From NCBI RefSeq assembly GCF_000003815.2, contig NC_049992.1, positions 3,209,703 through 3,273,702 of the forward strand: DNA of 64,000 nucleotides. Direction: 5' to 3'. Positions within the stretch are counted from its first letter, which is position 1. Every line of letters begins with the position of its first letter. The translations under genes were made by a program, and so were the position numbers. This DNA is from Branchiostoma floridae. Lineage: Eukaryota > Chordata > Leptocardii > Amphioxiformes > Branchiostomatidae. The notes under the pieces are model-generated. The model searched no databases, was not told the origin of the DNA, and saw nothing but the letters and a program-made list of their open reading frames with translations. Positions 1 to 64,000 of this stretch are shown piece after piece.

Positions 1-473
1 TTTTTATGAAACTGTTTGTAAAATGTTTTGTGAAAGATTTACAACGAAAAATAGAATGCGCTATGGCAAAACAAATATCCAAACACGTATCCCCACTTAC
101 TCACGTACATTTGCAAATTTCTGATTAACGGTTAACAGTTCACTATTTTGGGTTGTGCAAGTAAGTTTCTTTTGGTGCAAGTTACTTTTGGCTCAACTTG
201 CACCGGTGCAAGTTGACTGAAAAGTGTATTTCGAGCCCTGCAATTCAATGGAGTTAACTGGACAGTGAGTGCTGCCTGGATTAACTCCTGTATTGTGGCA
301 TTACAATTTCAATAGAATACAAAATGGTAAGTGAGTGGGTGTGTCAAAAGAATGTGTGTACAGCCAATGCAACTGAGAGAAACAGATCAAGGGTTCTGAA
401 GAAACAAAAGATCACTAGACCTAGAGTGCATCTTCCAGGGAAAGTAGATGTGTGTGTGAGTAGTTATACTAAC
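1..473. other. LSM4 downstream intron or flank with a MITE right end
   Basis: No exon is visible here. The minus strand is AT-rich and shows none of the Gly/Arg-rich coding expected for the rest of LSM4, so the last exon is probably left of the window. Positions 130-240 contain repeated GTGCAAGT words and end in TATTTCGAGCCCTG, the same terminus as the element at 5974-6354. This is probably the right end of another copy. Confidence 0.5.
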
Positions 474-2248
474 CTCTGTGTACAGGCCCCCCACGTCCCC
501 TGCCTCGGCTGCCCTGCTGTTTGGTGCGCTGTTTGCTGACGATGTCCTCCTTCACCATGTCGATGACCTCATCAGGAATACGCAAGTACTTGATGGTGCT
601 GCCACGGATGTAACACTCAGGCATGCGCCAGAAACGGTCACCATCCTGAGGGGGACAAAGGGAGCTGACTTAGAAGTACACTTGTGTTTATGAGTGTGTG
701 TGTGTGTGTGTGTGTGCAAGTGTGCAGAAGGGATGAGCAAATACTAGTACTTGATGGCGCTGCCTCGGATGTAACATGCGCCAGAAACAATTGCCATCCG
801 TGACAAAAGGAACAATTTAGTGTATTTCTGTTCATGTTCATGCAAGAGTGTGTGTGTGTGCGTACGTATGCATGTACATGTATATGTGCACTGGGAATAC
901 GCAGGTAGTTGATGGTGCTGCCGCGGATGTAGCACTCACTCGCCACTTAGGCATGCACCAGAAACGATCACCGTCCTGTGGGAGACAAAGGGAGCTGATT
1001 TCGAAGTCCAAGTGCACGTGTGTGTGTGTGTACTGGGAATATGCTGCTGTCCCGGACATAACACTGTGCCAGAAAGGATCTCCCTCCTGGTGGGAAAAAT
1101 GTAAAAAAATACATTTCAAACCATTAGGATGCTCAAAGCATTATGGTACACATACATGGTAAATTGTAAAATACATGCAGATCTCTGAACTGAAACACTG
1201 TATGCTTTATTGTAGCTCAATGCCTTGCAAATTGAAAAAAAAAATAATTAAGATTAGAACTGCAACACTTTTGTAAGATAAACCCATAACATTCATCTGA
1301 TTCCCACCCACCCGTGATGTGCAGATGACGTCCCTGAGTTTGATGTTCATCCAGTTGTCGCAGGCCTCCAGATGGCCGTTGTACGTCTCTCCGTTCTTCA
1401 GCTCCACCAGCTGGGAAACACAAGAAACAAACTTGGAGAAAAGTCTACTTCACACCTACATGTAAGAAAAAATAAGAGCACAGAATGCAGAGCTTGTGGT
1501 AGACATGCTTAAGCCATGGTTTTGTTAGAAAAAGTTGTCACAAACTTATTCTTCTTGAAATACGTAACAAGTATGAAGCTGAAGCCTTCTATCCTGGATG
1601 TGGTATAAAATAAAGGTATAAAGTTTATTACATGTAGTTATAATGAGCAAGTTAAACCATTCTTGATGCCCCATTTAAAATATTTCAAGATAGCAATTGT
1701 GACAATTAATTATGATGGATACTGATGCTTGTATGAACTGTTACAAACATTTTAATAATCTTATGCACTTCATACAAATGTAAATAGCACTGACGTAACT
1801 TACCATAGGGTGGTTCTGAGCAGTTTTCAGCAATGACAGAGGTAGCTGTGGAAAAGGGATATCATTTGTTAGTGAAACTTGTTTATAAATATGAAAAAAT
1901 GTCAAAATGCTATATATACCTTTATTTACAAATTACAATGTAACTTAGATACTTACTACTAAAGGAATGTTTCTGAACACTCCTAGTGCACTTACTGACT
2001 TCAGGTAACAAATATCAAGCACGTATACGTCTGTATATCATATACGTATCTCTGGTTTGACGTTGTTGTTACGTTACCACCATGCGGCCCTCCCTGCCCC
2101 CCTCCCCACCTAATCCAAAACAGCACGACAAACCGCCAAGAAATTTTCCCTGAAACAACGCTAAAGCTTCTTACAGGTCCTGTGCATTCCTTGTGCTATT
2201 AGATTAAGTTCTGTTTCACAGAATGACAGTTAGAACGACACTTACCAT
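474..2248 (-). CDS. LSM4: U6 snRNA-associated Sm-like protein LSm4 (partial, C-terminus outside window)
   Basis: LSm4 is a subunit of the LSm2-8 ring that binds the U6 snRNA 3' end and of the cytoplasmic LSm1-7 ring in mRNA decay. Coding exons on the minus strand are 2248-2246 (the ATG alone, followed directly by GTAAGT), 1845-1804, 1410-1312 and 645-474. Frame is continuous through 105 codons. Exon 2 encodes [14 protein letters not shown] and exon 3 encodes [14 protein letters not shown], the Sm1 motif region. Exon 4 encodes the Sm2 motif ([15 protein letters not shown]) and the start of the RG-rich tail (SRGRGRGG). The exon ends CACAGAG|GTTAGT. If that donor were not used, a TAG at 468-470 would end the protein after GGPVHRG. 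Human LSm4 is 139 residues, so about 35 remain outside. The intron between exons 3 and 4 holds three degenerate copies of the exon 4 start. The gene is head-to-head with DHX36. Confidence 0.96.
575..1110 (-). repeat. Exon echo array of LSM4 exon 4 (acceptor side) with TG microsatellites
   Basis: The start of LSM4 exon 4 plus its upstream intron and a TG run is tandemly repeated. The real exon start is near 575-645; degenerate copies are at about 741-800, 891-990 and 1036-1085. Copy 741-800 lost its acceptor (CACG in place of CAG) and 8 coding bases. Copy 891-990 keeps a CCCACAG acceptor but has an insertion that shifts frame. Copy 1036-1085 keeps CACCAG but is frameshifted. None can replace the real exon. 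Confidence 0.8.
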
Positions 2249-2640
2249 TTTTCTGGGACGATTTTTGACCGATTCGTGCAAAAAACAACCGGCACTGCCG
2301 AGATCTACTTCCGGCTACTCTTGGTGCATTGTGGGACGGTTCGAAACACTCTTTGTCGAAAGTTTCGCGTTTCGCAAGAAAAATAAGGGTCAAAACATTG
2401 GTTTGTTTCGTGCAAAGAAGGTATAGCAGATCTTTAGGCTCGATACGCTTACTGTACACAAACTTGAAGCGTTCAAGATAGCAGAAAACGGCAGAAAAAC
2501 TGAATTTGTACTAAACGGAAGGAAAAGAACTCCCGGCTTCAGGTCGACTTTGACATGTGATGTTCACAGCTTCTCTGTCTTCAAGACTTTACAACTCCTC
2601 CAAGGGACTTTTTCGAGACGTCTTAGCAAAGTCGGCAGAG
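2249..2640. promoter_or_regulatory. Probable shared bidirectional promoter of LSM4 and DHX36
   Basis: The LSM4 start codon (2248, minus) and the end of the predicted DHX36 5'UTR exon (2648, plus) are only 400 bp apart and diverge. An ETS-type core ACTTCCGG lies near 2309-2316, which is typical of housekeeping bidirectional promoters. No TATA box is obvious. Exact start sites cannot be read from sequence. Confidence 0.55.
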
Positions 2641-2648
2641 CACAGAGG
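2460..2648 (+). other. Probable non-coding first exon of DHX36
   Basis: The first coding exon of DHX36 begins at 3739 after a good acceptor (CTCTTCCAG), only 7 bases before its ATG, so a 5'UTR exon must exist upstream. The best donor is AGAGG|GTAAGT at 2648/2649, immediately downstream of the divergent LSM4 start. The 5' limit is a guess. Confidence 0.5.
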
Positions 2649-3119
2649 GTAAGTCTACTCTTGTGGTTTATTCAGTTGTCATGTAGCAGCGATCAGGACA
2701 AGTTTCTTTGCTGTGCCCTTCCAAATTATGGCGCCCCCCTCCCACTCAAATTTTATGCTGTATGTAACAGTACACTTGCAACACAGGGAGTAGAAATGTC
2801 TCTACATGGATACCTTTTTCAGGGAGGGAGTCACTGCAGCTATACTAATACAGTATTTCCTGCTTTGTCCTTCCGAAATTATGCCGCCCCCCTCCCACCC
2901 AAATCTCTATGAAGGATCTCTATCATCATCATTATCATCATCATCATTATTCATCTGGATTAATCTATCATTCTCCATAGTAACCAAGTACAACAGGGAT
3001 TTTTGTAAGTTAAGGCCTGTACAAAAATGGGGAGTTAGCCCCATCAGTATTTATCTGTAGTAGCCTTGTAACCATATATATACCATCGGGCGCTTGCTGT
3101 TATCTCTACGCCGCTGTAG

Positions 3120-3421
3120 GGGTAGTCAGCCCATCCAGTTAATAATAATAATAATAATAATCATCTGGTGTATTTTGCCAGCCAGTAGGTACCCAGTATG
3201 AGTAATGAGGCTGTTTAACGTGGTCGAGGCACCTCCTCGAGCACGGGACCCCCGTTTTACGTCCCTCCCGGAAGACAATTTGATTTCGTGGAAACTTCGT
3301 GAGGCTACAGCAATCCGGACGTCCTTGGTTGGTCCCCCATCCAAGCACTGTCCGGACCGTCGCGTTGCTTAACTTCCGAGATCGAGGGATCGGGTGACCA
3401 ACGCGCCACGCGGCCGTAGCG
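3120..3421 (-). mobile_element. 5S rRNA-derived SINE (SINE3-like)
   Basis: Read on the minus strand from about 3421, the sequence opens like a 5S rRNA gene: CTACGGCC, then CGATCTCGGAAGTTAAGC, then CTTGGATGGGGGACC, then a GCTGTAGCCT end. It continues into an unrelated body and finishes in an (ATT)n tail at about 3140-3160. A 5S head, body and simple-repeat tail is the SINE3 architecture. It lies antisense in DHX36 intron 1. Confidence 0.75.
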
Positions 3422-3745
3422 GGGGGAGTTTTATGAGGTCGGGTTAGGTCTCATCGATGATGTAAACTCAAAAGGCCGGCTACAAGCCTAAGTGGCGATA
3501 TCTCAAAAGGCTACTAGTAGCTAATCAGACAGGATGACAGAAGCATCCCAAAGCCGACCAGCGGATAATGGTGAACAGGCTGATCTGTATTGCTAAGTTA
3601 TAGATCTGTGTCAAGGATACGCAAGCCTTGTTGAGCTGGATTGCACTATCCGTGTCACTATATATATGATATCAGTCACCAGAGTTCCATGTACAGGTCT
3701 GTTTGTGTCTGCTGAGTCTTGTGTACTTGCTCTTCCAGGCCTGTC

Positions 3746-6700
3746 ATGGCAGAAGGATACGGAGGTTACGGGGGTCAAAGGGGAGGTCACGGTCGCCGAG
3801 GTCGGGGCGGCCATCGCGGCTGGAGAGGTCAAGGGCAGTCCAGGTCACACTGGTCAGGCGGTGGGGAAGATCAGAGGAGCTTTTCATCAGGTACGATGTG
3901 TTGATTTGTTTATCAATTTGTTTCATAGTAGACATGAGGAATCTTGTCTGTGTCTTCATGTGTGCGTACAATGTAACATTATACAGTCTAATTTACAGGA
4001 TTAAGGTCTTCAAATAAATGCTCAATGATCTGCAGGGGTATTTTGGTTTAGATGTAAACATCAGAGTCCAAAAGTTTTCTCAGTGTTGTCATGGCTTCTG
4101 AAGGACCCTGCATGTGCCACGCAAGTCACGGTTTGTATGCAAGTGGCCACTAGTGTCCGAAAGTGTATCCTAGAGACTACTAGTACAATGTTAGAGACTA
4201 TTAGTACGTCTGTATTAGCCTAGCTTCTTTTCAAACAATATCTTTGTGTACTAAACTGTCGGAATACCATGTATGCAGATTTATGCAGAGATTCAATAGC
4301 CTAGTTTTATTCACGATGTTTGTTCTAATTTATGTATGTGGAGATAACCCACAATTATTGTAATGTAACTCGCAATTCAGCTACCAAGCTGCAATGTTTT
4401 ACAAATAAAATCATTCATCATTCATCATAGGTCCAGTTACCAGAACAGGATGGAAACCTGCTGCCTTGTTGTCTAGAGGCAGACCAAAGGTACTGTTATC
4501 TTCTAATGCAGATAGAACAATGTGAAATTTTAACCCTTAATTTTTCAGACAGGTTCTGGGACTTGGGCAGTTCAAGATAAGGAGAGATCTGACTCTTCTG
4601 GTCTGAGAGATGAGACAATGGACTGTTGTTTTAAACCTCTCTTTTCCTGATCATATATTTTCAGGCTCTGCAGGCTGGAGATTTTGTGGTTTACTAATTC
4701 TGACTTGAGGTTCAGGAGGCTGGGATGGTCGAGGCAGGGGAGGGGGGCTTGGTGGCAGGAGGAGGCATCCCTCTGGCCTGAGAGAAGAGACAGTGGACTG
4801 TTGTTTTAAACCTCCCTACTCCTGACATATTTTCAGGCTCTGGGGACTGGAGAAGTTGGAGTTGTTTAAAACAATTCTGACTTGTATTACTTACAGGTTC
4901 AGGAGGGTATGGAGGCCGGGGCAGGGGAGGGGGGCGTGGCGGGAGGAGGGGGCATCCCTCCGGTCTGAGGGGGAAGGACATCGGGCTGTTCTACGCCAGG
5001 AAAAGCAAGGACAGGGAGAAGAGAGAGGTGAGCAGCGAGCCCTGCATTTTCATGGACTTTGTCTAGTTTCTTTTACATCAAATTCTTCAGAGAGCTCGAA
5101 AGCTATTTAAAAAGTCTGAAATACTACACAAATCTTGAGCTTTTACTCTTCAACTGTGTGAAGCTTTAAATTTCCCTTTGTGATCAAGTAAGTAAGTGAG
5201 AATGGAGATAAGTACATAAAGCCCCTTTTGTCTACATTGTTTTGCCTGCATTGTTTTGAGTGCCTAGGCCAGCTAGGAACTGGCCCTTTGCTCCTCTCTA
5301 TTAGGTTTTTCCTTATTGCACAGTCCCGAGCCATGGCTACAGCTGGCTTTCTTGTTCGATATGTTTATTTTACTTATTTATTGGTTTGGCTGTTCAGCAC
5401 ACAGAGCCAGGGCTGCTCAACAAGCCCATGGCTATTACATGATATATGAGTTAACAACATTTCCTGCAACTGTGGCAGCGGTCAGTGGTTCAGATGGACC
5501 AGAGTCAGGAACAGCACCTGTCCCAGCTGTTAACTCACCTGCGCCGGGACGACACACCTGCGGACAGGTGGAGGGATGACACACCTGCCGATAGGTGGAG
5601 GGATGACAATGCGCCACGCCCACAGCCGGCTGGAACCGGTCAGGACTGGTTTGAACAGGATGATGCAGACAGCTCAGGTTCAGGTACTGTTGTTTTGTCA
5701 GTGTAACTAAGTGCAAAGTAGTGTTTAATTTTTGTTTTGAAACAGATTCTGAAGTAACATTTTTTTATAGGTAAAAAGATACTTTGAATCTTAGATTTAA
5801 AGATTAGAATAAGACTTTGTACAACATCAGTTCTCTCCGTTAGATGTACTTAAATTGAATTCTTTTGCCAGTTGATTCTAGTTACTCTGAAGAAGTGTGA
5901 TGGATGTCACTCGAAATGTCCAGAAACAAGTCCAGTTGTAGAGATTGTTGTTTACCTGGATGTCTAACCTTTACAGGGCTCGAAATATATTTTTCTGCAT
6001 ACTGTACCTGCACTGGTGTAGGTAACATTGAAAATTATCTGCACCAGACAAATCTTACCTGCACCAGACAAATCTTACCTGCACCACTCCGAATTTAAAA
6101 AGTATGGATCATACTAAAATTGTTCTGGAACCATTGCTATTTTTTTTTCTTTTATACTTAATATAATGTTATTCTTAATAACATTCAATGCAGCTAATAA
6201 CAATCCACATACACGGCTACATCAAAGGTCATTTATGTATAAAACCCAGTACATGGAGCAATGCAGGTTAGGTGCAGGTAGAGACCAGAAATACCTGCAC
6301 AGCTCCAATTTTACCTGCACTAACCCGCATATGCACGTGGTATTTCGAGTCCTGATTTATAAACGCAACTTCACACTATTTATAGTTTAGTTTTACAGTC
6401 TTACCTCACAAGTTCACACATGGGGAGCAAATGTGTTTTGACCTCTAAATTAAAAATGGCAGAAGGTCAGTGAAACCAACTGATGATTATATGTTTACAT
6501 GTACATACAGGGTCCTCTTCACAAAGACTTGACAGCAGCAGTCAGAACTCTTCAAGTGTCCCACCAGCTGGTAGGAACACCTCCGGTGGTGAGAAGGAGT
6601 CTTGGGCTGAACCCGAGACGTCTTGGGCTGACTCTGAGACGTCTTGGAATGACCCTAAGGAGCTGTGTGCGGGTCCTGCTGCTGTTCTGCCGGTACAGAC

Positions 6701-9700
6701 CAGGGATGAGGCGCTGGACTCACGGCTGAAGTCAGAGCTAGACCAGATCAGGAGCAGCAACAACCAGTACAGGAGGATGCAGGTTGGTTGGATTGGTTAT
6801 TTGTTTTGTTTTTTTCCATCTCCAAGATCTTTATTACAAGTAAGGAAATTAGACCAATACATGTACTCACCCCCCCCCCCCACCCCCACACCTTCAGGGG
6901 TAGTTTCATATGTTGCAATAAGTGAAATGCAATATATACATAATTACAGTTGTCACAGGCCGTCAATTCAGGCAACAGAACAAATTTTGGCGTACTGCTT
7001 CTTTTGTCTAGCCTAGGTAACACCCTGTACATAGCATACAGTAGACTTAACTCTTCTTTTTTGTATCCCTTCAGGAATTCCGTGAAAAGCTGCCATCCTA
7101 CAACATGAGACAGGTGGGTTCTACTTTTAAGGTTTTTTACCATGACTTAACTGTCATCTCCTCAAGCCATTCAGCCACTATTGAGTGTAGATGCTTTTTC
7201 TATTACCTTGTATTCAAAGTAAACCATTCCTGCTATTACAATGCTTCTCTGCTTTATGTCAGTTATTTTACATAGCCATCATCATCACCATAATCGGCTG
7301 ACTGTAGGTGACTGTAAGTTTCTTTCAGTCCCGTTTGTTGGCAGTAAGATGAAGAAACTACATGTATCTGGGGGTGATCTGGCCTTGGTAGCCAACGGTT
7401 CTATTCTCCTTTCTGATAAAATTTGACGATGAAAAATTCTTTTAAATCAAACAAAGGAACTTCTGGAGCTGATCCACAAGAACCAGGTGGTGGTCATCAG
7501 TGGGGAGACGGGATGTGGGAAAACTACTCAGGTGAGTTGAAATTTTTCTTATTTTTCACTTGACTTTGACTTTATTCAAATCCGCATTTAGTATAAAATA
7601 CATTGTCAAGTATATTGTAGCTATTCTTCCTGTGGTCTTTTCAACAACTTAATAGGATGACAACTACACACACAAAAACACATATACAAACCATACAAAT
7701 TACAATGCACAATCATAAGATTCACACAAGTCATAATAAAAGTCTATTAAAAGGTAAGGCTACCTGAGGTCATAGGGGAACAATATGCTGCCAAGTAGAT
7801 TATTCCTTGCGTCTTTTTCTTCCAACTTATCTAAGTACAGAATTGTGGAAGATTTTATGTTTTTGCTGGTCTTTCAATGGTTCAATGGATCAAGCCCTTC
7901 TTGTCTTATCCTTACTGCCGCAAGCCTTTTAAACCTACCTTCATGGCATGTTATAGCAGTTGTGGCCATTGTAGTAGTTAAAATCTAGCTATATCAAACT
8001 CAAATATACGTATATGGTCATATTTATCAGAGTAGAGCAGTAGTACATAATCAAGCTTATCGTATCAGGTTAAAATTTTGTGTCAGCTTTTCACAAACTA
8101 GAGTACAAAGTGATTTCCGTTATATACATAGATTATGTTAATTAGCCTTGAGTTAACGTCACTGCTAGCTGCTATTTGATGGACCGCAGCAAAACGCCTG
8201 TTCAAAGAGAAAGTCACACGAAAAAACGCAATAAATGATATTTCAGCTGTCAATATTTGCATTTCATTCTTTAAAGATAATTATTGGCGAGAGAAGCGGT
8301 TAGTTCAACCAGCGAATGCATGAATGCATGGATCACTCAATTTAACCAAACCCTTCTTTACGCCCGATGACGTAATGGTGTCACCGTGGCTTAGCGGCCC
8401 ACGGCACTGGGTGAAGGTAGCAATTTGCTTCTGCAGCCGTGAACCGTGGGTTCGATCCCCACTTAGGACAATTTTTTTTCTTTGTTAGACAAATCTCGGG
8501 TAATGTTTTTTTAATAGAAGACAGACCAATTCAGTAATTCGATGTTTAAAAACTCTTTTTTCATGTGATTTTGTTGAACATCCAGGCTTTTTCCAAAATA
8601 CGCACCAGCCAGCTTTTTTCAGAAGCTTTCTTGTTTGTTTTCAGGTGTCTCAGTTCATCTTGGATGACATGATTGACAGAGGTCAGGGGTCACTGTGTCA
8701 TGTGATCTGTACCCAGCCCAGGAGAATAAGTGCTGTTGGGGTGAGTACTGATGCTCAAGGTAAAAAAAAGTAACGTTAGTATGGACTTAGACTATATTAT
8801 TTGTATCTCGTAAGTAGTGCATTTTCTATATTATTGAAATCACTAGTGATAGACGAAGAAAAACTTGGATGGAGTGTGTTAGGAGGGACATCAAGGTATG
8901 CTGTCTAACTGGACAGAGCCGCATGGAAGTGTGGTGTGAAGACTAGCCGACTGCATGCTGCCTACCCCTGTGTCAGGGATAGCAGCAGCAGTATAATCAA
9001 ACACTGGATACTACTACTACTACTGTATCTGCATATATATATGTATATTTATATATATGTAATATATATATATATATATGAGCATATGTATGAGCATAAT
9101 TGTATAATACTGACAGAAAAATGAGCTAACAATCCTGTTTCCCCTTTATTTTGCCAGGTGGCAGACAGAGTAGCATCTGAGAGAGGAGAGAGATGTGGGG
9201 AGGGGGGCAGCACAGGGTACTCCATACGGCTGGAAAAGTAAGTAAACACAATTTGAAAGTTTATTCAATGATATTATTGATAGTACTGTCCAGAGAACGC
9301 ATTCACTATCAGCTCAGGTATGTTGAAATATCCTTAGTTGATTTACATTTTGTACAGAAAAACACTTAATAAGCTATTTCTGTAAAATGGATTTTTGAGC
9401 CCAATCAGTTTTAACCATGATTGTGATTGTGTGTTTTATGTCCACCTCATACTGCAATGAATTGTAAAATGGGGACAGTTTAGACTGTTTGCTGCAACTC
9501 CTTAATTTTCTCAAGAAGCCTTCCATTAGGTAAAAGTTGAATGGTAAAAGTTGAATGGCTTCTCTTCTGCCTTACATTCTAACTGTTTGCCTCTCCACAG
9601 CAAACTGCCACGCCCCAAAGGCTCCATCCTCTACTGCACCACGGGCATCATCCTCAAGAGACTGCTGTCTGATCCGTGAGTTTTGTTTTAACAGTTTTTC

Positions 9701-12700
9701 TTTCAGTCACTATATGTATTGCTACCTTGTAGGAAGCAAAAATCCAGAGCCAGGGGTAACTACCGAGGATGATACTCTGGCATTTGCTATGTACTGTGGT
9801 TAAACATTTTGTCTCTTGGCATGAGTATCAAAGGAAATAGAAATATGACATATACCCTCTGATTTACCAGAGTATGGTTGGTTCAGTTTACTTGTTGTTT
9901 AATTCTTTATTTTTAAATGTCTGGTAACTGACAATGTCTTCTTGTTTGTCATGTCCTGAGAAACAAGACAGTTTATCCATACCTTGTTTCCAACCTGGTT
10001 ATAGACAAGGTTCTTTAACTTAAGATCTAATGTACTTGCTGTCTTATCTAATGTTGCTTCTACTCCCAGGTACCTCGGAGGAGTGTCCCACCTGATCCTA
10101 GATGAGGTCCATGAGAGAGACCTGCTGTCAGACTTCCTCACCATCATAGTCAGGGATCTGTTGCAAAACAGGTGGGGTCATAGGAGCTTCTTTTGTGTTT
10201 ATCTTGTGGACATGCATTTTTTTTTTGCTTTTACCAATTTACTAGTATCTAAACTTAACTTAAAGACTCACATACTCAAATAATGGATACTACTACTACT
10301 ACTACTACTACCCTATCAGCCACTTTTCATAGAGGTGGAGGAAAAAAGTTCATAGTAATCATGGCATCACATTGATGTTAGAGCTAATGTTAGTACATGT
10401 ATGTCACAAATATGTTCTTATTGGAGGTTAACCAAACTGTTTGCATGTATGTTGGGTCTTTCTCATTGGCAGTCTTGACCATGATTTGATATTTTGACAA
10501 CTCATTAATGCAGTCATTCCTACCTTCCTTCATTTACCACTTATTCCCTTATGATTCTTTTTATTCTCCCTTGCAGACCTGACTTAAAGCTGGTCTTGAT
10601 GAGTGCCACCCTGAATGCAGACCAGTTCTCAGCTTACTTTGGTAAGTTTCCAAATCTATTTGTATAACCAGGAAACAGTTCGGGATCTGTACTTGATACT
10701 GGATAACAACAAGTTTGCCATATGATTGGGTTTTGGGAATTACACACAGAGCTAGTATGGTGGGTTCTTTAACATTATGCTCAAAGTGTTAGAGACCCTC
10801 AACCATTTGATTTGAACTAGACCACTTCACTCTACTATAAGTACATTATTAGTTTGAAGTTGAATTGGTGCTTGTACACTGTACTTTGTAACTTCTTATG
10901 TCCCTAAATGCCTAATGGTTTTGATGTAAAATAATGTAATCAGAAAATAAACTGTCTCCCACCAACAGGAAACTCCCCAATGGCCAACATCCCTGGCTTC
11001 ACCTTCCCTGTGGAGGACTTATACTTGGAAGATGTCTTAGAACTCACCAGGTACACCTGTACAAATATCTTTAGTGAAGTATTTTGTTTCTGTGTGAGGT
11101 AGTTTGATCTTGAGTTATCTCCCATCCTGTTCTGTCTCCAGTATATAACTGTAAGTAACATCAAGCACAGTACCAATTTAGGTTCTTGGATTTCATTGTA
11201 CAAAATGCTAAATTTGGAGTGGAAGATCAATACAAAGTCTGAGTCTGAGAGGAAAGTCTGTACCTTAGTGCACACAGTTTCAGGGAGTGGATACCTCCTA
11301 ACACTACATGTATATGTTTTTGTCACAATGTCTTGATATTTGTTTCTGATTTGTAAGAATACAGAAAAATGATTCAGTGTGGTTTTATCATTCTCTGTAT
11401 ACATGTACGTTTTTGCCCAATAAAGAATGAAAAGTTTGCTTCCTCAGATATGACCCGCCTGAAGCCCAGACCAAGCCCCAGCGCAGAGTCTACGGCAGGA
11501 AGAGACGGGAGGAGATGGAAGAAAGGATGGAGAGAGAGGAGGAGGAAAAACAGGAGCTGAGGGAATATCTACAAACCATATCCAAAAGGTAGGATGGTTC
11601 ACCAATGAAATTTCAAAAAAACAAGTTACAGTTTTTGTTGTGTATAATCCACCTACATTTTCATGAATAAATGCATGTACTATGTCACATTGAAAGGGAA
11701 GATATGTATTCTAACTGTTATTTACACAACTTTAATTTTCACATTTTCCTCTAACCATCTTTCAGATATTCCTGGAGTACCCTTGATTCTCTGGAGAGAA
11801 TGGATCATCAGAACCTGGACCTGAACTTGACCATGGAGCTCATCAAGTACATTGCCTACAACAAACCTGTAAGATGTTTCTTGAATCAATTCAAAATATT
11901 CTTAATGTTCAGGTCAGCAAATTGCTTCAGAGGTGCCAGTTTTGGGTTCAAATTCTTATAATTCTGTACTCTCCAAGCAGAGGTTGGTGGGAAAATCGTG
12001 ACCTTTTCCTTTCATTTGTTTTTTGTCGATCAGCCTTGGTGGGAAGGCTGATCAGGAAAAAAAAAACAGATGTAAGGAAAAGGTCACCATTTTTCCCACC
12101 AACCTCTGCTTGGACAGTAATCATTTTGGAGTTTCAGGAGGAGTATGGTTAAAGATTACTTCACTTCTGTTTATTCTCTGTTGATATCAAGACATTTTAA
12201 TAAAAGATACTATTTGTTCGTACAGTTAAACAGGTTTATTTAGCAATGTCATTTTTCCTCCATTATAAACGTAGGATGTAGGCTTAACACAGTATACTAT
12301 ATAATATACATCTGTAAGTTCTACAAATAGGTAGTATAATTTTTTCCCACTAACCCCTGTAGGATGGAGCTATCCTGGTGTTCCTGCCTGGCTGGGACCA
12401 GATCAGTAAGGTCAACGACATGCTGGGGTCACAAGGCATGGCCAAATCAGGTGAGTGTATTGTGTATGATATTCCTTTTCTTTGTCAGAGTCTTTGTAAC
12501 AAAAAAGGGGGCTCTAAGTGGCAAATGTGCAGATGGCACACTTTTTGGACGGATTAGCCGTGAGGCTTGGTGGGCTGTCATTGCATCGTCATGGTGGGTA
12601 TATCGTGTATAAGTGCCTTCCCCAAGGGCTCAAGATTGGGGCATGGCGAGTATTGAACTTTGGACCTACTGATTCTGACTCCAAAGCTCTATCTTCTGCG

Positions 12701-15700
12701 CCGAATAGACCCTACAGAGTTTTAGTAACGCATGTGCAAAATGGATATCTGCAGTTGTTTTTTTTTTAGTCGCTTGATTTTACAATTCAGATTTATGAGA
12801 AATTAATAAAAACAATGTGACTTACTTTTCTCATGATCCCTTCCAGGAAAGTTCAGGATCATTCCCCTTCACTCCATGATGCCGACTGTCAATCAAACTC
12901 AGGTATGTCCTTTTTCTTGATAGTGTCTTTGAGTGTCAGATTTTTTTTTTCAATCTGCTTTCCTTCTTCAACCTTGTGAGCTTTTTTTTCTGCGCGACCA
13001 TGTTGCTTGCTTTTACTCTTTAGTCATTTTGGAAGCATAAAGTATATGCACTTAACCTGCTCACACTACTCCAGAACAACTGAAATGTTTGTATTTCCAT
13101 GAAATGACTGAAACGCTGACTTGTATTATAAGTAACTATATTTTAAGATGAATCTTTTATGATGAACCTTCTATGATGAAACTCTCGGGCGAACGTACGT
13201 CCACTATGTAATTTGGTTTGAAATTTCAGATACTTTTTTTTCTATTAACTGTGAAAACCAAATAAAGCCCTCAACTCATCTCTCATGAAATATGGTTCAT
13301 ACTCATGCCACGGTACAATTTGCAGGTATTTGAAAGGCCCCCACAGGGAGTGAGGAAAATTGTTTTAGCCACAAACATTGCTGAAACAAGGTATGGAATA
13401 AAAGTTTCATATCTCTTTGTGCTAACATATTGATTTTACAAGTTACTAGTAGACATTGTAGAAGTTGTGCATTCAAACTGATGCAACTCACATTTATAAG
13501 TCATTGACTGAGACCCAAGAGAATGGCAGCAGCATTGGATAGCATGCAATGTGACACTGTTGTAACACAAGGTCTCTTATAGTCCATGATGTTGTATGGC
13601 TTTCTCTGTCTCCAGTATAACGATAAGCAAGGAGTTTGTCCTTCCCTCTATACTGATCCGTTTAAAAATGGGTTTCTCAACGCTAGACTAGATTCAAATA
13701 TATTTTTTTTCACTTTTCTGTTCCGCCAGTATAACCATAGATGATGTAGTGTATGTTGTGGACTGTGGACAAGTGAAGGAGAAGAGTTTTGACATCACCA
13801 ACAACCTGGCCACCTTACAGCCAGTCTGGATCAGTAAGGCTTCAGCTAAACAGAGAAGGGGCAGAGCTGGCAGGTAAGGGTTAAAGTTTGTATAACTCTG
13901 CAACTGTGACTATTACCCAACAACGTTAACCTGGCTACCCTAAAGCCAGTCTTGATAAGTAAACTAAAGGCATCAGCTAAACAGAGGAGGCAGGACTGGC
14001 GGGTTAGTGTGGGAAGTTTATTCAAACAAATGTATGTTTACTACTGTACAAGGAATCATGGTGAAGTCGTGTTCTTTGGCTTCACATAGTGACGGATGAT
14101 TACATAATTTTCTTTTGTCTAAGGCAGCATGAAAGTTGTTCAGTTGAAGCATTTCATTAAAAAAACTTTTACTACTTTGATAAAGTACTGGGTTACCGTC
14201 AGAGCTGTCAATATTCTTTTTTGATGGAGATGAAGTTCAACTTTTGTGGAAACTCTTCCAAAGAGTTTTTTAAAGTCAGAATCCCCTTGTTATTTCTACA
14301 CAGGGTGCAACCAGGTGTGTGTTTCCACCTGTTCTCTCAGCTGAAGGAGTCTAAGATGCAGGAGTACCAGCTACCTGAGATTCTCAGGACTCCTCTGGAG
14401 GAGCTCTGTCTGCAGATTAAGGTGTGTTTGTTTGTTTGTTTGTTTGTTTGTTTGTTTGTGGAGTCTAAGATGCAGGAGTACCAGCTACCTGAGATCCTCA
14501 GGACACCTGGAGGAGCTCTGTCTGCAGATTAAGGTTTGTTTGTTTGTTTGTTTGTTTGTTTGTTTGTTTGTGGTGTCTAAGATGCAGGAGTACCAGCTAC
14601 CTGAGATCCTCAGGACACCCCTGGAGGAGCTCTGTCTGCAGATTAAGGTTTGTTTGTTTGTTTGTTTGTTTGTGGAATCTAAGTTGCAGGAGTACCAGCT
14701 ATTTGAGATCCTCAGGACTCCTTGGGAGGTGTTGTTTGAACTCAAATATGGTTAACACCCCCCTAAACATTACCCATTTGAAATTCATGAATGACAATTT
14801 CTGCTGACATTCAGTGAACCGCAACTTACTCAGTTACAGTTCTCCCGTGTAAGTTGCTGCTATTTGTGTGGCAAATAAACGACAGGCACTACCCATGCAA
14901 TTTCAAAACATTTTTGCAGGTAAAGCAGACGCCTAGGTTTTTGTCGCAATCATTGTAATGTGTCGGATAAATAGCAGAAAGTTTAATCATTGCAGAAAGT
15001 CTGCAATTCTTGGCACAAACACCTCTAGTCCTGTACATCATACATGATTGAATAATTTTCACAAAATACATTGCAAGACTATATTGTATATTGTATATTG
15101 GATGGAAATATTTTGCTATGTGAGTCTATAAGACTCTTAGTCTTAGTATTAAAACAACAAAGACATCAACATTTATTGTTATACCTATTTTTGCAACTTG
15201 CAAGCACATTAAGCATCACATTGTAGAGAATTCAACTTTTAGCTTAACTAGTACATAGTCACTGATAATTTGAGTATTCAATGGATGATATACATGTAGG
15301 ATATGTGGTTACAAAACATCAATCAGTCAATCAATCAATCATCTGCACAGTTTATAGAGCATTCAGCTTAACTCATTTTAAGCAAATTACTCATCTTGAA
15401 CTTAATTTTGTAATGCCACTGACATATCACATGTCAGGCTACACCATGACTAGTTCATACACCTTCCTGGCTGGGTCTGTTATCCCACTGGGGACTGGTG
15501 GAAACATAGGCAGCCTGTTCCTGTCAGTCTGCTGGGCCATGTTGTAGTGGTGCAGGATTCTGTCCCTGTGGACAGATGGGTCCTGCTGGCCGTACAGGGT
15601 AACCAGGAGGTAATGAGCCGCGCGCACCCAGCTATGGTCTGTCGGCGCTGTGTGGATGTAGTGGTGAAACTGCCTGATGGCCTGTGGGACAGACACGTTC

Positions 15701-18700
15701 ATGGAACACACTGCTGTGAAGAACAGTGTTGGCAGGTGGTCAGATGTGTGCATAAGGGCACTGGCATAGGCAGACAGTGCTGGGGCTGGTTGTCTGGTGG
15801 TCACCAGTATTGTATACCCTAAAGCATAGTACATGTAAGCCAGATGTTTGTACATGGGGTCTGTTTCTCCATGCTGTAGAACTATGTCGATCACATGGTT
15901 TATGGCCTGCTGTCGGCTGTGTCCATCAGGAAGCTGCAGTGCCTGTATCAGCAGACAGGGGGTGCTGACAAGGTTAGTCTGGAGCTGTTTGGAGATGAGT
16001 GTGTCCAACTGTGTTTTGTTCAGATTGAGCCGGGACTGGTCATACAGGATTTTATTAACATGATCAGGTCTCAAAGCCTCCTTCAGTATGATCCCCTCCA
16101 GCAGGTGCTCCACCCCCTCCCCCTCCAGGTTCCCACTGGTTACCATGGTCGCCCCCTTCTCCAGACAGCTGTAGGCCTTGAGCCGTGTCTGTGCAGTTGG
16201 TGAGTCCTTGTGCTGCAGTAGCCTGGCTCTCTGCCTCTTCAGTGGGCCCTCCTGTAGCTCAGCCTGCTGTGTAGTAATCTCTGCTGGAGGCTGCTGCTGA
16301 CGTCTGGCACGTTTAGCCTGGGATGGTCCAGCCCCTTCCTCCTCCTCCTCCTCCTCTGCATCCTCCTGTGATGTGGCAATAGTGCTACATGTACATAACA
16401 TGTATAAAAGAAAGATTTTGGGAACCTCAAAATCCCTAATCTCCAAGCAGATCTGCGGTGGCATAATATAGTATCAAACCCACCGTAGGATCTGCATTCA
16501 TTCGGCTTCACAAAAGGCTATTAACATCCAATTGGTTGCCTAATTAAAGTTTAAACTGTGCTTGATGAGTAGGTGTTAATTGCCCTCCTTCCTGTTTTGT
16601 GTGGATTTCCTACAGGGATGTGCGCGGTTTATGAACTTGTCCCAATAAAGATATAAATTGCTCATAAAATCATTTAGCACCTTGGATATTCTGGTACTTG
16701 TAGCTGTTAATATAGCACAGGGAGGGGCAGAGACACCTTTATTCAATAGAAATGCTCCTCCCTGTTCGAGTGAAGGCAGATCTCCGGTGCCCGTTTGACT
16801 CCCTTTGGCCGGCTATACTCTTGGACAGCTTTGAAGCTATATTATGGCACCGTAAGATCTGCTTGGAGAGTAAAAATCCCCTGCTCTTGTTATGAGCATG
16901 TTTCCAATTCATCGGAAAATGATATTTTCTGCATTTCATTCAAGATTTAAATGTCTGGGATTTTCAAATATTTTGACAAAGATTAATATATCGAGTTTTG
17001 AATTCAGCAGTCAGCCATGGATGTCTTGATTATTCTAAGTGACTGAAATACTGTAAATGCAGAAATGTTCGCGGTGGATTAATGTTTAACTTCGCGGTTT
17101 TCCGCGGTGACCATTTCACCGCGAACTTAAAACCACCGCGAACATTTTCTATCATTGTATTAGACTGCGGTCTATGGTGTTATCGCGAACTTAAATCCAC
17201 CGCGAAAAGTCCTTTTACTCGCTACCGCGAAATTAAATCCCCGCAAAATTAAATGCATTATACTTATACAGCCACATCAATAGACTTCAGTGATCAATTC
17301 AAACCTCTTTATTTTGCATGCATACTGCAAGTCGATGACATTTATTTTCATGGATAGGGACTTGTATGCCTACTGTCAATTACATATGAAAAAAATTGTT
17401 TGGAAGACAACATGAAAAGTGATTCCCTAGCCTAATTATGAACCACATATTGGTATGTTCAATATTTTGAATAAGATATTCTTCCTACCTCATCACTTAT
17501 GTCAGGAAAGTTATCCAGCCAGGGCATCACTTTGTCTAACATTATTCCTCGTGTTCCCATGGACACCAGTTCCCAGGAATCCACCTCCCCCTCAGGAAGG
17601 TTTGGTAGCTCCCACTTTTCCACACTTACAATGATAGGTTCCTCATAGCCGATCTCCTTTAGTTCTGCTTGTAGGCCGGCTTGAAGGAAGTGCCCCTTCA
17701 GGATGGAGGCGAAGTATTGGTATCCCAGCTGGGACTTGAAGATAACCTGAACCAGGGGGGAGTCTTCTTCCCACTCTCCCACCTGTACAGCAGGGTTGCC
17801 CTCAACAGCTCTGCCTATGGCCAGTATGGCCTTAACTTTGTTGGCCTGGTAGTATGCACCAATAACAGACCCTGGTGCCTGTTCTTGTTCCCGTTCTGCC
17901 AAGGCATCACAGATTTTCAGGGATGCCCTCCCCCACTCCTGGTCTGAGATAGATGCAGCCATACTGTGAACATAATCAGTGTTGTTACAAACATAGAAAA
18001 GTCCTTCCCTTGATGTTGAAGGAAGACTAGTGTTATTTGACTCTTACAGTTGCTAGAAGATACCCACTACAGCTGTGAACTTCTACATCTGACATGTACC
18101 ACAAGTGCCACATTTCAGCCTGATAAGATTAAGACATCACACTTGCTTATGAATGAAGCCAACAGTGTAATATGCTCTTTGATGGTGTAAATTCCTACTT
18201 TCATGTATTGAAATAAGGGAAAATAATGTGACATCTCAGAGGGACCTATCAGATATGTTGCAGTTCGCACAAGTATTTGAAAGCAGTCAGTCTTGTATTA
18301 CGTCGTAGTTCGGCCATGATATCATTATACATGTATGATAAATTGCCCGATGGTCTTCAAAATAACAATTATATGAGTTATCTTTCTTAAATTCTGTACC
18401 TCCATGGCATCAGGCACAGGTACAATACTAAGTTTAATGCATTGCCAATCATGAGAGCAACAAATCCACCGACTGTAATTGGTAATCTGGTCACGTCCAT
18501 TACTTACACCACCAATTACCCCGCCTTGACACATACATTTTGTATAGGATCTTTCCAGCTATTAGTAAACTGACTGCAATTTTGATAACATTGAAAGTGT
18601 AATTCTTAGTAGTTGAAAAACAGAATGATGGAGAGTTTTGAGAAGGAAAATGTCTAACCATGAATGTCTGAAAATAGTATCACTAAGCATAGATCACTAA

Positions 18701-21700
18701 CTCAAAGTAACTGTTCTAGTCTTTTCAAACTGACTTGGCAGCCATGGCAGTACATGGTTTCCAGTATGAAAAAAGTGTGTATAATTACCTCCATGAAATG
18801 TCATGGAATGGAGGTTATATTTTCTGTTATGTGTCTCTGTCTGTGTAGATGATTACTCAAGAACGGCTGGATGGATTGGTTTCATACTTGTTGTGTTGGT
18901 GGGGTGTGATAAAAGCTCGAATCGATGAGATTTTGGGAGCCGTATCTGTCGTTATAATCGATGTAATAATATCAAAAATCACCCCTATATTTGAGATATA
19001 TTGGTACAGGCATCGTGTTTTATGTGTTTGTTAATGGGTTTAGCTCCAAGCAGATGGTGAGGTGACAGCTGTTTGGGGAACCCCGAGTTTTTTTGATATG
19101 ATAATTAGTTTTATTTATGTCTGCTTAGGATATCATGGAGATGTGAAGCGTAAGTATAATTGTATTATATGTAAATTGTAAGAAGTTGAGGTACATTTAA
19201 CGATAATGCTTAACAGGTATGGATGTCTCACATACTGTACTGCTGATTTGAGTGACATGGTGATTAAAATGCCATTAGGTCCTCTCATCTGGGTTGGGTG
19301 TCAGAAGTTTTATGGGCGATACAGATGTTCTGATTTTGTTACGATAAGGGACAGTTGTTAGTTGTCTCTTTCGTAGCCAATGGTACTTGTTTTTTAGCAG
19401 ACGGGGTTGGTGCCAAGTAGTCATCTTACAGTTGGTGTAGGGCTGTCAGAGGAAAGTGTGCATCTCATTTTTGTACCGTGTGAACAGCTGATGTTATGAC
19501 ATATTGGTGGAAAATCAAATCACCATCTGACTAAAGTTGGCCACATCCCTTCTTCTTTCTGAGTTTCCCAACTTCCTCCCACCACACCGCTCTGAGGCAC
19601 ATAGTCGAACCTCAATAATGCTGACAACCTTAGACATTTTAAATGCCAAACATCAAGCTTAAGGAACACCACGCTACCATATGCCGTCGACCTCTTAAAC
19701 GCACATTACACAATTAAGTGTCACATTTTGATAATTACTATTTACTAATCAGATGGACATCCTCTGTGTCATTAAATAAATACACCACTACTTTCCCATA
19801 ACATTTATATTATATAACCATTTCTCTCAAATACAACCGACTATAAACATACATACCATCCACAAAAAAACAATAAATATTTCATGGAGGTATGAGGTCC
19901 CCGAACTCTAGTTACTTATTACTTTCTACAAAGCCTGGCAAACCTCACTAAGATGTAGAATTTGAACAGTACTAGTGAATGTACAATATATTCTCACCTG
20001 TGCGGCACAAATTGGATAGCAATTTTAGAGGTATCTAAGTATTGAGCAACCACAGAATCACTTCTGCATGAATTGACAGAGGTCAAACCCTGCTTGTCTT
20101 AGCCACACAATTGGCATGTAAAAGTTTCACTTTTATATGGTAGTGGCATTAGATATACGCATCACTCCTTGCTTATGAGTATCACTGTGGTTTTGTATTG
20201 ATGTCAAAATTTCATTGAGAATGCATTGAGGGCAAGCTTCTGCTGGCTAGTAACTGTAGAACACTGTTTTGGTAACTTGTTTTACATATAATTAGGAAAC
20301 ATCGGTGTACCACATGCTTTCTAGATTGATAAGTGCGTGTTACAACTTTCTAGTATGTAGCTTTTCAAACCCAGAGTCTCACAGTGACAGAAGACAGCTT
20401 CATTCCTTAACTTACGTTTTATATAGAATCTGTACAGTAAAATTGAATATATTCCCACCTGTGAGACAAAATTGGCAACACTGTCAGGCTTACAGTCACT
20501 GCTGTTCTGTCAGAGTTGCAACTCCAAATGCTGTCTGACCGGTTCACCTGTCTCAAATCACTTTGCTTGAGGCAAAATGTCAAAGTTCAAATACTGAGGT
20601 GGGAAATGTGAACATTCACCCAATGACGTGGGAAGCCACATGTAAGGTCTCAAACAATTACTTCTGCATGAGACAGTTAACTTGTCTGTTTACTACATGT
20701 TCCTTTGCTCATAAATGCTTATTCCTTTTTTTACTAAACTTCTGGTTGCCCTTAGCTGGTATGTGACCAAAGTAATGTGATGAATCAGATGTAAATTTAT
20801 TTTGTGTGAATTTGGCTGATCAAGTATAGAGTGACTGTCATCAGATTTAGTTCTAAGTGATACCCAATCAAAAGGATAAGTTAATCATGGAGATGAAAAC
20901 TGGAAATCCTCAGGACTCCTCTGGAGGAGCTCTGTCTGCAGATTAAGGTTTGTTTGTTTGTTTGTTTGTTTGTTTGTTTGTTTGTTTGTGGAGTCTAAGA
21001 TGCAGGAGTACCAGCTACCTGAGATCCTCAGGACACCTCTGGAGGAGCTCTGTCTGCAGATTAAGGTTTGTTTGTTTGTTTGTTTGTTTGTTTGTTTGTG
21101 GAGTCTAAGATACAGGAGTGCCAGCTACCTGAGATCCTCAGGACACCTGGAGGAGCTCTGTCTGCAGATTAAGGTTTGTTTGTTTGTTTGTTTGTTTGCG
21201 GAGTCTAAGATACAGGAGTACCAGCTACCTGAGATCCTCAGGACACCTCTGGAGGAGCTCTGTCTGCAGATTAAGGTTTGTTTGTTTGTTTGTTTGTTTG
21301 TTTGTTTGTGGAGTCTAAGATGCAGGAGTACCAGCTACCTGAGATCCTCAGGACACCTCTGGAGGAGCTCTGTCTGCAGATTAAGGTTTGTTTGTTTGTT
21401 TGTTTGTTTGTTTGTTTGTGGAGTCTAAGATGCAGGAGTACCAGCTACCTGAGATCCTCAGGACTCCTCTGGAGGAGCTCTGTCTGCAGATTAAGGTTTG
21501 TTTGTTTGTTTGTTTGTTTGTTTGTTTGTGGAGTCTAAGATGCAGGAGTACCAGCTACCTGAGATCCTCAGGACTCCTCTGGAGGAGCTCTGTCTGCAGA
21601 TTAAGGTTTGTTTGTTTGTTTGTTTGTTTGTTTGTTTGTTTGTGGAGTCTAAGATACAGGAGTACCAGCTACCTGAGATCCTCAGGACTCCTCTGGAGGA

Positions 21701-24700
21701 GCTCTGTCTGCAGATTAAGGTTTGTTTGTTTGTTTGTTTGTTTGTGGAGTCTAAGATGCAGGAGTACCAGCTACCTGAGATCCTCAGGACTCCTCTGGAG
21801 GAGCTCTGTCTGCAGATTAAGGTGTGTTTGTTTGTTTGTTTGTTTGTTTGTTTGTTTGTTTGTGGAGTCTAAGATGCAGGAGTACCAGCTGCCTGAGATC
21901 CTCAGGACTCCTCTGGAGGAGCTCTGTCTGCAGATTAAGGTTTGTTTGTTTGTTTGTTTGTTTGTTTGTTTGTTTGTTTGTGGAGTCTAAGATGCAGGAG
22001 TACCAGCTACCTGAGATCCTCAGGACTCCTCTGGAGGAGCTCTGTCTGCAGATTAAGGTTTGTTTGTTTGTTTGTTTGTTTGTTTGTGGAGTCTAAGATG
22101 CAGGAGTACCAGCTACCTGAGATCCTCAGGACACCTCTGGAGGAGCTCTGTCTGCAGATTAAGGTTTGTTTGTTTGTTTGTTTGTTTGTTTGTTTGTTTG
22201 TGGAGTCTAAGATACAGGAGTACCAGCTACCTGAGATCCTCAGGACTCCTCTGGAGGAGCTCTGTCTGCAGATTAAGGTTTGTTTGTTTGTTTGTTTGTT
22301 TGTTTGTGGAGTCTAAGATGCAGGAGTACCAGCTACCTGAGATCCTCAGGACACCTCTGGAGGAGCTCTGTCTGCAGATTAAGGTTTGTTTGTTTGTTTG
22401 TTTGTTTGTTTGTTTGTTTGTTTGTGGAGTCTAAGATGCAGGAGTACCAGCTACCTGAGATCCTCAGGACACCTCTGGAGGAGCTCTGTCTGCAGATTAA
22501 GGTGTGTTTGTTTGTTTGTTTGTGGAGTCTAAGATGCAGGAGTACCAGCTACCTGAGATCCTCAGGACACCTCTGGAGGAGCTCTGTCTGCAGATTAAGG
22601 TTTGTTTGTTTGTTTGTTTGTTTGTTTGTTTGTTTGTGGAGTCTAAGATGCAGGAGTACCAGCTACCTGAGATCCTCAGGACACCTCTGGAGGAGCTCTG
22701 TCTGCAGATTAAGGTTTGTTTGTTTGTTTGTTTGTTTGTTTGTTTGTTTGTTTGTGGAGTCTAAGATGCAGGAGTACCAGCTACCTGAGATCCTCAGGAC
22801 ACCTCTGGAGGAGCTCTGTCTGCAGATTAAGGTTTGTTTGTTTGTTTGTTTGTTTGTTTGTTTGTTTGTGGAGTCTAAGATGCAGGAGTACCAGCTACCT
22901 GAGATCCTCAGGACACCTCTGGAGGAGCTCTGTCTGCAGATTAAGGTTTGTTTGTGACTCACATGGTAAACTGTGAATTTTGTACAGTATGTACACACAT
23001 ATGTAAAGCCTGTACTAATTTTAGGTTTGGTCCACTCACACTCTGTTGTGTATCCCTACTCTGATTCTTTAAGATATCCAAGGTGTGGCTCTAGCCCAAA
23101 CACTCCCTGTAGAGGTGACCCAAATTTTGTATTACGATATGTGTAATTGCCTTGATTTGAGCAGCCTGTTTATGAAAAAATCATTTTTGACAGATGTGTA
23201 GCCAGTCAGTGATCAGTAACAATGCACCTAGTATGTAGCATAAGTTACTACAAACTGTGTGGTAAATATAACACATCCGTGTGATTTTAAAGCAAAGCAG
23301 ACACCCCATTTATTGTCACAATCAATACAAAGTGTTGGATAAATAGTTTCATCACTACGATATTTACATATTCTTGCACAAATACGGTACCTAATGTATT
23401 ATAATCATGCATGATTTTATAATTTCCATAATCTCCAGATGCCCTAGTGTATCTTTACTACTACTTACATGTATGTGCTGTCAGTGGCGGGATTAACAAG
23501 CTTGTCATCTGCAGTTAACAAAAGACACTGCAAAATTAGATTGTCCAAAATTCCTTAAACAATCTCTAGACCTGATATGGATGCAGATACATGTGCATTG
23601 TATTTTGCCATGTGAGCCTATTATTTTTACATTGAACAAAAACATCAACATTTTAGTGGTAAATTTTGCAACTTACATTACTTAGTATAAAGCATTACGT
23701 TAGCATTCAACTTTAACTGCATAGTCACTAATCATTCAATGATCTAGGATATGATTTTACAGAGCATTCAACTAAAATGTCTAACACATGATTGTATCTT
23801 CAACTAAAAGTATTCAACTTGTGAAATGGAACATAGCACATGACATAAGTAAAACACACCATAAAAACTTCAAGCAACTAGACATCACTCACATTTATGC
23901 TGTGAAGATTTTTTGAGTGAATAAAAGGTTTGTTAACACTGAAATTACAGTGTCTTATCCTGATATACATGTATTACATGCCAGGCTGTGCCATGACTTG
24001 TTCATACACCCTCCTGGCTGGGTCTGTTAGCACACTGCTGGCTGGTGGAAACACAGGCAGCCTGTTCCTGTCAGTCTGCTGGGCCATGTTGTAGTGGTGC
24101 AGGATTCTGTCCATGTGGACGGATGGGTCCTGCTTGCTGTACAGGGTAACTAAGAGGTAATGAGCATGGGGCACCCAGTAATGGTCTGTAGGAGCTGTGT
24201 GGATGAAGTGGTGAAACTGCCTGATGGCCTGTGCGACAGACACATCAATGGAACACCATGCTGTGAAGAACAGGGTCGGCAGGTGGTCAGATTTGTGCAT
24301 AAGGGCACTGGCAAAGGCAGACAGGACTGGGGCTGGTTGTCTGATGGTCATCCATATTATAAAAGCTAAAACACAGTACATGTAAGCCAGATGTTTGTAC
24401 ATGGGGTCTGTTTCTCCATGCTGTAGAACAATGTCTATCACTTGGTTCATAGCTTGCTGTTGGGTGTGTCCCTCAGGAAGCTGCAGTGCCTCTATCAGCA
24501 GACAGGGGGTGCTGTCAGGGGTGGTCTTGAGCTGTTTTGTGATGAGTGTGTCAAACTTTGTTTTGTCCAGATTGAGCCAGGACTGGTCATACAGGATTTT
24601 AGTAACAAGATCTGGTGACACATTCTCCATCAGTATGATCCCCTCCAGCAAGTCTTCCACCCCCTCCCCCTCCTGGTACCCCCCATTGATCACCATTGTC

Positions 24701-27700
24701 GCCCCCTTTTCCAGACAGCTGTAGGCATTGAGCAGTGTCGGTGCAGTTGGTGAGTCCTTGTTCTGCAGTAGCCCGGCTCTCAGCTTCTTCAGTGGGCCCT
24801 CCTGTAGCTCAGCCTGCTGTGCAGAGATCTCTGCTGGAGGCTGCTGCTGACGTCTGGCACGTTTAGCCCCGGATGGCCCAGCCCCATCCTCCTCCTCAAC
24901 ATCCTCCTGTGATGTGACATTATATCATGCACTACATGTCATATATTGGGCACCTCAAAATCCCCTGCTCTTGTTATGAGCATGCTTCCAAATCAATCAT
25001 CTGAATATGCGTTATATTCAAGATTTCAATGCCTAGGATTTTGAAATATTTTATCAGTAGATTGTAGAGTTTTGAATTCAGCAGTCGCCCATGGATGTCT
25101 CGTTTATAGCAAACTGTGAAATATACACAATGTACTCTTGTACATCAGATACATTAATGGACTTCAGTGATCAATTCAAACTTCTTCTTCTGTTCTGCAT
25201 GTATACTGCAAGCCAATGACATTCATTTCATGGACAGGGACAACATTTATAGCTATTACATTTTATATCAATACTGAATCCAAAAAAAATCTGTTCGGAA
25301 GACAACATGAAAAGTGATTTCTTATTCACTAAATATAAGTCACAGATGGATACATCGTATATAGCAACTCAATATGTTGAATATTAGATATTCTTCCTAC
25401 CTCATCACTTATGTCAGGAAGGTTATCCAGCCAGGGCATCACTTTGTCTAACATTATTCCTCGTGTTCCCATGGATACCAGCTCCCAGGAATCCACCTCT
25501 CCCTCAGGAAGGTTTGGTAGCTCCCATCTCTCCACACTTACGATGACGGGTTCCTCATAGCCAATCTTCTTAAGCTCTGTCTGGAGGCAGGCTTGAAGGA
25601 AGTGACCATTTAGGATAGATTTGAAGTATTGGTAGCCCAGCTGGGAGTAGAAGATGACCTGAACCAGGGGGGAGTCCTCTTTAGCCTTTCCCCCCACCCT
25701 CACGTCTTGGTGCCCCTCAACAGCCCTGCCAATGGCCAGCATGATGTTAGCTTTGTTGGCCTGGTAGAAAGCACCAATACTAGACCCGGTTGCCTGTTCC
25801 TGTACTGTCAAGGCATCACAGATTTTCAGGGATGCCTTCCCCCACTCCTGCTCTGAGACAGATCCAGCCATACTGTGAACAGAGTCAGTCTTGTTATTAC
25901 ATTTACGTAGAAAAGATTGTCTCCTTTCTTTGCACCTGAATGTAGTGTGTTACCAGCTAGCATGGTTGCTGCTGCAGCAGCATTTTCAGCTCTGCAACTA
26001 AATGCAGATCATATGATGTGTCTATTTGACATGTATACTATAATTGCAGGCTCAAGAGTGCCTATCATCATAATATCAAGGTCAAACAAACTAGGTATAA
26101 GAAACTATAAACAAACTACATATTAAATGTCTCTCCAACAGTAAAAGCTGAAAAAATGTACTAGACAGATCCCTTTAGTTTGTAAGAAGTAACAGGAATT
26201 CATGGACAGTCCCACAAGAGACATTGTGAAGTCCACAGTTCTGCAGACTGCAAAGTGGATGATGTCAGGTACATCATTTTGGCCAACATTCAAATGACTT
26301 TGTGCATTTACGTACATGCACACATTCGAACACAGAAATGATACAATCTGTGATGCAAGCAGTCTATTTAGTCTGTGGAGGTGTGAACCTGTTTACTCAG
26401 AAACCTTTGATAAAGTGGTCATGGCTTGCACAGTAGACTCTGACAAACCAGCTAAAATGTCTACGGAAATAAAAATGTACAGTTTTGCCCCCCTCCCCAT
26501 TATGGCCTCGTGTTCTACCTAGACAAAGGAATTTACTGAATCAAGATGAAACAAAGTCTAACTGTTTGTAGCCCTATGATAGGCTAACTGTTTCCGAACA
26601 TATCTATTTACTTTATGTGCCATATTACAGTCAAGGAAACAAAGCTGGACAGAAAAAAATTTATATACTCACGTCTCACAAAAAGCGCCCAGTCATGATA
26701 TCGGCCAGTAGAAGACGTGTCTGCACCCGTGTCTGTGCCTGCGGACTATGGTATCCATTTGGCAAGCCCACTGCACTTTGCAGGGGTGTCACGGATTGCT
26801 ATACAGTCTTCCAAATGTACAAGTGCACCACGTAACTTAGTAACTTGGCCCCTAATCCATCTTGATAAAGTGTAAAACTAGTCAAATTTATCCTCAAGTA
26901 AATGTAAAATTTAATATCTTTTGTGTCATGAATTTCGCACAAAATAAGAATGCATTCAAGTACGTTTACCCCGTATAGTGAAGCCAGCATTTGAGCTCTG
27001 CTGTGTCACCTATGAAAGTGAGCTTGCCTGGAGCTTTGTTTAGTGAATGAATATAGCTGGGTATGGTTTCACTGGTCAAGTTACCTGGGCTTTGTTCTTC
27101 CTGAACACCTGAAGACAAAACACAACATTTGACATGGACAGCATTTACAATCAATAACACTTTTCTGTTGTTTTGTCTTCTTGCAAAAGAGGGCATCCAA
27201 TTTCCTTTTCTTAAGTGTAGGACGTCATTAGGATTTGCCTTGGCACCCCCATAGCTAATGATTGTGATGGATTTTTTTTTCATGGCTACTCTTTTTTTTC
27301 TGTTCCAGTTGCTGAAGTTGGGCGCGATCCTACCATTTGTAGAGAAGGCCATGAGTTCTCCCTCTCTCAGAGCTGTACAGCTGGCCATCACTAACCTCAA
27401 GGACCTGGTAAGTCTTAAAACTGTAAAGCAGGGTTGTAGCCATCACACGTCTTTCCGTCCTTTGACGGAATTTGACGGAATTTTGCAGCTGGGGACGGAA
27501 AAAAAATTTGCCCATTCCGTCCTCAGTGGGCAAAATTAAAGTCTAGATTTCAAAATTTTCCTTGGGAGCATGCCCCCGGACCCCCCTAGGAACGCTGTGC
27601 CAAAGCCATTCAAATTCAACGGGACGGAAAATTATTTCTGGCTGGCTTCAACCCTGCTGTAAAGTCATTCACTGCAGTTCCCTTGCCAGTCAAGCATGAA

Positions 27701-30700
27701 TGAGTTTGAATGTTAACGTGTCTTGTGACTGCAAGACACCGAAACAAGACAAACATATATGTTTTGTAGCTTAATTGCCACCAAAAAGCTCAAATCTGTT
27801 TTTAGAACTTTGCAAGGAACTTTGATGTCTGGTTGGTTACAATAGACCTGTAGCCCCAGCCACCGTGCATGGTTCTTGATGCGGAGGACCACCAAAAGTG
27901 ATCAGGTGCAGACCTGATTCTTATTTTATAGTCTAGTCTATGAACATGTTTGACTGTAATTTTTTTTCTGCCTTACCCAGAATGCCCTGGACAGACAAGA
28001 GAACCTGACACCCCTTGGATATCACCTGGCAAGGTATTTTAATGAACCAATGACCTTGAACATTGACCTTGCTGTATATTATTGCATTGTGGACACATTT
28101 GTAAGGTGCAAGCCTTGTGGCTGTCAAAATTAATACTAGATAAAATTCAAATGTTTATATGTAATATACGTAATGACTTTGTTGTGCAATTTCAGTACAT
28201 GCTTTGTCAAATACAATCAAGGTTTCCCATTCCGTCTGTGTTGCCACACTTGTATACAAAATGCAGCATTGCCATATATTGTAGATCTTTGGTGATGCTA
28301 TTTTATTGTCTGTGGGACTAGAAGTGTTGCAAAGTAGTAGTCTGCTATGTCTGATTGCCTTGTTGTTGACACAAGTATTTTTTAGATGGAGTAAGTCCCT
28401 GAAATTGGTTACTGTCTGTTGTATGGTTTAGTACAGGGTAAAATTAATACATTTGTCATCAAACACTGTAAATGCCAGATTAACCCCTGTTAAAGTGCTG
28501 GCATACTTCTTTATCATCCCCTTGTTATCTACTGCAGACTGCCTGTAGAGCCCCACATCGGGAAGATGATCCTGTTTGGAGCCATCTTCTCCTGTCTGGA
28601 CCCGGTGCTCACTGTGGCAGCCAGCCTGGGCTTTAAGGACCCCTTCGTCATTCCTCTGGTAAAGTCTTGATAAGAGTCTTACAGTATTAAAAGTACTCTT
28701 GATGATATTTCATCTTTCGATTGATATCTTTAAAGTTTAGATTTTGTGGTAAGTCTCTGATGCTGTGACACTACCTTGTATGCATTATTCCATGAGGTCA
28801 CATGATTGATGTATAGAGGAAAGACTGCTCTTTCCATCTGTTGAAAATTTTCCATAGGATCCAGTACGTACCAAAATGGCAATCAAGAGGTCCAATGTAA
28901 TGGTTCTACCAGAAACTGAAACTTTTAAGTATGACAATTCAGAGATATGATCAATGATTACAAGCTTGCCTGATGTTGTTCATCTTTAATACCCTGTAGG
29001 GTAAGGAGGAGGAGGCTGACAGGAGGAGGAGGGAGTTTGCAGCTGGGAGTAAGAGCGACCATCTCATGCTCATCAACGCCTTCAAGGTCACTCATCTTTC
29101 CTTAGTTCAGTCTTCCCCTGGGGTGAAGTACAATATTAATGTACAATAACATGTAGCACAGTAGCACCAAGCTAGTTTTATTGGTTTTTGGTAACTGGAG
29201 AAACGTTCTCATAAAAAAATCTGTATGGATGCTTTATTTGAATGATTATATTGTGTACATCAGATCCTGAAGAACAAGAAATATCTGACAGAAAAAGATC
29301 AAAATTAGAGAGGTGACTTTCCTAGAGAAATGGGAGGGAAAGAAAGCAAGAAGATTTGACGGAAGGTAAAGTGGGAGGGGGGCAACCTTCATATGTTTAC
29401 ATGTATCTAATTCACTTGTAGTCATTTCTAGCAGTTCGTTGCCAGTGTTCCATGTGTGTTGCTGTTACAACCCAATACATCAAATGAGATTATAGAAGAA
29501 ATACTAGAAAGGCCGACATTTGCTTCATAGCAAATACAGCATATTTCAGCCATACCCGTTCCCATGCAAAATTGAACTGTTCCAAATCACCCCTGTGCGG
29601 AAATCGAACATTCTAACAGTAACTTCTCAAAATGAACGACAAGAATGAATCTTACAAAATTCCCCCGTTCAAGAATGGACTCCAGTGCACCCTATGTGAA
29701 TTTTCACAATAGACCAGTCCAGAAATACTCCCACTGAAACCTTGGCCTTTTGAATAAGAAACCAAATCCAAAATTGAATTTAGCAAAAAAGGTCCCAGTG
29801 CATGAAAAGGTATAATAGACCAGTCTAAAAACACTTCCACTAAAAATTGAATTTTGAATCATCACCCATTCAAAACTGAATTTGAAAAAATCCCCCTTCC
29901 GTGTGCAAAAAATGGACTCTTACATGTAAAGTAGAGCAGTCCAAAAATAAATCCGCTAAAATAGGACTTTGACATAATCACTGAAGTCCAAAAAAATGGA
30001 TTTTTAAAAAAGCCCCCCTCAATGCAAGAATGGACTCTTCCAGCACACACATGTAAAATTGCAAATTAGACCAGTCCAAAAATAACCCTACTGAAAGACT
30101 TTGACAAACTAGAAGTCACCAAAGTCCAAAATATGAATTTCAAAAAAATCCCCCCTCCGTGTGAGAATAGACTCTTCCAGCACACTTTCTGTAAAATTGC
30201 GAAATAGACCTGTCCAATAATACACCCACTGAAAGACTTCACCAGTCCAATGATGAATTTAAAAAAAATGAACCCCTCCGTGTAAGAATGGACTCTTCCA
30301 GATGACACCTGGCTCGCTGATTGGCTGCCACCTCCCCCTTTTTAGGATATAGATTCAGGCTAAGTGATTGGTTACCTATCTAATTAGATTAAATAGACAT
30401 AGATGCCAGTAGGTGCAATCTGCAGCTGGGGGTCAACGACCTTAAGGTCATTGACCCCTCTGGCTATTGGAAAATGACCCAAAAAATCACCAAATATATC
30501 ATTTTGAAGTAGTTTATGACAAAAATTGTACATGTGTCATTTGAATAAATATCTACTGCACCCTTTTACCAAAACTTAGGTCATTTGGTTTTAAAACCAG
30601 AGCACCAGAGCCAAAAGTGTACGTTTTTGGTCATAAAATGGCCAAATAATCGCAAAATTAAGCATTTTGTTGTACAGTCTGCCTCAAGTGTTATTGAATC

Positions 30701-33700
30701 CATGTGCGCATATGTCTAGGGCACTCCTATACTAAATTTCAGGTCATCCGGTTCTAAAACCAAGGTACAGGAGCCAAAAGTGTCCTTTTTTGGTAAAAAA
30801 ATGACCAAAAAATCGCAAAAATAAGCATTTCCTTATACTGTACACCAAAACTGATATTGAATCTATATGGGGGACTTATCAATGCCTATCTACACCAAAT
30901 TTCAGCTCATTCGGTTATAATACCAGGGTACAGGGGGCCCAAATATACAGTTTTGGTCTTAAGATGACCAAAAAACCTTAATAAAATCATTTAAGAGACA
31001 GATATGGAAAAAATGAAAAAAACGCCCGAGGGTATTGGCCCACTCTACCCTTGTGCCAAATTTCAAGTCATTCGGTTGAGGAACAACGGAGGTACCGTGT
31101 TCTGAAGATTTGACAGGAGAAAGAAAGAAAGAAACATTACGAATACAATATATTTCACCATACCTATGGTATGGCTGAAATATAATTACTGTGTGAGTGA
31201 ATCAGTGTAATGCACTTTGACTACACTTAATGAAGATCTCTGTGTTGGTTGTTTTCCTCAGAGTTGGGAGAGAGCGAAGTCCCAAGGTCGTGAGTCGGAG
31301 AGACGTTTCTGCTGGGACAACTTCCTGTCAGCCAACACGCTCAAGGTGTGACGGGGGAAACATTTACCTTTATTGTAGCCTCCCCTTTTTGTTGTTGGCA
31401 TCCGTCTGTCTTGGAAGACAATGGTAGGCAGACAGAATGGGTTAGGTGACCCGTCTGCCTGGCCTGCACGTGACTTTTTGTTAGGTGAAGGAGGGGTGTG
31501 CACTTCCTTCTCCATCCTCTTGTCTACTGGCGCATAAAGTCCTACAGGGGCAACTGTATGCAACAGGGCTCTAGTCAGCTTGAATTTTTTTTCTGTCAAC
31601 CTATTCCCATTGTCGCAAAAATTAAGTTAGAAAGACGGAATGGAGACCTTGACGGTGCACACACCAATTCTTCCGCGACAGGGGTCCGAGATAGTGCGCG
31701 ACAAAAATGTGACGAAAGGGTCTCGAGGGTCCGTGTTTGAGTTCAAATTTCTCATAATCTGCTGCGAAGTGGCATTTAATACTGGCATGGCTAAAAAGCG
31801 TAAGAAGTGATGTGCTTTTGGTGCAAATTGGTTTTGGGCCCGAGGGTCACTTCCTTGTATTTCTACGCGTTGGAAGTGAGTCGCCGTTGACCCAGATTTC
31901 CCGTCCATATGCGGTCTGTGAGCCGTGTTGGTATGCCTCGCGCGTCGGGTTATTGTAAAAATCTCAGTGTTACGATTTTCTTTATTTTTTGCCTGATTAA
32001 TCTTAGGTGTATTCTCTTTCCGACAATATCAGTCATTTTCATGACTAAACTTTAGGCGATGGGTTTATTTCCACGTCAAAATTACCCTTTTTGTGCATAC
32101 TTTATTGCGTGAAAAAAACTTTTCTCCCCCCAAAATTATGAAAAGTGGACAGAGTGAAGAAACTGAAACCCGGCTGTTCTTAAAGCTGGAGTGATATCCG
32201 TCATTCCCATATACGGCTTTTCTGCTTTAGATCTATTTTCTTGAAGAGACGGCCTCTCGACTTGGGGGTGCGCAGCCTCGATTTGAGACCCCAAATAAAC
32301 TGGGGTGTGCACCGTTAATATGGCCCCTCCTACAAAAACTAAAAGCAAAGAAAGTCAACAAATTGCATTTTCCCCAGTAAAGTGCGTACCCTTGACCCAA
32401 TGATATAGAAAAAAATCGGAATTCGCAACTTTTGAAATGATTATATAATGTTGATAAAATGCATGATTTGCCCCCCTCCCCACGCCCCCCCCCCCCTGAC
32501 CATAGTCATATAGCCTTCAAAGTGTGTATGCTTAGACATCAATGGCGTTATGTTTACCAAAACATCTTTTTAGTACTACTACATCTCTGGGCCACTTGGA
32601 AATAGCTTTTATCTGATTAATGGCGACTCCTGCATTGAAGGGAATGCTTTTTTTTAATGAAAAAGTCTTCAAATAACGTCACTTTCGTTCATTCCAGCAA
32701 AATCGAGTTTTAGGTTCGGGCTCGCGAGGGTATTCAATGTTCAGACAAATAAGTCGCTCTAATTTGGAGGTATATCCCAAGGCTTGTGTAATCCATCGTG
32801 ACCGACACGTAACTGTACAGTCTTCTCTCAGCAAATGCCCATTTAATCCCCCCTAGTTGCCAGAAGTGCGGCATGGGACTCCGTCCTAGCCACAAATTCA
32901 ACATTTGGCTGCGTTTTTCTGCAAAATGAAATGCATTTCGGCAGCGGAAACGCTTGGACAGGAATGCTAGGTTTCTTACCTACCAGCTATGACCAAAAAA
33001 CGAAATCATATATGCTTTCCGTTGAAGAGAGGAACTTAAAACGGTATCGTTGTCACTTTAAAACATCTTCTTGCGGCGGGCTTTGTGACGTCATTATCTC
33101 AACTACGTTCCATGTGGTTTATATCGCTCATTCCAACCTAGAATGGATAGGAAATCTACTTCATCGTAAGAACTGGCCTATGCCTACATTTTCCTTGGCA
33201 ATATGTGTTTGTTTAACCTGAATTAACGAGCTAAAACCTCTTCAAGAGTATACAACCATTGTGACGTCAGAAGCATTATGTACAGTGAATGGTACCAATG
33301 CCTGGTGTGGCAAAATTAGCCTTCGGAGACGGTAACTTTCAAACACCTGCTATTCGAGAAGGAAATGTCACAGACAATTCAAACTTGGCATGATGATAGA
33401 AGATGACTTTCTAAAGCCATACTCTATATTAATTATAATTTGTGTTAATTAACGGTGCACACACCAATTCTTCCGCGACAGGGGTCCGAGATAGTGCGCG
33501 ACAAAAATGTGACGAAAGGGTCTCGAGGGTCCGTGTTTGAGTTCAAATTTCTCATAATCTGCTGCGAAGTGGCATTTAATACTGGCATGGCTAAAAAGCG
33601 TAAGAAGTGATGTGCTTTTGGTGCAAATTGGTTTTGGGCCCGAGGGTCACTTCCTTGTATTTCTACGCGTTGGAAGTGAGTCACCGTTGACCCAGATTTC

Positions 33701-36700
33701 CCGTCCATATGCGGTCTGTGAGCCGTGTTGGTATGCCTCGCGCGTCGGGTTATTGTAAAAATCTCAGTGTTACGATTTTCTTTATTTTTTGCCTGATTAA
33801 TCTTAGGTGTATTCTCTTTCCGACAATATCAGTCATTTTCATGACTAAACTATAGGCGATGGGTTTATTTCCACGTCAAAATTACCCTTTTTGTGCATAC
33901 TTTATTGCGTGAAAAAAACTTTTCTCCCCCCAAAATTATGAAAAGTGGACAGAGTGAAGAAACTGAAACCCGGCTGTTCTTAAAGCTGGAGTGATATCCG
34001 TCATTCCCATATACGGCTTTTCTGCTTTAGATCTATTTTCTTGAAGAGACGGCCTCTCGACTTGGGGGTGCGCAGCCTCGATTTGAGACCCCAAATAAAC
34101 TGGGGTGTGCACCGTTAAAAAGCGGGTTTTATTGAGATGATCGTATGCAAAAGGGCGCAGACACACTAAGTCAACAATAATAACAATAGCAACACAAACA
34201 GTGTGTGGCTTTTACGGCCTTGGACGGCATCCCCAAGCTGCCTGTAGCTTCCACCAAGAATTTTTGTCCGTCATGCATATATATGGTTGACGGATTGGTT
34301 TAAAAAAATTCCGTCACAGGCAGCAAATTTCTGCCAATTGACGGAAAAACGGACACCGGCTAGAGCCCTTAGTGTGCACTACCTTCTCCACCCTCTCGTC
34401 TACTGGCACACAAAGTCCTACAGGGGCAACTGTATGCAACGTGTAAGACAGCCCCAGCAGATACAGCCTCCTTTAGGTCTTAGTAATCATAAGAGGTTAT
34501 AAGTAGTAGAATTAGGCCAGGAGAGTGAGAAAGTGGTAAGAGTAACATCTTGTATGTCATACCTGTGACGCAAAAACGTTCGATACGGGTGTTCCGGACC
34601 GGGCCGTACGTTTCCGTATCGCTCAGGTTCGAAAGGCGTATCACACAGGCTCCATTCGAATAAATCGAACTGTTTCGAGCGGGCCGAATACGGCACGATT
34701 GACAATTCGAATACCTGATTCGGACGTTGGAACATTGCTGTTGCAACACTAAGTTTGAGGGCACCAAATTTGTTCAACTTCTGGCGCATTCGCATCAAAA
34801 CATGGGTTTTCTCAGGTGGGTATGACATAAATAAAATACAACACGGTGTATTCCGCATCACCCTCGGTCTCAGCCCTCCCGCGAGTCGGGCTGATACCTT
34901 GGGCGATACGGAATACACCGTGTTGTATTCTATATGTATTGTTGTTGACATAAAATGCCCTGTGTTTCCCCAGATGTTGTCCAACATGAAGCAGCAGTTT
35001 GCTGAGCTGCTGCAGGACATCGGGTTTGTGCAGACCAGGAATCCCAGCAACCCTCAGTGCAATAAAAACTCTGGTGAGAGACCCTCTACCCTGTTCAAAC
35101 TACCCTTGGTGTTTTTAAATTTTAGCCTAGCACAGTAGATGTACTGTATATCTTAATGTGTTTGCGGTCATTCTCTCTCACTCACTCATGATCACTGCGG
35201 TCATTCTATTTGTGTGGTGACCTTTCATATGCATTTCCAATGCACATTTTGTTTTGTATACAGTCATGTAACTTACTGTATAAATTTTTTGAACTGAAAA
35301 AAAAAAACCTTTCTGCTTTTACCACATTAAGTTCCTGCCAAAATAACTGAATTTCACTGTACATAGATCGGTGAACTTTTAGGTAGAACAAAAGCTAACT
35401 AAAGATCTCAATGACATTGTTTACAATGTATGTTCCAGGTAACATAAGGCTGGTTAAAGCAGTGATCTGTGCAGGGCTGTATCCAAATGTGGCAAAAGTC
35501 AGGGGACCAAAACAGCACTTCAGGAAAAGGTGGGGCCTTCTTCCTTGTTTTTGTTTCATCCTTTTCATACTATGATGTACATTAAGAGACTTCAGGTTCT
35601 CTACTACAGTAACTGTAAATGCATTTAAGTTCACGGGGATTTACTTTCATGGTAGTGGCAAAACGGAGTGTTCACGGTGGTTTTAAGTTTGCGGTAGCAC
35701 CATACATGTAGACTGCAGTCTTATACATTTGTACTATAATGGAAAAATGTTTGCGGTGGTTTTAAATTTGCAGTGAAGTGGTCACCGCAAAAACCGCGAC
35801 CATAAAATCACTGTGAACCTTACTGCATTTACAGTATTCCCCATACAACATACTAGTCGATTGCTAAAGATAGATGATAAGAATGAAGATAAGACAGTAT
35901 TGAGGAAACGTTTGCTGTTTGTTGTTTTCAGACCGCCCAAACTGGTGACCAAACATGAGAAGGTTCAGCTCCACCCAAAGTCTGTCAACGCTGATGAGAA
36001 GTACTTCGAGGACGGCTGGCTGATCTATCACATGAAGATGAAAACTACTCAGGTGAGAAACCTTCTTAAACACCTGTAGGGAAAGTAAATTGTGCTGAGG
36101 AACACATATTAAGTGAAAGTAAGATTGTCGGCTGATTTTACCACCTGTCCCTTGTATGAAGGAGCAAGTTGAGCAACATTCATGATCAGGTGAAGAACCC
36201 TCTTTTTTACTGAAGAGCATCATAGGGTTAATTTACATTGTCTAGATCTCCTTGTCATGACAGCTTTGTGAATCTTCTTCCTTACTTTGCCAAATGTTGC
36301 ACATGTCAATAAGAAACATTCAAGACCAACAATTAACTAAGAAGTCAAGATACAGTGGACTGAATGACAACACCAACATGTGCCCTACCCTTCTGCAGGT
36401 GTTCCTGTATGACTGCACAATGATTTCTCCCTACCCTCTACTGTTCTTTGGAGGGGACATCACCATTCAGAAGGTAACAGTCATCATTGTACATTATTAA
36501 CAACAGGCTAATAAGGTTCAGTGTTTGAATGACAAGCTAGTTTAAGGCTGAGAGCTGAGATATGACTATAGATGTAAATGATTGGCCTATTTGTACAGCA
36601 ATGTTTAAGGTTTTGATCATTTTTTTATTTTAACGAAAGTAAGAACATTCAAATCTCCCCTCCTGTGAACTTTTCAATACTTGATACCTTTCAGGACGGG

Positions 36701-37400
36701 AACCAAGAAACGGTTGCCGTTGACAACTGGATTGTCTTCCGAGCTGCTACCAAGACTGCCAAACTGGTCAAGGTAATTTACATGTGTTTTAACCTTGATC
36801 ATGCTAGTTATATGTGTCTGTGTGTGAAGCAATTTCAAGTTGCTGGTGTGCAGTGTTGCATTAAGTTGGCTTTAGGTTAACTGAGTGATACAATGTAGGA
36901 TGATTAAGAAATTAAAAGTGTTCATGTACATGTTGGTAGCTATAAAATAAGGGATAAATTTTGCAGTGATGGTTTAGATTTCAAGTTTTTTAGTTGACCG
37001 CAAGCTTTTTACAACTTGTATGCTTAGAGTTGGGGTTGAGGTCAGCATTGTTCTGTTAAGCAAGGTTTAGAAAGGATTCATCATATTGCAAGGAGGAAGC
37101 AATTTTTCAGTAAGTCTCTTTGTGCTGACTGTGGCATAACTGGCTGCTTTTCTGCAGCATGTAAGTAATTTTCCTGTCATTTGACTTTTCATAAATTACT
37201 CAAGATGTCTTAATATATAAATTCCTCAGGGTCTAAGACACGAGCTGGACACAGTTCTGCAGCAGAAGATCACCCGACCTGGAGCCATCAACTGGGACGA
37301 GAAAAGCAAGGAGGGTCAGCTGATGCGGGGGATCATCCAGCTGATTACTACTGAGGACTCCAGTCAGGACTATGATGATGACTATTACAGTGATGATTAA
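3746..37400 (+). CDS. DHX36: ATP-dependent DEAH-box G-quadruplex helicase DHX36 (RHAU/G4R1)
   Basis: DHX36 unwinds DNA and RNA G-quadruplexes. Coding exons: 3746-3890, 4897-5027, 5479-5683, 6511-6782, 7075-7113, 7457-7531, 8645-8740, 9158-9237, 9601-9675, 10070-10171, 10577-10641, 10969-11050, 11448-11588, 11766-11868, 12363-12450, 12847-12902, 13326-13390, 13730-13873, 14304-14421, 27309-27407, 27981-28033, 28538-28658, 29000-29086, 31262-31345, 34974-35073, 35439-35529, 35932-36052, 36399-36473, 36695-36772, 37230-37400. They sum to 3162 nt: 1053 residues against 1008 in human. The N-terminus is Gly/Arg-rich. The DHX36-specific G4-binding motif is at 67-92 ([18 protein letters not shown]). 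Helicase motifs: GETGCGKTT 280-288, TQPRR 312-316, DEVH 384-387 (DEIH in human), SAT 416-418, TNIAETS 601-607, QRRGRAGR 648-655. HA2 and OB-fold regions follow. Residues about 160-251 include a Ser/Trp/Glu-rich stretch with short repeats. Introns carry echoes of exons 2, 18, 19 and 30. Confidence 0.97.
4548..4793 (+). repeat. Two echoes of DHX36 exon 2 (RG-rich/G4-binding exon), acceptor side
   Basis: Positions 4709-4793 repeat the start of the exon at 4897-5027, including an AG before GTTCAGGAGG and the G-rich RGRGGG stretch, then diverge. Positions 4548-4640 are an older copy. Both share the motif TGGACTGTTGTTTTAAACCTC downstream. Neither has the exon end or a donor, so they look like non-functional tandem partial duplications just upstream of the real exon. 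Confidence 0.7.
5560..5610 (+). repeat. In-frame 27-bp tandem duplication inside DHX36 coding exon 3
   Basis: Two consecutive units encode DDTPADRWR followed by a third partial DD. This is a short tandem duplication retained in the coding sequence of the poorly conserved N-terminal linker (residues 92-160). Confidence 0.7.
5974..6354. mobile_element. MITE with terminal inverted repeats CAGGGCTCGAAATA / TATTTCGAGTCCTG
   Basis: About 380 bp in a DHX36 intron with matching inverted ends and internal short repeats built on ACCTGCAC. The window start (up to 240) ends with the same terminus. No clean target duplication is seen. Confidence 0.65.
7532..8644. other. DHX36 intron with a tRNA-like insertion
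   Basis: A 1.1-kb intron between the Walker A exon and the TQPRR exon. It is AT-rich with no coding signal. The only recognisable content is the tRNA-like block at 8380-8470. Confidence 0.6.
8380..8470 (+). other. tRNA-like sequence, probably a tRNA-derived SINE head or tRNA pseudogene
   Basis: There is a good A-box-like TGGCTTAGCGG near 8387-8397 and a B-box-like GGTTCGATCCCC within GTGGGTTCGATCCCCAC near 8447-8463. The acceptor stem is weak (TGTC at the start, GGACA at the end) and the middle does not fold as a standard anticodon arm. A functional tRNA is unlikely. Confidence 0.5.
9000..9082. repeat. (CTA)n and (AT)n microsatellites in a DHX36 intron
   Basis: CTACTACTACTACT near 9008-9022 followed by alternating ATATAT to 9080. 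A second (CTA)n run is at about 10286-10310. Confidence 0.8.
11967..12119. mobile_element. Foldback MITE, family with TACTCTCCAAGCAGA ends
   Basis: A near-perfect palindrome in a DHX36 intron. The left arm starts TACTCTCCAAGCAGAGGTTGG and the right arm ends CCAACCTCTGCTTGGACAGTA; the arms extend over the ACCTTTTCCTT region. The ends match the element at 16437-16872. Degenerate flanking duplication (TAATTCTG against TCATTTTG). Confidence 0.75.
12540..12722 (-). other. Degenerate tRNA-derived repeat
   Basis: Read on the minus strand, the block GGGTCTATTCGGCGCAGAAG, then GATAGAGC, a stem around TTGGAGTCAG and a weak B-box GTTCAATACTC resembles a decayed tRNA body. Probably an old SINE fragment in a DHX36 intron. 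Confidence 0.35.
13905..14020 (+). repeat. Echo of DHX36 exon 18 (helicase motif VI exon), donor side
   Basis: Downstream of the exon at 13730-13873, a degenerate copy of its last ~80 bases recurs (AACCTGGCTACC, AGCCAGTC, CAGCTAAACAGAGGAGG) ending near a weakened donor GGTTAGTG. It lacks the exon start. Confidence 0.7.
14422..14740 (+). repeat. DHX36 exon 19 boundary array, block 1 (3 partial copies)
   Basis: Directly after the intact exon 14304-14421 come three copies of its last ~75 bases (GAGTCTAAGATGCAGGAGTA onward to CAGATTAAG) plus the donor and a (TTTG)n run. The copies start near 14461, 14573 and 14676. Each keeps a GTTTGTTTG or GTGTGTTTG donor-like end but no upstream acceptor or exon start. 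The last copy is diverged. Confidence 0.92.
14741..15438. other. Non-coding spacer, duplicated near 22958-23973
   Basis: AT-rich sequence between the exon 19 array and the nested gene. Positions 14900-15070 align loosely with 23285-23430 (shared AAAGCAGAC, TTGTCGCAATCA or TTGTCACAATCA, GGATAAATAG, CATGATT), showing that the duplication includes this spacer. TTTATT at 15172-15177 could be the minus-strand poly(A) signal of the nested gene. Confidence 0.5.
15439..17962 (-). CDS. Nested uncharacterised protein, paralogue A (466 aa, two exons)
   Basis: Exon 1 is 17962-17489 (158 codons, ends GATGAG|GTAGG) and exon 2 is 16365-15439 (308 codons plus stop, acceptor ATCACAG). Both are phase 0, and the same structure is intact in paralogue B. 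An acceptor-like TTCACAG sits just before the ATG in both copies, so a 5'UTR exon is likely. I do not recognise the family with certainty. Residues about 72-110 ([19 protein letters not shown], then [14 protein letters not shown]) recall the N-terminal TRADD domain pattern of a hydrophobic strand followed by an amphipathic helix; this is a weak hypothesis. Exon 2 opens with an acidic run ([10 protein letters not shown]) and a basic AKRARRQQQ, then helical-hairpin sequence resembling TPR (for example [16 protein letters not shown]). No membrane segment or signal peptide. It is antisense inside DHX36 intron 19. Confidence 0.75.
16437..16872. mobile_element. 436-bp MITE inserted in the intron of nested gene A, with empty site in paralogue B
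   Basis: The ends are TAATCTCCAAGCAGATCT and AGATCTGCTTGGAGAGTA. It is flanked by an 8-bp target duplication AAAATCCC at 16429-16436 and 16873-16880. The paralogous intron near 24950-24970 reads CCTCAAAATCCCCTGCTC with one copy of the target and no element. It therefore inserted in copy A after the duplication (or was lost precisely from B). An 8-bp duplication suggests hAT-type mobilisation. Confidence 0.88.
17050..17258. mobile_element. MITE, ACTGTAAATGCA family (copy 1)
   Basis: Starts ACTGTAAATGCAGAAATG and carries several alternating TTCGCGG / CCGCGAA words, giving an internally palindromic body. It ends near AAATGCATTA. Related copies are at 35612-35835 and 50757-50906. Upstream of the MITE in the same nested-gene intron. 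Confidence 0.7.
17963..20904. other. DHX36 intron 19, non-coding segment between nested gene A and array 2
   Basis: No coding exon seen. It contains the putative element at 18786-19892. The right edge at about 20904 is the junction where a fragment of the DHX36 exon 19 repeat begins abruptly, which marks the segmental duplication breakpoint. A 5'UTR exon of nested gene A may lie here but cannot be placed. Confidence 0.5.
18786..19892. mobile_element. Putative ~1.1-kb non-autonomous element with TACCTCCATGAAAT ends
   Basis: The left end TACCTCCATGAAAT near 18786 matches in inverted orientation ATTTCATGGAGGTA ending near 19892. There is no protein-coding content between. The inverted ends are short, so the call is tentative. 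Confidence 0.45.
20905..22957 (+). repeat. DHX36 exon 19 boundary array, block 2 (about 19 copies)
   Basis: A 2.05-kb array with units of 98-118 bp: 75 bases of exon 19 end (from GAGTCTAAG to CAGATTAAG), a donor-like GTTTGTTTG, and (TTTG) runs of variable length. After a truncated first unit at 20905, full units begin near 20991, 21101, 21200, 21311, 21421, 21531, 21646, 21747, 21865, 21983, 22089, 22203, 22309, 22427, 22525, 22639, 22757 and 22871. Units are almost identical; most length variation is in the TTTG run. The exon part and TTTG runs keep reading frames open for up to 225 codons, but no start or splice context supports a gene. It lies 6.5 kb downstream of the real exon. Confidence 0.95.
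22958..23973. other. Non-coding spacer of the second duplicate block
   Basis: Counterpart of 14741-15438, diverged and AT-rich, between array 2 and nested gene B. No exons or RNA genes seen. Confidence 0.5.
23974..25871 (-). CDS. Nested uncharacterised protein, paralogue B (467 aa, two exons)
   Basis: Exon 1 is 25871-25401 (157 codons, ends GATGAG|GTAGG) and exon 2 is 24906-23974 (310 codons plus stop, acceptor ATCACAG). Frame is intact throughout, including the 70 codons between 24906 and 24697 that lack a Met. It is highly similar to paralogue A along its length: acidic EDVEEED, basic AKRARRQQQ, and the C-terminal helical-repeat region with [16 protein letters not shown]. Two open duplicates with shared splice sites suggest both are genes, not debris. 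Function unknown; the same weak TRADD-N-like resemblance applies near residues 70-110. Antisense within DHX36 intron 19. Confidence 0.75.
25872..27308. other. DHX36 intron 19, right part, non-coding
   Basis: From the start of nested gene B to DHX36 exon 20. No exons, RNA genes or clear transposons are seen. TTCACAG just upstream of the ATG of gene B (near 25873-25879) looks like an acceptor for an unplaced 5'UTR exon. Confidence 0.5.
27429..27656. mobile_element. hAT-like MITE (228 bp) with 8-bp target duplication
   Basis: The ends are CAGGGTTGTAGCCA and TGGCTTCAACCCTG. It is flanked by exact 8-bp duplications CTGTAAAG at 27421-27428 and 27657-27664. The interior has several ACGGAA words, shared with sequences at 34310-34365. 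It lies 21 bases into the intron after DHX36 exon 20. Confidence 0.9.
29087..29503. other. DHX36 intron sequence without recognised features
   Basis: Left part of the intron after exon 23. AT-rich, no coding signal, no repeats recognised. Confidence 0.5.
29504..31187. mobile_element. Long non-autonomous repeat element, copy 1 (terminal hairpin type 1)
   Basis: Starts CTAGAAAGGCCGACATTTGC with CATATTTCAGCCATACC just inside. Ends with a hairpin ATATTTCACCATACC / GGTATGGCTGAAATAT followed by AATT. The middle has two kinds of internal repeats: units with GGACTCTTCCAG and AATAGACCAGTCC (29680-30310), and ~165-bp units built on CAAATTTCAGGTCATTCGG and GAGCCAAAAGTGTAC (30480-31090). The last unit is followed by GATTTGACAGGAG. 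No coding. Copy 2 is at 60555-61638. Confidence 0.75.
31494..31562. repeat. 69-bp direct repeat, left copy
   Basis: Matches 34373-34441 with about six differences (shared CTACTGGC, AAAGTCCTACAGGGGCAACT, GTATGCAAC). It is followed immediately by CAGGGCTCTAG. The right copy is preceded by CTAGAGCCCTTA. The pair brackets a 2.8-kb block holding both piggyBac-like MITEs. Confidence 0.75.
31653..32314. mobile_element. piggyBac-like TTAA MITE, copy 1 (662 bp)
   Basis: The ends are CGGTGCACACACC and GGGTGTGCACCG. The right flank is TTAA (32315-32318); the left flank is TTGA, probably a mutated TTAA. No transposase is encoded. It matches copy 2 at 33453-34114 over its full length. Confidence 0.85.
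32319..33448. other. 1.13-kb intronic segment between two identical MITEs
   Basis: No gene, RNA or known repeat recognised. The short open frames here lack splice or family support. TTAA sits at both edges, belonging to the flanking MITEs. Confidence 0.5.
33453..34114. mobile_element. piggyBac-like TTAA MITE, copy 2 (662 bp)
   Basis: Same orientation as copy 1, exactly 1800 bp further on, and flanked on both sides by TTAA (33449-33452, 34115-34118). By eye I see two differences from copy 1 (near 33682 and 33852). Recent duplication or insertion in a DHX36 intron. Confidence 0.9.
34373..34441. repeat. 69-bp direct repeat, right copy
   Basis: Partner of 31494-31562. The two copies could be target-adjacent duplicated sequence of a larger nested insertion or a small tandem duplication later split. 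Confidence 0.7.
34555..34940. mobile_element. Foldback-containing repeat with ATACAACACGGTGTATTCCG arms, copy 1
   Basis: The segment ends in a strong inverted repeat. The left arm ATACAACACGGTGTATTCCG at about 34837-34856 pairs with CGGAATACACCGTGTTGTAT at about 34908-34927. The upstream body (CAAATTTGTTCAACTTCTGGCGCATT and several GTATCG/CGATAC words) recurs inverted at 63595-63885. Confidence 0.65.
35612..35835. mobile_element. MITE, ACTGTAAATGCA family (copy 2)
   Basis: Both ends are present: ACTGTAAATGCATTTAAG and TACTGCATTTACAGT. Internal TTTGCGGTGG and CACCGCAAAAACCGCG give palindromic potential. It lies between DHX36 exons 26 and 27. Confidence 0.75.
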
Positions 37401-38753
37401 ACCTGCAAAATATACACTTGTACATGCCAGTACAAACCATTTGTGTTCTTACTGATAAATGAACTGGGATGAGAGAAGTAAAGAGGGTCAGCTGATGAGG
37501 GGCATCATCCAGCTGATTACTACTGAGGACTCCAGTCATGATCAGGACTATGATGATGACTATTACAGCGACGATTAAACCTACACGTACCAGTTAGTGA
37601 ATGTGTGTCATGTACAATGTAGCTTTTCTTCCTTTCCTTCACTTATGAGAACTAAATGTACATGTAGTGATGATCGCAACTCAAGTCTGAAGGTGCAACA
37701 TACAAATGTACAAAAAATGTATACGCATGTTCAACTGGAGTGAGCACTGTGATATACACCTGATCACTACTGAGAATGTTCACTACTTGTATGACTCCAC
37801 TCAGGACTATGATGGTGATGCTAAGGATATTCTATACAAAGGTATGTTTAAGTCTCATCACTACAGAGAACTTGGTAGGATTATGACAATGATGATATTT
37901 AAAACCTATAGAATGCAAAAAAGGATGTTTACTTAAATTCTTTTAAACAAATGATGAATGAAGTAGTCAATGCAGGATTATGAGGAAGGTGATCACTTTG
38001 GGTTTAAAGTTAAACCAAGGATAAAACTTGTGGCAAAGTTTAATGTAGCAATGAAAGGGTACATGCATCATGCCAATTTCAGTATTTGGTGTGTACATTG
38101 TTGTATAATAATATGTCTATGGAAGCCTATCTCAACAATCACTACCACTGAGTCTACAGGATTTCACTCACTCACAGATTTTCAAAAAAGGATGTCAAGG
38201 GACACTGATAAGCAACGTTTTTATTTTGAATAACATCGACAATTCTTGCCGTGGAATCTCAAGCTGAAGCACATAACGTCGCAGCTGTTAACGTTGTTCC
38301 AACACTGCTTAGTACACATGTACGTCTCTTAACATAATTGCATTGTGCATTAAACACTGTTTTAACTTTGCATTGTGCATGGAACATTGATTTAACTTTG
38401 CATTGTGCTGTTCAAGTACTTAACGTCTAAGTTGTTATTGAAGCCAGGACAATTTGCCACATTGATCTTTGGAATTCACAATAAAATGTGTTAGACTCTA
38501 CAGTTAATGTTAGTATACGAAGTAGGCTGCAGTTTGAAACTGTTAGCACTACCTTTCCTTGTATCATACTCAGAAATCTTGTGCAACAAATATCTAAGTA
38601 TCAGTATAATGCATCGGTAAGTACAATTGATATTCAGCTCCTTCTGGCCCCTCAGACCTTGTTCCAAAGACTTATCCAAGACAAAGAAAGCACAAGCTAC
38701 ACTCTACTAAGTAACTTTAACTATAATATCCTCAGAAAGTCTACATAGAGTTT
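37401..38753. other. Convergent 3' ends of DHX36 and ATIC
   Basis: No coding sequence other than the exon echo. AATAAA at 38480-38485 on plus is a candidate DHX36 poly(A) signal. AATAAA on minus (TTTATT at 38753-38758) is a candidate ATIC signal. The two 3' ends would be about 270 bp apart. Confidence 0.5.
37461..37583 (+). repeat. Echo of DHX36 terminal coding exon in the 3'UTR
   Basis: About 120 bases that repeat the end of the last coding exon (real 37288-37400), including the stop region, with a small insertion (TCATGATC). It follows the real stop, so it is 3'UTR and would not alter the protein unless a splice skipped the first copy. Confidence 0.85.
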
Positions 38754-38964
38754 TTATTCAGTTCCTATAGCTTCTGCCCCTCAGATAAAGTGGTACAGAC
38801 CAAGTCTAAGCCAGATACATAATACAACACATCTTTAACGTAAAGTTTGAAGCAATTTTCCATACATAATATGCCAAGAAATCATGAGTAAAGCTCTAAC
38901 ATCTACAGTATGATAATACGTCTGTAAGTAAAGTTGAACTTCAGCTCCGGTGACTGCAGCTCCT

Positions 38965-39014
38965 CTGAGTTAGTGGTGGAAGAGGCGCAGGTTGGCATGG
39001 TGATGTAGTGTAGG
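38965..39014 (-). repeat. Echo of the ATIC terminal exon in its 3'UTR
   Basis: About 45 bases after the ATIC stop repeat the last coding sequence (TACATCACCATG, ACCTGCGCCTCTTCCACCA, TAA) with an 8-base deletion. Both copies end in a stop. This parallels the DHX36 terminal echo. Confidence 0.85.
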
Positions 39015-39020
39015 CCCTGG

Positions 39021-42000
39021 TTAATGGTGGAAGAGGCGCAGGTTGGTATGAACCATGGTGATGTAGTGTTCATCACAAGCCTCGATCACAATCTGGTCCT
39101 GAACAGACCCCACAGGACTGGCGATGTACTCAACTCCGCTCTGTAATGGCAAGTTCAGTTTGTTAGTTGCTGTGTCCCATTTTGCTGTTATTCTGATCAC
39201 TTACATATCTTTGTATTACCATTCACTCACTGACAGGTGTAAATGAGTACCTAGTTTCAGTACCAATCCAAAAGAGTAGGGCTCCTTCCTGGAAGGAAGG
39301 AATCCCCCATACCTGGTGTCCTCGGTCGATGTTGTCCCTGAAGGGGAAGAAGGCGTCGGAGCTGAGAGCCACACCCTTCAGCTGGGAGATCCACTGGCCA
39401 CGCTCACTCTGGAAAGTTTAGAAACACAAGATTAAAACTACATGATTAATAAGAAATATTTTGATGCACTTGAGAGTCTGTACACTACACCCCTACACAG
39501 GGAAACCCACTAGCTTTGACTTTGACTCACTCTGAGAGAACTGTTAGACAAATCCTTATCATAATAATTATTGTTATTGGGCGGACCGACTGTTCTCTCT
39601 TGACAGCCAGGAGCTGAATTGCGAGGAGCTTACAATAGGCGGGGTAAATTTCAAGGGTCTGGAGCAAGCTGCCATTCAGCGCCACTCAGGTGACCTCAAT
39701 ACAACAGCAATTGTCCCATGCATGTGCAGCCAAAGGACTAGGTTTATAATGTCATAACACAGTAAACATAGGTGACTTTAATCAGAGCAGGTAAGTACAA
39801 GCTAAAAAGGTTTGAGTCACTGGCACTCACTGCACACCTTACTCCTGAAGATCTTGTAGTTGGTTATTGACATGTGTGAGGTGTGGTTTTCCACAAAAAT
39901 GAACATGCAGCATCCACTCTATAGGACTCTAAGCCTACCTATATTGTGCATAGACACTACATATACATGTCGTCAGCACTCAACACCGCATTGGAAAAAC
40001 CAATGTGCCAATGGTAGCAAACCTCATGGCATTGTCATACCTCCGTCAGCTGTTCTGGTGGTTTCTCCAGCATGCTCTCCCATGCAGACGTCTCCATGTC
40101 CTGTCCGACCGTCCCGTTCACGTACACGTCGATCACGTTCGACATCTCCGCTCGCTTCACGCCCTTCTTGAACGTCATGTTCAGGACCTTGGGGTGCTGA
40201 CGGAGCCACCTAGAGGCAGAAAGAGGAACTGCAGATGAACTTAACCTCTCACACAAGCACATGAACTGATGAGACAGCAGTCTCTTGGTGACTTGTGTGA
40301 TACAATTCAATTCAACAGTAAAATTTCTTACTTATTTACAGTTTGACAAATCTAAAGAATCATGTTTATCTCCATGTATGGAGCTACTACACTAAAAAAG
40401 CAGTTACTCAAGCAACTGGATGTGATTTGAAAGGGTATGACTGATGGTTTCCAAAATCATATCCAGTTGCTTGAGTAACTGCTTTTTTGGCATACCTTAT
40501 TATCTGGATGTCTAACCTTCATCAACATACATGTATGGAGCTACTATTTACTATATGTCTGCCGGTGTTTTAAAATCTTGTTACTGTTGCTTGGTAGTAG
40601 AAGAGAAGAACTTTACTACATGATAACTGTAACAGGTTCAATGTATGGCAATGTACATGACAACTGAACTACATGTACATGTAGGGCTGGGTACCGGTAC
40701 AGAAAATTCAGGTCCAGGTCCGGTTCAGGTCCAGAGGATTAGGTCCAGGTCCGGACCTGAACCTGGACCTGATTACAGTAGAACAGTAATACTATGTCAT
40801 GCATATGAAATTTTGGAGAGATAGATTCAAACACAGCTCTCTATGAGTGTTTAACTGTAGATGGGAATGATAACTATCTATACTCAAACAGCTAATATGC
40901 AGGAAGGAAACGGATATGTTTTAAATACTGGTTCTTTTGCCTGAATCAAAATGATCTCGTTTGTTTTGCTGCGCAGCGATCGCCAGGTGTTGTTGTCGTT
41001 GTATGGTGGATTTCGGCTATTCAAGCTCAAGGAAATAAGCTGACTATGGGCAAATATATAGGTAACTTGATTTGCGGTTTACTTGGTTGTCATTTTTGTT
41101 CCCAAGTTAGGCAAGTGTAAATTTACACCAGTGCAAGTATATACATGTGTCGCTATCACTAGCCACTTATTAAAGTTGTAGGCTAGCCACTGTTGACACT
41201 TACTCAAAACATAGTACCTTAACTGACATCTCCGTCTATTGATACACCCTTTAACCGTTTTAACTTTGAGATATTATTTACAGCTGCATGTAGCAGCTCT
41301 GTTTGGTCGTAATATATTATTAGTCTTAAGTCTTGGACCGAAGATCGCCAGTAGCGATAGTCTGTTACTGACGTGAATTTTCGAATCGGTCCAACATCCG
41401 GTCCACGGATTTTTTTCAGGTCCGGTTTTTCGGACCGGTCCAAGAAGAAAAACCGGTTTTGTACCGGTACACTGTACCGATACCCAGCCCTATGTACATG
41501 TATTGCTAATTGCAAAGAACTAAATTTTGTAATATCAATATAGACAATCTACTTAATGTTATGCATGCTACTAATACAATAATAATTTTAGTTGTTACCA
41601 GTTGTTGGCCTTGTCCCCAGCCAAACGCATGCAGTGAATCCTGGACTGCTGGCCGGCACCGATCCCGATAACCTTTAAAAAACAACACATCAGGAGACAT
41701 CTTGAACAAGCTACAACTTATAACATCTTCCGCTACATAAGAATCATTCTACCAGTTATTTTCATTGATTGTATTTACTGCACCCTAACACAACACAAAA
41801 TGCAAAAGAGCCTGAAGAAAATTCATTAAAAAAACAGATAAAATTCCTACCTGGCCGTCCCGTGCGTAGCAGACAGAGTTGGACTGGGCGTACTTCAGTG
41901 CCACGGAAGCCACAATCAGGTCACGGACAGCACTGTCCGGCAGCTGATGGGGAGGAGAAACAAAGGTTAACATTCAGCATGCTAACTCAGGCCGCTATGG

Positions 42001-45000
42001 TAGAAATTTAGGACTTCCTCATTGGCATTTATTTGTTTGCTTGATATTGTTTGAACTTCCAAGAGAGCCTCAAATCGGCCTACAGGCCACTTTTCATTCA
42101 GGTCGGGAGGAAACATGATTTTAAATTTGTCAAATAGTAAATTGGAGGGCATAAACATATGGCCTCCATCGGTCAATATTGACCATGGTAAAATCCTAAC
42201 CGGAGGGCATAACAGTTATGTAACGCCATATCATATACAAGTTGTCTGCAAAATTATGTACATATGTGACTCACATCCTTCCTCTTGGTGACGACGTTGG
42301 AGAACAGCTCCTTGTTGATGACAGCATCGTTCCTCTTCTGCTGCATCTGCAGGCCATACAGGGTCCTCGTCTCCAGCTCTGGGGGGTCATAGGTCGGGTC
42401 CATCTGTAACACATGACAGCTGTCAATCACACATGTCAATCACTTTGAACTCCAGCTCAGGGGGTCCGTAGGTAGAGACCATTTGGAAGATTTGTGTCAT
42501 CTGGTCAAATTCAACTGGAATACAACATTTTTCATGCAGTTTCTCTTAAAACAAAGTTCTACCCATACACACATACCTCCAGCACAACATAACTGCCTAA
42601 CCCCCATACAGATCCACCTGCACCACATGACTGTATGTCATGTAACCCCCATACACACCCACCTGCAGCACACAGTAGGGCTTACAGAACCCCCATACAC
42701 ACCCACCTGCAGCACACAGTAGGGCTTACAGAACCCCCATACACACCCACCTGCAGCACACAGTAGGGCTTACAGAACCCCCATACACACCCACCTGCAG
42801 CACACAGTAGGGCTTACAGAACCCCCATACACACCCACCTGCAGCACACAATAGTTCCCTCCTTTCTTCTTCCTGAGGATCTGCAGAGCTTCCTCCTGGT
42901 AACCGGGGGCGATGACTCCATCTGACACCTGCAGGTAAATAATATGAGAATACCATATTGTCTGAAAAGCTACATGTATCTTGAAACCAAATCAAGTGCT
43001 GTATTCATACATATCTGTATTGGTACAGTACATCCAAAGTCTTTTGTTTTAACACAGAAACTGAGGGACTGCAGAATTGTTATATGGATCTAAATAAAAC
43101 AAATAACTGAACCATACAGTACCTCACGAGAAATGATCTTGGCTGTTGGCACATCGCACTCGTCTGATAAAGCGATGAAGTCCCCAAAGGATGACATGCG
43201 GTCAGCGCCTGAAATGGACAATAAAGATAAACATGAATATTGTGCTGGCAATTGAAAGTTAGAAGTTCACACAACTCTTAGCCTTAAGAGAACATTCGTC
43301 AAACATAAACTTATTACAGTCAACCAAACCACCTGGAATAGTCAACCTTCTCCAGTCATAAGATACATTAAAACAGTCTCATCCAAATTTAAATAGACAC
43401 TCTTGTCTGAAGCAACCATGTCAAGACACCATACATTTCTCCTCAATCCCTCCAGTGATTGTTGAAACTTGGAAAGAATGTACACATTCAAAGCAAAAGT
43501 TGTAAGGAGAATTTCCTGTACCTCTGGCGCGAGCGTACGCGCTTGCAAGTGGAGTCAGCTGGGCCTGCATATCGTCCACCATACACAGTTTGGCCTGCGT
43601 TTCACTCAGCTCCACACCTACAGCCGCTCCTGGGGGCACACAAAAATACAGTGGGGGTCAGTCTGAGTTCTACAATAGGCTGGGTATCCATTGTATTGGG
43701 ATGCTCCATCACTCACTATTCTATCTGTCACAATTTTTTACTGTGTAAGGTTTAGACACGCCTGCACTTTGGATGTGGAGATTTGATATCAGACCTCCAG
43801 CTGCTTCTGTCCTGTGGGTTTACATTCTGAAGGTTGAGATGGTGAATGTCTCCTTAATCTTCTCCTTCCAAACCCAGTAATCAATAGAGGACTGGCAGCC
43901 TAACAGCTAAACGGTTACTGAAGTGCGCTAAGTATTTAACTGCTTAGTGGCTACATATAAAGAGAGCTGAGCATGTCTCACTCTGTCATTTTGTCAATCA
44001 CAGTCATTTCTTTAAAGTTTTTTACATTAACGTTTATTAAAGTCTATTCAGGATTATTAGACTGACGACTGAGGAGTTCGAAGTGTGTCACACACGAGGA
44101 AAACAGAATAAAACTTACCAGCAGGGCTGACATGTTTGAAGGAGGCCGCAGCTGGCAGGTCCAGGGCCTGGCGCAGTTCCTTGACGAGCTGCCAGGCGTT
44201 CAGGGCGTCACACAGGTTGATGAAACCTGGAGATCCGTTCATCACTGCAGGGTGGAAAGGGGGATTTAGTAAAGATGTTGTTGTGGGAAAATCATTACAT
44301 CAAATACAAAGGGTAGGGGGCGGGGGGGGGGGGGGTACCAGTACATCGTACAGTTACAGAACTGATTTTTCTTCTTGGACCAGTCTGGACTTGATCCTTT
44401 GGACCTAAACCATACCTTTACCTGAATTTTCTGTACCGATACACACCCCTATCTTGACCTCTTGCTTGCTTCCACATTTCAAATGTTTTGAGATGTACCA
44501 GTTACAAGAAGCTGTTCTTGTGTTGCATAAAGCTGCACAAGTTTTCAGTGTGGGTTCATGCCATGTTCACATAAACTTTAAAGCTTTATCTATTAGATTT
44601 AAGTTATTCCAAAGTTTATACGTTTAACTGGCAGCTGTTCTAGTGTTGTGTACAGCTGAGCAGGTTTCTGGTGAGGGTTCATGCCATACCGCAGGGGCAC
44701 CTGGGATGTGCCCTGACAGTACCCCTGTCGGAAGTAGCTAGTTTTTTATACTTTAAGTCATTTCTAATGTTTATACCTTTGACAGGCAGTTGCTCCTCAG
44801 TTGTGTACAGCTGTGCAGGTTTCTGGTGAGGGTTCATGTCATAGCTAGACATATCTGGTTTCTGGATATTTTCTATTTACACCCTGCTCCAGAGTTGTGT
44901 TTTGTTGGAGATTTATGTTAAAAACACAATGTATCAGTTATAAGTACCTTTGACAGGCAGTTGCTCCTCAGTTGTGTACAGCTGTGCAGGTTTCTGGTGC

Positions 45001-48000
45001 GGGTTCATGCCATAGCGCAGGGGCAGCTGGGATGTGCCCTGGCAGTACTCCTGGCGGAAGTAGTCCGAGATCGCTGCGTCGTACGTCGCCGTGTGGTTAA
45101 ACGCCTGGAAAGGGACAGATATAAGTTATCATGAGAGCAAATATACAGGTACATGTAACAAAGCTTACATGTAATATTGGAAACTTTGTATTAGTTAATT
45201 TATGGAACATACTCCCTCTCTCTCTGCTTTGTAATGGTTATGGCATACTCGTTTGTCTCAACAAAACTAGGGCATGGTAGTATGCACAAAAATATACTGG
45301 AGTTTGGGAAGCTAAAACAGACTGATTCATTGGATTATGGATTAAAAAACAGTCCGCTAAGAAGAAAATTTGTACCCTGATAGACAAAAATGTATATACT
45401 TACATAGTTTGTGGAATTGAATAGTGAGATGCAAATTTTCAGCCTGGCTTTTAAGTTGATCAAATTTCATCTGAGAAGTACGAAAATAAGTTGGCACGGA
45501 CTCACGTAGCAAAGCAAACTTTAAAATGAACGCAGCAGACCTTAACAGCGAGAGTTTTCCTGGTGGCCGGCATGGTGTCGGAGACCTCGCTTTGGGTCAT
45601 CTCAGCCAGGATGGTCGGGTAGTCCGAAGGGTTGCACACAACAGTCACGCGAACAAACAAACAAACAATAACAACAAACCTTAACAGCGAGAGTTTTCCT
45701 GGTGGCAGGCATGGTGTCGGAGACCTCGCTTTGGGTCATCTCAGCCAGGATGGTTGAGTAGTCTGCAGGGTCACACACCACCGTCACACAAACAAACAAA
45801 CAAACAAACAAACAACAACATACCTTAACAGCGAGAGTTTTCCTGGTGGCAGGCATGGTGTCGGAGACCTCACTCTGAGTCATCTCAGCCAGGATGGTCG
45901 GGTAGTCCGAAGGGTTGCACACAACAGTCACACAAACAAACAAACAAACAACAACAAACCTTGACAGCGAGAGTTTTCCTGGTGGCCGGCATGGTGTCGG
46001 AGACCTCGCTTTGGGTCATCTCGGAGAGGACGGTCGGGTAGTCCGCAGGGTCACACACCACCGTCACACAAACAAACAAACAAACAACAACAAACCTTGA
46101 CAGCGAAAGTTTTCCTGGTGGCAGGCATGGTGTCAGACACCTCGCTCTGGGTGATCTCAGCCAGGATGGTCGGGTATTCCTCAGGGTCGCACACCACCAT
46201 CACGCAAACAAACAAACAAACAAACAAAAACATACCTTAACAGCAAGAGTTTTCCTGGTGGCCGGCATGGTGTCGGACACCTCGCTCTGGGTCATCTCGG
46301 CCAGGACGGTCGGGTAGTCTGCAGGGTCGCACACCACCGTCACACGCTCGTGGTTCTTAGCAGCCGCACGCAGCAAAGTAACGCCACCTAGCAGCCAGAG
46401 TGGGAATGACAGGATTAGGACATGCCAATGTGTGACAGAACACTTGGGTAGTCGAACAGTCGTACACATTTATTGTCAAAGTAGAACTTTTGTCGGAGAT
46501 AAAAATATTGCTTAAGTACTTGATCTAACACTAAGGTTACAAAAATTTACCAATGATTACAAGAAGAATATCAAGTGACAAAAAATGGCATAAAAAGCCT
46601 GTTGTAGCATCTTTGCACCACGCCCATGCAGTAAAGATAGCCTGGGTGCATTCATTGTTAGTTTACCTAAGCTCCCATACTCCCCCTTAAATTTGACTAG
46701 GAAGGCACCAAGGGTACAGAAAAGACTCTTAGAAACACAAAAATGCCACTCGAACACTAAAAACTTCAAACCCACCGATGTCAATGTTCTCCACAGCCTC
46801 CGCCACTGTCACCCCCTCCTTAGTTACGGTGTTCACAAACGGGTACAGGTTACAGGCCACCACCCTAGGGGGAGAGGGAAGACATTTCATTCTATACATT
46901 GAGATGTCTATCATCTTGAAAACCCAACTTCATTAACTTATACCAAGGTTATAACATCAACCTGCTATAGTGCGAGTATCAAGGTGCAGTAAATACTAAA
47001 TGCTATTCCTTAAAAATGATACTTAAATCATTCTTCCTCTACAAAAAATCTTCTGGCTCATTAACAGTAGCCACTGTCTGAATATGTACACTTACAGAAC
47101 CGTTTCCTTCTAGACTTAATGTACATGTAAGTGAGTTCACTACATGTAGGAGAACTATGATTGTACCTGATGCGCTGGATGCCCTGCTTGTCCAGGTCAG
47201 CTTGGTCACTCTCAGAGGCACGGGCCAAAATCCCTGCAGAAATTACAACATTGACCTTGTCAACTCATCATCAGCGACTATGACAAAATGTATAGTTTAT
47301 GTTGGCATCCATCTGTCTGGTAGGCAGACAGTTATAGTTAATAACAAATGTAAAATATACCAACTGTTCCCTCCCCCCCTAGAGCGGAATGGACCGTTCC
47401 TTACCTCCATGTACATGTGTACAGCAGGGTGTAGAGTCTTGACCCTACCTCCCCTGTACCCTCTGTATGACACATGGACTGTTCCATACCCCCCTATATG
47501 ACACATGGACTGTTCTGCAACCCCCTGTATGACACATGGACTGTTCCATACCCCCCCTGTATGACACATGGACTGTTCCTTACCCCCATGTACAGCAGGG
47601 TGCAGAGTCTTCACTCTCCCTTCCCTGCACCCCCCTGTATAACACATAGACTGTTCCATACCCCCATGTACAGCAGGGTGCAGAGTCTTGACCCTCCTTC
47701 CCCTGTACACCCCTCTCCTCATATGACACATGGACTGTTCCATACCCCCCATATAACACATGGACTGTTCCTTACCCCCATGCACAGCTGGGTGTAGAGT
47801 CTTGACTCTCCCTCCTCTGTACCCCCCCCTGTATGACACATGGACTGTTCCATACCCCCCTGTATAACACATGGACTATTCCTTACCCCCATGCACAGCT
47901 GGGTGTAGAGTCTTGACTCTCCCTCCCCTGTACTCCCCCCCCCCTGTATGACACATGGACTGTTCCTTACCCCCCTATATGACACATGGACTGTTCCTTA

Positions 48001-49746
48001 CCCCCATGTACAGCAGGGTGCAGAGTTTTGACCCTCCCTCCCAACATCTCCGGAGCTCCTGTGATGTCTGCTACATCCCTAGGGGAAATATCATAAAACC
48101 ATTAACAAGTATCAAGACAATTAATCCAGGCCTTCTTAAGTTATTGTTATAGACATACACAACGACAGACACACACTAAAAAGCGGCCTGCAGGCCGATT
48201 TGAGCTTTCCTGAATAAACAAACTTTCAAACAAACAAACATCTCAAAACATAACTAACGTTCTTGGCAAAGGTAATTACAACAGGCATTAATGATACCAC
48301 AGACTGATTCAAGCCTGTTATTTGGATCTCTTTTCTTCAACCAGCCTTAAGAATCTACATAACACTCAAGGAATGTCTTGAGTCCACATAGGCTATCTAT
48401 ATCACACAAATACAAGGAAATAATAAAAAGACAGACTAACTTGACAGGCACATTTAACACACACTGACACAGACACACAAACAAGACTTACTTGACAGGT
48501 ACACCAGAGTCCCCAATGGCTTTAGCAGTCCCCCAGGCACAGACAGACAGACAGACACACAAACAGACACAGGCAGATGCACAGACAGACAGACAGTACT
48601 TACTTGACAGGCACACCAGAGTCCCTGATAGCTTTAGCCGTCCCCCCTGACGCTGCCAGCTGCAGACCCAACTCATGGAGGCCGCGGGCAAAATCCACCA
48701 GCCCGGACTTGTTAGACACACTCAAAAGCGCTGTGGGAGAAAATATATCCATAGCGTCACAAATGTTATGTTAAATAACCTAAACCCTATCCTAATTTAT
48801 GGATGCCATGAGCAAAATCCATCAGGTGCCAACTCTGAGTCTGAGCCATACGTACGGAGTCGCACGGGCAAACTGTGAGAATTTGCTCTTATGCAATTTA
48901 CGCCAACATAGATTAAGTAGACTAGTGATTAATGTCAAAGTCAAATTTCTCATTAAGACACTGATAAAAACAGCATAAGCTGAGACAAGTCCGAGAGTGC
49001 GGACATGCTACTGTAGTGCGTTCCAGTCTGTTGACAATGGTGCCCGATGGGTGGCGCATGACCAAATTCTCACAGGGCCTATGAAGTGAGTTTACCCGTG
49101 AGTCGTGACACGATAGGGCTTAAGCTTAGAGGAAGGGTCTGGTATCTAGGCTAATCCCCACACCACCATGAGATAATATTATCTAAAAAATCTATCAATA
49201 GTATCATGCGTAATTTGAATCAGAAAGCAGGTTTTCAACCTCCTTAAGCACACCTTAGTTCAGTAATGTTATGTTAATTGGACTTGGTACGTTCTTCCTT
49301 AAATTATAGCTGCTAAGGCTATTCAAATTGATGATTAATTAATCAAGCAAGCAAACAAATTGAAACTTAATTGCAAAACAATTGCCATTAACGATTAAGT
49401 ATGATTACTTTCTTGATTGATTGAATAGCTTGCAGCTATAACATAAGCAAGAGCGTATTTCTCCTAATTCTCTAGATGATACTATTTCCTCAATTTCTCC
49501 AATATACTAGTATCACTCACTCACACACCATGCGCCACCATACCCCCCCCCCCCCCCATCCTTTTCAATTCCCCACGAATAAACTTTACAGCAAAGTTCC
49601 CCTCCCTCCAAAAAGCCTTCCCAAAAGATTCCCAATTTCCTACGCTACGTGCCACGTCAATGCTGGACGACCAAATCCTCGATTTAACGTTCTAGACGCG
49701 AAAATTAGCGAGAACCTTTCCACTCACCGATTTCTTTTCCCGCCAT
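39021..49746 (-). CDS. ATIC: Bifunctional purine biosynthesis protein ATIC (AICAR transformylase / IMP cyclohydrolase)
   Basis: ATIC performs the last two steps of de novo IMP synthesis in the cytosol: formylation of AICAR with 10-formyl-THF, then ring closure. Seventeen minus-strand exons: 49746-49728, 48730-48604, 48078-48002, 47233-47167, 46864-46776, 46387-46236, 45104-44948, 44244-44119, 43629-43522, 43208-43123, 42928-42839, 42403-42275, 41943-41851, 41672-41599, 40209-40041, 39408-39313, 39140-39021. The total is 1779 nt, 592 residues, identical in length to human ATIC. The cyclohydrolase domain starts [16 protein letters not shown] and has [11 protein letters not shown] with K66 in human numbering. 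The transformylase domain has SFKHVSPAG with K266-H267 at the human positions. The C-terminus is TNLRLFHH. Boundary echoes occur at exons 2, 3, 6, 7, 11, 12 and 17. Head-to-head with the SLC38 gene. Confidence 0.98.
40395..40492. mobile_element. Short foldback MITE (AAAGCAGTTACTCAAGCAAC arms)
   Basis: An inverted repeat of about 33 bp: AAAAAGCAGTTACTCAAGC near 40395 pairs with GCTTGAGTAACTGCTTTTT ending near 40491. The loop is about 25 bp. It lies in an ATIC intron. Confidence 0.8.
40683..41491. mobile_element. 809-bp MITE with AGGGCTGGGTACCGGTACAG ends (copy 1)
   Basis: Inverted ends AGGGCTGGGTACCGGTACAG and CTGTACCGATACCCAGCCCT. Subterminal repeats of CAGGTCCGG / CCGGACCTG. Flanked by identical ATGTACATGT (40673-40682, 41492-41501), a possible target duplication although this word is common here. 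Shorter relatives are at 60075-60437 and 44315-44450. ATIC intron. Confidence 0.85.
42444..42484 (-). repeat. Echo of ATIC exon 12 start (acceptor side)
   Basis: CTCCAGCTCAGGGGGTCC, then GTAGG, then ACCATTTGG repeats 42372-42406 (exon 12 start on minus: CTGTTACAG then ATGGACC). It lies just upstream in transcription order. The acceptor is degraded. Confidence 0.6.
42562..42838 (-). repeat. 44-bp minisatellite derived from ATIC exon 11 donor boundary
   Basis: About six tandem units, four of them near-identical (from about 42647). On the minus strand each contains TACTGTGTGCTGCAG, the last five codons of exon 11 (YCVLQ), followed by the donor GTGGGTGTGTATGGGGGTT. The real exon end is at 42839. 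Units toward 42562 are diverged. Confidence 0.9.
44315..44450. mobile_element. Degenerate relative of the AGGGCTGGGTACCGGTACAG MITE
   Basis: The right end CTGTACCGATACACACCCCT and an interior of GGACCAGTCTGGAC and GGACCTAAACC match the family. The left end is replaced by a poly-G tract. ATIC intron. Confidence 0.6.
44495..44840 (-). repeat. Three echoes of ATIC exon 7 (donor side)
   Basis: Downstream of exon 7 (45104-44948), partial copies lie at about 44840-44775, 44745-44628 and 44570-44495, increasingly diverged. The nearest keeps the donor as AAAG|GTATAA. All carry the exon's TGTGTACAGCTG and CAGGTTTCTGGTG section (seen on plus) but not the exon start. Confidence 0.85.
45540..46235 (-). 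repeat. ATIC exon 6 boundary array (5 partial copies) with (TTTG)n
   Basis: After exon 6 (46387-46236) in transcription order, five units repeat its last ~115 bases (GTGGTGTGCGACCC onward, encoding [10 protein letters not shown] to KTLAVK), the donor and a TTTG run on the minus strand. Units are about 110-140 bp. None carries the exon start. Codon-level variants differ between units (DPADYS, DPEEYP, NPSDYP). Confidence 0.93.
47380..48001 (-). repeat. ATIC exon 3 boundary array (5 partial copies)
   Basis: After exon 3 (48078-48002), five units repeat its last ~40 bases (encoding [12 protein letters not shown]), the donor GTAAGG and intron text GAACAGTCCATGTG. They lie near 47890-47930, 47776-47815, 47664-47700, 47583-47625 and 47404-47455. 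Between them are extra GAACAGTCCATGTGTCATA spacers. The repeated codons include the catalytic lysine of the cyclohydrolase site. Confidence 0.9.
48488..48535 (-). repeat. Echo of ATIC exon 2 (donor side) with ACAG microsatellite
   Basis: About 43 bases of exon 2 end (GACTGCTAAAGCCATTGGGG onward) plus donor AAGTAAGT repeat the real boundary at 48604. The copies are separated by a CAGACAGACAGA microsatellite at 48540-48598. An additional 35-bp similarity at 48797-48830 may be an acceptor-side remnant. Confidence 0.85.
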
Positions 49747-50188
49747 GATGTCCAAGTTGAAGAAGTAACACGCACCCAACACGTGCACACCGGTCTGTCT
49801 GAGGGAGGCTCTTGTAAAGGTTTACGGAACTCCGTATTAGTTCATTCTACCCTACCTTTTACGTGTAACAGTATACGTATATATCCCTTTTAGAGCCAAA
49901 TACGAAGCAGATTTTGCAAGGCTCTAAAATTTGTTTCTAGTGTTATCTTTCCTTTCATTTATCAGCTCTTATAATCTACCTAGTACTCCATACACAGCCT
50001 TCAAATAGAGGAAAACTGAACGGAAATTCTTACCCTAACCTTTCACCTCTCACCTTTATCAACCCTGACCTTTGAGCTGTAATATCACGGGGAGGGTTGC
50101 TAAACCGGTGTTCAAACTTTTTCCTCTCAAAACAGGAATGTTTCTTCCCACATTTTGTGATATATCATAACTTCGGTGTAAAAAGAAG
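49747..50188. promoter_or_regulatory. Bidirectional promoter region between ATIC and the SLC38 gene
   Basis: The two divergent start codons are 442 bp apart, so both first exons and promoters must lie here or overlap. No TATA box or specific factor site can be assigned with confidence. Confidence 0.55.
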
Positions 50189-53100
50189 ATGTCCGTACAA
50201 GAGGACAGAGTTTCGGGGGTAGCTTATGAGAGTTTTGGCGAGACGCCCGCAAATAATATTGCTTCAGCGTCGACGGAAAGTTCAGGCGATGGGGTCGAGG
50301 ACAACAGTGTCATCGTTCTTAAGGTAAAGTTTCAGATCATTTCTTAATGGCGCAACTTAAGAATCACTCGTGGATCTGTCAAGTCAAGAACGTTTAGTTG
50401 CTTGTTGTTGTTGTTGTTGTCACAATTATTATTTACAGTTAGACCCTTCTGTCCTTAAACTGGTTCAAAGTTGCATCCTGTTTGATAAAGTCACATGATT
50501 TAATGTAACAACTTTGCGTCTTGGCAGGAAGAGAGTCTTGTTGGCTTGTGACAGCTGAAGGGACCGTACAATAATTCTATCATAGGGAGGGGAATGGTTT
50601 TCCATGTTTTCTGTTACGTAGAACATGTATGTGAGCAATCGTAAATTTTCGCAATTTATATCTTATTGACAGTGTGGTAGGCAAAAAGCAGGTGGCAGGC
50701 AAAGCATTAATTTAAATGTGAATTAGTTTTTGATCTGCTAATTCTAATATTGTAACACTGTAAATGCAGAAATGTTCGTGGTGGTTTTTCCATTATAGTT
50801 TTTGACTACAGTCTAAGGTGCTACTGCAAACTTAAAACCATAGCGAATACTCCATTTTCTCGCTACCGTGAAAGTAAATCCCTGCAAACTTAAATACATT
50901 TACAGTACTCTGTTCTACTACCGTCATTTTGCCTGCCAGTCTGCCAATGAGCTCTCTCGCAGAGATCAGAACGCATGTGCAGTGACAGGAATTCTAGGTA
51001 ATAATATGTCAAAGGTAAAGGCCCCAAAAAAGAAAACACTCCTTGTCCTGACCAAATGTTTCATTTGCATAACATGTACAAAGTCCAGAAAGGTTTTGTT
51101 TCCTTTTTCGAAGCCTTTCCTTTTGACACATTAAATTTGATACATGACATTACATGTAGTTCAGGTAGACTGCACACAGAAGTAGATTGTGCAGTTATTA
51201 ATCCACGTAATTGACTTAGTCCTGCCCGCAGATCCAGGCCAGTAGACGGGACCGAGGCACGCCCGTGGCCGGAGCGATTTTCATCGTGGTGAACGCCTGT
51301 CTCGGCGCCGGGCTGCTGAACTTTCCCGCGGCGTTCCAGGGGGCGGGGGGCAACGCTGTCGGGGTCTCCATGGAGGTGGTGAGTGGGAGTGAAGGAAGGA
51401 AGGAAGAAGTGATTGGATCGAGAAGTGAGCGAGTGAATGAATGAATGAGTAGGTTAGATTTTTATCGTGGTGAACGCCTGTCTCAGCGCAGGCCTGATGA
51501 ACTTTCCTGCAGGGTTCCAGGGAGCGGGGGCAATGCTGTCTGGTCTCCATGGAGGTTGTGAGTGGAGTGAAGGAAAGAAGAAAGAAGTGGATGAATTGTA
51601 GAATGAGGGAGTGAAGGAATGAATGAGTGTTAGTGATTGAATGAGTTGAAATGTATTAAAGAGCAAAAATGTGTGTCAATGGAAAAATACTCTGACAAAG
51701 ATTTAATAAAGAAGAAAAAGGGAGGGAGGAGTGAATGAATGAATGAATGAACGAATGAACGAACAAACAAACGAACAAACAAACAAACGCAAGAAAAAAT
51801 GAATGAAAAATAAATGAATGAATGAATGTTATGAATAGGATTAGTTGTTTATTTATTTGTTTACTTGTCAGGTTTTCCTGGTGTTTGGAGCGGTGGCAGC
51901 ATTGATCATGGCATACTGTTTGGACCTGTGTCGTGTTGTTTATTTGTTTGTTTGTTTGTCAGGTTTTCCTGGTGTTTGGAGCAGTGGCAGCTCTGATCAT
52001 GGCATACTGTTCGGACCTGTGTCGCGTGAGCACGTACCAGGACGTAGTGCAGACGGTGTGCGGACACAACACCGGCATCCTGTGTGACCTGGCCATCATC
52101 CTCTACACCTTTGGCACCTGTATCACTTTTATCATCATCGTGGGCGACCAGGTTGATAAAGGTGCGTGCGTAGGAAGGTTTGGAAAGAAAAAATGGACAG
52201 GCTTTTTTTAAGGTTTAGATTAGGTTTAGTATTTATATTATATTTCATCCTTTGTTTAAAAGTTTGTTTCTTAATTAAGAGGTTAGTAAGATGGAGTATA
52301 GATTATGTCAGTTCTTTGATTTTGAAACATTTCAGAATCAATGAATATGTGAGCAAAATGAATTATTAGGAGCCTTCATAAATTTATAAAGAGTGGACAA
52401 AAGAATTGATGAATAAATGAATGAACAAATGAATGAATGAATCAATCAATCTATCTATGGACATTGAAGGCACAACAGCATATTGGCTGTAAGTTACATT
52501 TTGTTATTACTGGTATGGAAAATGGATTACTGGAGGAACATAATTTTGGCATTGATTGATTGTTTGTTTGTTTGTGACAGTTATGCAGTGGGCAGCGGGA
52601 CCAGAGTTCTGTTACCACTGGTACATGAACAGAAAGTTCACCATGAGTGTGATCCTGATTGATTGTTTGTTTGTTTGTTTGTTTGTTTGTTTGTTTGTTC
52701 CAGTGATGCAGTGGGCAGCGGGACCAGAGTTCTGTTACCACTGGTACATGAACAGAAAGTTCACCATGAGTGTGATCCTGATTGATTGTTTGTTTGTTTG
52801 TTTGTTTGTTTGTTTGTTTGTTCCAGTGATGCAGTGGGCAGCGGGACCAGAGTTCTGTTACCACTGGTACATGAACAGGAAGTTCACCATGAGTGTGATC
52901 TCTGATTGATTGTTTGTTTGTTTGTTTGTTCCAGTGATGCAGTGGGCAGCGGGACCAGAGTTCTGTTACCACTGGTACATGAACAGGAAGTTCACCATGA
53001 GTGTGATCCTGATTGATTGTTTGTTTGTTTGTTTGTTTGTTTGTTCCAGTGATGCAGTGGGCGGCAGGTGCAGACTTCTGTTACCACTGGTACATGAACA

Positions 53101-56100
53101 GGAAGTTCACCATGAGTGTGATCTCTGATTGATTGTTTGTTTGTTTGTTTGTTTGTTTGTTTGTTTGTTTGTAACAGTGATGCAGTGGGCGGCAGGTGCA
53201 GACTTCTGTTACCACTGGTACATGAACAGGAAGTTCACCATGAGTGTGATCTCTGATTGATTGTTTGTTTGTTTGTTTGTTTGTTTGTTCCAGTGATGCA
53301 GTGGGCAGCAGGACCAGAGTTCTGTTACCACTGGTACATGAACAGGAAGTTCACCATGAGTGTGATCTCTGATTGATTGATTGTTTGTTTGTTTGTTTGT
53401 TTGTTACAGTGATGCAGTGGGCAGCAGGACCAGAGTTCTGTTACCACTGGTACATGAACAGGAAGTTCACCATGAGTGTGATCTCTGATTGTTTGTTTGT
53501 TTGTTTGTTTGTTTGTTCCAGTGATGCAGTGGGCGGCAGGAGTAGACTTCTGTTACCACTGGTACATGAACAGGAAGTTCACCATGAGCGTGATCTCTGA
53601 TTGATTGTTTGTTTGTTTGTTTGTTTGTTTGTTTGTTCCAGTGATGCAGTGGGCGGCAGGAGTAGACTTCTGTTACCACTGGTACATGAACAGGAAGTTC
53701 ACCATGAGTGTGATCTCTGATTGATTGATTGATTGTTTGTTTGTTTGTTTGTTTGTAACAGTGATGCAGTGGGCAGCAGGACCAGAGTTCTGTTACCACT
53801 GGTACATGAACAGGAAGTTCACCATGAGTGTGATCTCTGATTGTTTGTTTGTTTGTTTGTTTGTTTGTTTGTTTGTTCCAGTGATGCAGTGGGCAGCAGG
53901 ACCAGAGTTCTGTTACCACTGGTACATGAACAGGAAGTTCACCATGAGTGTGATCTCTGATTGATTGTTTGTTTGTTTGTTTGTTTGTTTGTTTGTTCCA
54001 GTGATGCAGTGGGCAGCGGGACCAGAGTTCTGTTACCACTGGTACATGAACAGGAAGTTCACCATGAGTGTGATCCTGATTGATTGATTGTTTGTTTGTT
54101 TGTTTGTTTGTTTGTTTGTTTGTTTGTTCCAGTGATGCAGTGGGCGGCGGGACCAGAGTTCTGTTACCACTGGTACATGAACAGGAAGTTCACCATGAGT
54201 GTGATCTCTGATTGTTTGTTTGTTTGTTTGTTTGTTTGTTTATTTCAGTGATGCAGTGGGCAGCAGGACCAGAGTTCTGTTACCACTGGTACATGAACAG
54301 GAAGTTCACCATGAGTGTGATCTCTGACTGATTGTTTGTTTGTTTGTTTGTTTGTTTGTTTGTGACAGTTATGCAGTGGGCAGCAGGACCAGACTTCTGT
54401 TACAACTGGTACATGAACAGGAAGTTCACCATGAGTGTTATCTCCATCCTCATCATCCTGCCCCTCTGCATCCCTAAAGACATCGGCTTCCAGAAATATG
54501 CCAGGTGAGACCACGTCTTCCATCTCAAGGACATGATTTGTAAGATCTAGTATTACTCTTAAGAATTCAGAAGTTCATTTTTTTCTTACAAATGTCAAAA
54601 AAATGTCTGAAGCCCTAACCCTCCAGCTCTGTGTCCCAGAGGACACAAGGATGCCAGATATGATGATTGTTTTGACGACCAAGGTTTTGTTCTTGCTTGA
54701 GTAAAGACCACCTTTTTTCAGTTAAAAAAGGGAGTTTCCAAGACAGAGAAGTTTGGTGTTAAGGTAGCCAGAGAAAAGAGACAGTTGTTCAAATATTATA
54801 CTGTAGAATTTTAAGAGTTTTAGAACAGAAGTGAAGCCTGTCAAAGCGAATATTTTTCTCTCCTGTTTTCTGCAGTTTTCTCGGTGTAGCGAGCATCCTG
54901 TATGTAACAGTGATAGTCTCTGTGAAGTACTACACAGGAGGGTACCCTCCCGCTGATGTGGTCACAAGGTAAGGTGCAGTCTCTGCTGCTTCTTTATTCT
55001 GATATACATGTAAAATTTGCTACATCAGCTTTACATGATTGCTTCATGTTAAGGTGTATCTTTGGATGTTTTAGGTGCTAGGACAACGTATGATATTTTT
55101 TTTTAAATTTGGTGAAACTTTCAGAACATCTACAACTTTCATGATCTACAACGTATTGTCTTGTTTCATGACTGCCTATATGGGTGTCTGCTTTGTTGTG
55201 TATAGTCACTACAGGGACATACGTACAATGTATGTTGGCCGCTCAGAATAAACATAAAATCGTCATCATAAAACATGAAATAAGAAACATAAATTTTGTC
55301 AACCCATAGTACTTGTCCAACTGTTTTCATGCGTTTCTTTTCAGCCCAAAGACTTTCACAGATGTGTTTATAGCAGTCCCTACAGTTTGTTTTGGCTTCC
55401 AGGTAAGTGCAAACCATAACAAATAATACATTGTATGTTCTCTTCTGTTTGACATTTCCTGACTGACATTATAATTATTGCATGAAACTATGGAGAATTC
55501 ATTAAGTGGACTAATCATGATTTATTTGTGTTAAGGAAGGACATTTTCGATTTTTATCAACTTCATTTTTCTTTCAGTTTCTTCTCTTTCCCTAGTCTAG
55601 TAACATCTGTTCCACTTTTTCTCCTGTGTTTCAGTACCACATCAGTGCAGTTCCAGTCTATGCCAGCATGAGAAAACGGAACCTGGGCAGTCTGGCTGTT
55701 GTCATGTTTTTTGCCATGGTCATCGCAATGCTGGTATACACAGCCACAGGTATGCATGTTTGTTTGTTTGTTTGTTTATTAATTTTCTTAGTCCTTTGCT
55801 TGTCCCTTCAACATGATTTCAAAAGACTCAGACAGGAAAACACCAATTTAACACAAACTGTTATTTTGAGTGAGTACAATGTAGACTACATCAATTAAGG
55901 ATAGATTTCTAGGTATATAGTACCGGTATTACGATATGCCAAATGATAGATACTCAAAGAGTGTATTTTTTCTTCAAATGGGCTTTTTTCTCTCGATGAT
56001 ATAATCATGACACCACACTTATTTACATCAATTGCCATCTTCTGACGAGGTAGTCTCTGAAAAAAATTCCATACTCAACTAGATCTGGAAATAGTATTAT

Positions 56101-57873
56101 TAGTAGACCCCTAAACTCCTCAGCCACTCTACAATGTTACCTTAACTGAAGAAACTTGATATCAAAGATTGGAAATTAATCATTCACCTAAAATTTTGAC
56201 TATGATATCATGTTTACAGGTGTGTATGGTGGGTTAACGTTTGGAAGCAGCGTAACGAGCGATGTGCTGCTGTCCTACGATGCTAACGACGTCTCCGTCA
56301 CGATTGGTCGAGCAGCCCTCACGCTCGACATCCTCACGTCATATCCCATACTGCACTTTTGCGGAAGGTAGGGATAGAATTGAATTTTTTAGGATTTGTC
56401 CTTTTTTTATTTAAAGGAATCTCCTGTCAGTATTGACAATATTCAACAGTTACATGAAAGGTGTGAAATATTGTTTCATGTAAACAGCATCAGCTATGTA
56501 CACTGCTTACTTCTGCTTTACAAGATGTTAATAAACTATTTTGCTTTGCAGTATTTCCATATGCACAATTAAGTTTCATACATAAATTCAATTTTTAAGA
56601 GCATGCTTCCCTCCAATGTTATGCAGGTCTCATTACATTGCAAGTTATAGTCTTGGCATCTATCTTTCAATGTCTTTCTAAAGGTACAAAATAGAGACAT
56701 GTTTCAAAAGTTAAGCTATTATGTAATATGTTCTTTTTCTGATCTGCTAATGATCTAGAGGATTGCATACTTACCCAACATACTCTGTTCACCGCTATAG
56801 AACAGTACTTGATGGGTTTTACGTAAGATGGCGCCGGTTGTCGGCGGAAGACAACCTTCGACAGGAGTTTGTGCGTCGCGTCGTGGAAACCATGGCGTGG
56901 TTCTGGCTCTCGCTGTTTTTCGCCATCATGATTCCGAACATCGGGCTGGTCATTTCTGTCATCGGGGGGCTGGCAGCTGTCTTCATTATGGTCTTCCCAG
57001 GTGTGAGATTTTTTTGTGTATTTTGAGTAAAATTGCATTTTTGCTCCAATTGCTTTGATTCCGAATATCGGATTGCCCTTTTTTAATCATTGGGGAACTG
57101 GCCGCTGTCTTCATCATGCTCTTCCAGTGTGTGAATATTTTATTGTCTACATTTTTTGTCCAAATTTGTCCAGCAATATTGTGCCTATTCTTTGTTTAAT
57201 CATGCATGATTCCCAAAGTCATGCTGGTTATATCAGTTGAATCAAGGTCTTTAAGTATGTTTGTCTTGCAAGATATAGTTTTTTTTAAATATTTTTCAGA
57301 TAGTTGTACTTTTCCACTAAATTATCCAGGTCTGCTTTCTCCTTCTAAGAGCATCCAAACTTGATATCATAAGACTGTTAGTGACCTCCTCTGGAGACTC
57401 TCTGATGTAAAATTTACTGATCATTCCTTTTCTTAAAAAGGGTGTGCTCTGCTGCATATTATGGAGTGTTCAATTTGTAGCATCTCATAACAAAGATGAA
57501 GATAATTTTTTTAGTTCATTTGACAGAATTAAAAAAACTCACACTGTGACAGTGACTCTCCAGTTTGCACCTTTTTTATGTGGGGTACAAGCATTGTTCA
57601 GATGATTCTATTGTTGCCAAGAATATAGAATAAGTTTAGAATTATGGAGATCTTCATGTCTCTGTGTTATTTTCTGCTCCAGGTTACTGCCTCATCCAGG
57701 CCGTCCTGCTACAGCAGCCATCAGACAACGTGCACAAGGACCGCGCCCTCCTAGCGCTGGGCGTCCTCTACGTGTTCCTGGGCACCTTCATACTGGGGGA
57801 GAACACTGCCCTCGCCATCATAGACGACTTGAACGGGAAAAACTCCTTACAACAGATCTGTACTGTTACTTGA
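50189..57873 (+). CDS. SLC38A7: Sodium-coupled neutral amino acid transporter, SLC38A7 (SNAT7)-like
   Basis: An 11-TM amino-acid/polyamine transporter. SNAT7 in mammals moves glutamine and asparagine across the lysosomal membrane; the same role here is inferred. Ten exons: 50189-50323, 51232-51378, 51963-52161, 54369-54504, 54876-54968, 55345-55402, 55635-55749, 56220-56367, 56801-57000, 57683-57873. The total is 1422 nt, 473 residues (human SLC38A7 462). The N-terminus is soluble and Ser/Glu-rich (1-58). The family signature [19 protein letters not shown] is at 59-77, then [41 protein letters not shown] and [21 protein letters not shown], all matching SLC38A7/A8. The start codon gives a 45-codon first exon ending AAG|GTAAAG. 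Boundary echoes occur at exons 2, 3, 4 and 9. Paralogue SLC38A8 cannot be excluded. Confidence 0.9.
50757..50906. mobile_element. MITE, ACTGTAAATGCA family (copy 3)
   Basis: Starts ACTGTAAATGCAGAAATGTTCG and ends AAATACATTTACAGT. About 150 bp, internally shortened. Intron 1 of the SLC38 gene. Confidence 0.7.
51455..51565 (+). repeat. Echo of SLC38 exon 2 (donor side)
   Basis: Repeats the last ~105 bases of exon 2 (ATCGTGGTGAACGCCTGTCT onward) and its donor GTGAGTGG with several substitutions and indels. It lies 75 bp downstream of the real boundary at 51378. The intervening and following sequence is rich in GAATGAAT. Confidence 0.9.
51720..51840. repeat. (GAAT)n / (GAAC)n microsatellite
   Basis: Runs of GAATGAAT and AACAAACG in SLC38 intron 2, with smaller runs at 51425-51455. 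Confidence 0.85.
51870..51957 (+). repeat. Echo of SLC38 exon 3 (acceptor side)
   Basis: TCAGGTTTTCCTGGTGTTTG through GGACCTGTGTCG duplicates the real exon start at 51963 with an intact acceptor, followed by TTTG units. The real exon follows immediately. Confidence 0.92.
52556..54368 (+). repeat. SLC38 exon 4 boundary array (15 partial copies) with (TTTG)n
   Basis: Fifteen units of about 110-130 bp precede the real exon 54369-54504. Each has (TTTG)n, an intact acceptor (TTCCAG, GTGACAG or GTAACAG) and the first ~83 bases of exon 4 (TGATGCAGTGGGC to ATGAGTGTGATC). Exon starts are near 52581, 52704, 52827, 52935, 53050, 53178, 53294, 53410, 53522, 53642, 53762, 53882, 54002, 54133 and 54249. 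After ATC many units read TCTGATTGA, an in-frame stop. Units encode [11 protein letters not shown]; the real exon encodes [11 protein letters not shown]. Confidence 0.95.
57058..57135 (+). repeat. Echo of SLC38 exon 9 (donor side)
   Basis: TTCCGAATATCGG onward through GCTGTCTTCATCATGCTCTTCCAG|TGTGTGA repeats the last ~70 bases of exon 9 (56930-57000) with substitutions and short deletions. The donor is weakened. Confidence 0.85.
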
Positions 57874-60074
57874 TAAAATGTGATTCAGTTAGTGTCATAT
57901 TATCCCAATGTTACTTAATTATTTGTTGTGTTATGATAAATTTTACACATCAAGGTATTTGTTCTACTGGAATAAGCTACGCTTACTCTTATACTTTTCA
58001 AAATGGTTCACTCCCATTCCTAGTTCTACTGATATGCGAATGCCTCTTACTCCTCTCTTTCTCTTCCTTTCTTTCTCCCTCTCTCTCTCCCTCCCTCTCT
58101 TTCCCTCTCTCTCCCCTATCTCTCTCCCCATTTCTCCCTTTCTTTCTCCCTCCCTCTCTCTCCATCTCCCTCTCTCCCTCATCTCTGTCTCTTTCTCCCT
58201 CTCTCAAACTCTTGATCAAACTCAAAGTGCAATGCTTTAAACAAGGCTTAATGCTAATAGAAAAAATTAGACGTGTATTTAACTTTATGTTAAATGCAGT
58301 GAAGTTTGCACATCAATGACACAGAAAATGTCTTGGAGTGGACACTCTTGAAATGTATGAGAGTAAGCTTTGTTTTTATCCAACAGAAGGTATGTAAAAA
58401 TGAACAGCTGAATTGTTACATAATGTTGTCATAATTGTGTTGTAAATACTGTAATGATGACCTCATGTGTAAAAGTTTAAAGGAAAATAACGTTATCCAG
58501 ATGAGCTATATTTCCTGTAGAGTTAAAACTAATAAACTGAAAAAAGCTAAAATTTATTGGAATGTTGATAAGAAAAGAAGACCACATCCGAAAATCATTG
58601 CATCTTATGGCATGCTTTGCAATCTGCCATTGCTGCTCAACCCTTGAACTTTCCCATCATGCAAATAGTGTGTACTGTTATGTAATGATGTCATCAGGGC
58701 AGACAGAGGCCTTGGATTTATTTGCAATATATTGCCCAGCAAGCATGAGTGATGTTACATGTACTTCATGCTGTCATGCAATAGAAAGACATCAGACAAA
58801 GCCACACAGACTAGAAGGATTTATTTTGCTGAAGTAAGGGAGAAAATTGTAATATCTAGAGGTATATTTTCCTAGCAGACATTGCAGAGGAAAGGGACCA
58901 ATAGCTTTGAGCAATAGACTGTAACTAAGCTGCCCACAGAAAATCTTCTAGCCTAGACTGCCAGACTGTTAATCTCTAAAACTTTGTGTCTCATGGTCTA
59001 ACTCAGCAGGCCCAGTGGTAAACGTTCCTTTGGGGACATGTTGAGCTGAGGAGCTTAGCCTCTACCATAGGCTCACTGGTCATTAAATAGTAGAAATTGG
59101 ACAAATAGAGTCAATAGTATGCTAGTTGGTCATTGTGTACTGACTTCTCCGGCCAGCCAAGTCCCCAAGCATACTATTCCCTCTATTTGTCCAATTTCTA
59201 CTATTTGACCAGCAATCCACAGAGCCTGGTAGAGGCTAGAGGAGCTGACCTATGTTGGCACTGGAATCAGTCTGGAATCCAGGCCAAGTGCCAAGTGGCC
59301 AGCGTAGACAGAATTTGTAAGGTTTTGAGACAAAGGGAAATATTACGGTCTCTTAGAGACCAGAAAAATGTGCAACAATATTTTCTCATGCCTTGGTAGG
59401 CCCTTATGCAGAGTACCAGTTTGACTGTACTAGTAACTCAGATTTGTATCCTCACATGGCAGATACATAGACATGAATGTCCCATTCTTGCCATTTTAAA
59501 GAGGAATATTTTGGAATAGGAAATGCCAATTAAAAGAAAATGTATATTGCATAATGATAAGAAATTGAAGAAAGATGGAAGATCATAGAGTCTGTTTTTG
59601 TGTATATTTGCAAAATCATGGCAGAAATGTTCAAATCTTAATACTTGTTCAGTACTTAAATGAAGCTATTGTGGAAAACATCTTTTATTATGTATAATTT
59701 GAAATCAGCAAAGCCTCTGTATTGGTTTCCAATAATTCCATTGGAAGTAAATCAATTCACCAAACAATCTTCTGTACTTACTAGCCATCACTAATTTCTT
59801 TATGTACAATGAATCATGATGGACTTTATCATAAGAAAAACTGTTTTCAGATGCAGAGCTGTCTTATGCCGCAAATCTTGTACAGTAGGCTGTAAAGATT
59901 GAAATAAAACACGCTGAAGTCATAATGTAATCTTTTGCATCGCAGTTTATTTACATGCTGTGGCAGTGGCAGATGCCAGTTATGATATAATAGGCAACCT
60001 GCAATAACCAACCTTTATTTCTGACTATTCATTATATGCTTCAAAATATATCATGGCACAGTATAATTTAAGGT
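57874..60074. other. SLC38 3'UTR / downstream intergenic sequence
   Basis: No coding. A polypyrimidine CT-rich tract is at 58055-58205. Candidate poly(A) signals AATAAA are at 58531-58536 and near 59903-59908. A foldback lies at 59040-59250. Confidence 0.5.
59040..59250. repeat. ~85-bp inverted repeat (foldback)
   Basis: The left arm (59040-59128; core AATAGTAGAAATTGGACAAA, TAGAG, AATAGTATGCT) pairs with the right arm (59157-59250; AGCATACTATT, CTCTA, TTTGTCCAATTTCTACTATT) with small bulges around a 28-bp loop. The outer parts also pair (GCCTCTACCA with TGGTAGAGGC). Confidence 0.85.
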
Positions 60075-60437
60075 AGGGTGGGTACCGGTACAGAAGATTC
60101 AGGTCCGGTTCAGGTCCAGAGAATCAGGTCCAGACCTGAACCTGGACCGGACAACTTGTTGATAGGCAATACTCAAAGCAATGGTCTATTTCACAACAAG
60201 GAAATCTGTTTTGTGGAGTATTGGACTCCCAATGGCATTATAAAATCCTTCAAGGCTAACTGCCTGATCTGTACGATTGATTGTAAAACTTGGTAGAAAT
60301 GACAATAGACTCTACTCTACTTTTGCTCTTGTCATAAGCTTTGACAGGTAAGCCCCAAAATTTGTGAATGTTTTCAGGTCTGGTTTTTCTGGACCGGTCC
60401 AATATGAAGAAATGGTTTTGTACCGGTACCGACCCCT
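60075..60437. mobile_element. 363-bp MITE of the AGGGCTGGGTACCGGTACAG family (copy 2)
   Basis: Starts AGGGTGGGTACCGGTACAGA and ends TTGTACCGGTACCGACCCCT. It has the same CAGGTCCGG / GGACCGG subterminal repeats as 40683-41491 but a shorter, different core. Confidence 0.85.
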
Positions 60438-60554
60438 AGTTGCAGGTATTTCAAGTTGAGGCAGCAGCAGTTAGAATGCAAATAACAAACAGACCAACAT
60501 CGTTGAGGTAGATTTAGTAAATGGTTTAAATTTCATTGAGGTTTTATTACACAA

Positions 60555-61638
60555 CTAGAAAGGCCGACATTTGCTTAGGAGCAAATACAGCATATTGCAA
60601 TCCATCTTCATCCTTGAAAAAATCCCAAAATTCAACAATTTGAAGTAATGTTTGCTCAAAGGGAAAATGAAGTACTGTGGGCACTTGTCCTACACACCTT
60701 CATGCCGAATTTTAGGTCATTTGGTTTCAATATAAGGGCATAGGAGCCAAAAATATACATTTTTTAGTTAAAAATCGCTTAAAATCCCAAAATAACCCAC
60801 ATTATAAGTGCTCTATGAAGAAAGTGTTAATGGAGTCCTGTTGTCATATGTCCAATTTACCTTTGTACCAAATTTTAGGTCATTTGGTTTACATACAAGG
60901 GCATAGAAGCCAAAAATATACATTTTTAGTCAAAGATGACTGAAAAACCCAAAATTACTAATTTTTGAAGTGATCTATGAAGAAAGTGTCAATGGGGTCC
61001 TGTGAGAATATGTTCAATGCACCTCTGTACCAAATTTCAGGTCATTTGGTTTCTATACAAGGGCATAGGAGCAAAAAATATACATTTTTAGACAAAAATG
61101 GCCAAAAACCCTAAAATAACTCATTTTTGGAGTAAACAATGAATAAAGCATTGATGGAGTTCTGTGGTCATATGTCAAACGCACCTATGTACCAAATTTC
61201 ATGTCATTTGGTTTCAATACAAGGGCATAGGAGCCAAAAATAGACATTTTTAGTCAAAAATGGCCAAAAACCCTAAAATAACTCATTTTTTAAGCGATCT
61301 ATGAAGAAAGTGTTGATGGTTTTCTGTGCTCATATGTTTAATGCACCTCTGTACCAAATTTCAGGTCATTAGCTTGTAATACCAGGGCACAGGGGCCCAA
61401 AATATACATATTTTATCTAAAAATGACCAAAAACCCTAAATATCATAAATTCTAAGGCCTCTATCAAGAAAATGAAAAAAACGCCTGGGGGTATTTGCTA
61501 CTTCTACCACCCTGCCAAATTTCAGCTCATTTGGCCCAAAAATGAAAAAGTTGAATCCATTTGAAGATTTGACAGGAGGAGAACGAAAGGAAAAACAATA
61601 TATTGCAATCCCATACTATGTATGGATTGCAATATAAT
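60555..61638. mobile_element. Long non-autonomous repeat element, copy 2 (terminal hairpin type 2)
   Basis: Starts CTAGAAAGGCCGACATTTGC like copy 1 (29504), but the next inner sequence is CATATTGCAATCC. The terminal hairpin is ATATTGCAATCCCATAC / GTATGGATTGCAATAT followed by AATT. The body is about five ~165-bp units built on CAAATTTCAGGTCATTTGG and GGGCATAGGAGCC. The same tail word GATTTGACAGGAG occurs before the hairpin. Confidence 0.75.
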
Positions 61639-62059
61639 TACCAATTACCTTTAAGCCTTATTCTAACAGCCAAGCTAAAGTTTGCAGAGTATATACATAG
61701 CATTGAATGACTGATAACCAATGTTGAAATGTATTGACATTGTACATTTCTTTCATCTTTCAACAATTAACAAGTGACGAACTTGGGCTCAAGAGGGTTG
61801 CAGGCATTTTGTTACTTCAGAAAACTGTGATAGGATGTGAGATATACATGTAAGTTCCTTTCCAAATGTTTTCAAAAATCATATATTATAGACATTGGCT
61901 AGGTTCCTTTATACAATGTATTCAAGTTAGGACCAATATCTGTAGTGACTATAAGTTTACTTTAGATCAGAAGTCATAACAACGAGATTTTATAGTTAAA
62001 TTTACCATATGATATTTTCATTAAAAGTTCATTAATAAATATTTATGTTCCGATGGTTT
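61639..62059. other. Intergenic / 3'UTR of the M13 peptidase gene
   Basis: AT-rich sequence downstream (minus) of the peptidase stop. No further feature recognised; no clear minus-strand AATAAA. Confidence 0.5.
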
Positions 62060-64000
62060 TCACCAAACTGAACACTTGTGTACAGGGTTCATGGGACTCC
62101 CCACCGGACAGTGGAACGCTTCTGAGAACTCAGCCAACTGCGACACACTGCCGATTACCCTGAAGAAAAAGGAGAAGAATATTGTATTCCAATCTAGTTT
62201 GAGCTATGAAGTATAGCCGTTTTGAATAAATGGTTGACTGCTATTTTGCCCCTCTCCCATCGCTAAAGAACTTGGCGCATGGGCTGATCCTAGAGCTTGC
62301 GCTAGATGGTTAACGTTATATCAAGGTAAATTCCCCCAAAAGTACAGAAAATGTATTGCCAAGAACTGTGTGTAATCAATGAGGTTCTATTAACGGAAAA
62401 TACATGTAGCACGACAAGACAACAATGTAGATATAACCTCATTGATGTAATCTGCCAGGCATATAATAAGCCGTCTTCCTGTACTATGTACCTGTACTTT
62501 GGTGGCGCGTGCGGATCCACTAGAAGCATGACATCTAAAGCCTCCGGGCGCTGCGTTATGCACCAACTCTGCAGACAGACAACAAAGCGTCATGTTCAAC
62601 GTTAACTTGGCTATCAAAACAAACATGACATCTTTGTGAAAGAGGCAGCCTGCTGCCGGATAAGGAGATGGAGCGACAAGATATGATGATGATGAGAAAG
62701 AAGTAAGTTCAGACAGACTTAAACATAGCCTAACTAAATCTCGCTTATAGCACCCCATCCAACATCTAACCGGCTTGCTACCGGGAGGAGCCAGTTACAG
62801 CCCTGGACAGCTGAGTTTGTGTCACACAGACTAACTTTAATGCATATCAATTTTTTTACATCTTTTATTATTGGCAAAGTAAAGTTGCTATTTGATGGGA
62901 CTTTACCTGGACAGCAGAGTTTGTGTCACACAGACTAACATTAACGCATATCAATTTTTTTTATATCTTCGATTATTGGCAAAGTAAATATATATTATGT
63001 AATAGGACTTTACCTGTGCAAAGGACATGAAGAACACCTCCTCATGTGTTCTATTCAGCCCCGGCAGTAAAGGCTCACCCTGCTGGTGAACCTTTTTCCA
63101 TATTTGATAACCCTGTAAAATACACAGGAAAACAACAGTACGTGATCTCTCGAAGTCCCTTTAAACTTCGGACTTAAGTTGGAAGAGCAATGACCAGCTT
63201 AAGATTAGAAGCTATGACAACTATGACTTCACTTGTATGCCGATTTCAGCTTCTCCTGAATGAATAAAAGGTTCAAACAAAAGTCAGCTTAACGTCTGTG
63301 GGTACTTAGAAATTAGAAAGGCTACCTCTAATGAATGATGCTTCAACTATTAAAAGTAGCCAGAGGCTTTGTAAATGTTATACTATGAGAAATAGATATG
63401 ACTTTAGATTTACGATACTCACATAATATGCTTGCTTTAGGCCTCCTATGTCGGCTATGTTTTCTCCAAGTGTCAACCTGCCGTCTATCTGGAAAAAAGG
63501 TATTCTTACATTATGTAACTTTCAGCTTGGACCATTCAATATGGCGGATAAAACTAAAATCATAGCTACATGAGTGTAAACACCTGATACGTATATAGAA
63601 TACAACACGGTGTATTCCGTACCACCGGATGATTTTATTTATGTTATGCCCACCTGATAATTCACACGTTATAATGTGAAATGCGCCAGAAGTTGAGAAA
63701 TTTGGTGCCCAGGAACAAAAAAATTGTAACAGCACGAATCCGTATTCGAATTTTCGACCGCGTCCCACTCGGTGCACACGGAGTACCTTCGATTTATTTG
63801 ATGGAAGCCCGTGTGATACGGCAAGTTATCGCCCGGCCCAGAGCACCTGTATCGTACGTTATCGCGGCCCAGGTATGACACAAATGTGTGTATGGCATGC
63901 AGCGTCAACTGAGTTGCCCACCTGTTTCCCTTCGATGACGTAGCTGCTGTACAGATCTATGACGCACTGTGACGCCCGCGTGAAGTTTGTCCAGGAGCTG
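62060..64000 (-). CDS. M13-family zinc metallopeptidase (neprilysin/ECE-like), C-terminal part
   Basis: M13 enzymes are type II membrane ectopeptidases that cleave small peptides. Exons on minus: 64000-63922 (continues beyond the edge), 63488-63423, 63112-63014, 62568-62492, 62159-62060; about 139 codons in continuous frame. Order of features: an [11 protein letters not shown] segment; [11 protein letters not shown], holding the third zinc ligand Glu and the supporting Asp of the ExxxD motif; [41 protein letters not shown] with the substrate-stabilising His and Arg; FSEAFHC; and the classic C-terminal CSVW. The HExxH zinc site lies upstream, outside the window. MME versus ECE subtype cannot be decided from this part. 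Convergent with the SLC38 gene. Confidence 0.93.
62800..63015. repeat. Tandem duplication spanning the donor of an M13 peptidase exon
   Basis: Two ~105-bp units share GTTTGTGTCACACAGACTAAC, GCATATCAATTTTTTT, TATTGGCAAAGTAAA and GGACTTTACCTG. The last is the donor of exon 63112-63014 (minus: CAG|GTAAAGTCC). The second unit carries a copy of that donor near 62884-62895. Confidence 0.8.
63595..63885. mobile_element. Foldback-family repeat, copy 2 (inverted relative to 34555-34940)
   Basis: Reads AATACAACACGGTGTATTCCG at the left. The minus-strand body matches copy 1 (CACCAAATTT, CAACTTCTGGCGCATT, AATTCGAATAC, TGTCATACCTG). The second hairpin arm is missing. It sits in an M13 peptidase intron. 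Confidence 0.65.

Follow-up and report, generated by a model that had tools for sequence, protein, structure and literature searches.

Genes and boundary echoes in the window

The window analyzed here, a stretch of 64,000 nucleotides, derives from the cephalochordate Branchiostoma floridae, the ATIC product being 100% identical to a B. floridae protein (best local alignment, 52% of a joined-exon draft). Exons were modeled by tblastn with the DHX36 protein of B. lanceolatum, ATIC of B. floridae, and SLC38A7 of B. belcheri, combined with junction scoring; the junction between DHX36 exons 2 and 3 was placed by hand. The joined exons 3 and 4 of LSM4 matched LSm4 in the PDB (E 1.9e-42), with an exon 4 acceptor score of 10.0. 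An exon of a neprilysin-like (M13) gene matched neprilysin weakly (best E 0.029, PDB search with an open 22-residue exon piece). Our exon numbers are one higher than those of the first-pass annotation for DHX36 and one lower for ATIC, the first coding exon of which is unmapped.

That annotation had listed 17 loci, spread over all recognised genes, at which an exon fragment and one adjoining splice junction occur in tandem copies ("echoes"). Thirteen are indeed tandem copies that span a splice junction, the exon being otherwise intact (LSM4 exon 4; DHX36 exons 3, 19, and 20; ATIC exons 1, 2, 5, 6, and 10; SLC38A7 exons 2, 3, 4, and 9), nine on the donor and four on the acceptor side. The features are as follows:

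485–645, minus strand: LSM4 exon 4, intact (PDB LSm4 match, acceptor scoring)
746–1031, minus strand: two acceptor-side echoes of LSM4 exon 4 (~77% identity), one without its AG
4597–4802, plus strand: acceptor-side echo of DHX36 exon 3 (intact at 4897–5027; local self-match and splice sites)
13928–14010, plus strand: donor-side echo of DHX36 exon 19 (intact at 13730–13873; 76.5% identity)
14304–14421, plus strand: DHX36 exon 20, intact, donor AAG/GTGTGTTTG
14422–14729, plus strand: initial portion of the donor-echo array of DHX36 exon 20, ~112 bp units of exon end, donor, and (GTTT)n
14730–20902, no strand: segment of ~6.2 kb interrupting this array, with repeat-like ORFs resembling those at 23977–24924
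20903–22955, plus strand: DHX36 exon 20 array, second portion, holding 19 donors
37459–37585, plus strand: duplicated end of the final DHX36 coding exon (37230–37397), including the stop codon, no splice junction
42562–42838, minus strand: donor-side echoes of ATIC exon 10 (intact at 42839–42928), 44-bp unit, six donors, no GTTT tract
44495–44845, minus strand: three echoes of ATIC exon 6 (intact at 44948–45104), extending 3–4 bases beyond the donor
45533–46235, minus strand: five donor-side echoes of ATIC exon 5 (intact at 46236–46387), ~139-bp unit
47363–48001, minus strand: donor-side array of ATIC exon 2 (intact at 48002–48078), seven donors placed, no GTTT tract
48429–48534, minus strand: pair of donor-side echoes of ATIC exon 1 in the present numbering (intact at 48604–48731)
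51457–51633, plus strand: donor-side echo of SLC38A7 exon 2 (intact at 51220–51378)
51844–51936, plus strand: acceptor-side echo of SLC38A7 exon 3 (intact at 51963–52161)
52551–54368, plus strand: acceptor-side array of SLC38A7 exon 4 (intact at 54369–54504), 15 copies of ~120 bp with (TTTG)n
55758–55777, plus strand: lone GTTT tract 8 bp past the donor of SLC38A7 exon 7 (55635–55749)
57056–57149, plus strand: donor-side echo of SLC38A7 exon 9 (intact at 56801–57000; 76.6% identity)
62802–63016, minus strand: 104-bp tandem copy at the M13 exon, with the donor and few exon bases (by eye)

The other four loci differ in structure. The copy at the last DHX36 coding exon spans the stop codon and carries no splice site, the last ATIC exon has just a short C-terminal motif repeated beyond its stop (by eye), and no local copy was found near the ATIC exon numbered 12 in the first pass. 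The M13 copy does include the donor, with so little exon that this fifth gene is borderline; echoes in every recognised gene thus hold for LSM4, DHX36, ATIC, and SLC38A7. The repeat unit spans the exon–intron boundary at all 13 loci, by 3–4 bases only at ATIC exon 6, the weakest of them, where the best two copies align ~3 bases past the donor and the third 4 bases at 71% identity. A local echo was also sought at SLC38A7 exon 7, and none was found.

Authentic exons are retained beside the copies, as judged by exon models with GT/AG sites and matching protein. Donor echoes lie downstream and acceptor echoes upstream of them, as had been described; boundary-spanning tandem duplication forces this arrangement, which is therefore not independent evidence. 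The GT or AG is kept in 65 of 66 placed copies, and 26 of the 66 echo sites equal or exceed the true site in score under the small matrix of this analysis. The longest arrays hold 15 (SLC38A7 exon 4) and 21 (DHX36 exon 20) placed copies, with identities at the latter of 0.967 between exon and echo and 0.974 between echoes (20 echoes, both array parts).

Could the copies be functional exons under selection, spliced alternatively or mutually exclusively? Beyond the window, some units do carry both an acceptor and a donor (locus L041, and L039 by eye), and at L010 (4029–4340) one exon is present in two protein-conserved copies. The window echoes, by contrast, are partial, with one splice site each, and none is a complete, frame-preserving exon. 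Furthermore, DHX36 exon 20 echo donors and SLC38A7 exon 4 echo acceptors lie at distances from the true site that leave every possible remainder on division by 3, so that use of the echo sites would often shift the frame. We regard functional exons as highly improbable. Even less credible is mis-assembly of haplotypes or repeats: such arrays are difficult to assemble and one assembly forms the basis here, but the copies differ from one another and from the parent exon, the pattern recurs across many contigs, and comparable repeats in amphioxus PGBD5 were confirmed upon re-examination in Sanger and Illumina data, according to passages of PMC3902484.

Boundary crossing against random placement

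Within the window, boundary-crossing duplications are commoner than random placement predicts. When placed at random by unit length, 4.0–4.4 of the 20 duplication loci would be expected to cross a splice site; 13 do, a count reached in 0 of 10,000 draws. Two conservative nulls, computed on 21 loci with the stop-codon copy counted as crossing, gave a smaller excess of 14/21 against 9.0 expected under circular shift of whole arrays (33 of 5,000 shifts reach 14) and 9.4 (sd 2.1) under random placement of each best pair. Intronic window segments with a local match (92 of 300) were unused as a control because their matches concentrate in echo arrays and in repeats at 29–34 kb.

Elsewhere in the genome the excess is roughly twofold and borderline, with 7 of 42 duplications crossing a splice site in 25 random stretches against 3.5 expected (P 0.05). 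The first 20 stretches had shown no enrichment (2/29 against 2.3), and the final count followed the addition of five more from the pre-drawn list. Exons in these stretches are predictions, some of them transposon ORFs, by a small model for which the window exons served as training set; at a score of 15, it recovered 43 of 59 window exons, with 19 further predictions outside them. One stretch (L011) consisted entirely of N. Two zinc-finger coding repeats (L036) were excluded beforehand, while the perhaps functional exon pair at L010 and the weak cases L029 4262 and L035 6097 were kept. Among named genes, boundary echoes were seen in two of three dynein genes fetched (acceptor and donor at L031, acceptor at L032, none at L033), and a search of the CCT family, insensitive to short echoes, gave no clear echo among the 86 matches listed.

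Part of the boundary excess can be detection bias, since boundary duplications may seem commoner where the exon is conserved and only the echo decays. Under a reading of uniform local tandem duplication, the conserved exon would allow exon–echo pairs to be recognised over roughly twice the time span of intron pairs, and GTTT tracts (below) would be passengers. The modest excesses in the random sample and under the conservative nulls fit such an account, and the unit-length null (13/20 against ~4) argues against it.

GTTT tracts beside splice sites

Almost all units of the two largest arrays, at DHX36 exon 20 and SLC38A7 exon 4, contain a (GTTT)n tract next to the splice site, making these arrays GTTT-linked; ATIC exon 5 is partly so, its array holding two tracts (sense strand) of at least 20 bp. 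In the window, 37 GTTT tracts reach at least 20 bp, 36 of them inside echo arrays; the 25 random stretches, together 232,384 bases, contain one. Nine of the 13 echo loci have no GTTT tract of 20 bp (LSM4 exon 4; DHX36 exons 3 and 19; ATIC exons 1, 2, 6, and 10; SLC38A7 exons 2 and 9), which indicates that GTTT is not necessary for echoes and favors uniform duplication; at SLC38A7 exon 3, there is only a shorter TTTG run, before the true acceptor.

As the GTTT lead originated in the window itself, only the later genome counts test it. Several tracts per locus occurred at 10 of 20 (GTTT)6 loci among the genome-wide matches listed, compared with 0 of 56 for (ATTT)6 and 1 of 8 for (CTTT)6, the last a small control in which the sole multi-tract locus has two tracts 64 bp apart. 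All 10 multi-tract (GTTT)6 arrays, on contig C1, were fetched, and seven repeat an exon edge beside a visibly longer parent exon, including eIF3K, CPSF2, and TALPID3 (the last below Pfam's cut-off). For the remaining arrays, no parent exon was identified at L039, and L043 and L045 show repeated donor motifs only. Three of three donor-selected GTTT arrays, on contigs C9, C10, and C14, have the same structure by eye, that on C9 being TRAPPC10.

A strong donor motif at most 20 nt before (GTTT)5 gave 140 matches, compared with 11 for a one-base control, and among the matches listed the pattern forms arrays at 13 of 36 loci, on nine contigs. Exact contact of donor and tract, a too-strict pattern, is rare (9 matches, 3 loci), and of five single-tract loci read, two lie beside a donor and three not clearly. 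The common multi-tract GTTT loci at exon edges, which ATTT and CTTT tracts scarcely match among the loci listed, and the donor association speak against GTTT as a passenger. The first-pass explanation, simple local tandem duplication with survival of the exon, fits most echoes, while the GTTT-tied subclass is not predicted by uniform duplication, a reading we consider unlikely overall but far from negligible.

Amphioxus mirages and the supply of splice sites

The first-pass mention of similar structures at amphioxus Adh was correct. Minisatellite-like tandem duplications of an exon–intron boundary are described as mirages in passages on amphioxus globins (PMC3087553) and PGBD5 (PMC3902484), which cite Adh3 (Canestro et al. 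2002) and troponin C as earlier cases. Mirages, as presented in those passages, and the window echoes share duplication of the boundary on either side, an AG/GT that is often kept, a retained authentic exon, and concerted evolution within clusters. The window differs from the published cases in its 13 boundaries in 64 kb, its longer arrays, and the subclass with GTTT beside the splice site, a tract that goes without mention in the passages of either paper. Full or partial exon copies, some with canonical splice sites, are also noted in introns beside coding exons of amphioxus VCBP3 (PMC2632668); these resemble the window echoes, but the account there is of data not shown, and its relevant passage gives no tract or density. 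The phenomenon is thus already named; what looks new is its density in the window and its association with a GTTT microsatellite next to splice sites, neither that association nor a genome-wide mirage count having been found in titles and abstract openings of the open-licence PMC literature covered by the search terms.

We consider it probable (roughly 0.7) that the window echoes are amphioxus mirages arisen by boundary-spanning tandem duplication, with GTTT as the unstable seed of one subclass. Local tandem duplication with little or no end homology would copy one exon edge together with the splice site and part of the intron, and its head-to-tail orientation would leave the complete exon in place; slippage or unequal exchange would then enlarge and homogenise the array. 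In the subclass of DHX36 exon 20, SLC38A7 exon 4, in part ATIC exon 5, and many genome loci, (GTTT)n within the unit may start and expand the array. This sequence of events is inferred, as are seeding by GTTT and removal of the echoes as intron, the last being reported in passages of PMC3087553 for globins (RT-PCR) and Adh3.

More tentatively, and at somewhat less than even odds, GTTT beside splice sites may repeatedly seed exon-edge arrays in many genes, a genome-wide and ongoing generator of splice-site-bearing copies, some units having acceptor and donor, such that the substrate for new exons and for intron gain could be observed in one living genome. Boundary-bearing tandem copies furnish new splice sites likewise in the model of Rogers, as cited in PMC3087553, where introns are gained via duplicated AG/GT proto-splice sites; unlike that model, the window copies are candidate decoys within existing introns.

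For gene annotation, the echoes are a trap. They are also a natural experiment in which the spliceosome chooses the true site among up to ~20 near-identical candidates. If the GTTT link holds, a single type of tract would indicate where minisatellites spanning a boundary will form, and amphioxus would be a tractable source of new splice sites. Tests across haplotypes and sister species would then become possible for intron gain by tandem duplication, which is mostly deduced from ancient events.

Exon copies that cross splice junctions

Exon models for the window (G000:C14:3209703-3273702, in a genome of 513 Mb) comprised 57 exons in DHX36, ATIC and SLC38A7, found by junction scoring (one DHX36 junction was placed by hand), and two in LSM4, for a total of 59. 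The joined exons of ATIC gave a draft 100% identical to a B. floridae protein over the best local alignment, which spans 52% of the draft. The genes are:

LSM4, window, minus strand
DHX36, window, plus strand
ATIC, window, minus strand
SLC38A7, window, plus strand
neprilysin-like gene, window (edge only), minus strand

A local search, exon by exon, returned copies off the diagonal for 14 of the 59 exons (e-numbers below). In 13 of these the copies cross a splice junction; the copy belonging to the last DHX36 exon spans its stop codon instead. By this test, the 17 or more such "echoes" proposed by the first-pass annotation are reduced to 13. Echoes lie on the donor side of DHX36 e19 and e20, ATIC e1, e2, e5, e6 (passing the donor by 3-4 bases only) and e10, and SLC38A7 e2 and e9, and on the acceptor side of LSM4 e4, DHX36 e3, and SLC38A7 e3 and e4. 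GT or AG is kept in 65 of the 66 copies with a placeable boundary (one additional copy, outside the 66, fell short of it), and on a small matrix built from the window's own exons, 26 of the 66 equal or outscore the true site. In DHX36 e20, 19 of 21 placed echo donors read GTTTGT, and the true donor GTGTGT.

With every duplication locus counted once, at its own unit length, 13 of 20 cross a splice site, compared to 4.0-4.4 by random placement (0 of 10,000 draws). Two more conservative nulls, which include the stop-codon copy (21 loci), gave 9.0 by whole-array shift (the observed 14 was reached in 33 of 5,000 shifts) and 9.4 (sd 2.1) by random best-pair placement.

The DHX36 exon 20 array is interrupted from within by a ~6.2 kb segment (14730-20902), whose minus-strand ORFs resemble those at 23977-24924, which suggests a mobile element inserted into the array that could date it. 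Separately, two tandem arrays at 30549-30992 and 60619-61534 have periods of 163 and 162 bp and consensus sequences alike in appearance, and are perhaps a dispersed satellite-type repeat. A DHX36 intron also carries a 670-bp direct repeat (31649-32318 and 33449-34118; 99.6% identical, 1.8 kb apart).

Echoes elsewhere in the genome

Given the window had been chosen for its echoes, tests were also run elsewhere. Across 25 random stretches (232,384 bases; 78 exons, predicted by a model trained on the window), of 42 duplication loci, 7 extend over the edge of a predicted exon versus 3.5 expected (P 0.05). Among the 7 are donor copies in a presumably parkin-like exon of L017 (93%; no match in Pfam), in an L029 exon with a molybdopterin domain, and in an L030 exon of Ig-like look (by eye). 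Two of three dynein genes, selected for best family matches, likewise carry boundary echoes (L031, acceptor 94% and donor 88%; L032, acceptor 73%). On these results, echoes are not restricted to the window, which looks richer in them than the random sample. One further pair (L010, 4029-4340), a presumably TMEM97-like exon in two copies (72% DNA identity, protein well conserved), is a candidate for mutually exclusive exons rather than an echo.

GTTT tracts and exon-edge arrays

Almost all units of the window's two largest arrays, DHX36 e20 and SLC38A7 e4, contain (GTTT)n. The DHX36 e20 intron starts GTGTGTTTGTTTG, and in SLC38A7 e4 the tract stands immediately upstream of the acceptor AG. ATIC e5 has two GTTT tracts, and a TTTG run of lesser length occurs in SLC38A7 e3; no GTTT tract is present in the arrays of ATIC e2 (7 placed donors) or e10 (6 placed donors). 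Of 37 GTTT tracts of at least 20 bp in the window, 36 lie within echo arrays and the other 8 bp downstream of the SLC38A7 e7 donor; the 25 random stretches hold one. A GTTT-type tract directly before a true acceptor was noted at L031 2273-2296 and in SLC38A7 e3 and e4.

Genome-wide, (GTTT)6 has 3,920 matches. The first 100, all on contig C1, form 20 loci, 10 of them multi-tract with spacings mostly of 70-160 bp, versus 0 of 56 loci among the matches listed for (ATTT)6 (265 matches; Fisher 1.9e-7). The (CTTT)6 control (3,703 matches) gave 8 loci among those listed; most of these are long pure tracts, and at one locus 64 bp separate two tracts (by eye). AGGTRAG at most 20 nt upstream of (GTTT)5 has 140 matches (overlapping phases included) versus 11 for the control AGCTRAG. 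The 100 listed form 36 loci, including 13 arrays, on nine contigs (two of the arrays, both on C10, resemble copies of one another); the 11 control matches form 6 loci, 2 with arrays.

All ten multi-tract C1 arrays (L037-L046) and five of the ten single-tract loci listed were examined. In seven arrays, exon edge, splice site and tract are repeated beside a visibly longer parent exon, by exon model in L038, L040 and L042 and by eye in L037 (strand also by eye), L041, L044 and L046. L039 has exon-like units, with no parent exon found, and L043 and L045 repeat donor motifs only. The exons include eIF3K (L044), CPSF2 (L040) and a TALPID3 match under Pfam's cut-off (L038, E 5.2e-06). Two of the five single-tract loci (L049; L050, matching CFAP61 under cut-off) have the tract within ~25 bp downstream of a donor. 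In a partial read of donor-selected arrays on C9, C10 and C14, exon end and donor were repeated in 3 of 3 by eye, with the exon model placing the repeated donor in L054 only; the exon on C9 belongs to TRAPPC10 (E 3e-18).

Echo units in L041 and L039 carry an acceptor-like and a donor site together, and would constitute tandem pseudo-exons, ready-made. In L041, ~100 bp are repeated within the coding exon as well. The 98-bp GTTT array of L043 has an open frame on one strand and bears a strong donor motif on the other. L051, counted as single-tract, has a repeated flank and, besides the tract counted, another that is shorter.

Proposed origin and splicing

The phenomenon reported in the first-pass annotation is known in kind, mirage-type structures having been described in amphioxus for globins (PMC3087553), PGBD5 (PMC3902484) and VCBP3 (PMC2632668). 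The portions of the literature examined contain neither a genome-wide count of mirages nor mention of GTTT tracts, and the association of tracts, arrays and exon edges looks to be the new part.

We favor, with a probability of roughly 70%, an origin of mirages in boundary-spanning tandem duplication, with GTTT as the unstable seed of one subclass; that the microsatellite recurrently seeds exon-edge arrays in many genes we propose tentatively, at a little under even odds. A tandem duplication would fuse intron to exon with little homology (about one base is shared, by eye, at the DHX36 junction). The array would then expand and homogenize, a step suggested by exon-echo versus echo-echo identities of 0.967 and 0.974 in DHX36 e20 and 0.925 and 0.952 in SLC38A7 e4. 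In the latter, the outermost copy shares the true acceptor sequence and inner copies deviate, in agreement with the escape of cluster edges from homogenization reported for globins (PMC3087553). In the GTTT subclass, the tract would act as the unstable seed. Since the sense strand reads GTTT in most cases read (AAAC in some, including L037, L042 and L044; by eye), tract position may be due to T-richness around splice sites.

In globins and Adh3, splicing is reported to pass over such copies (PMC3087553); putative use of the echo sites in the window would often shift the reading frame.
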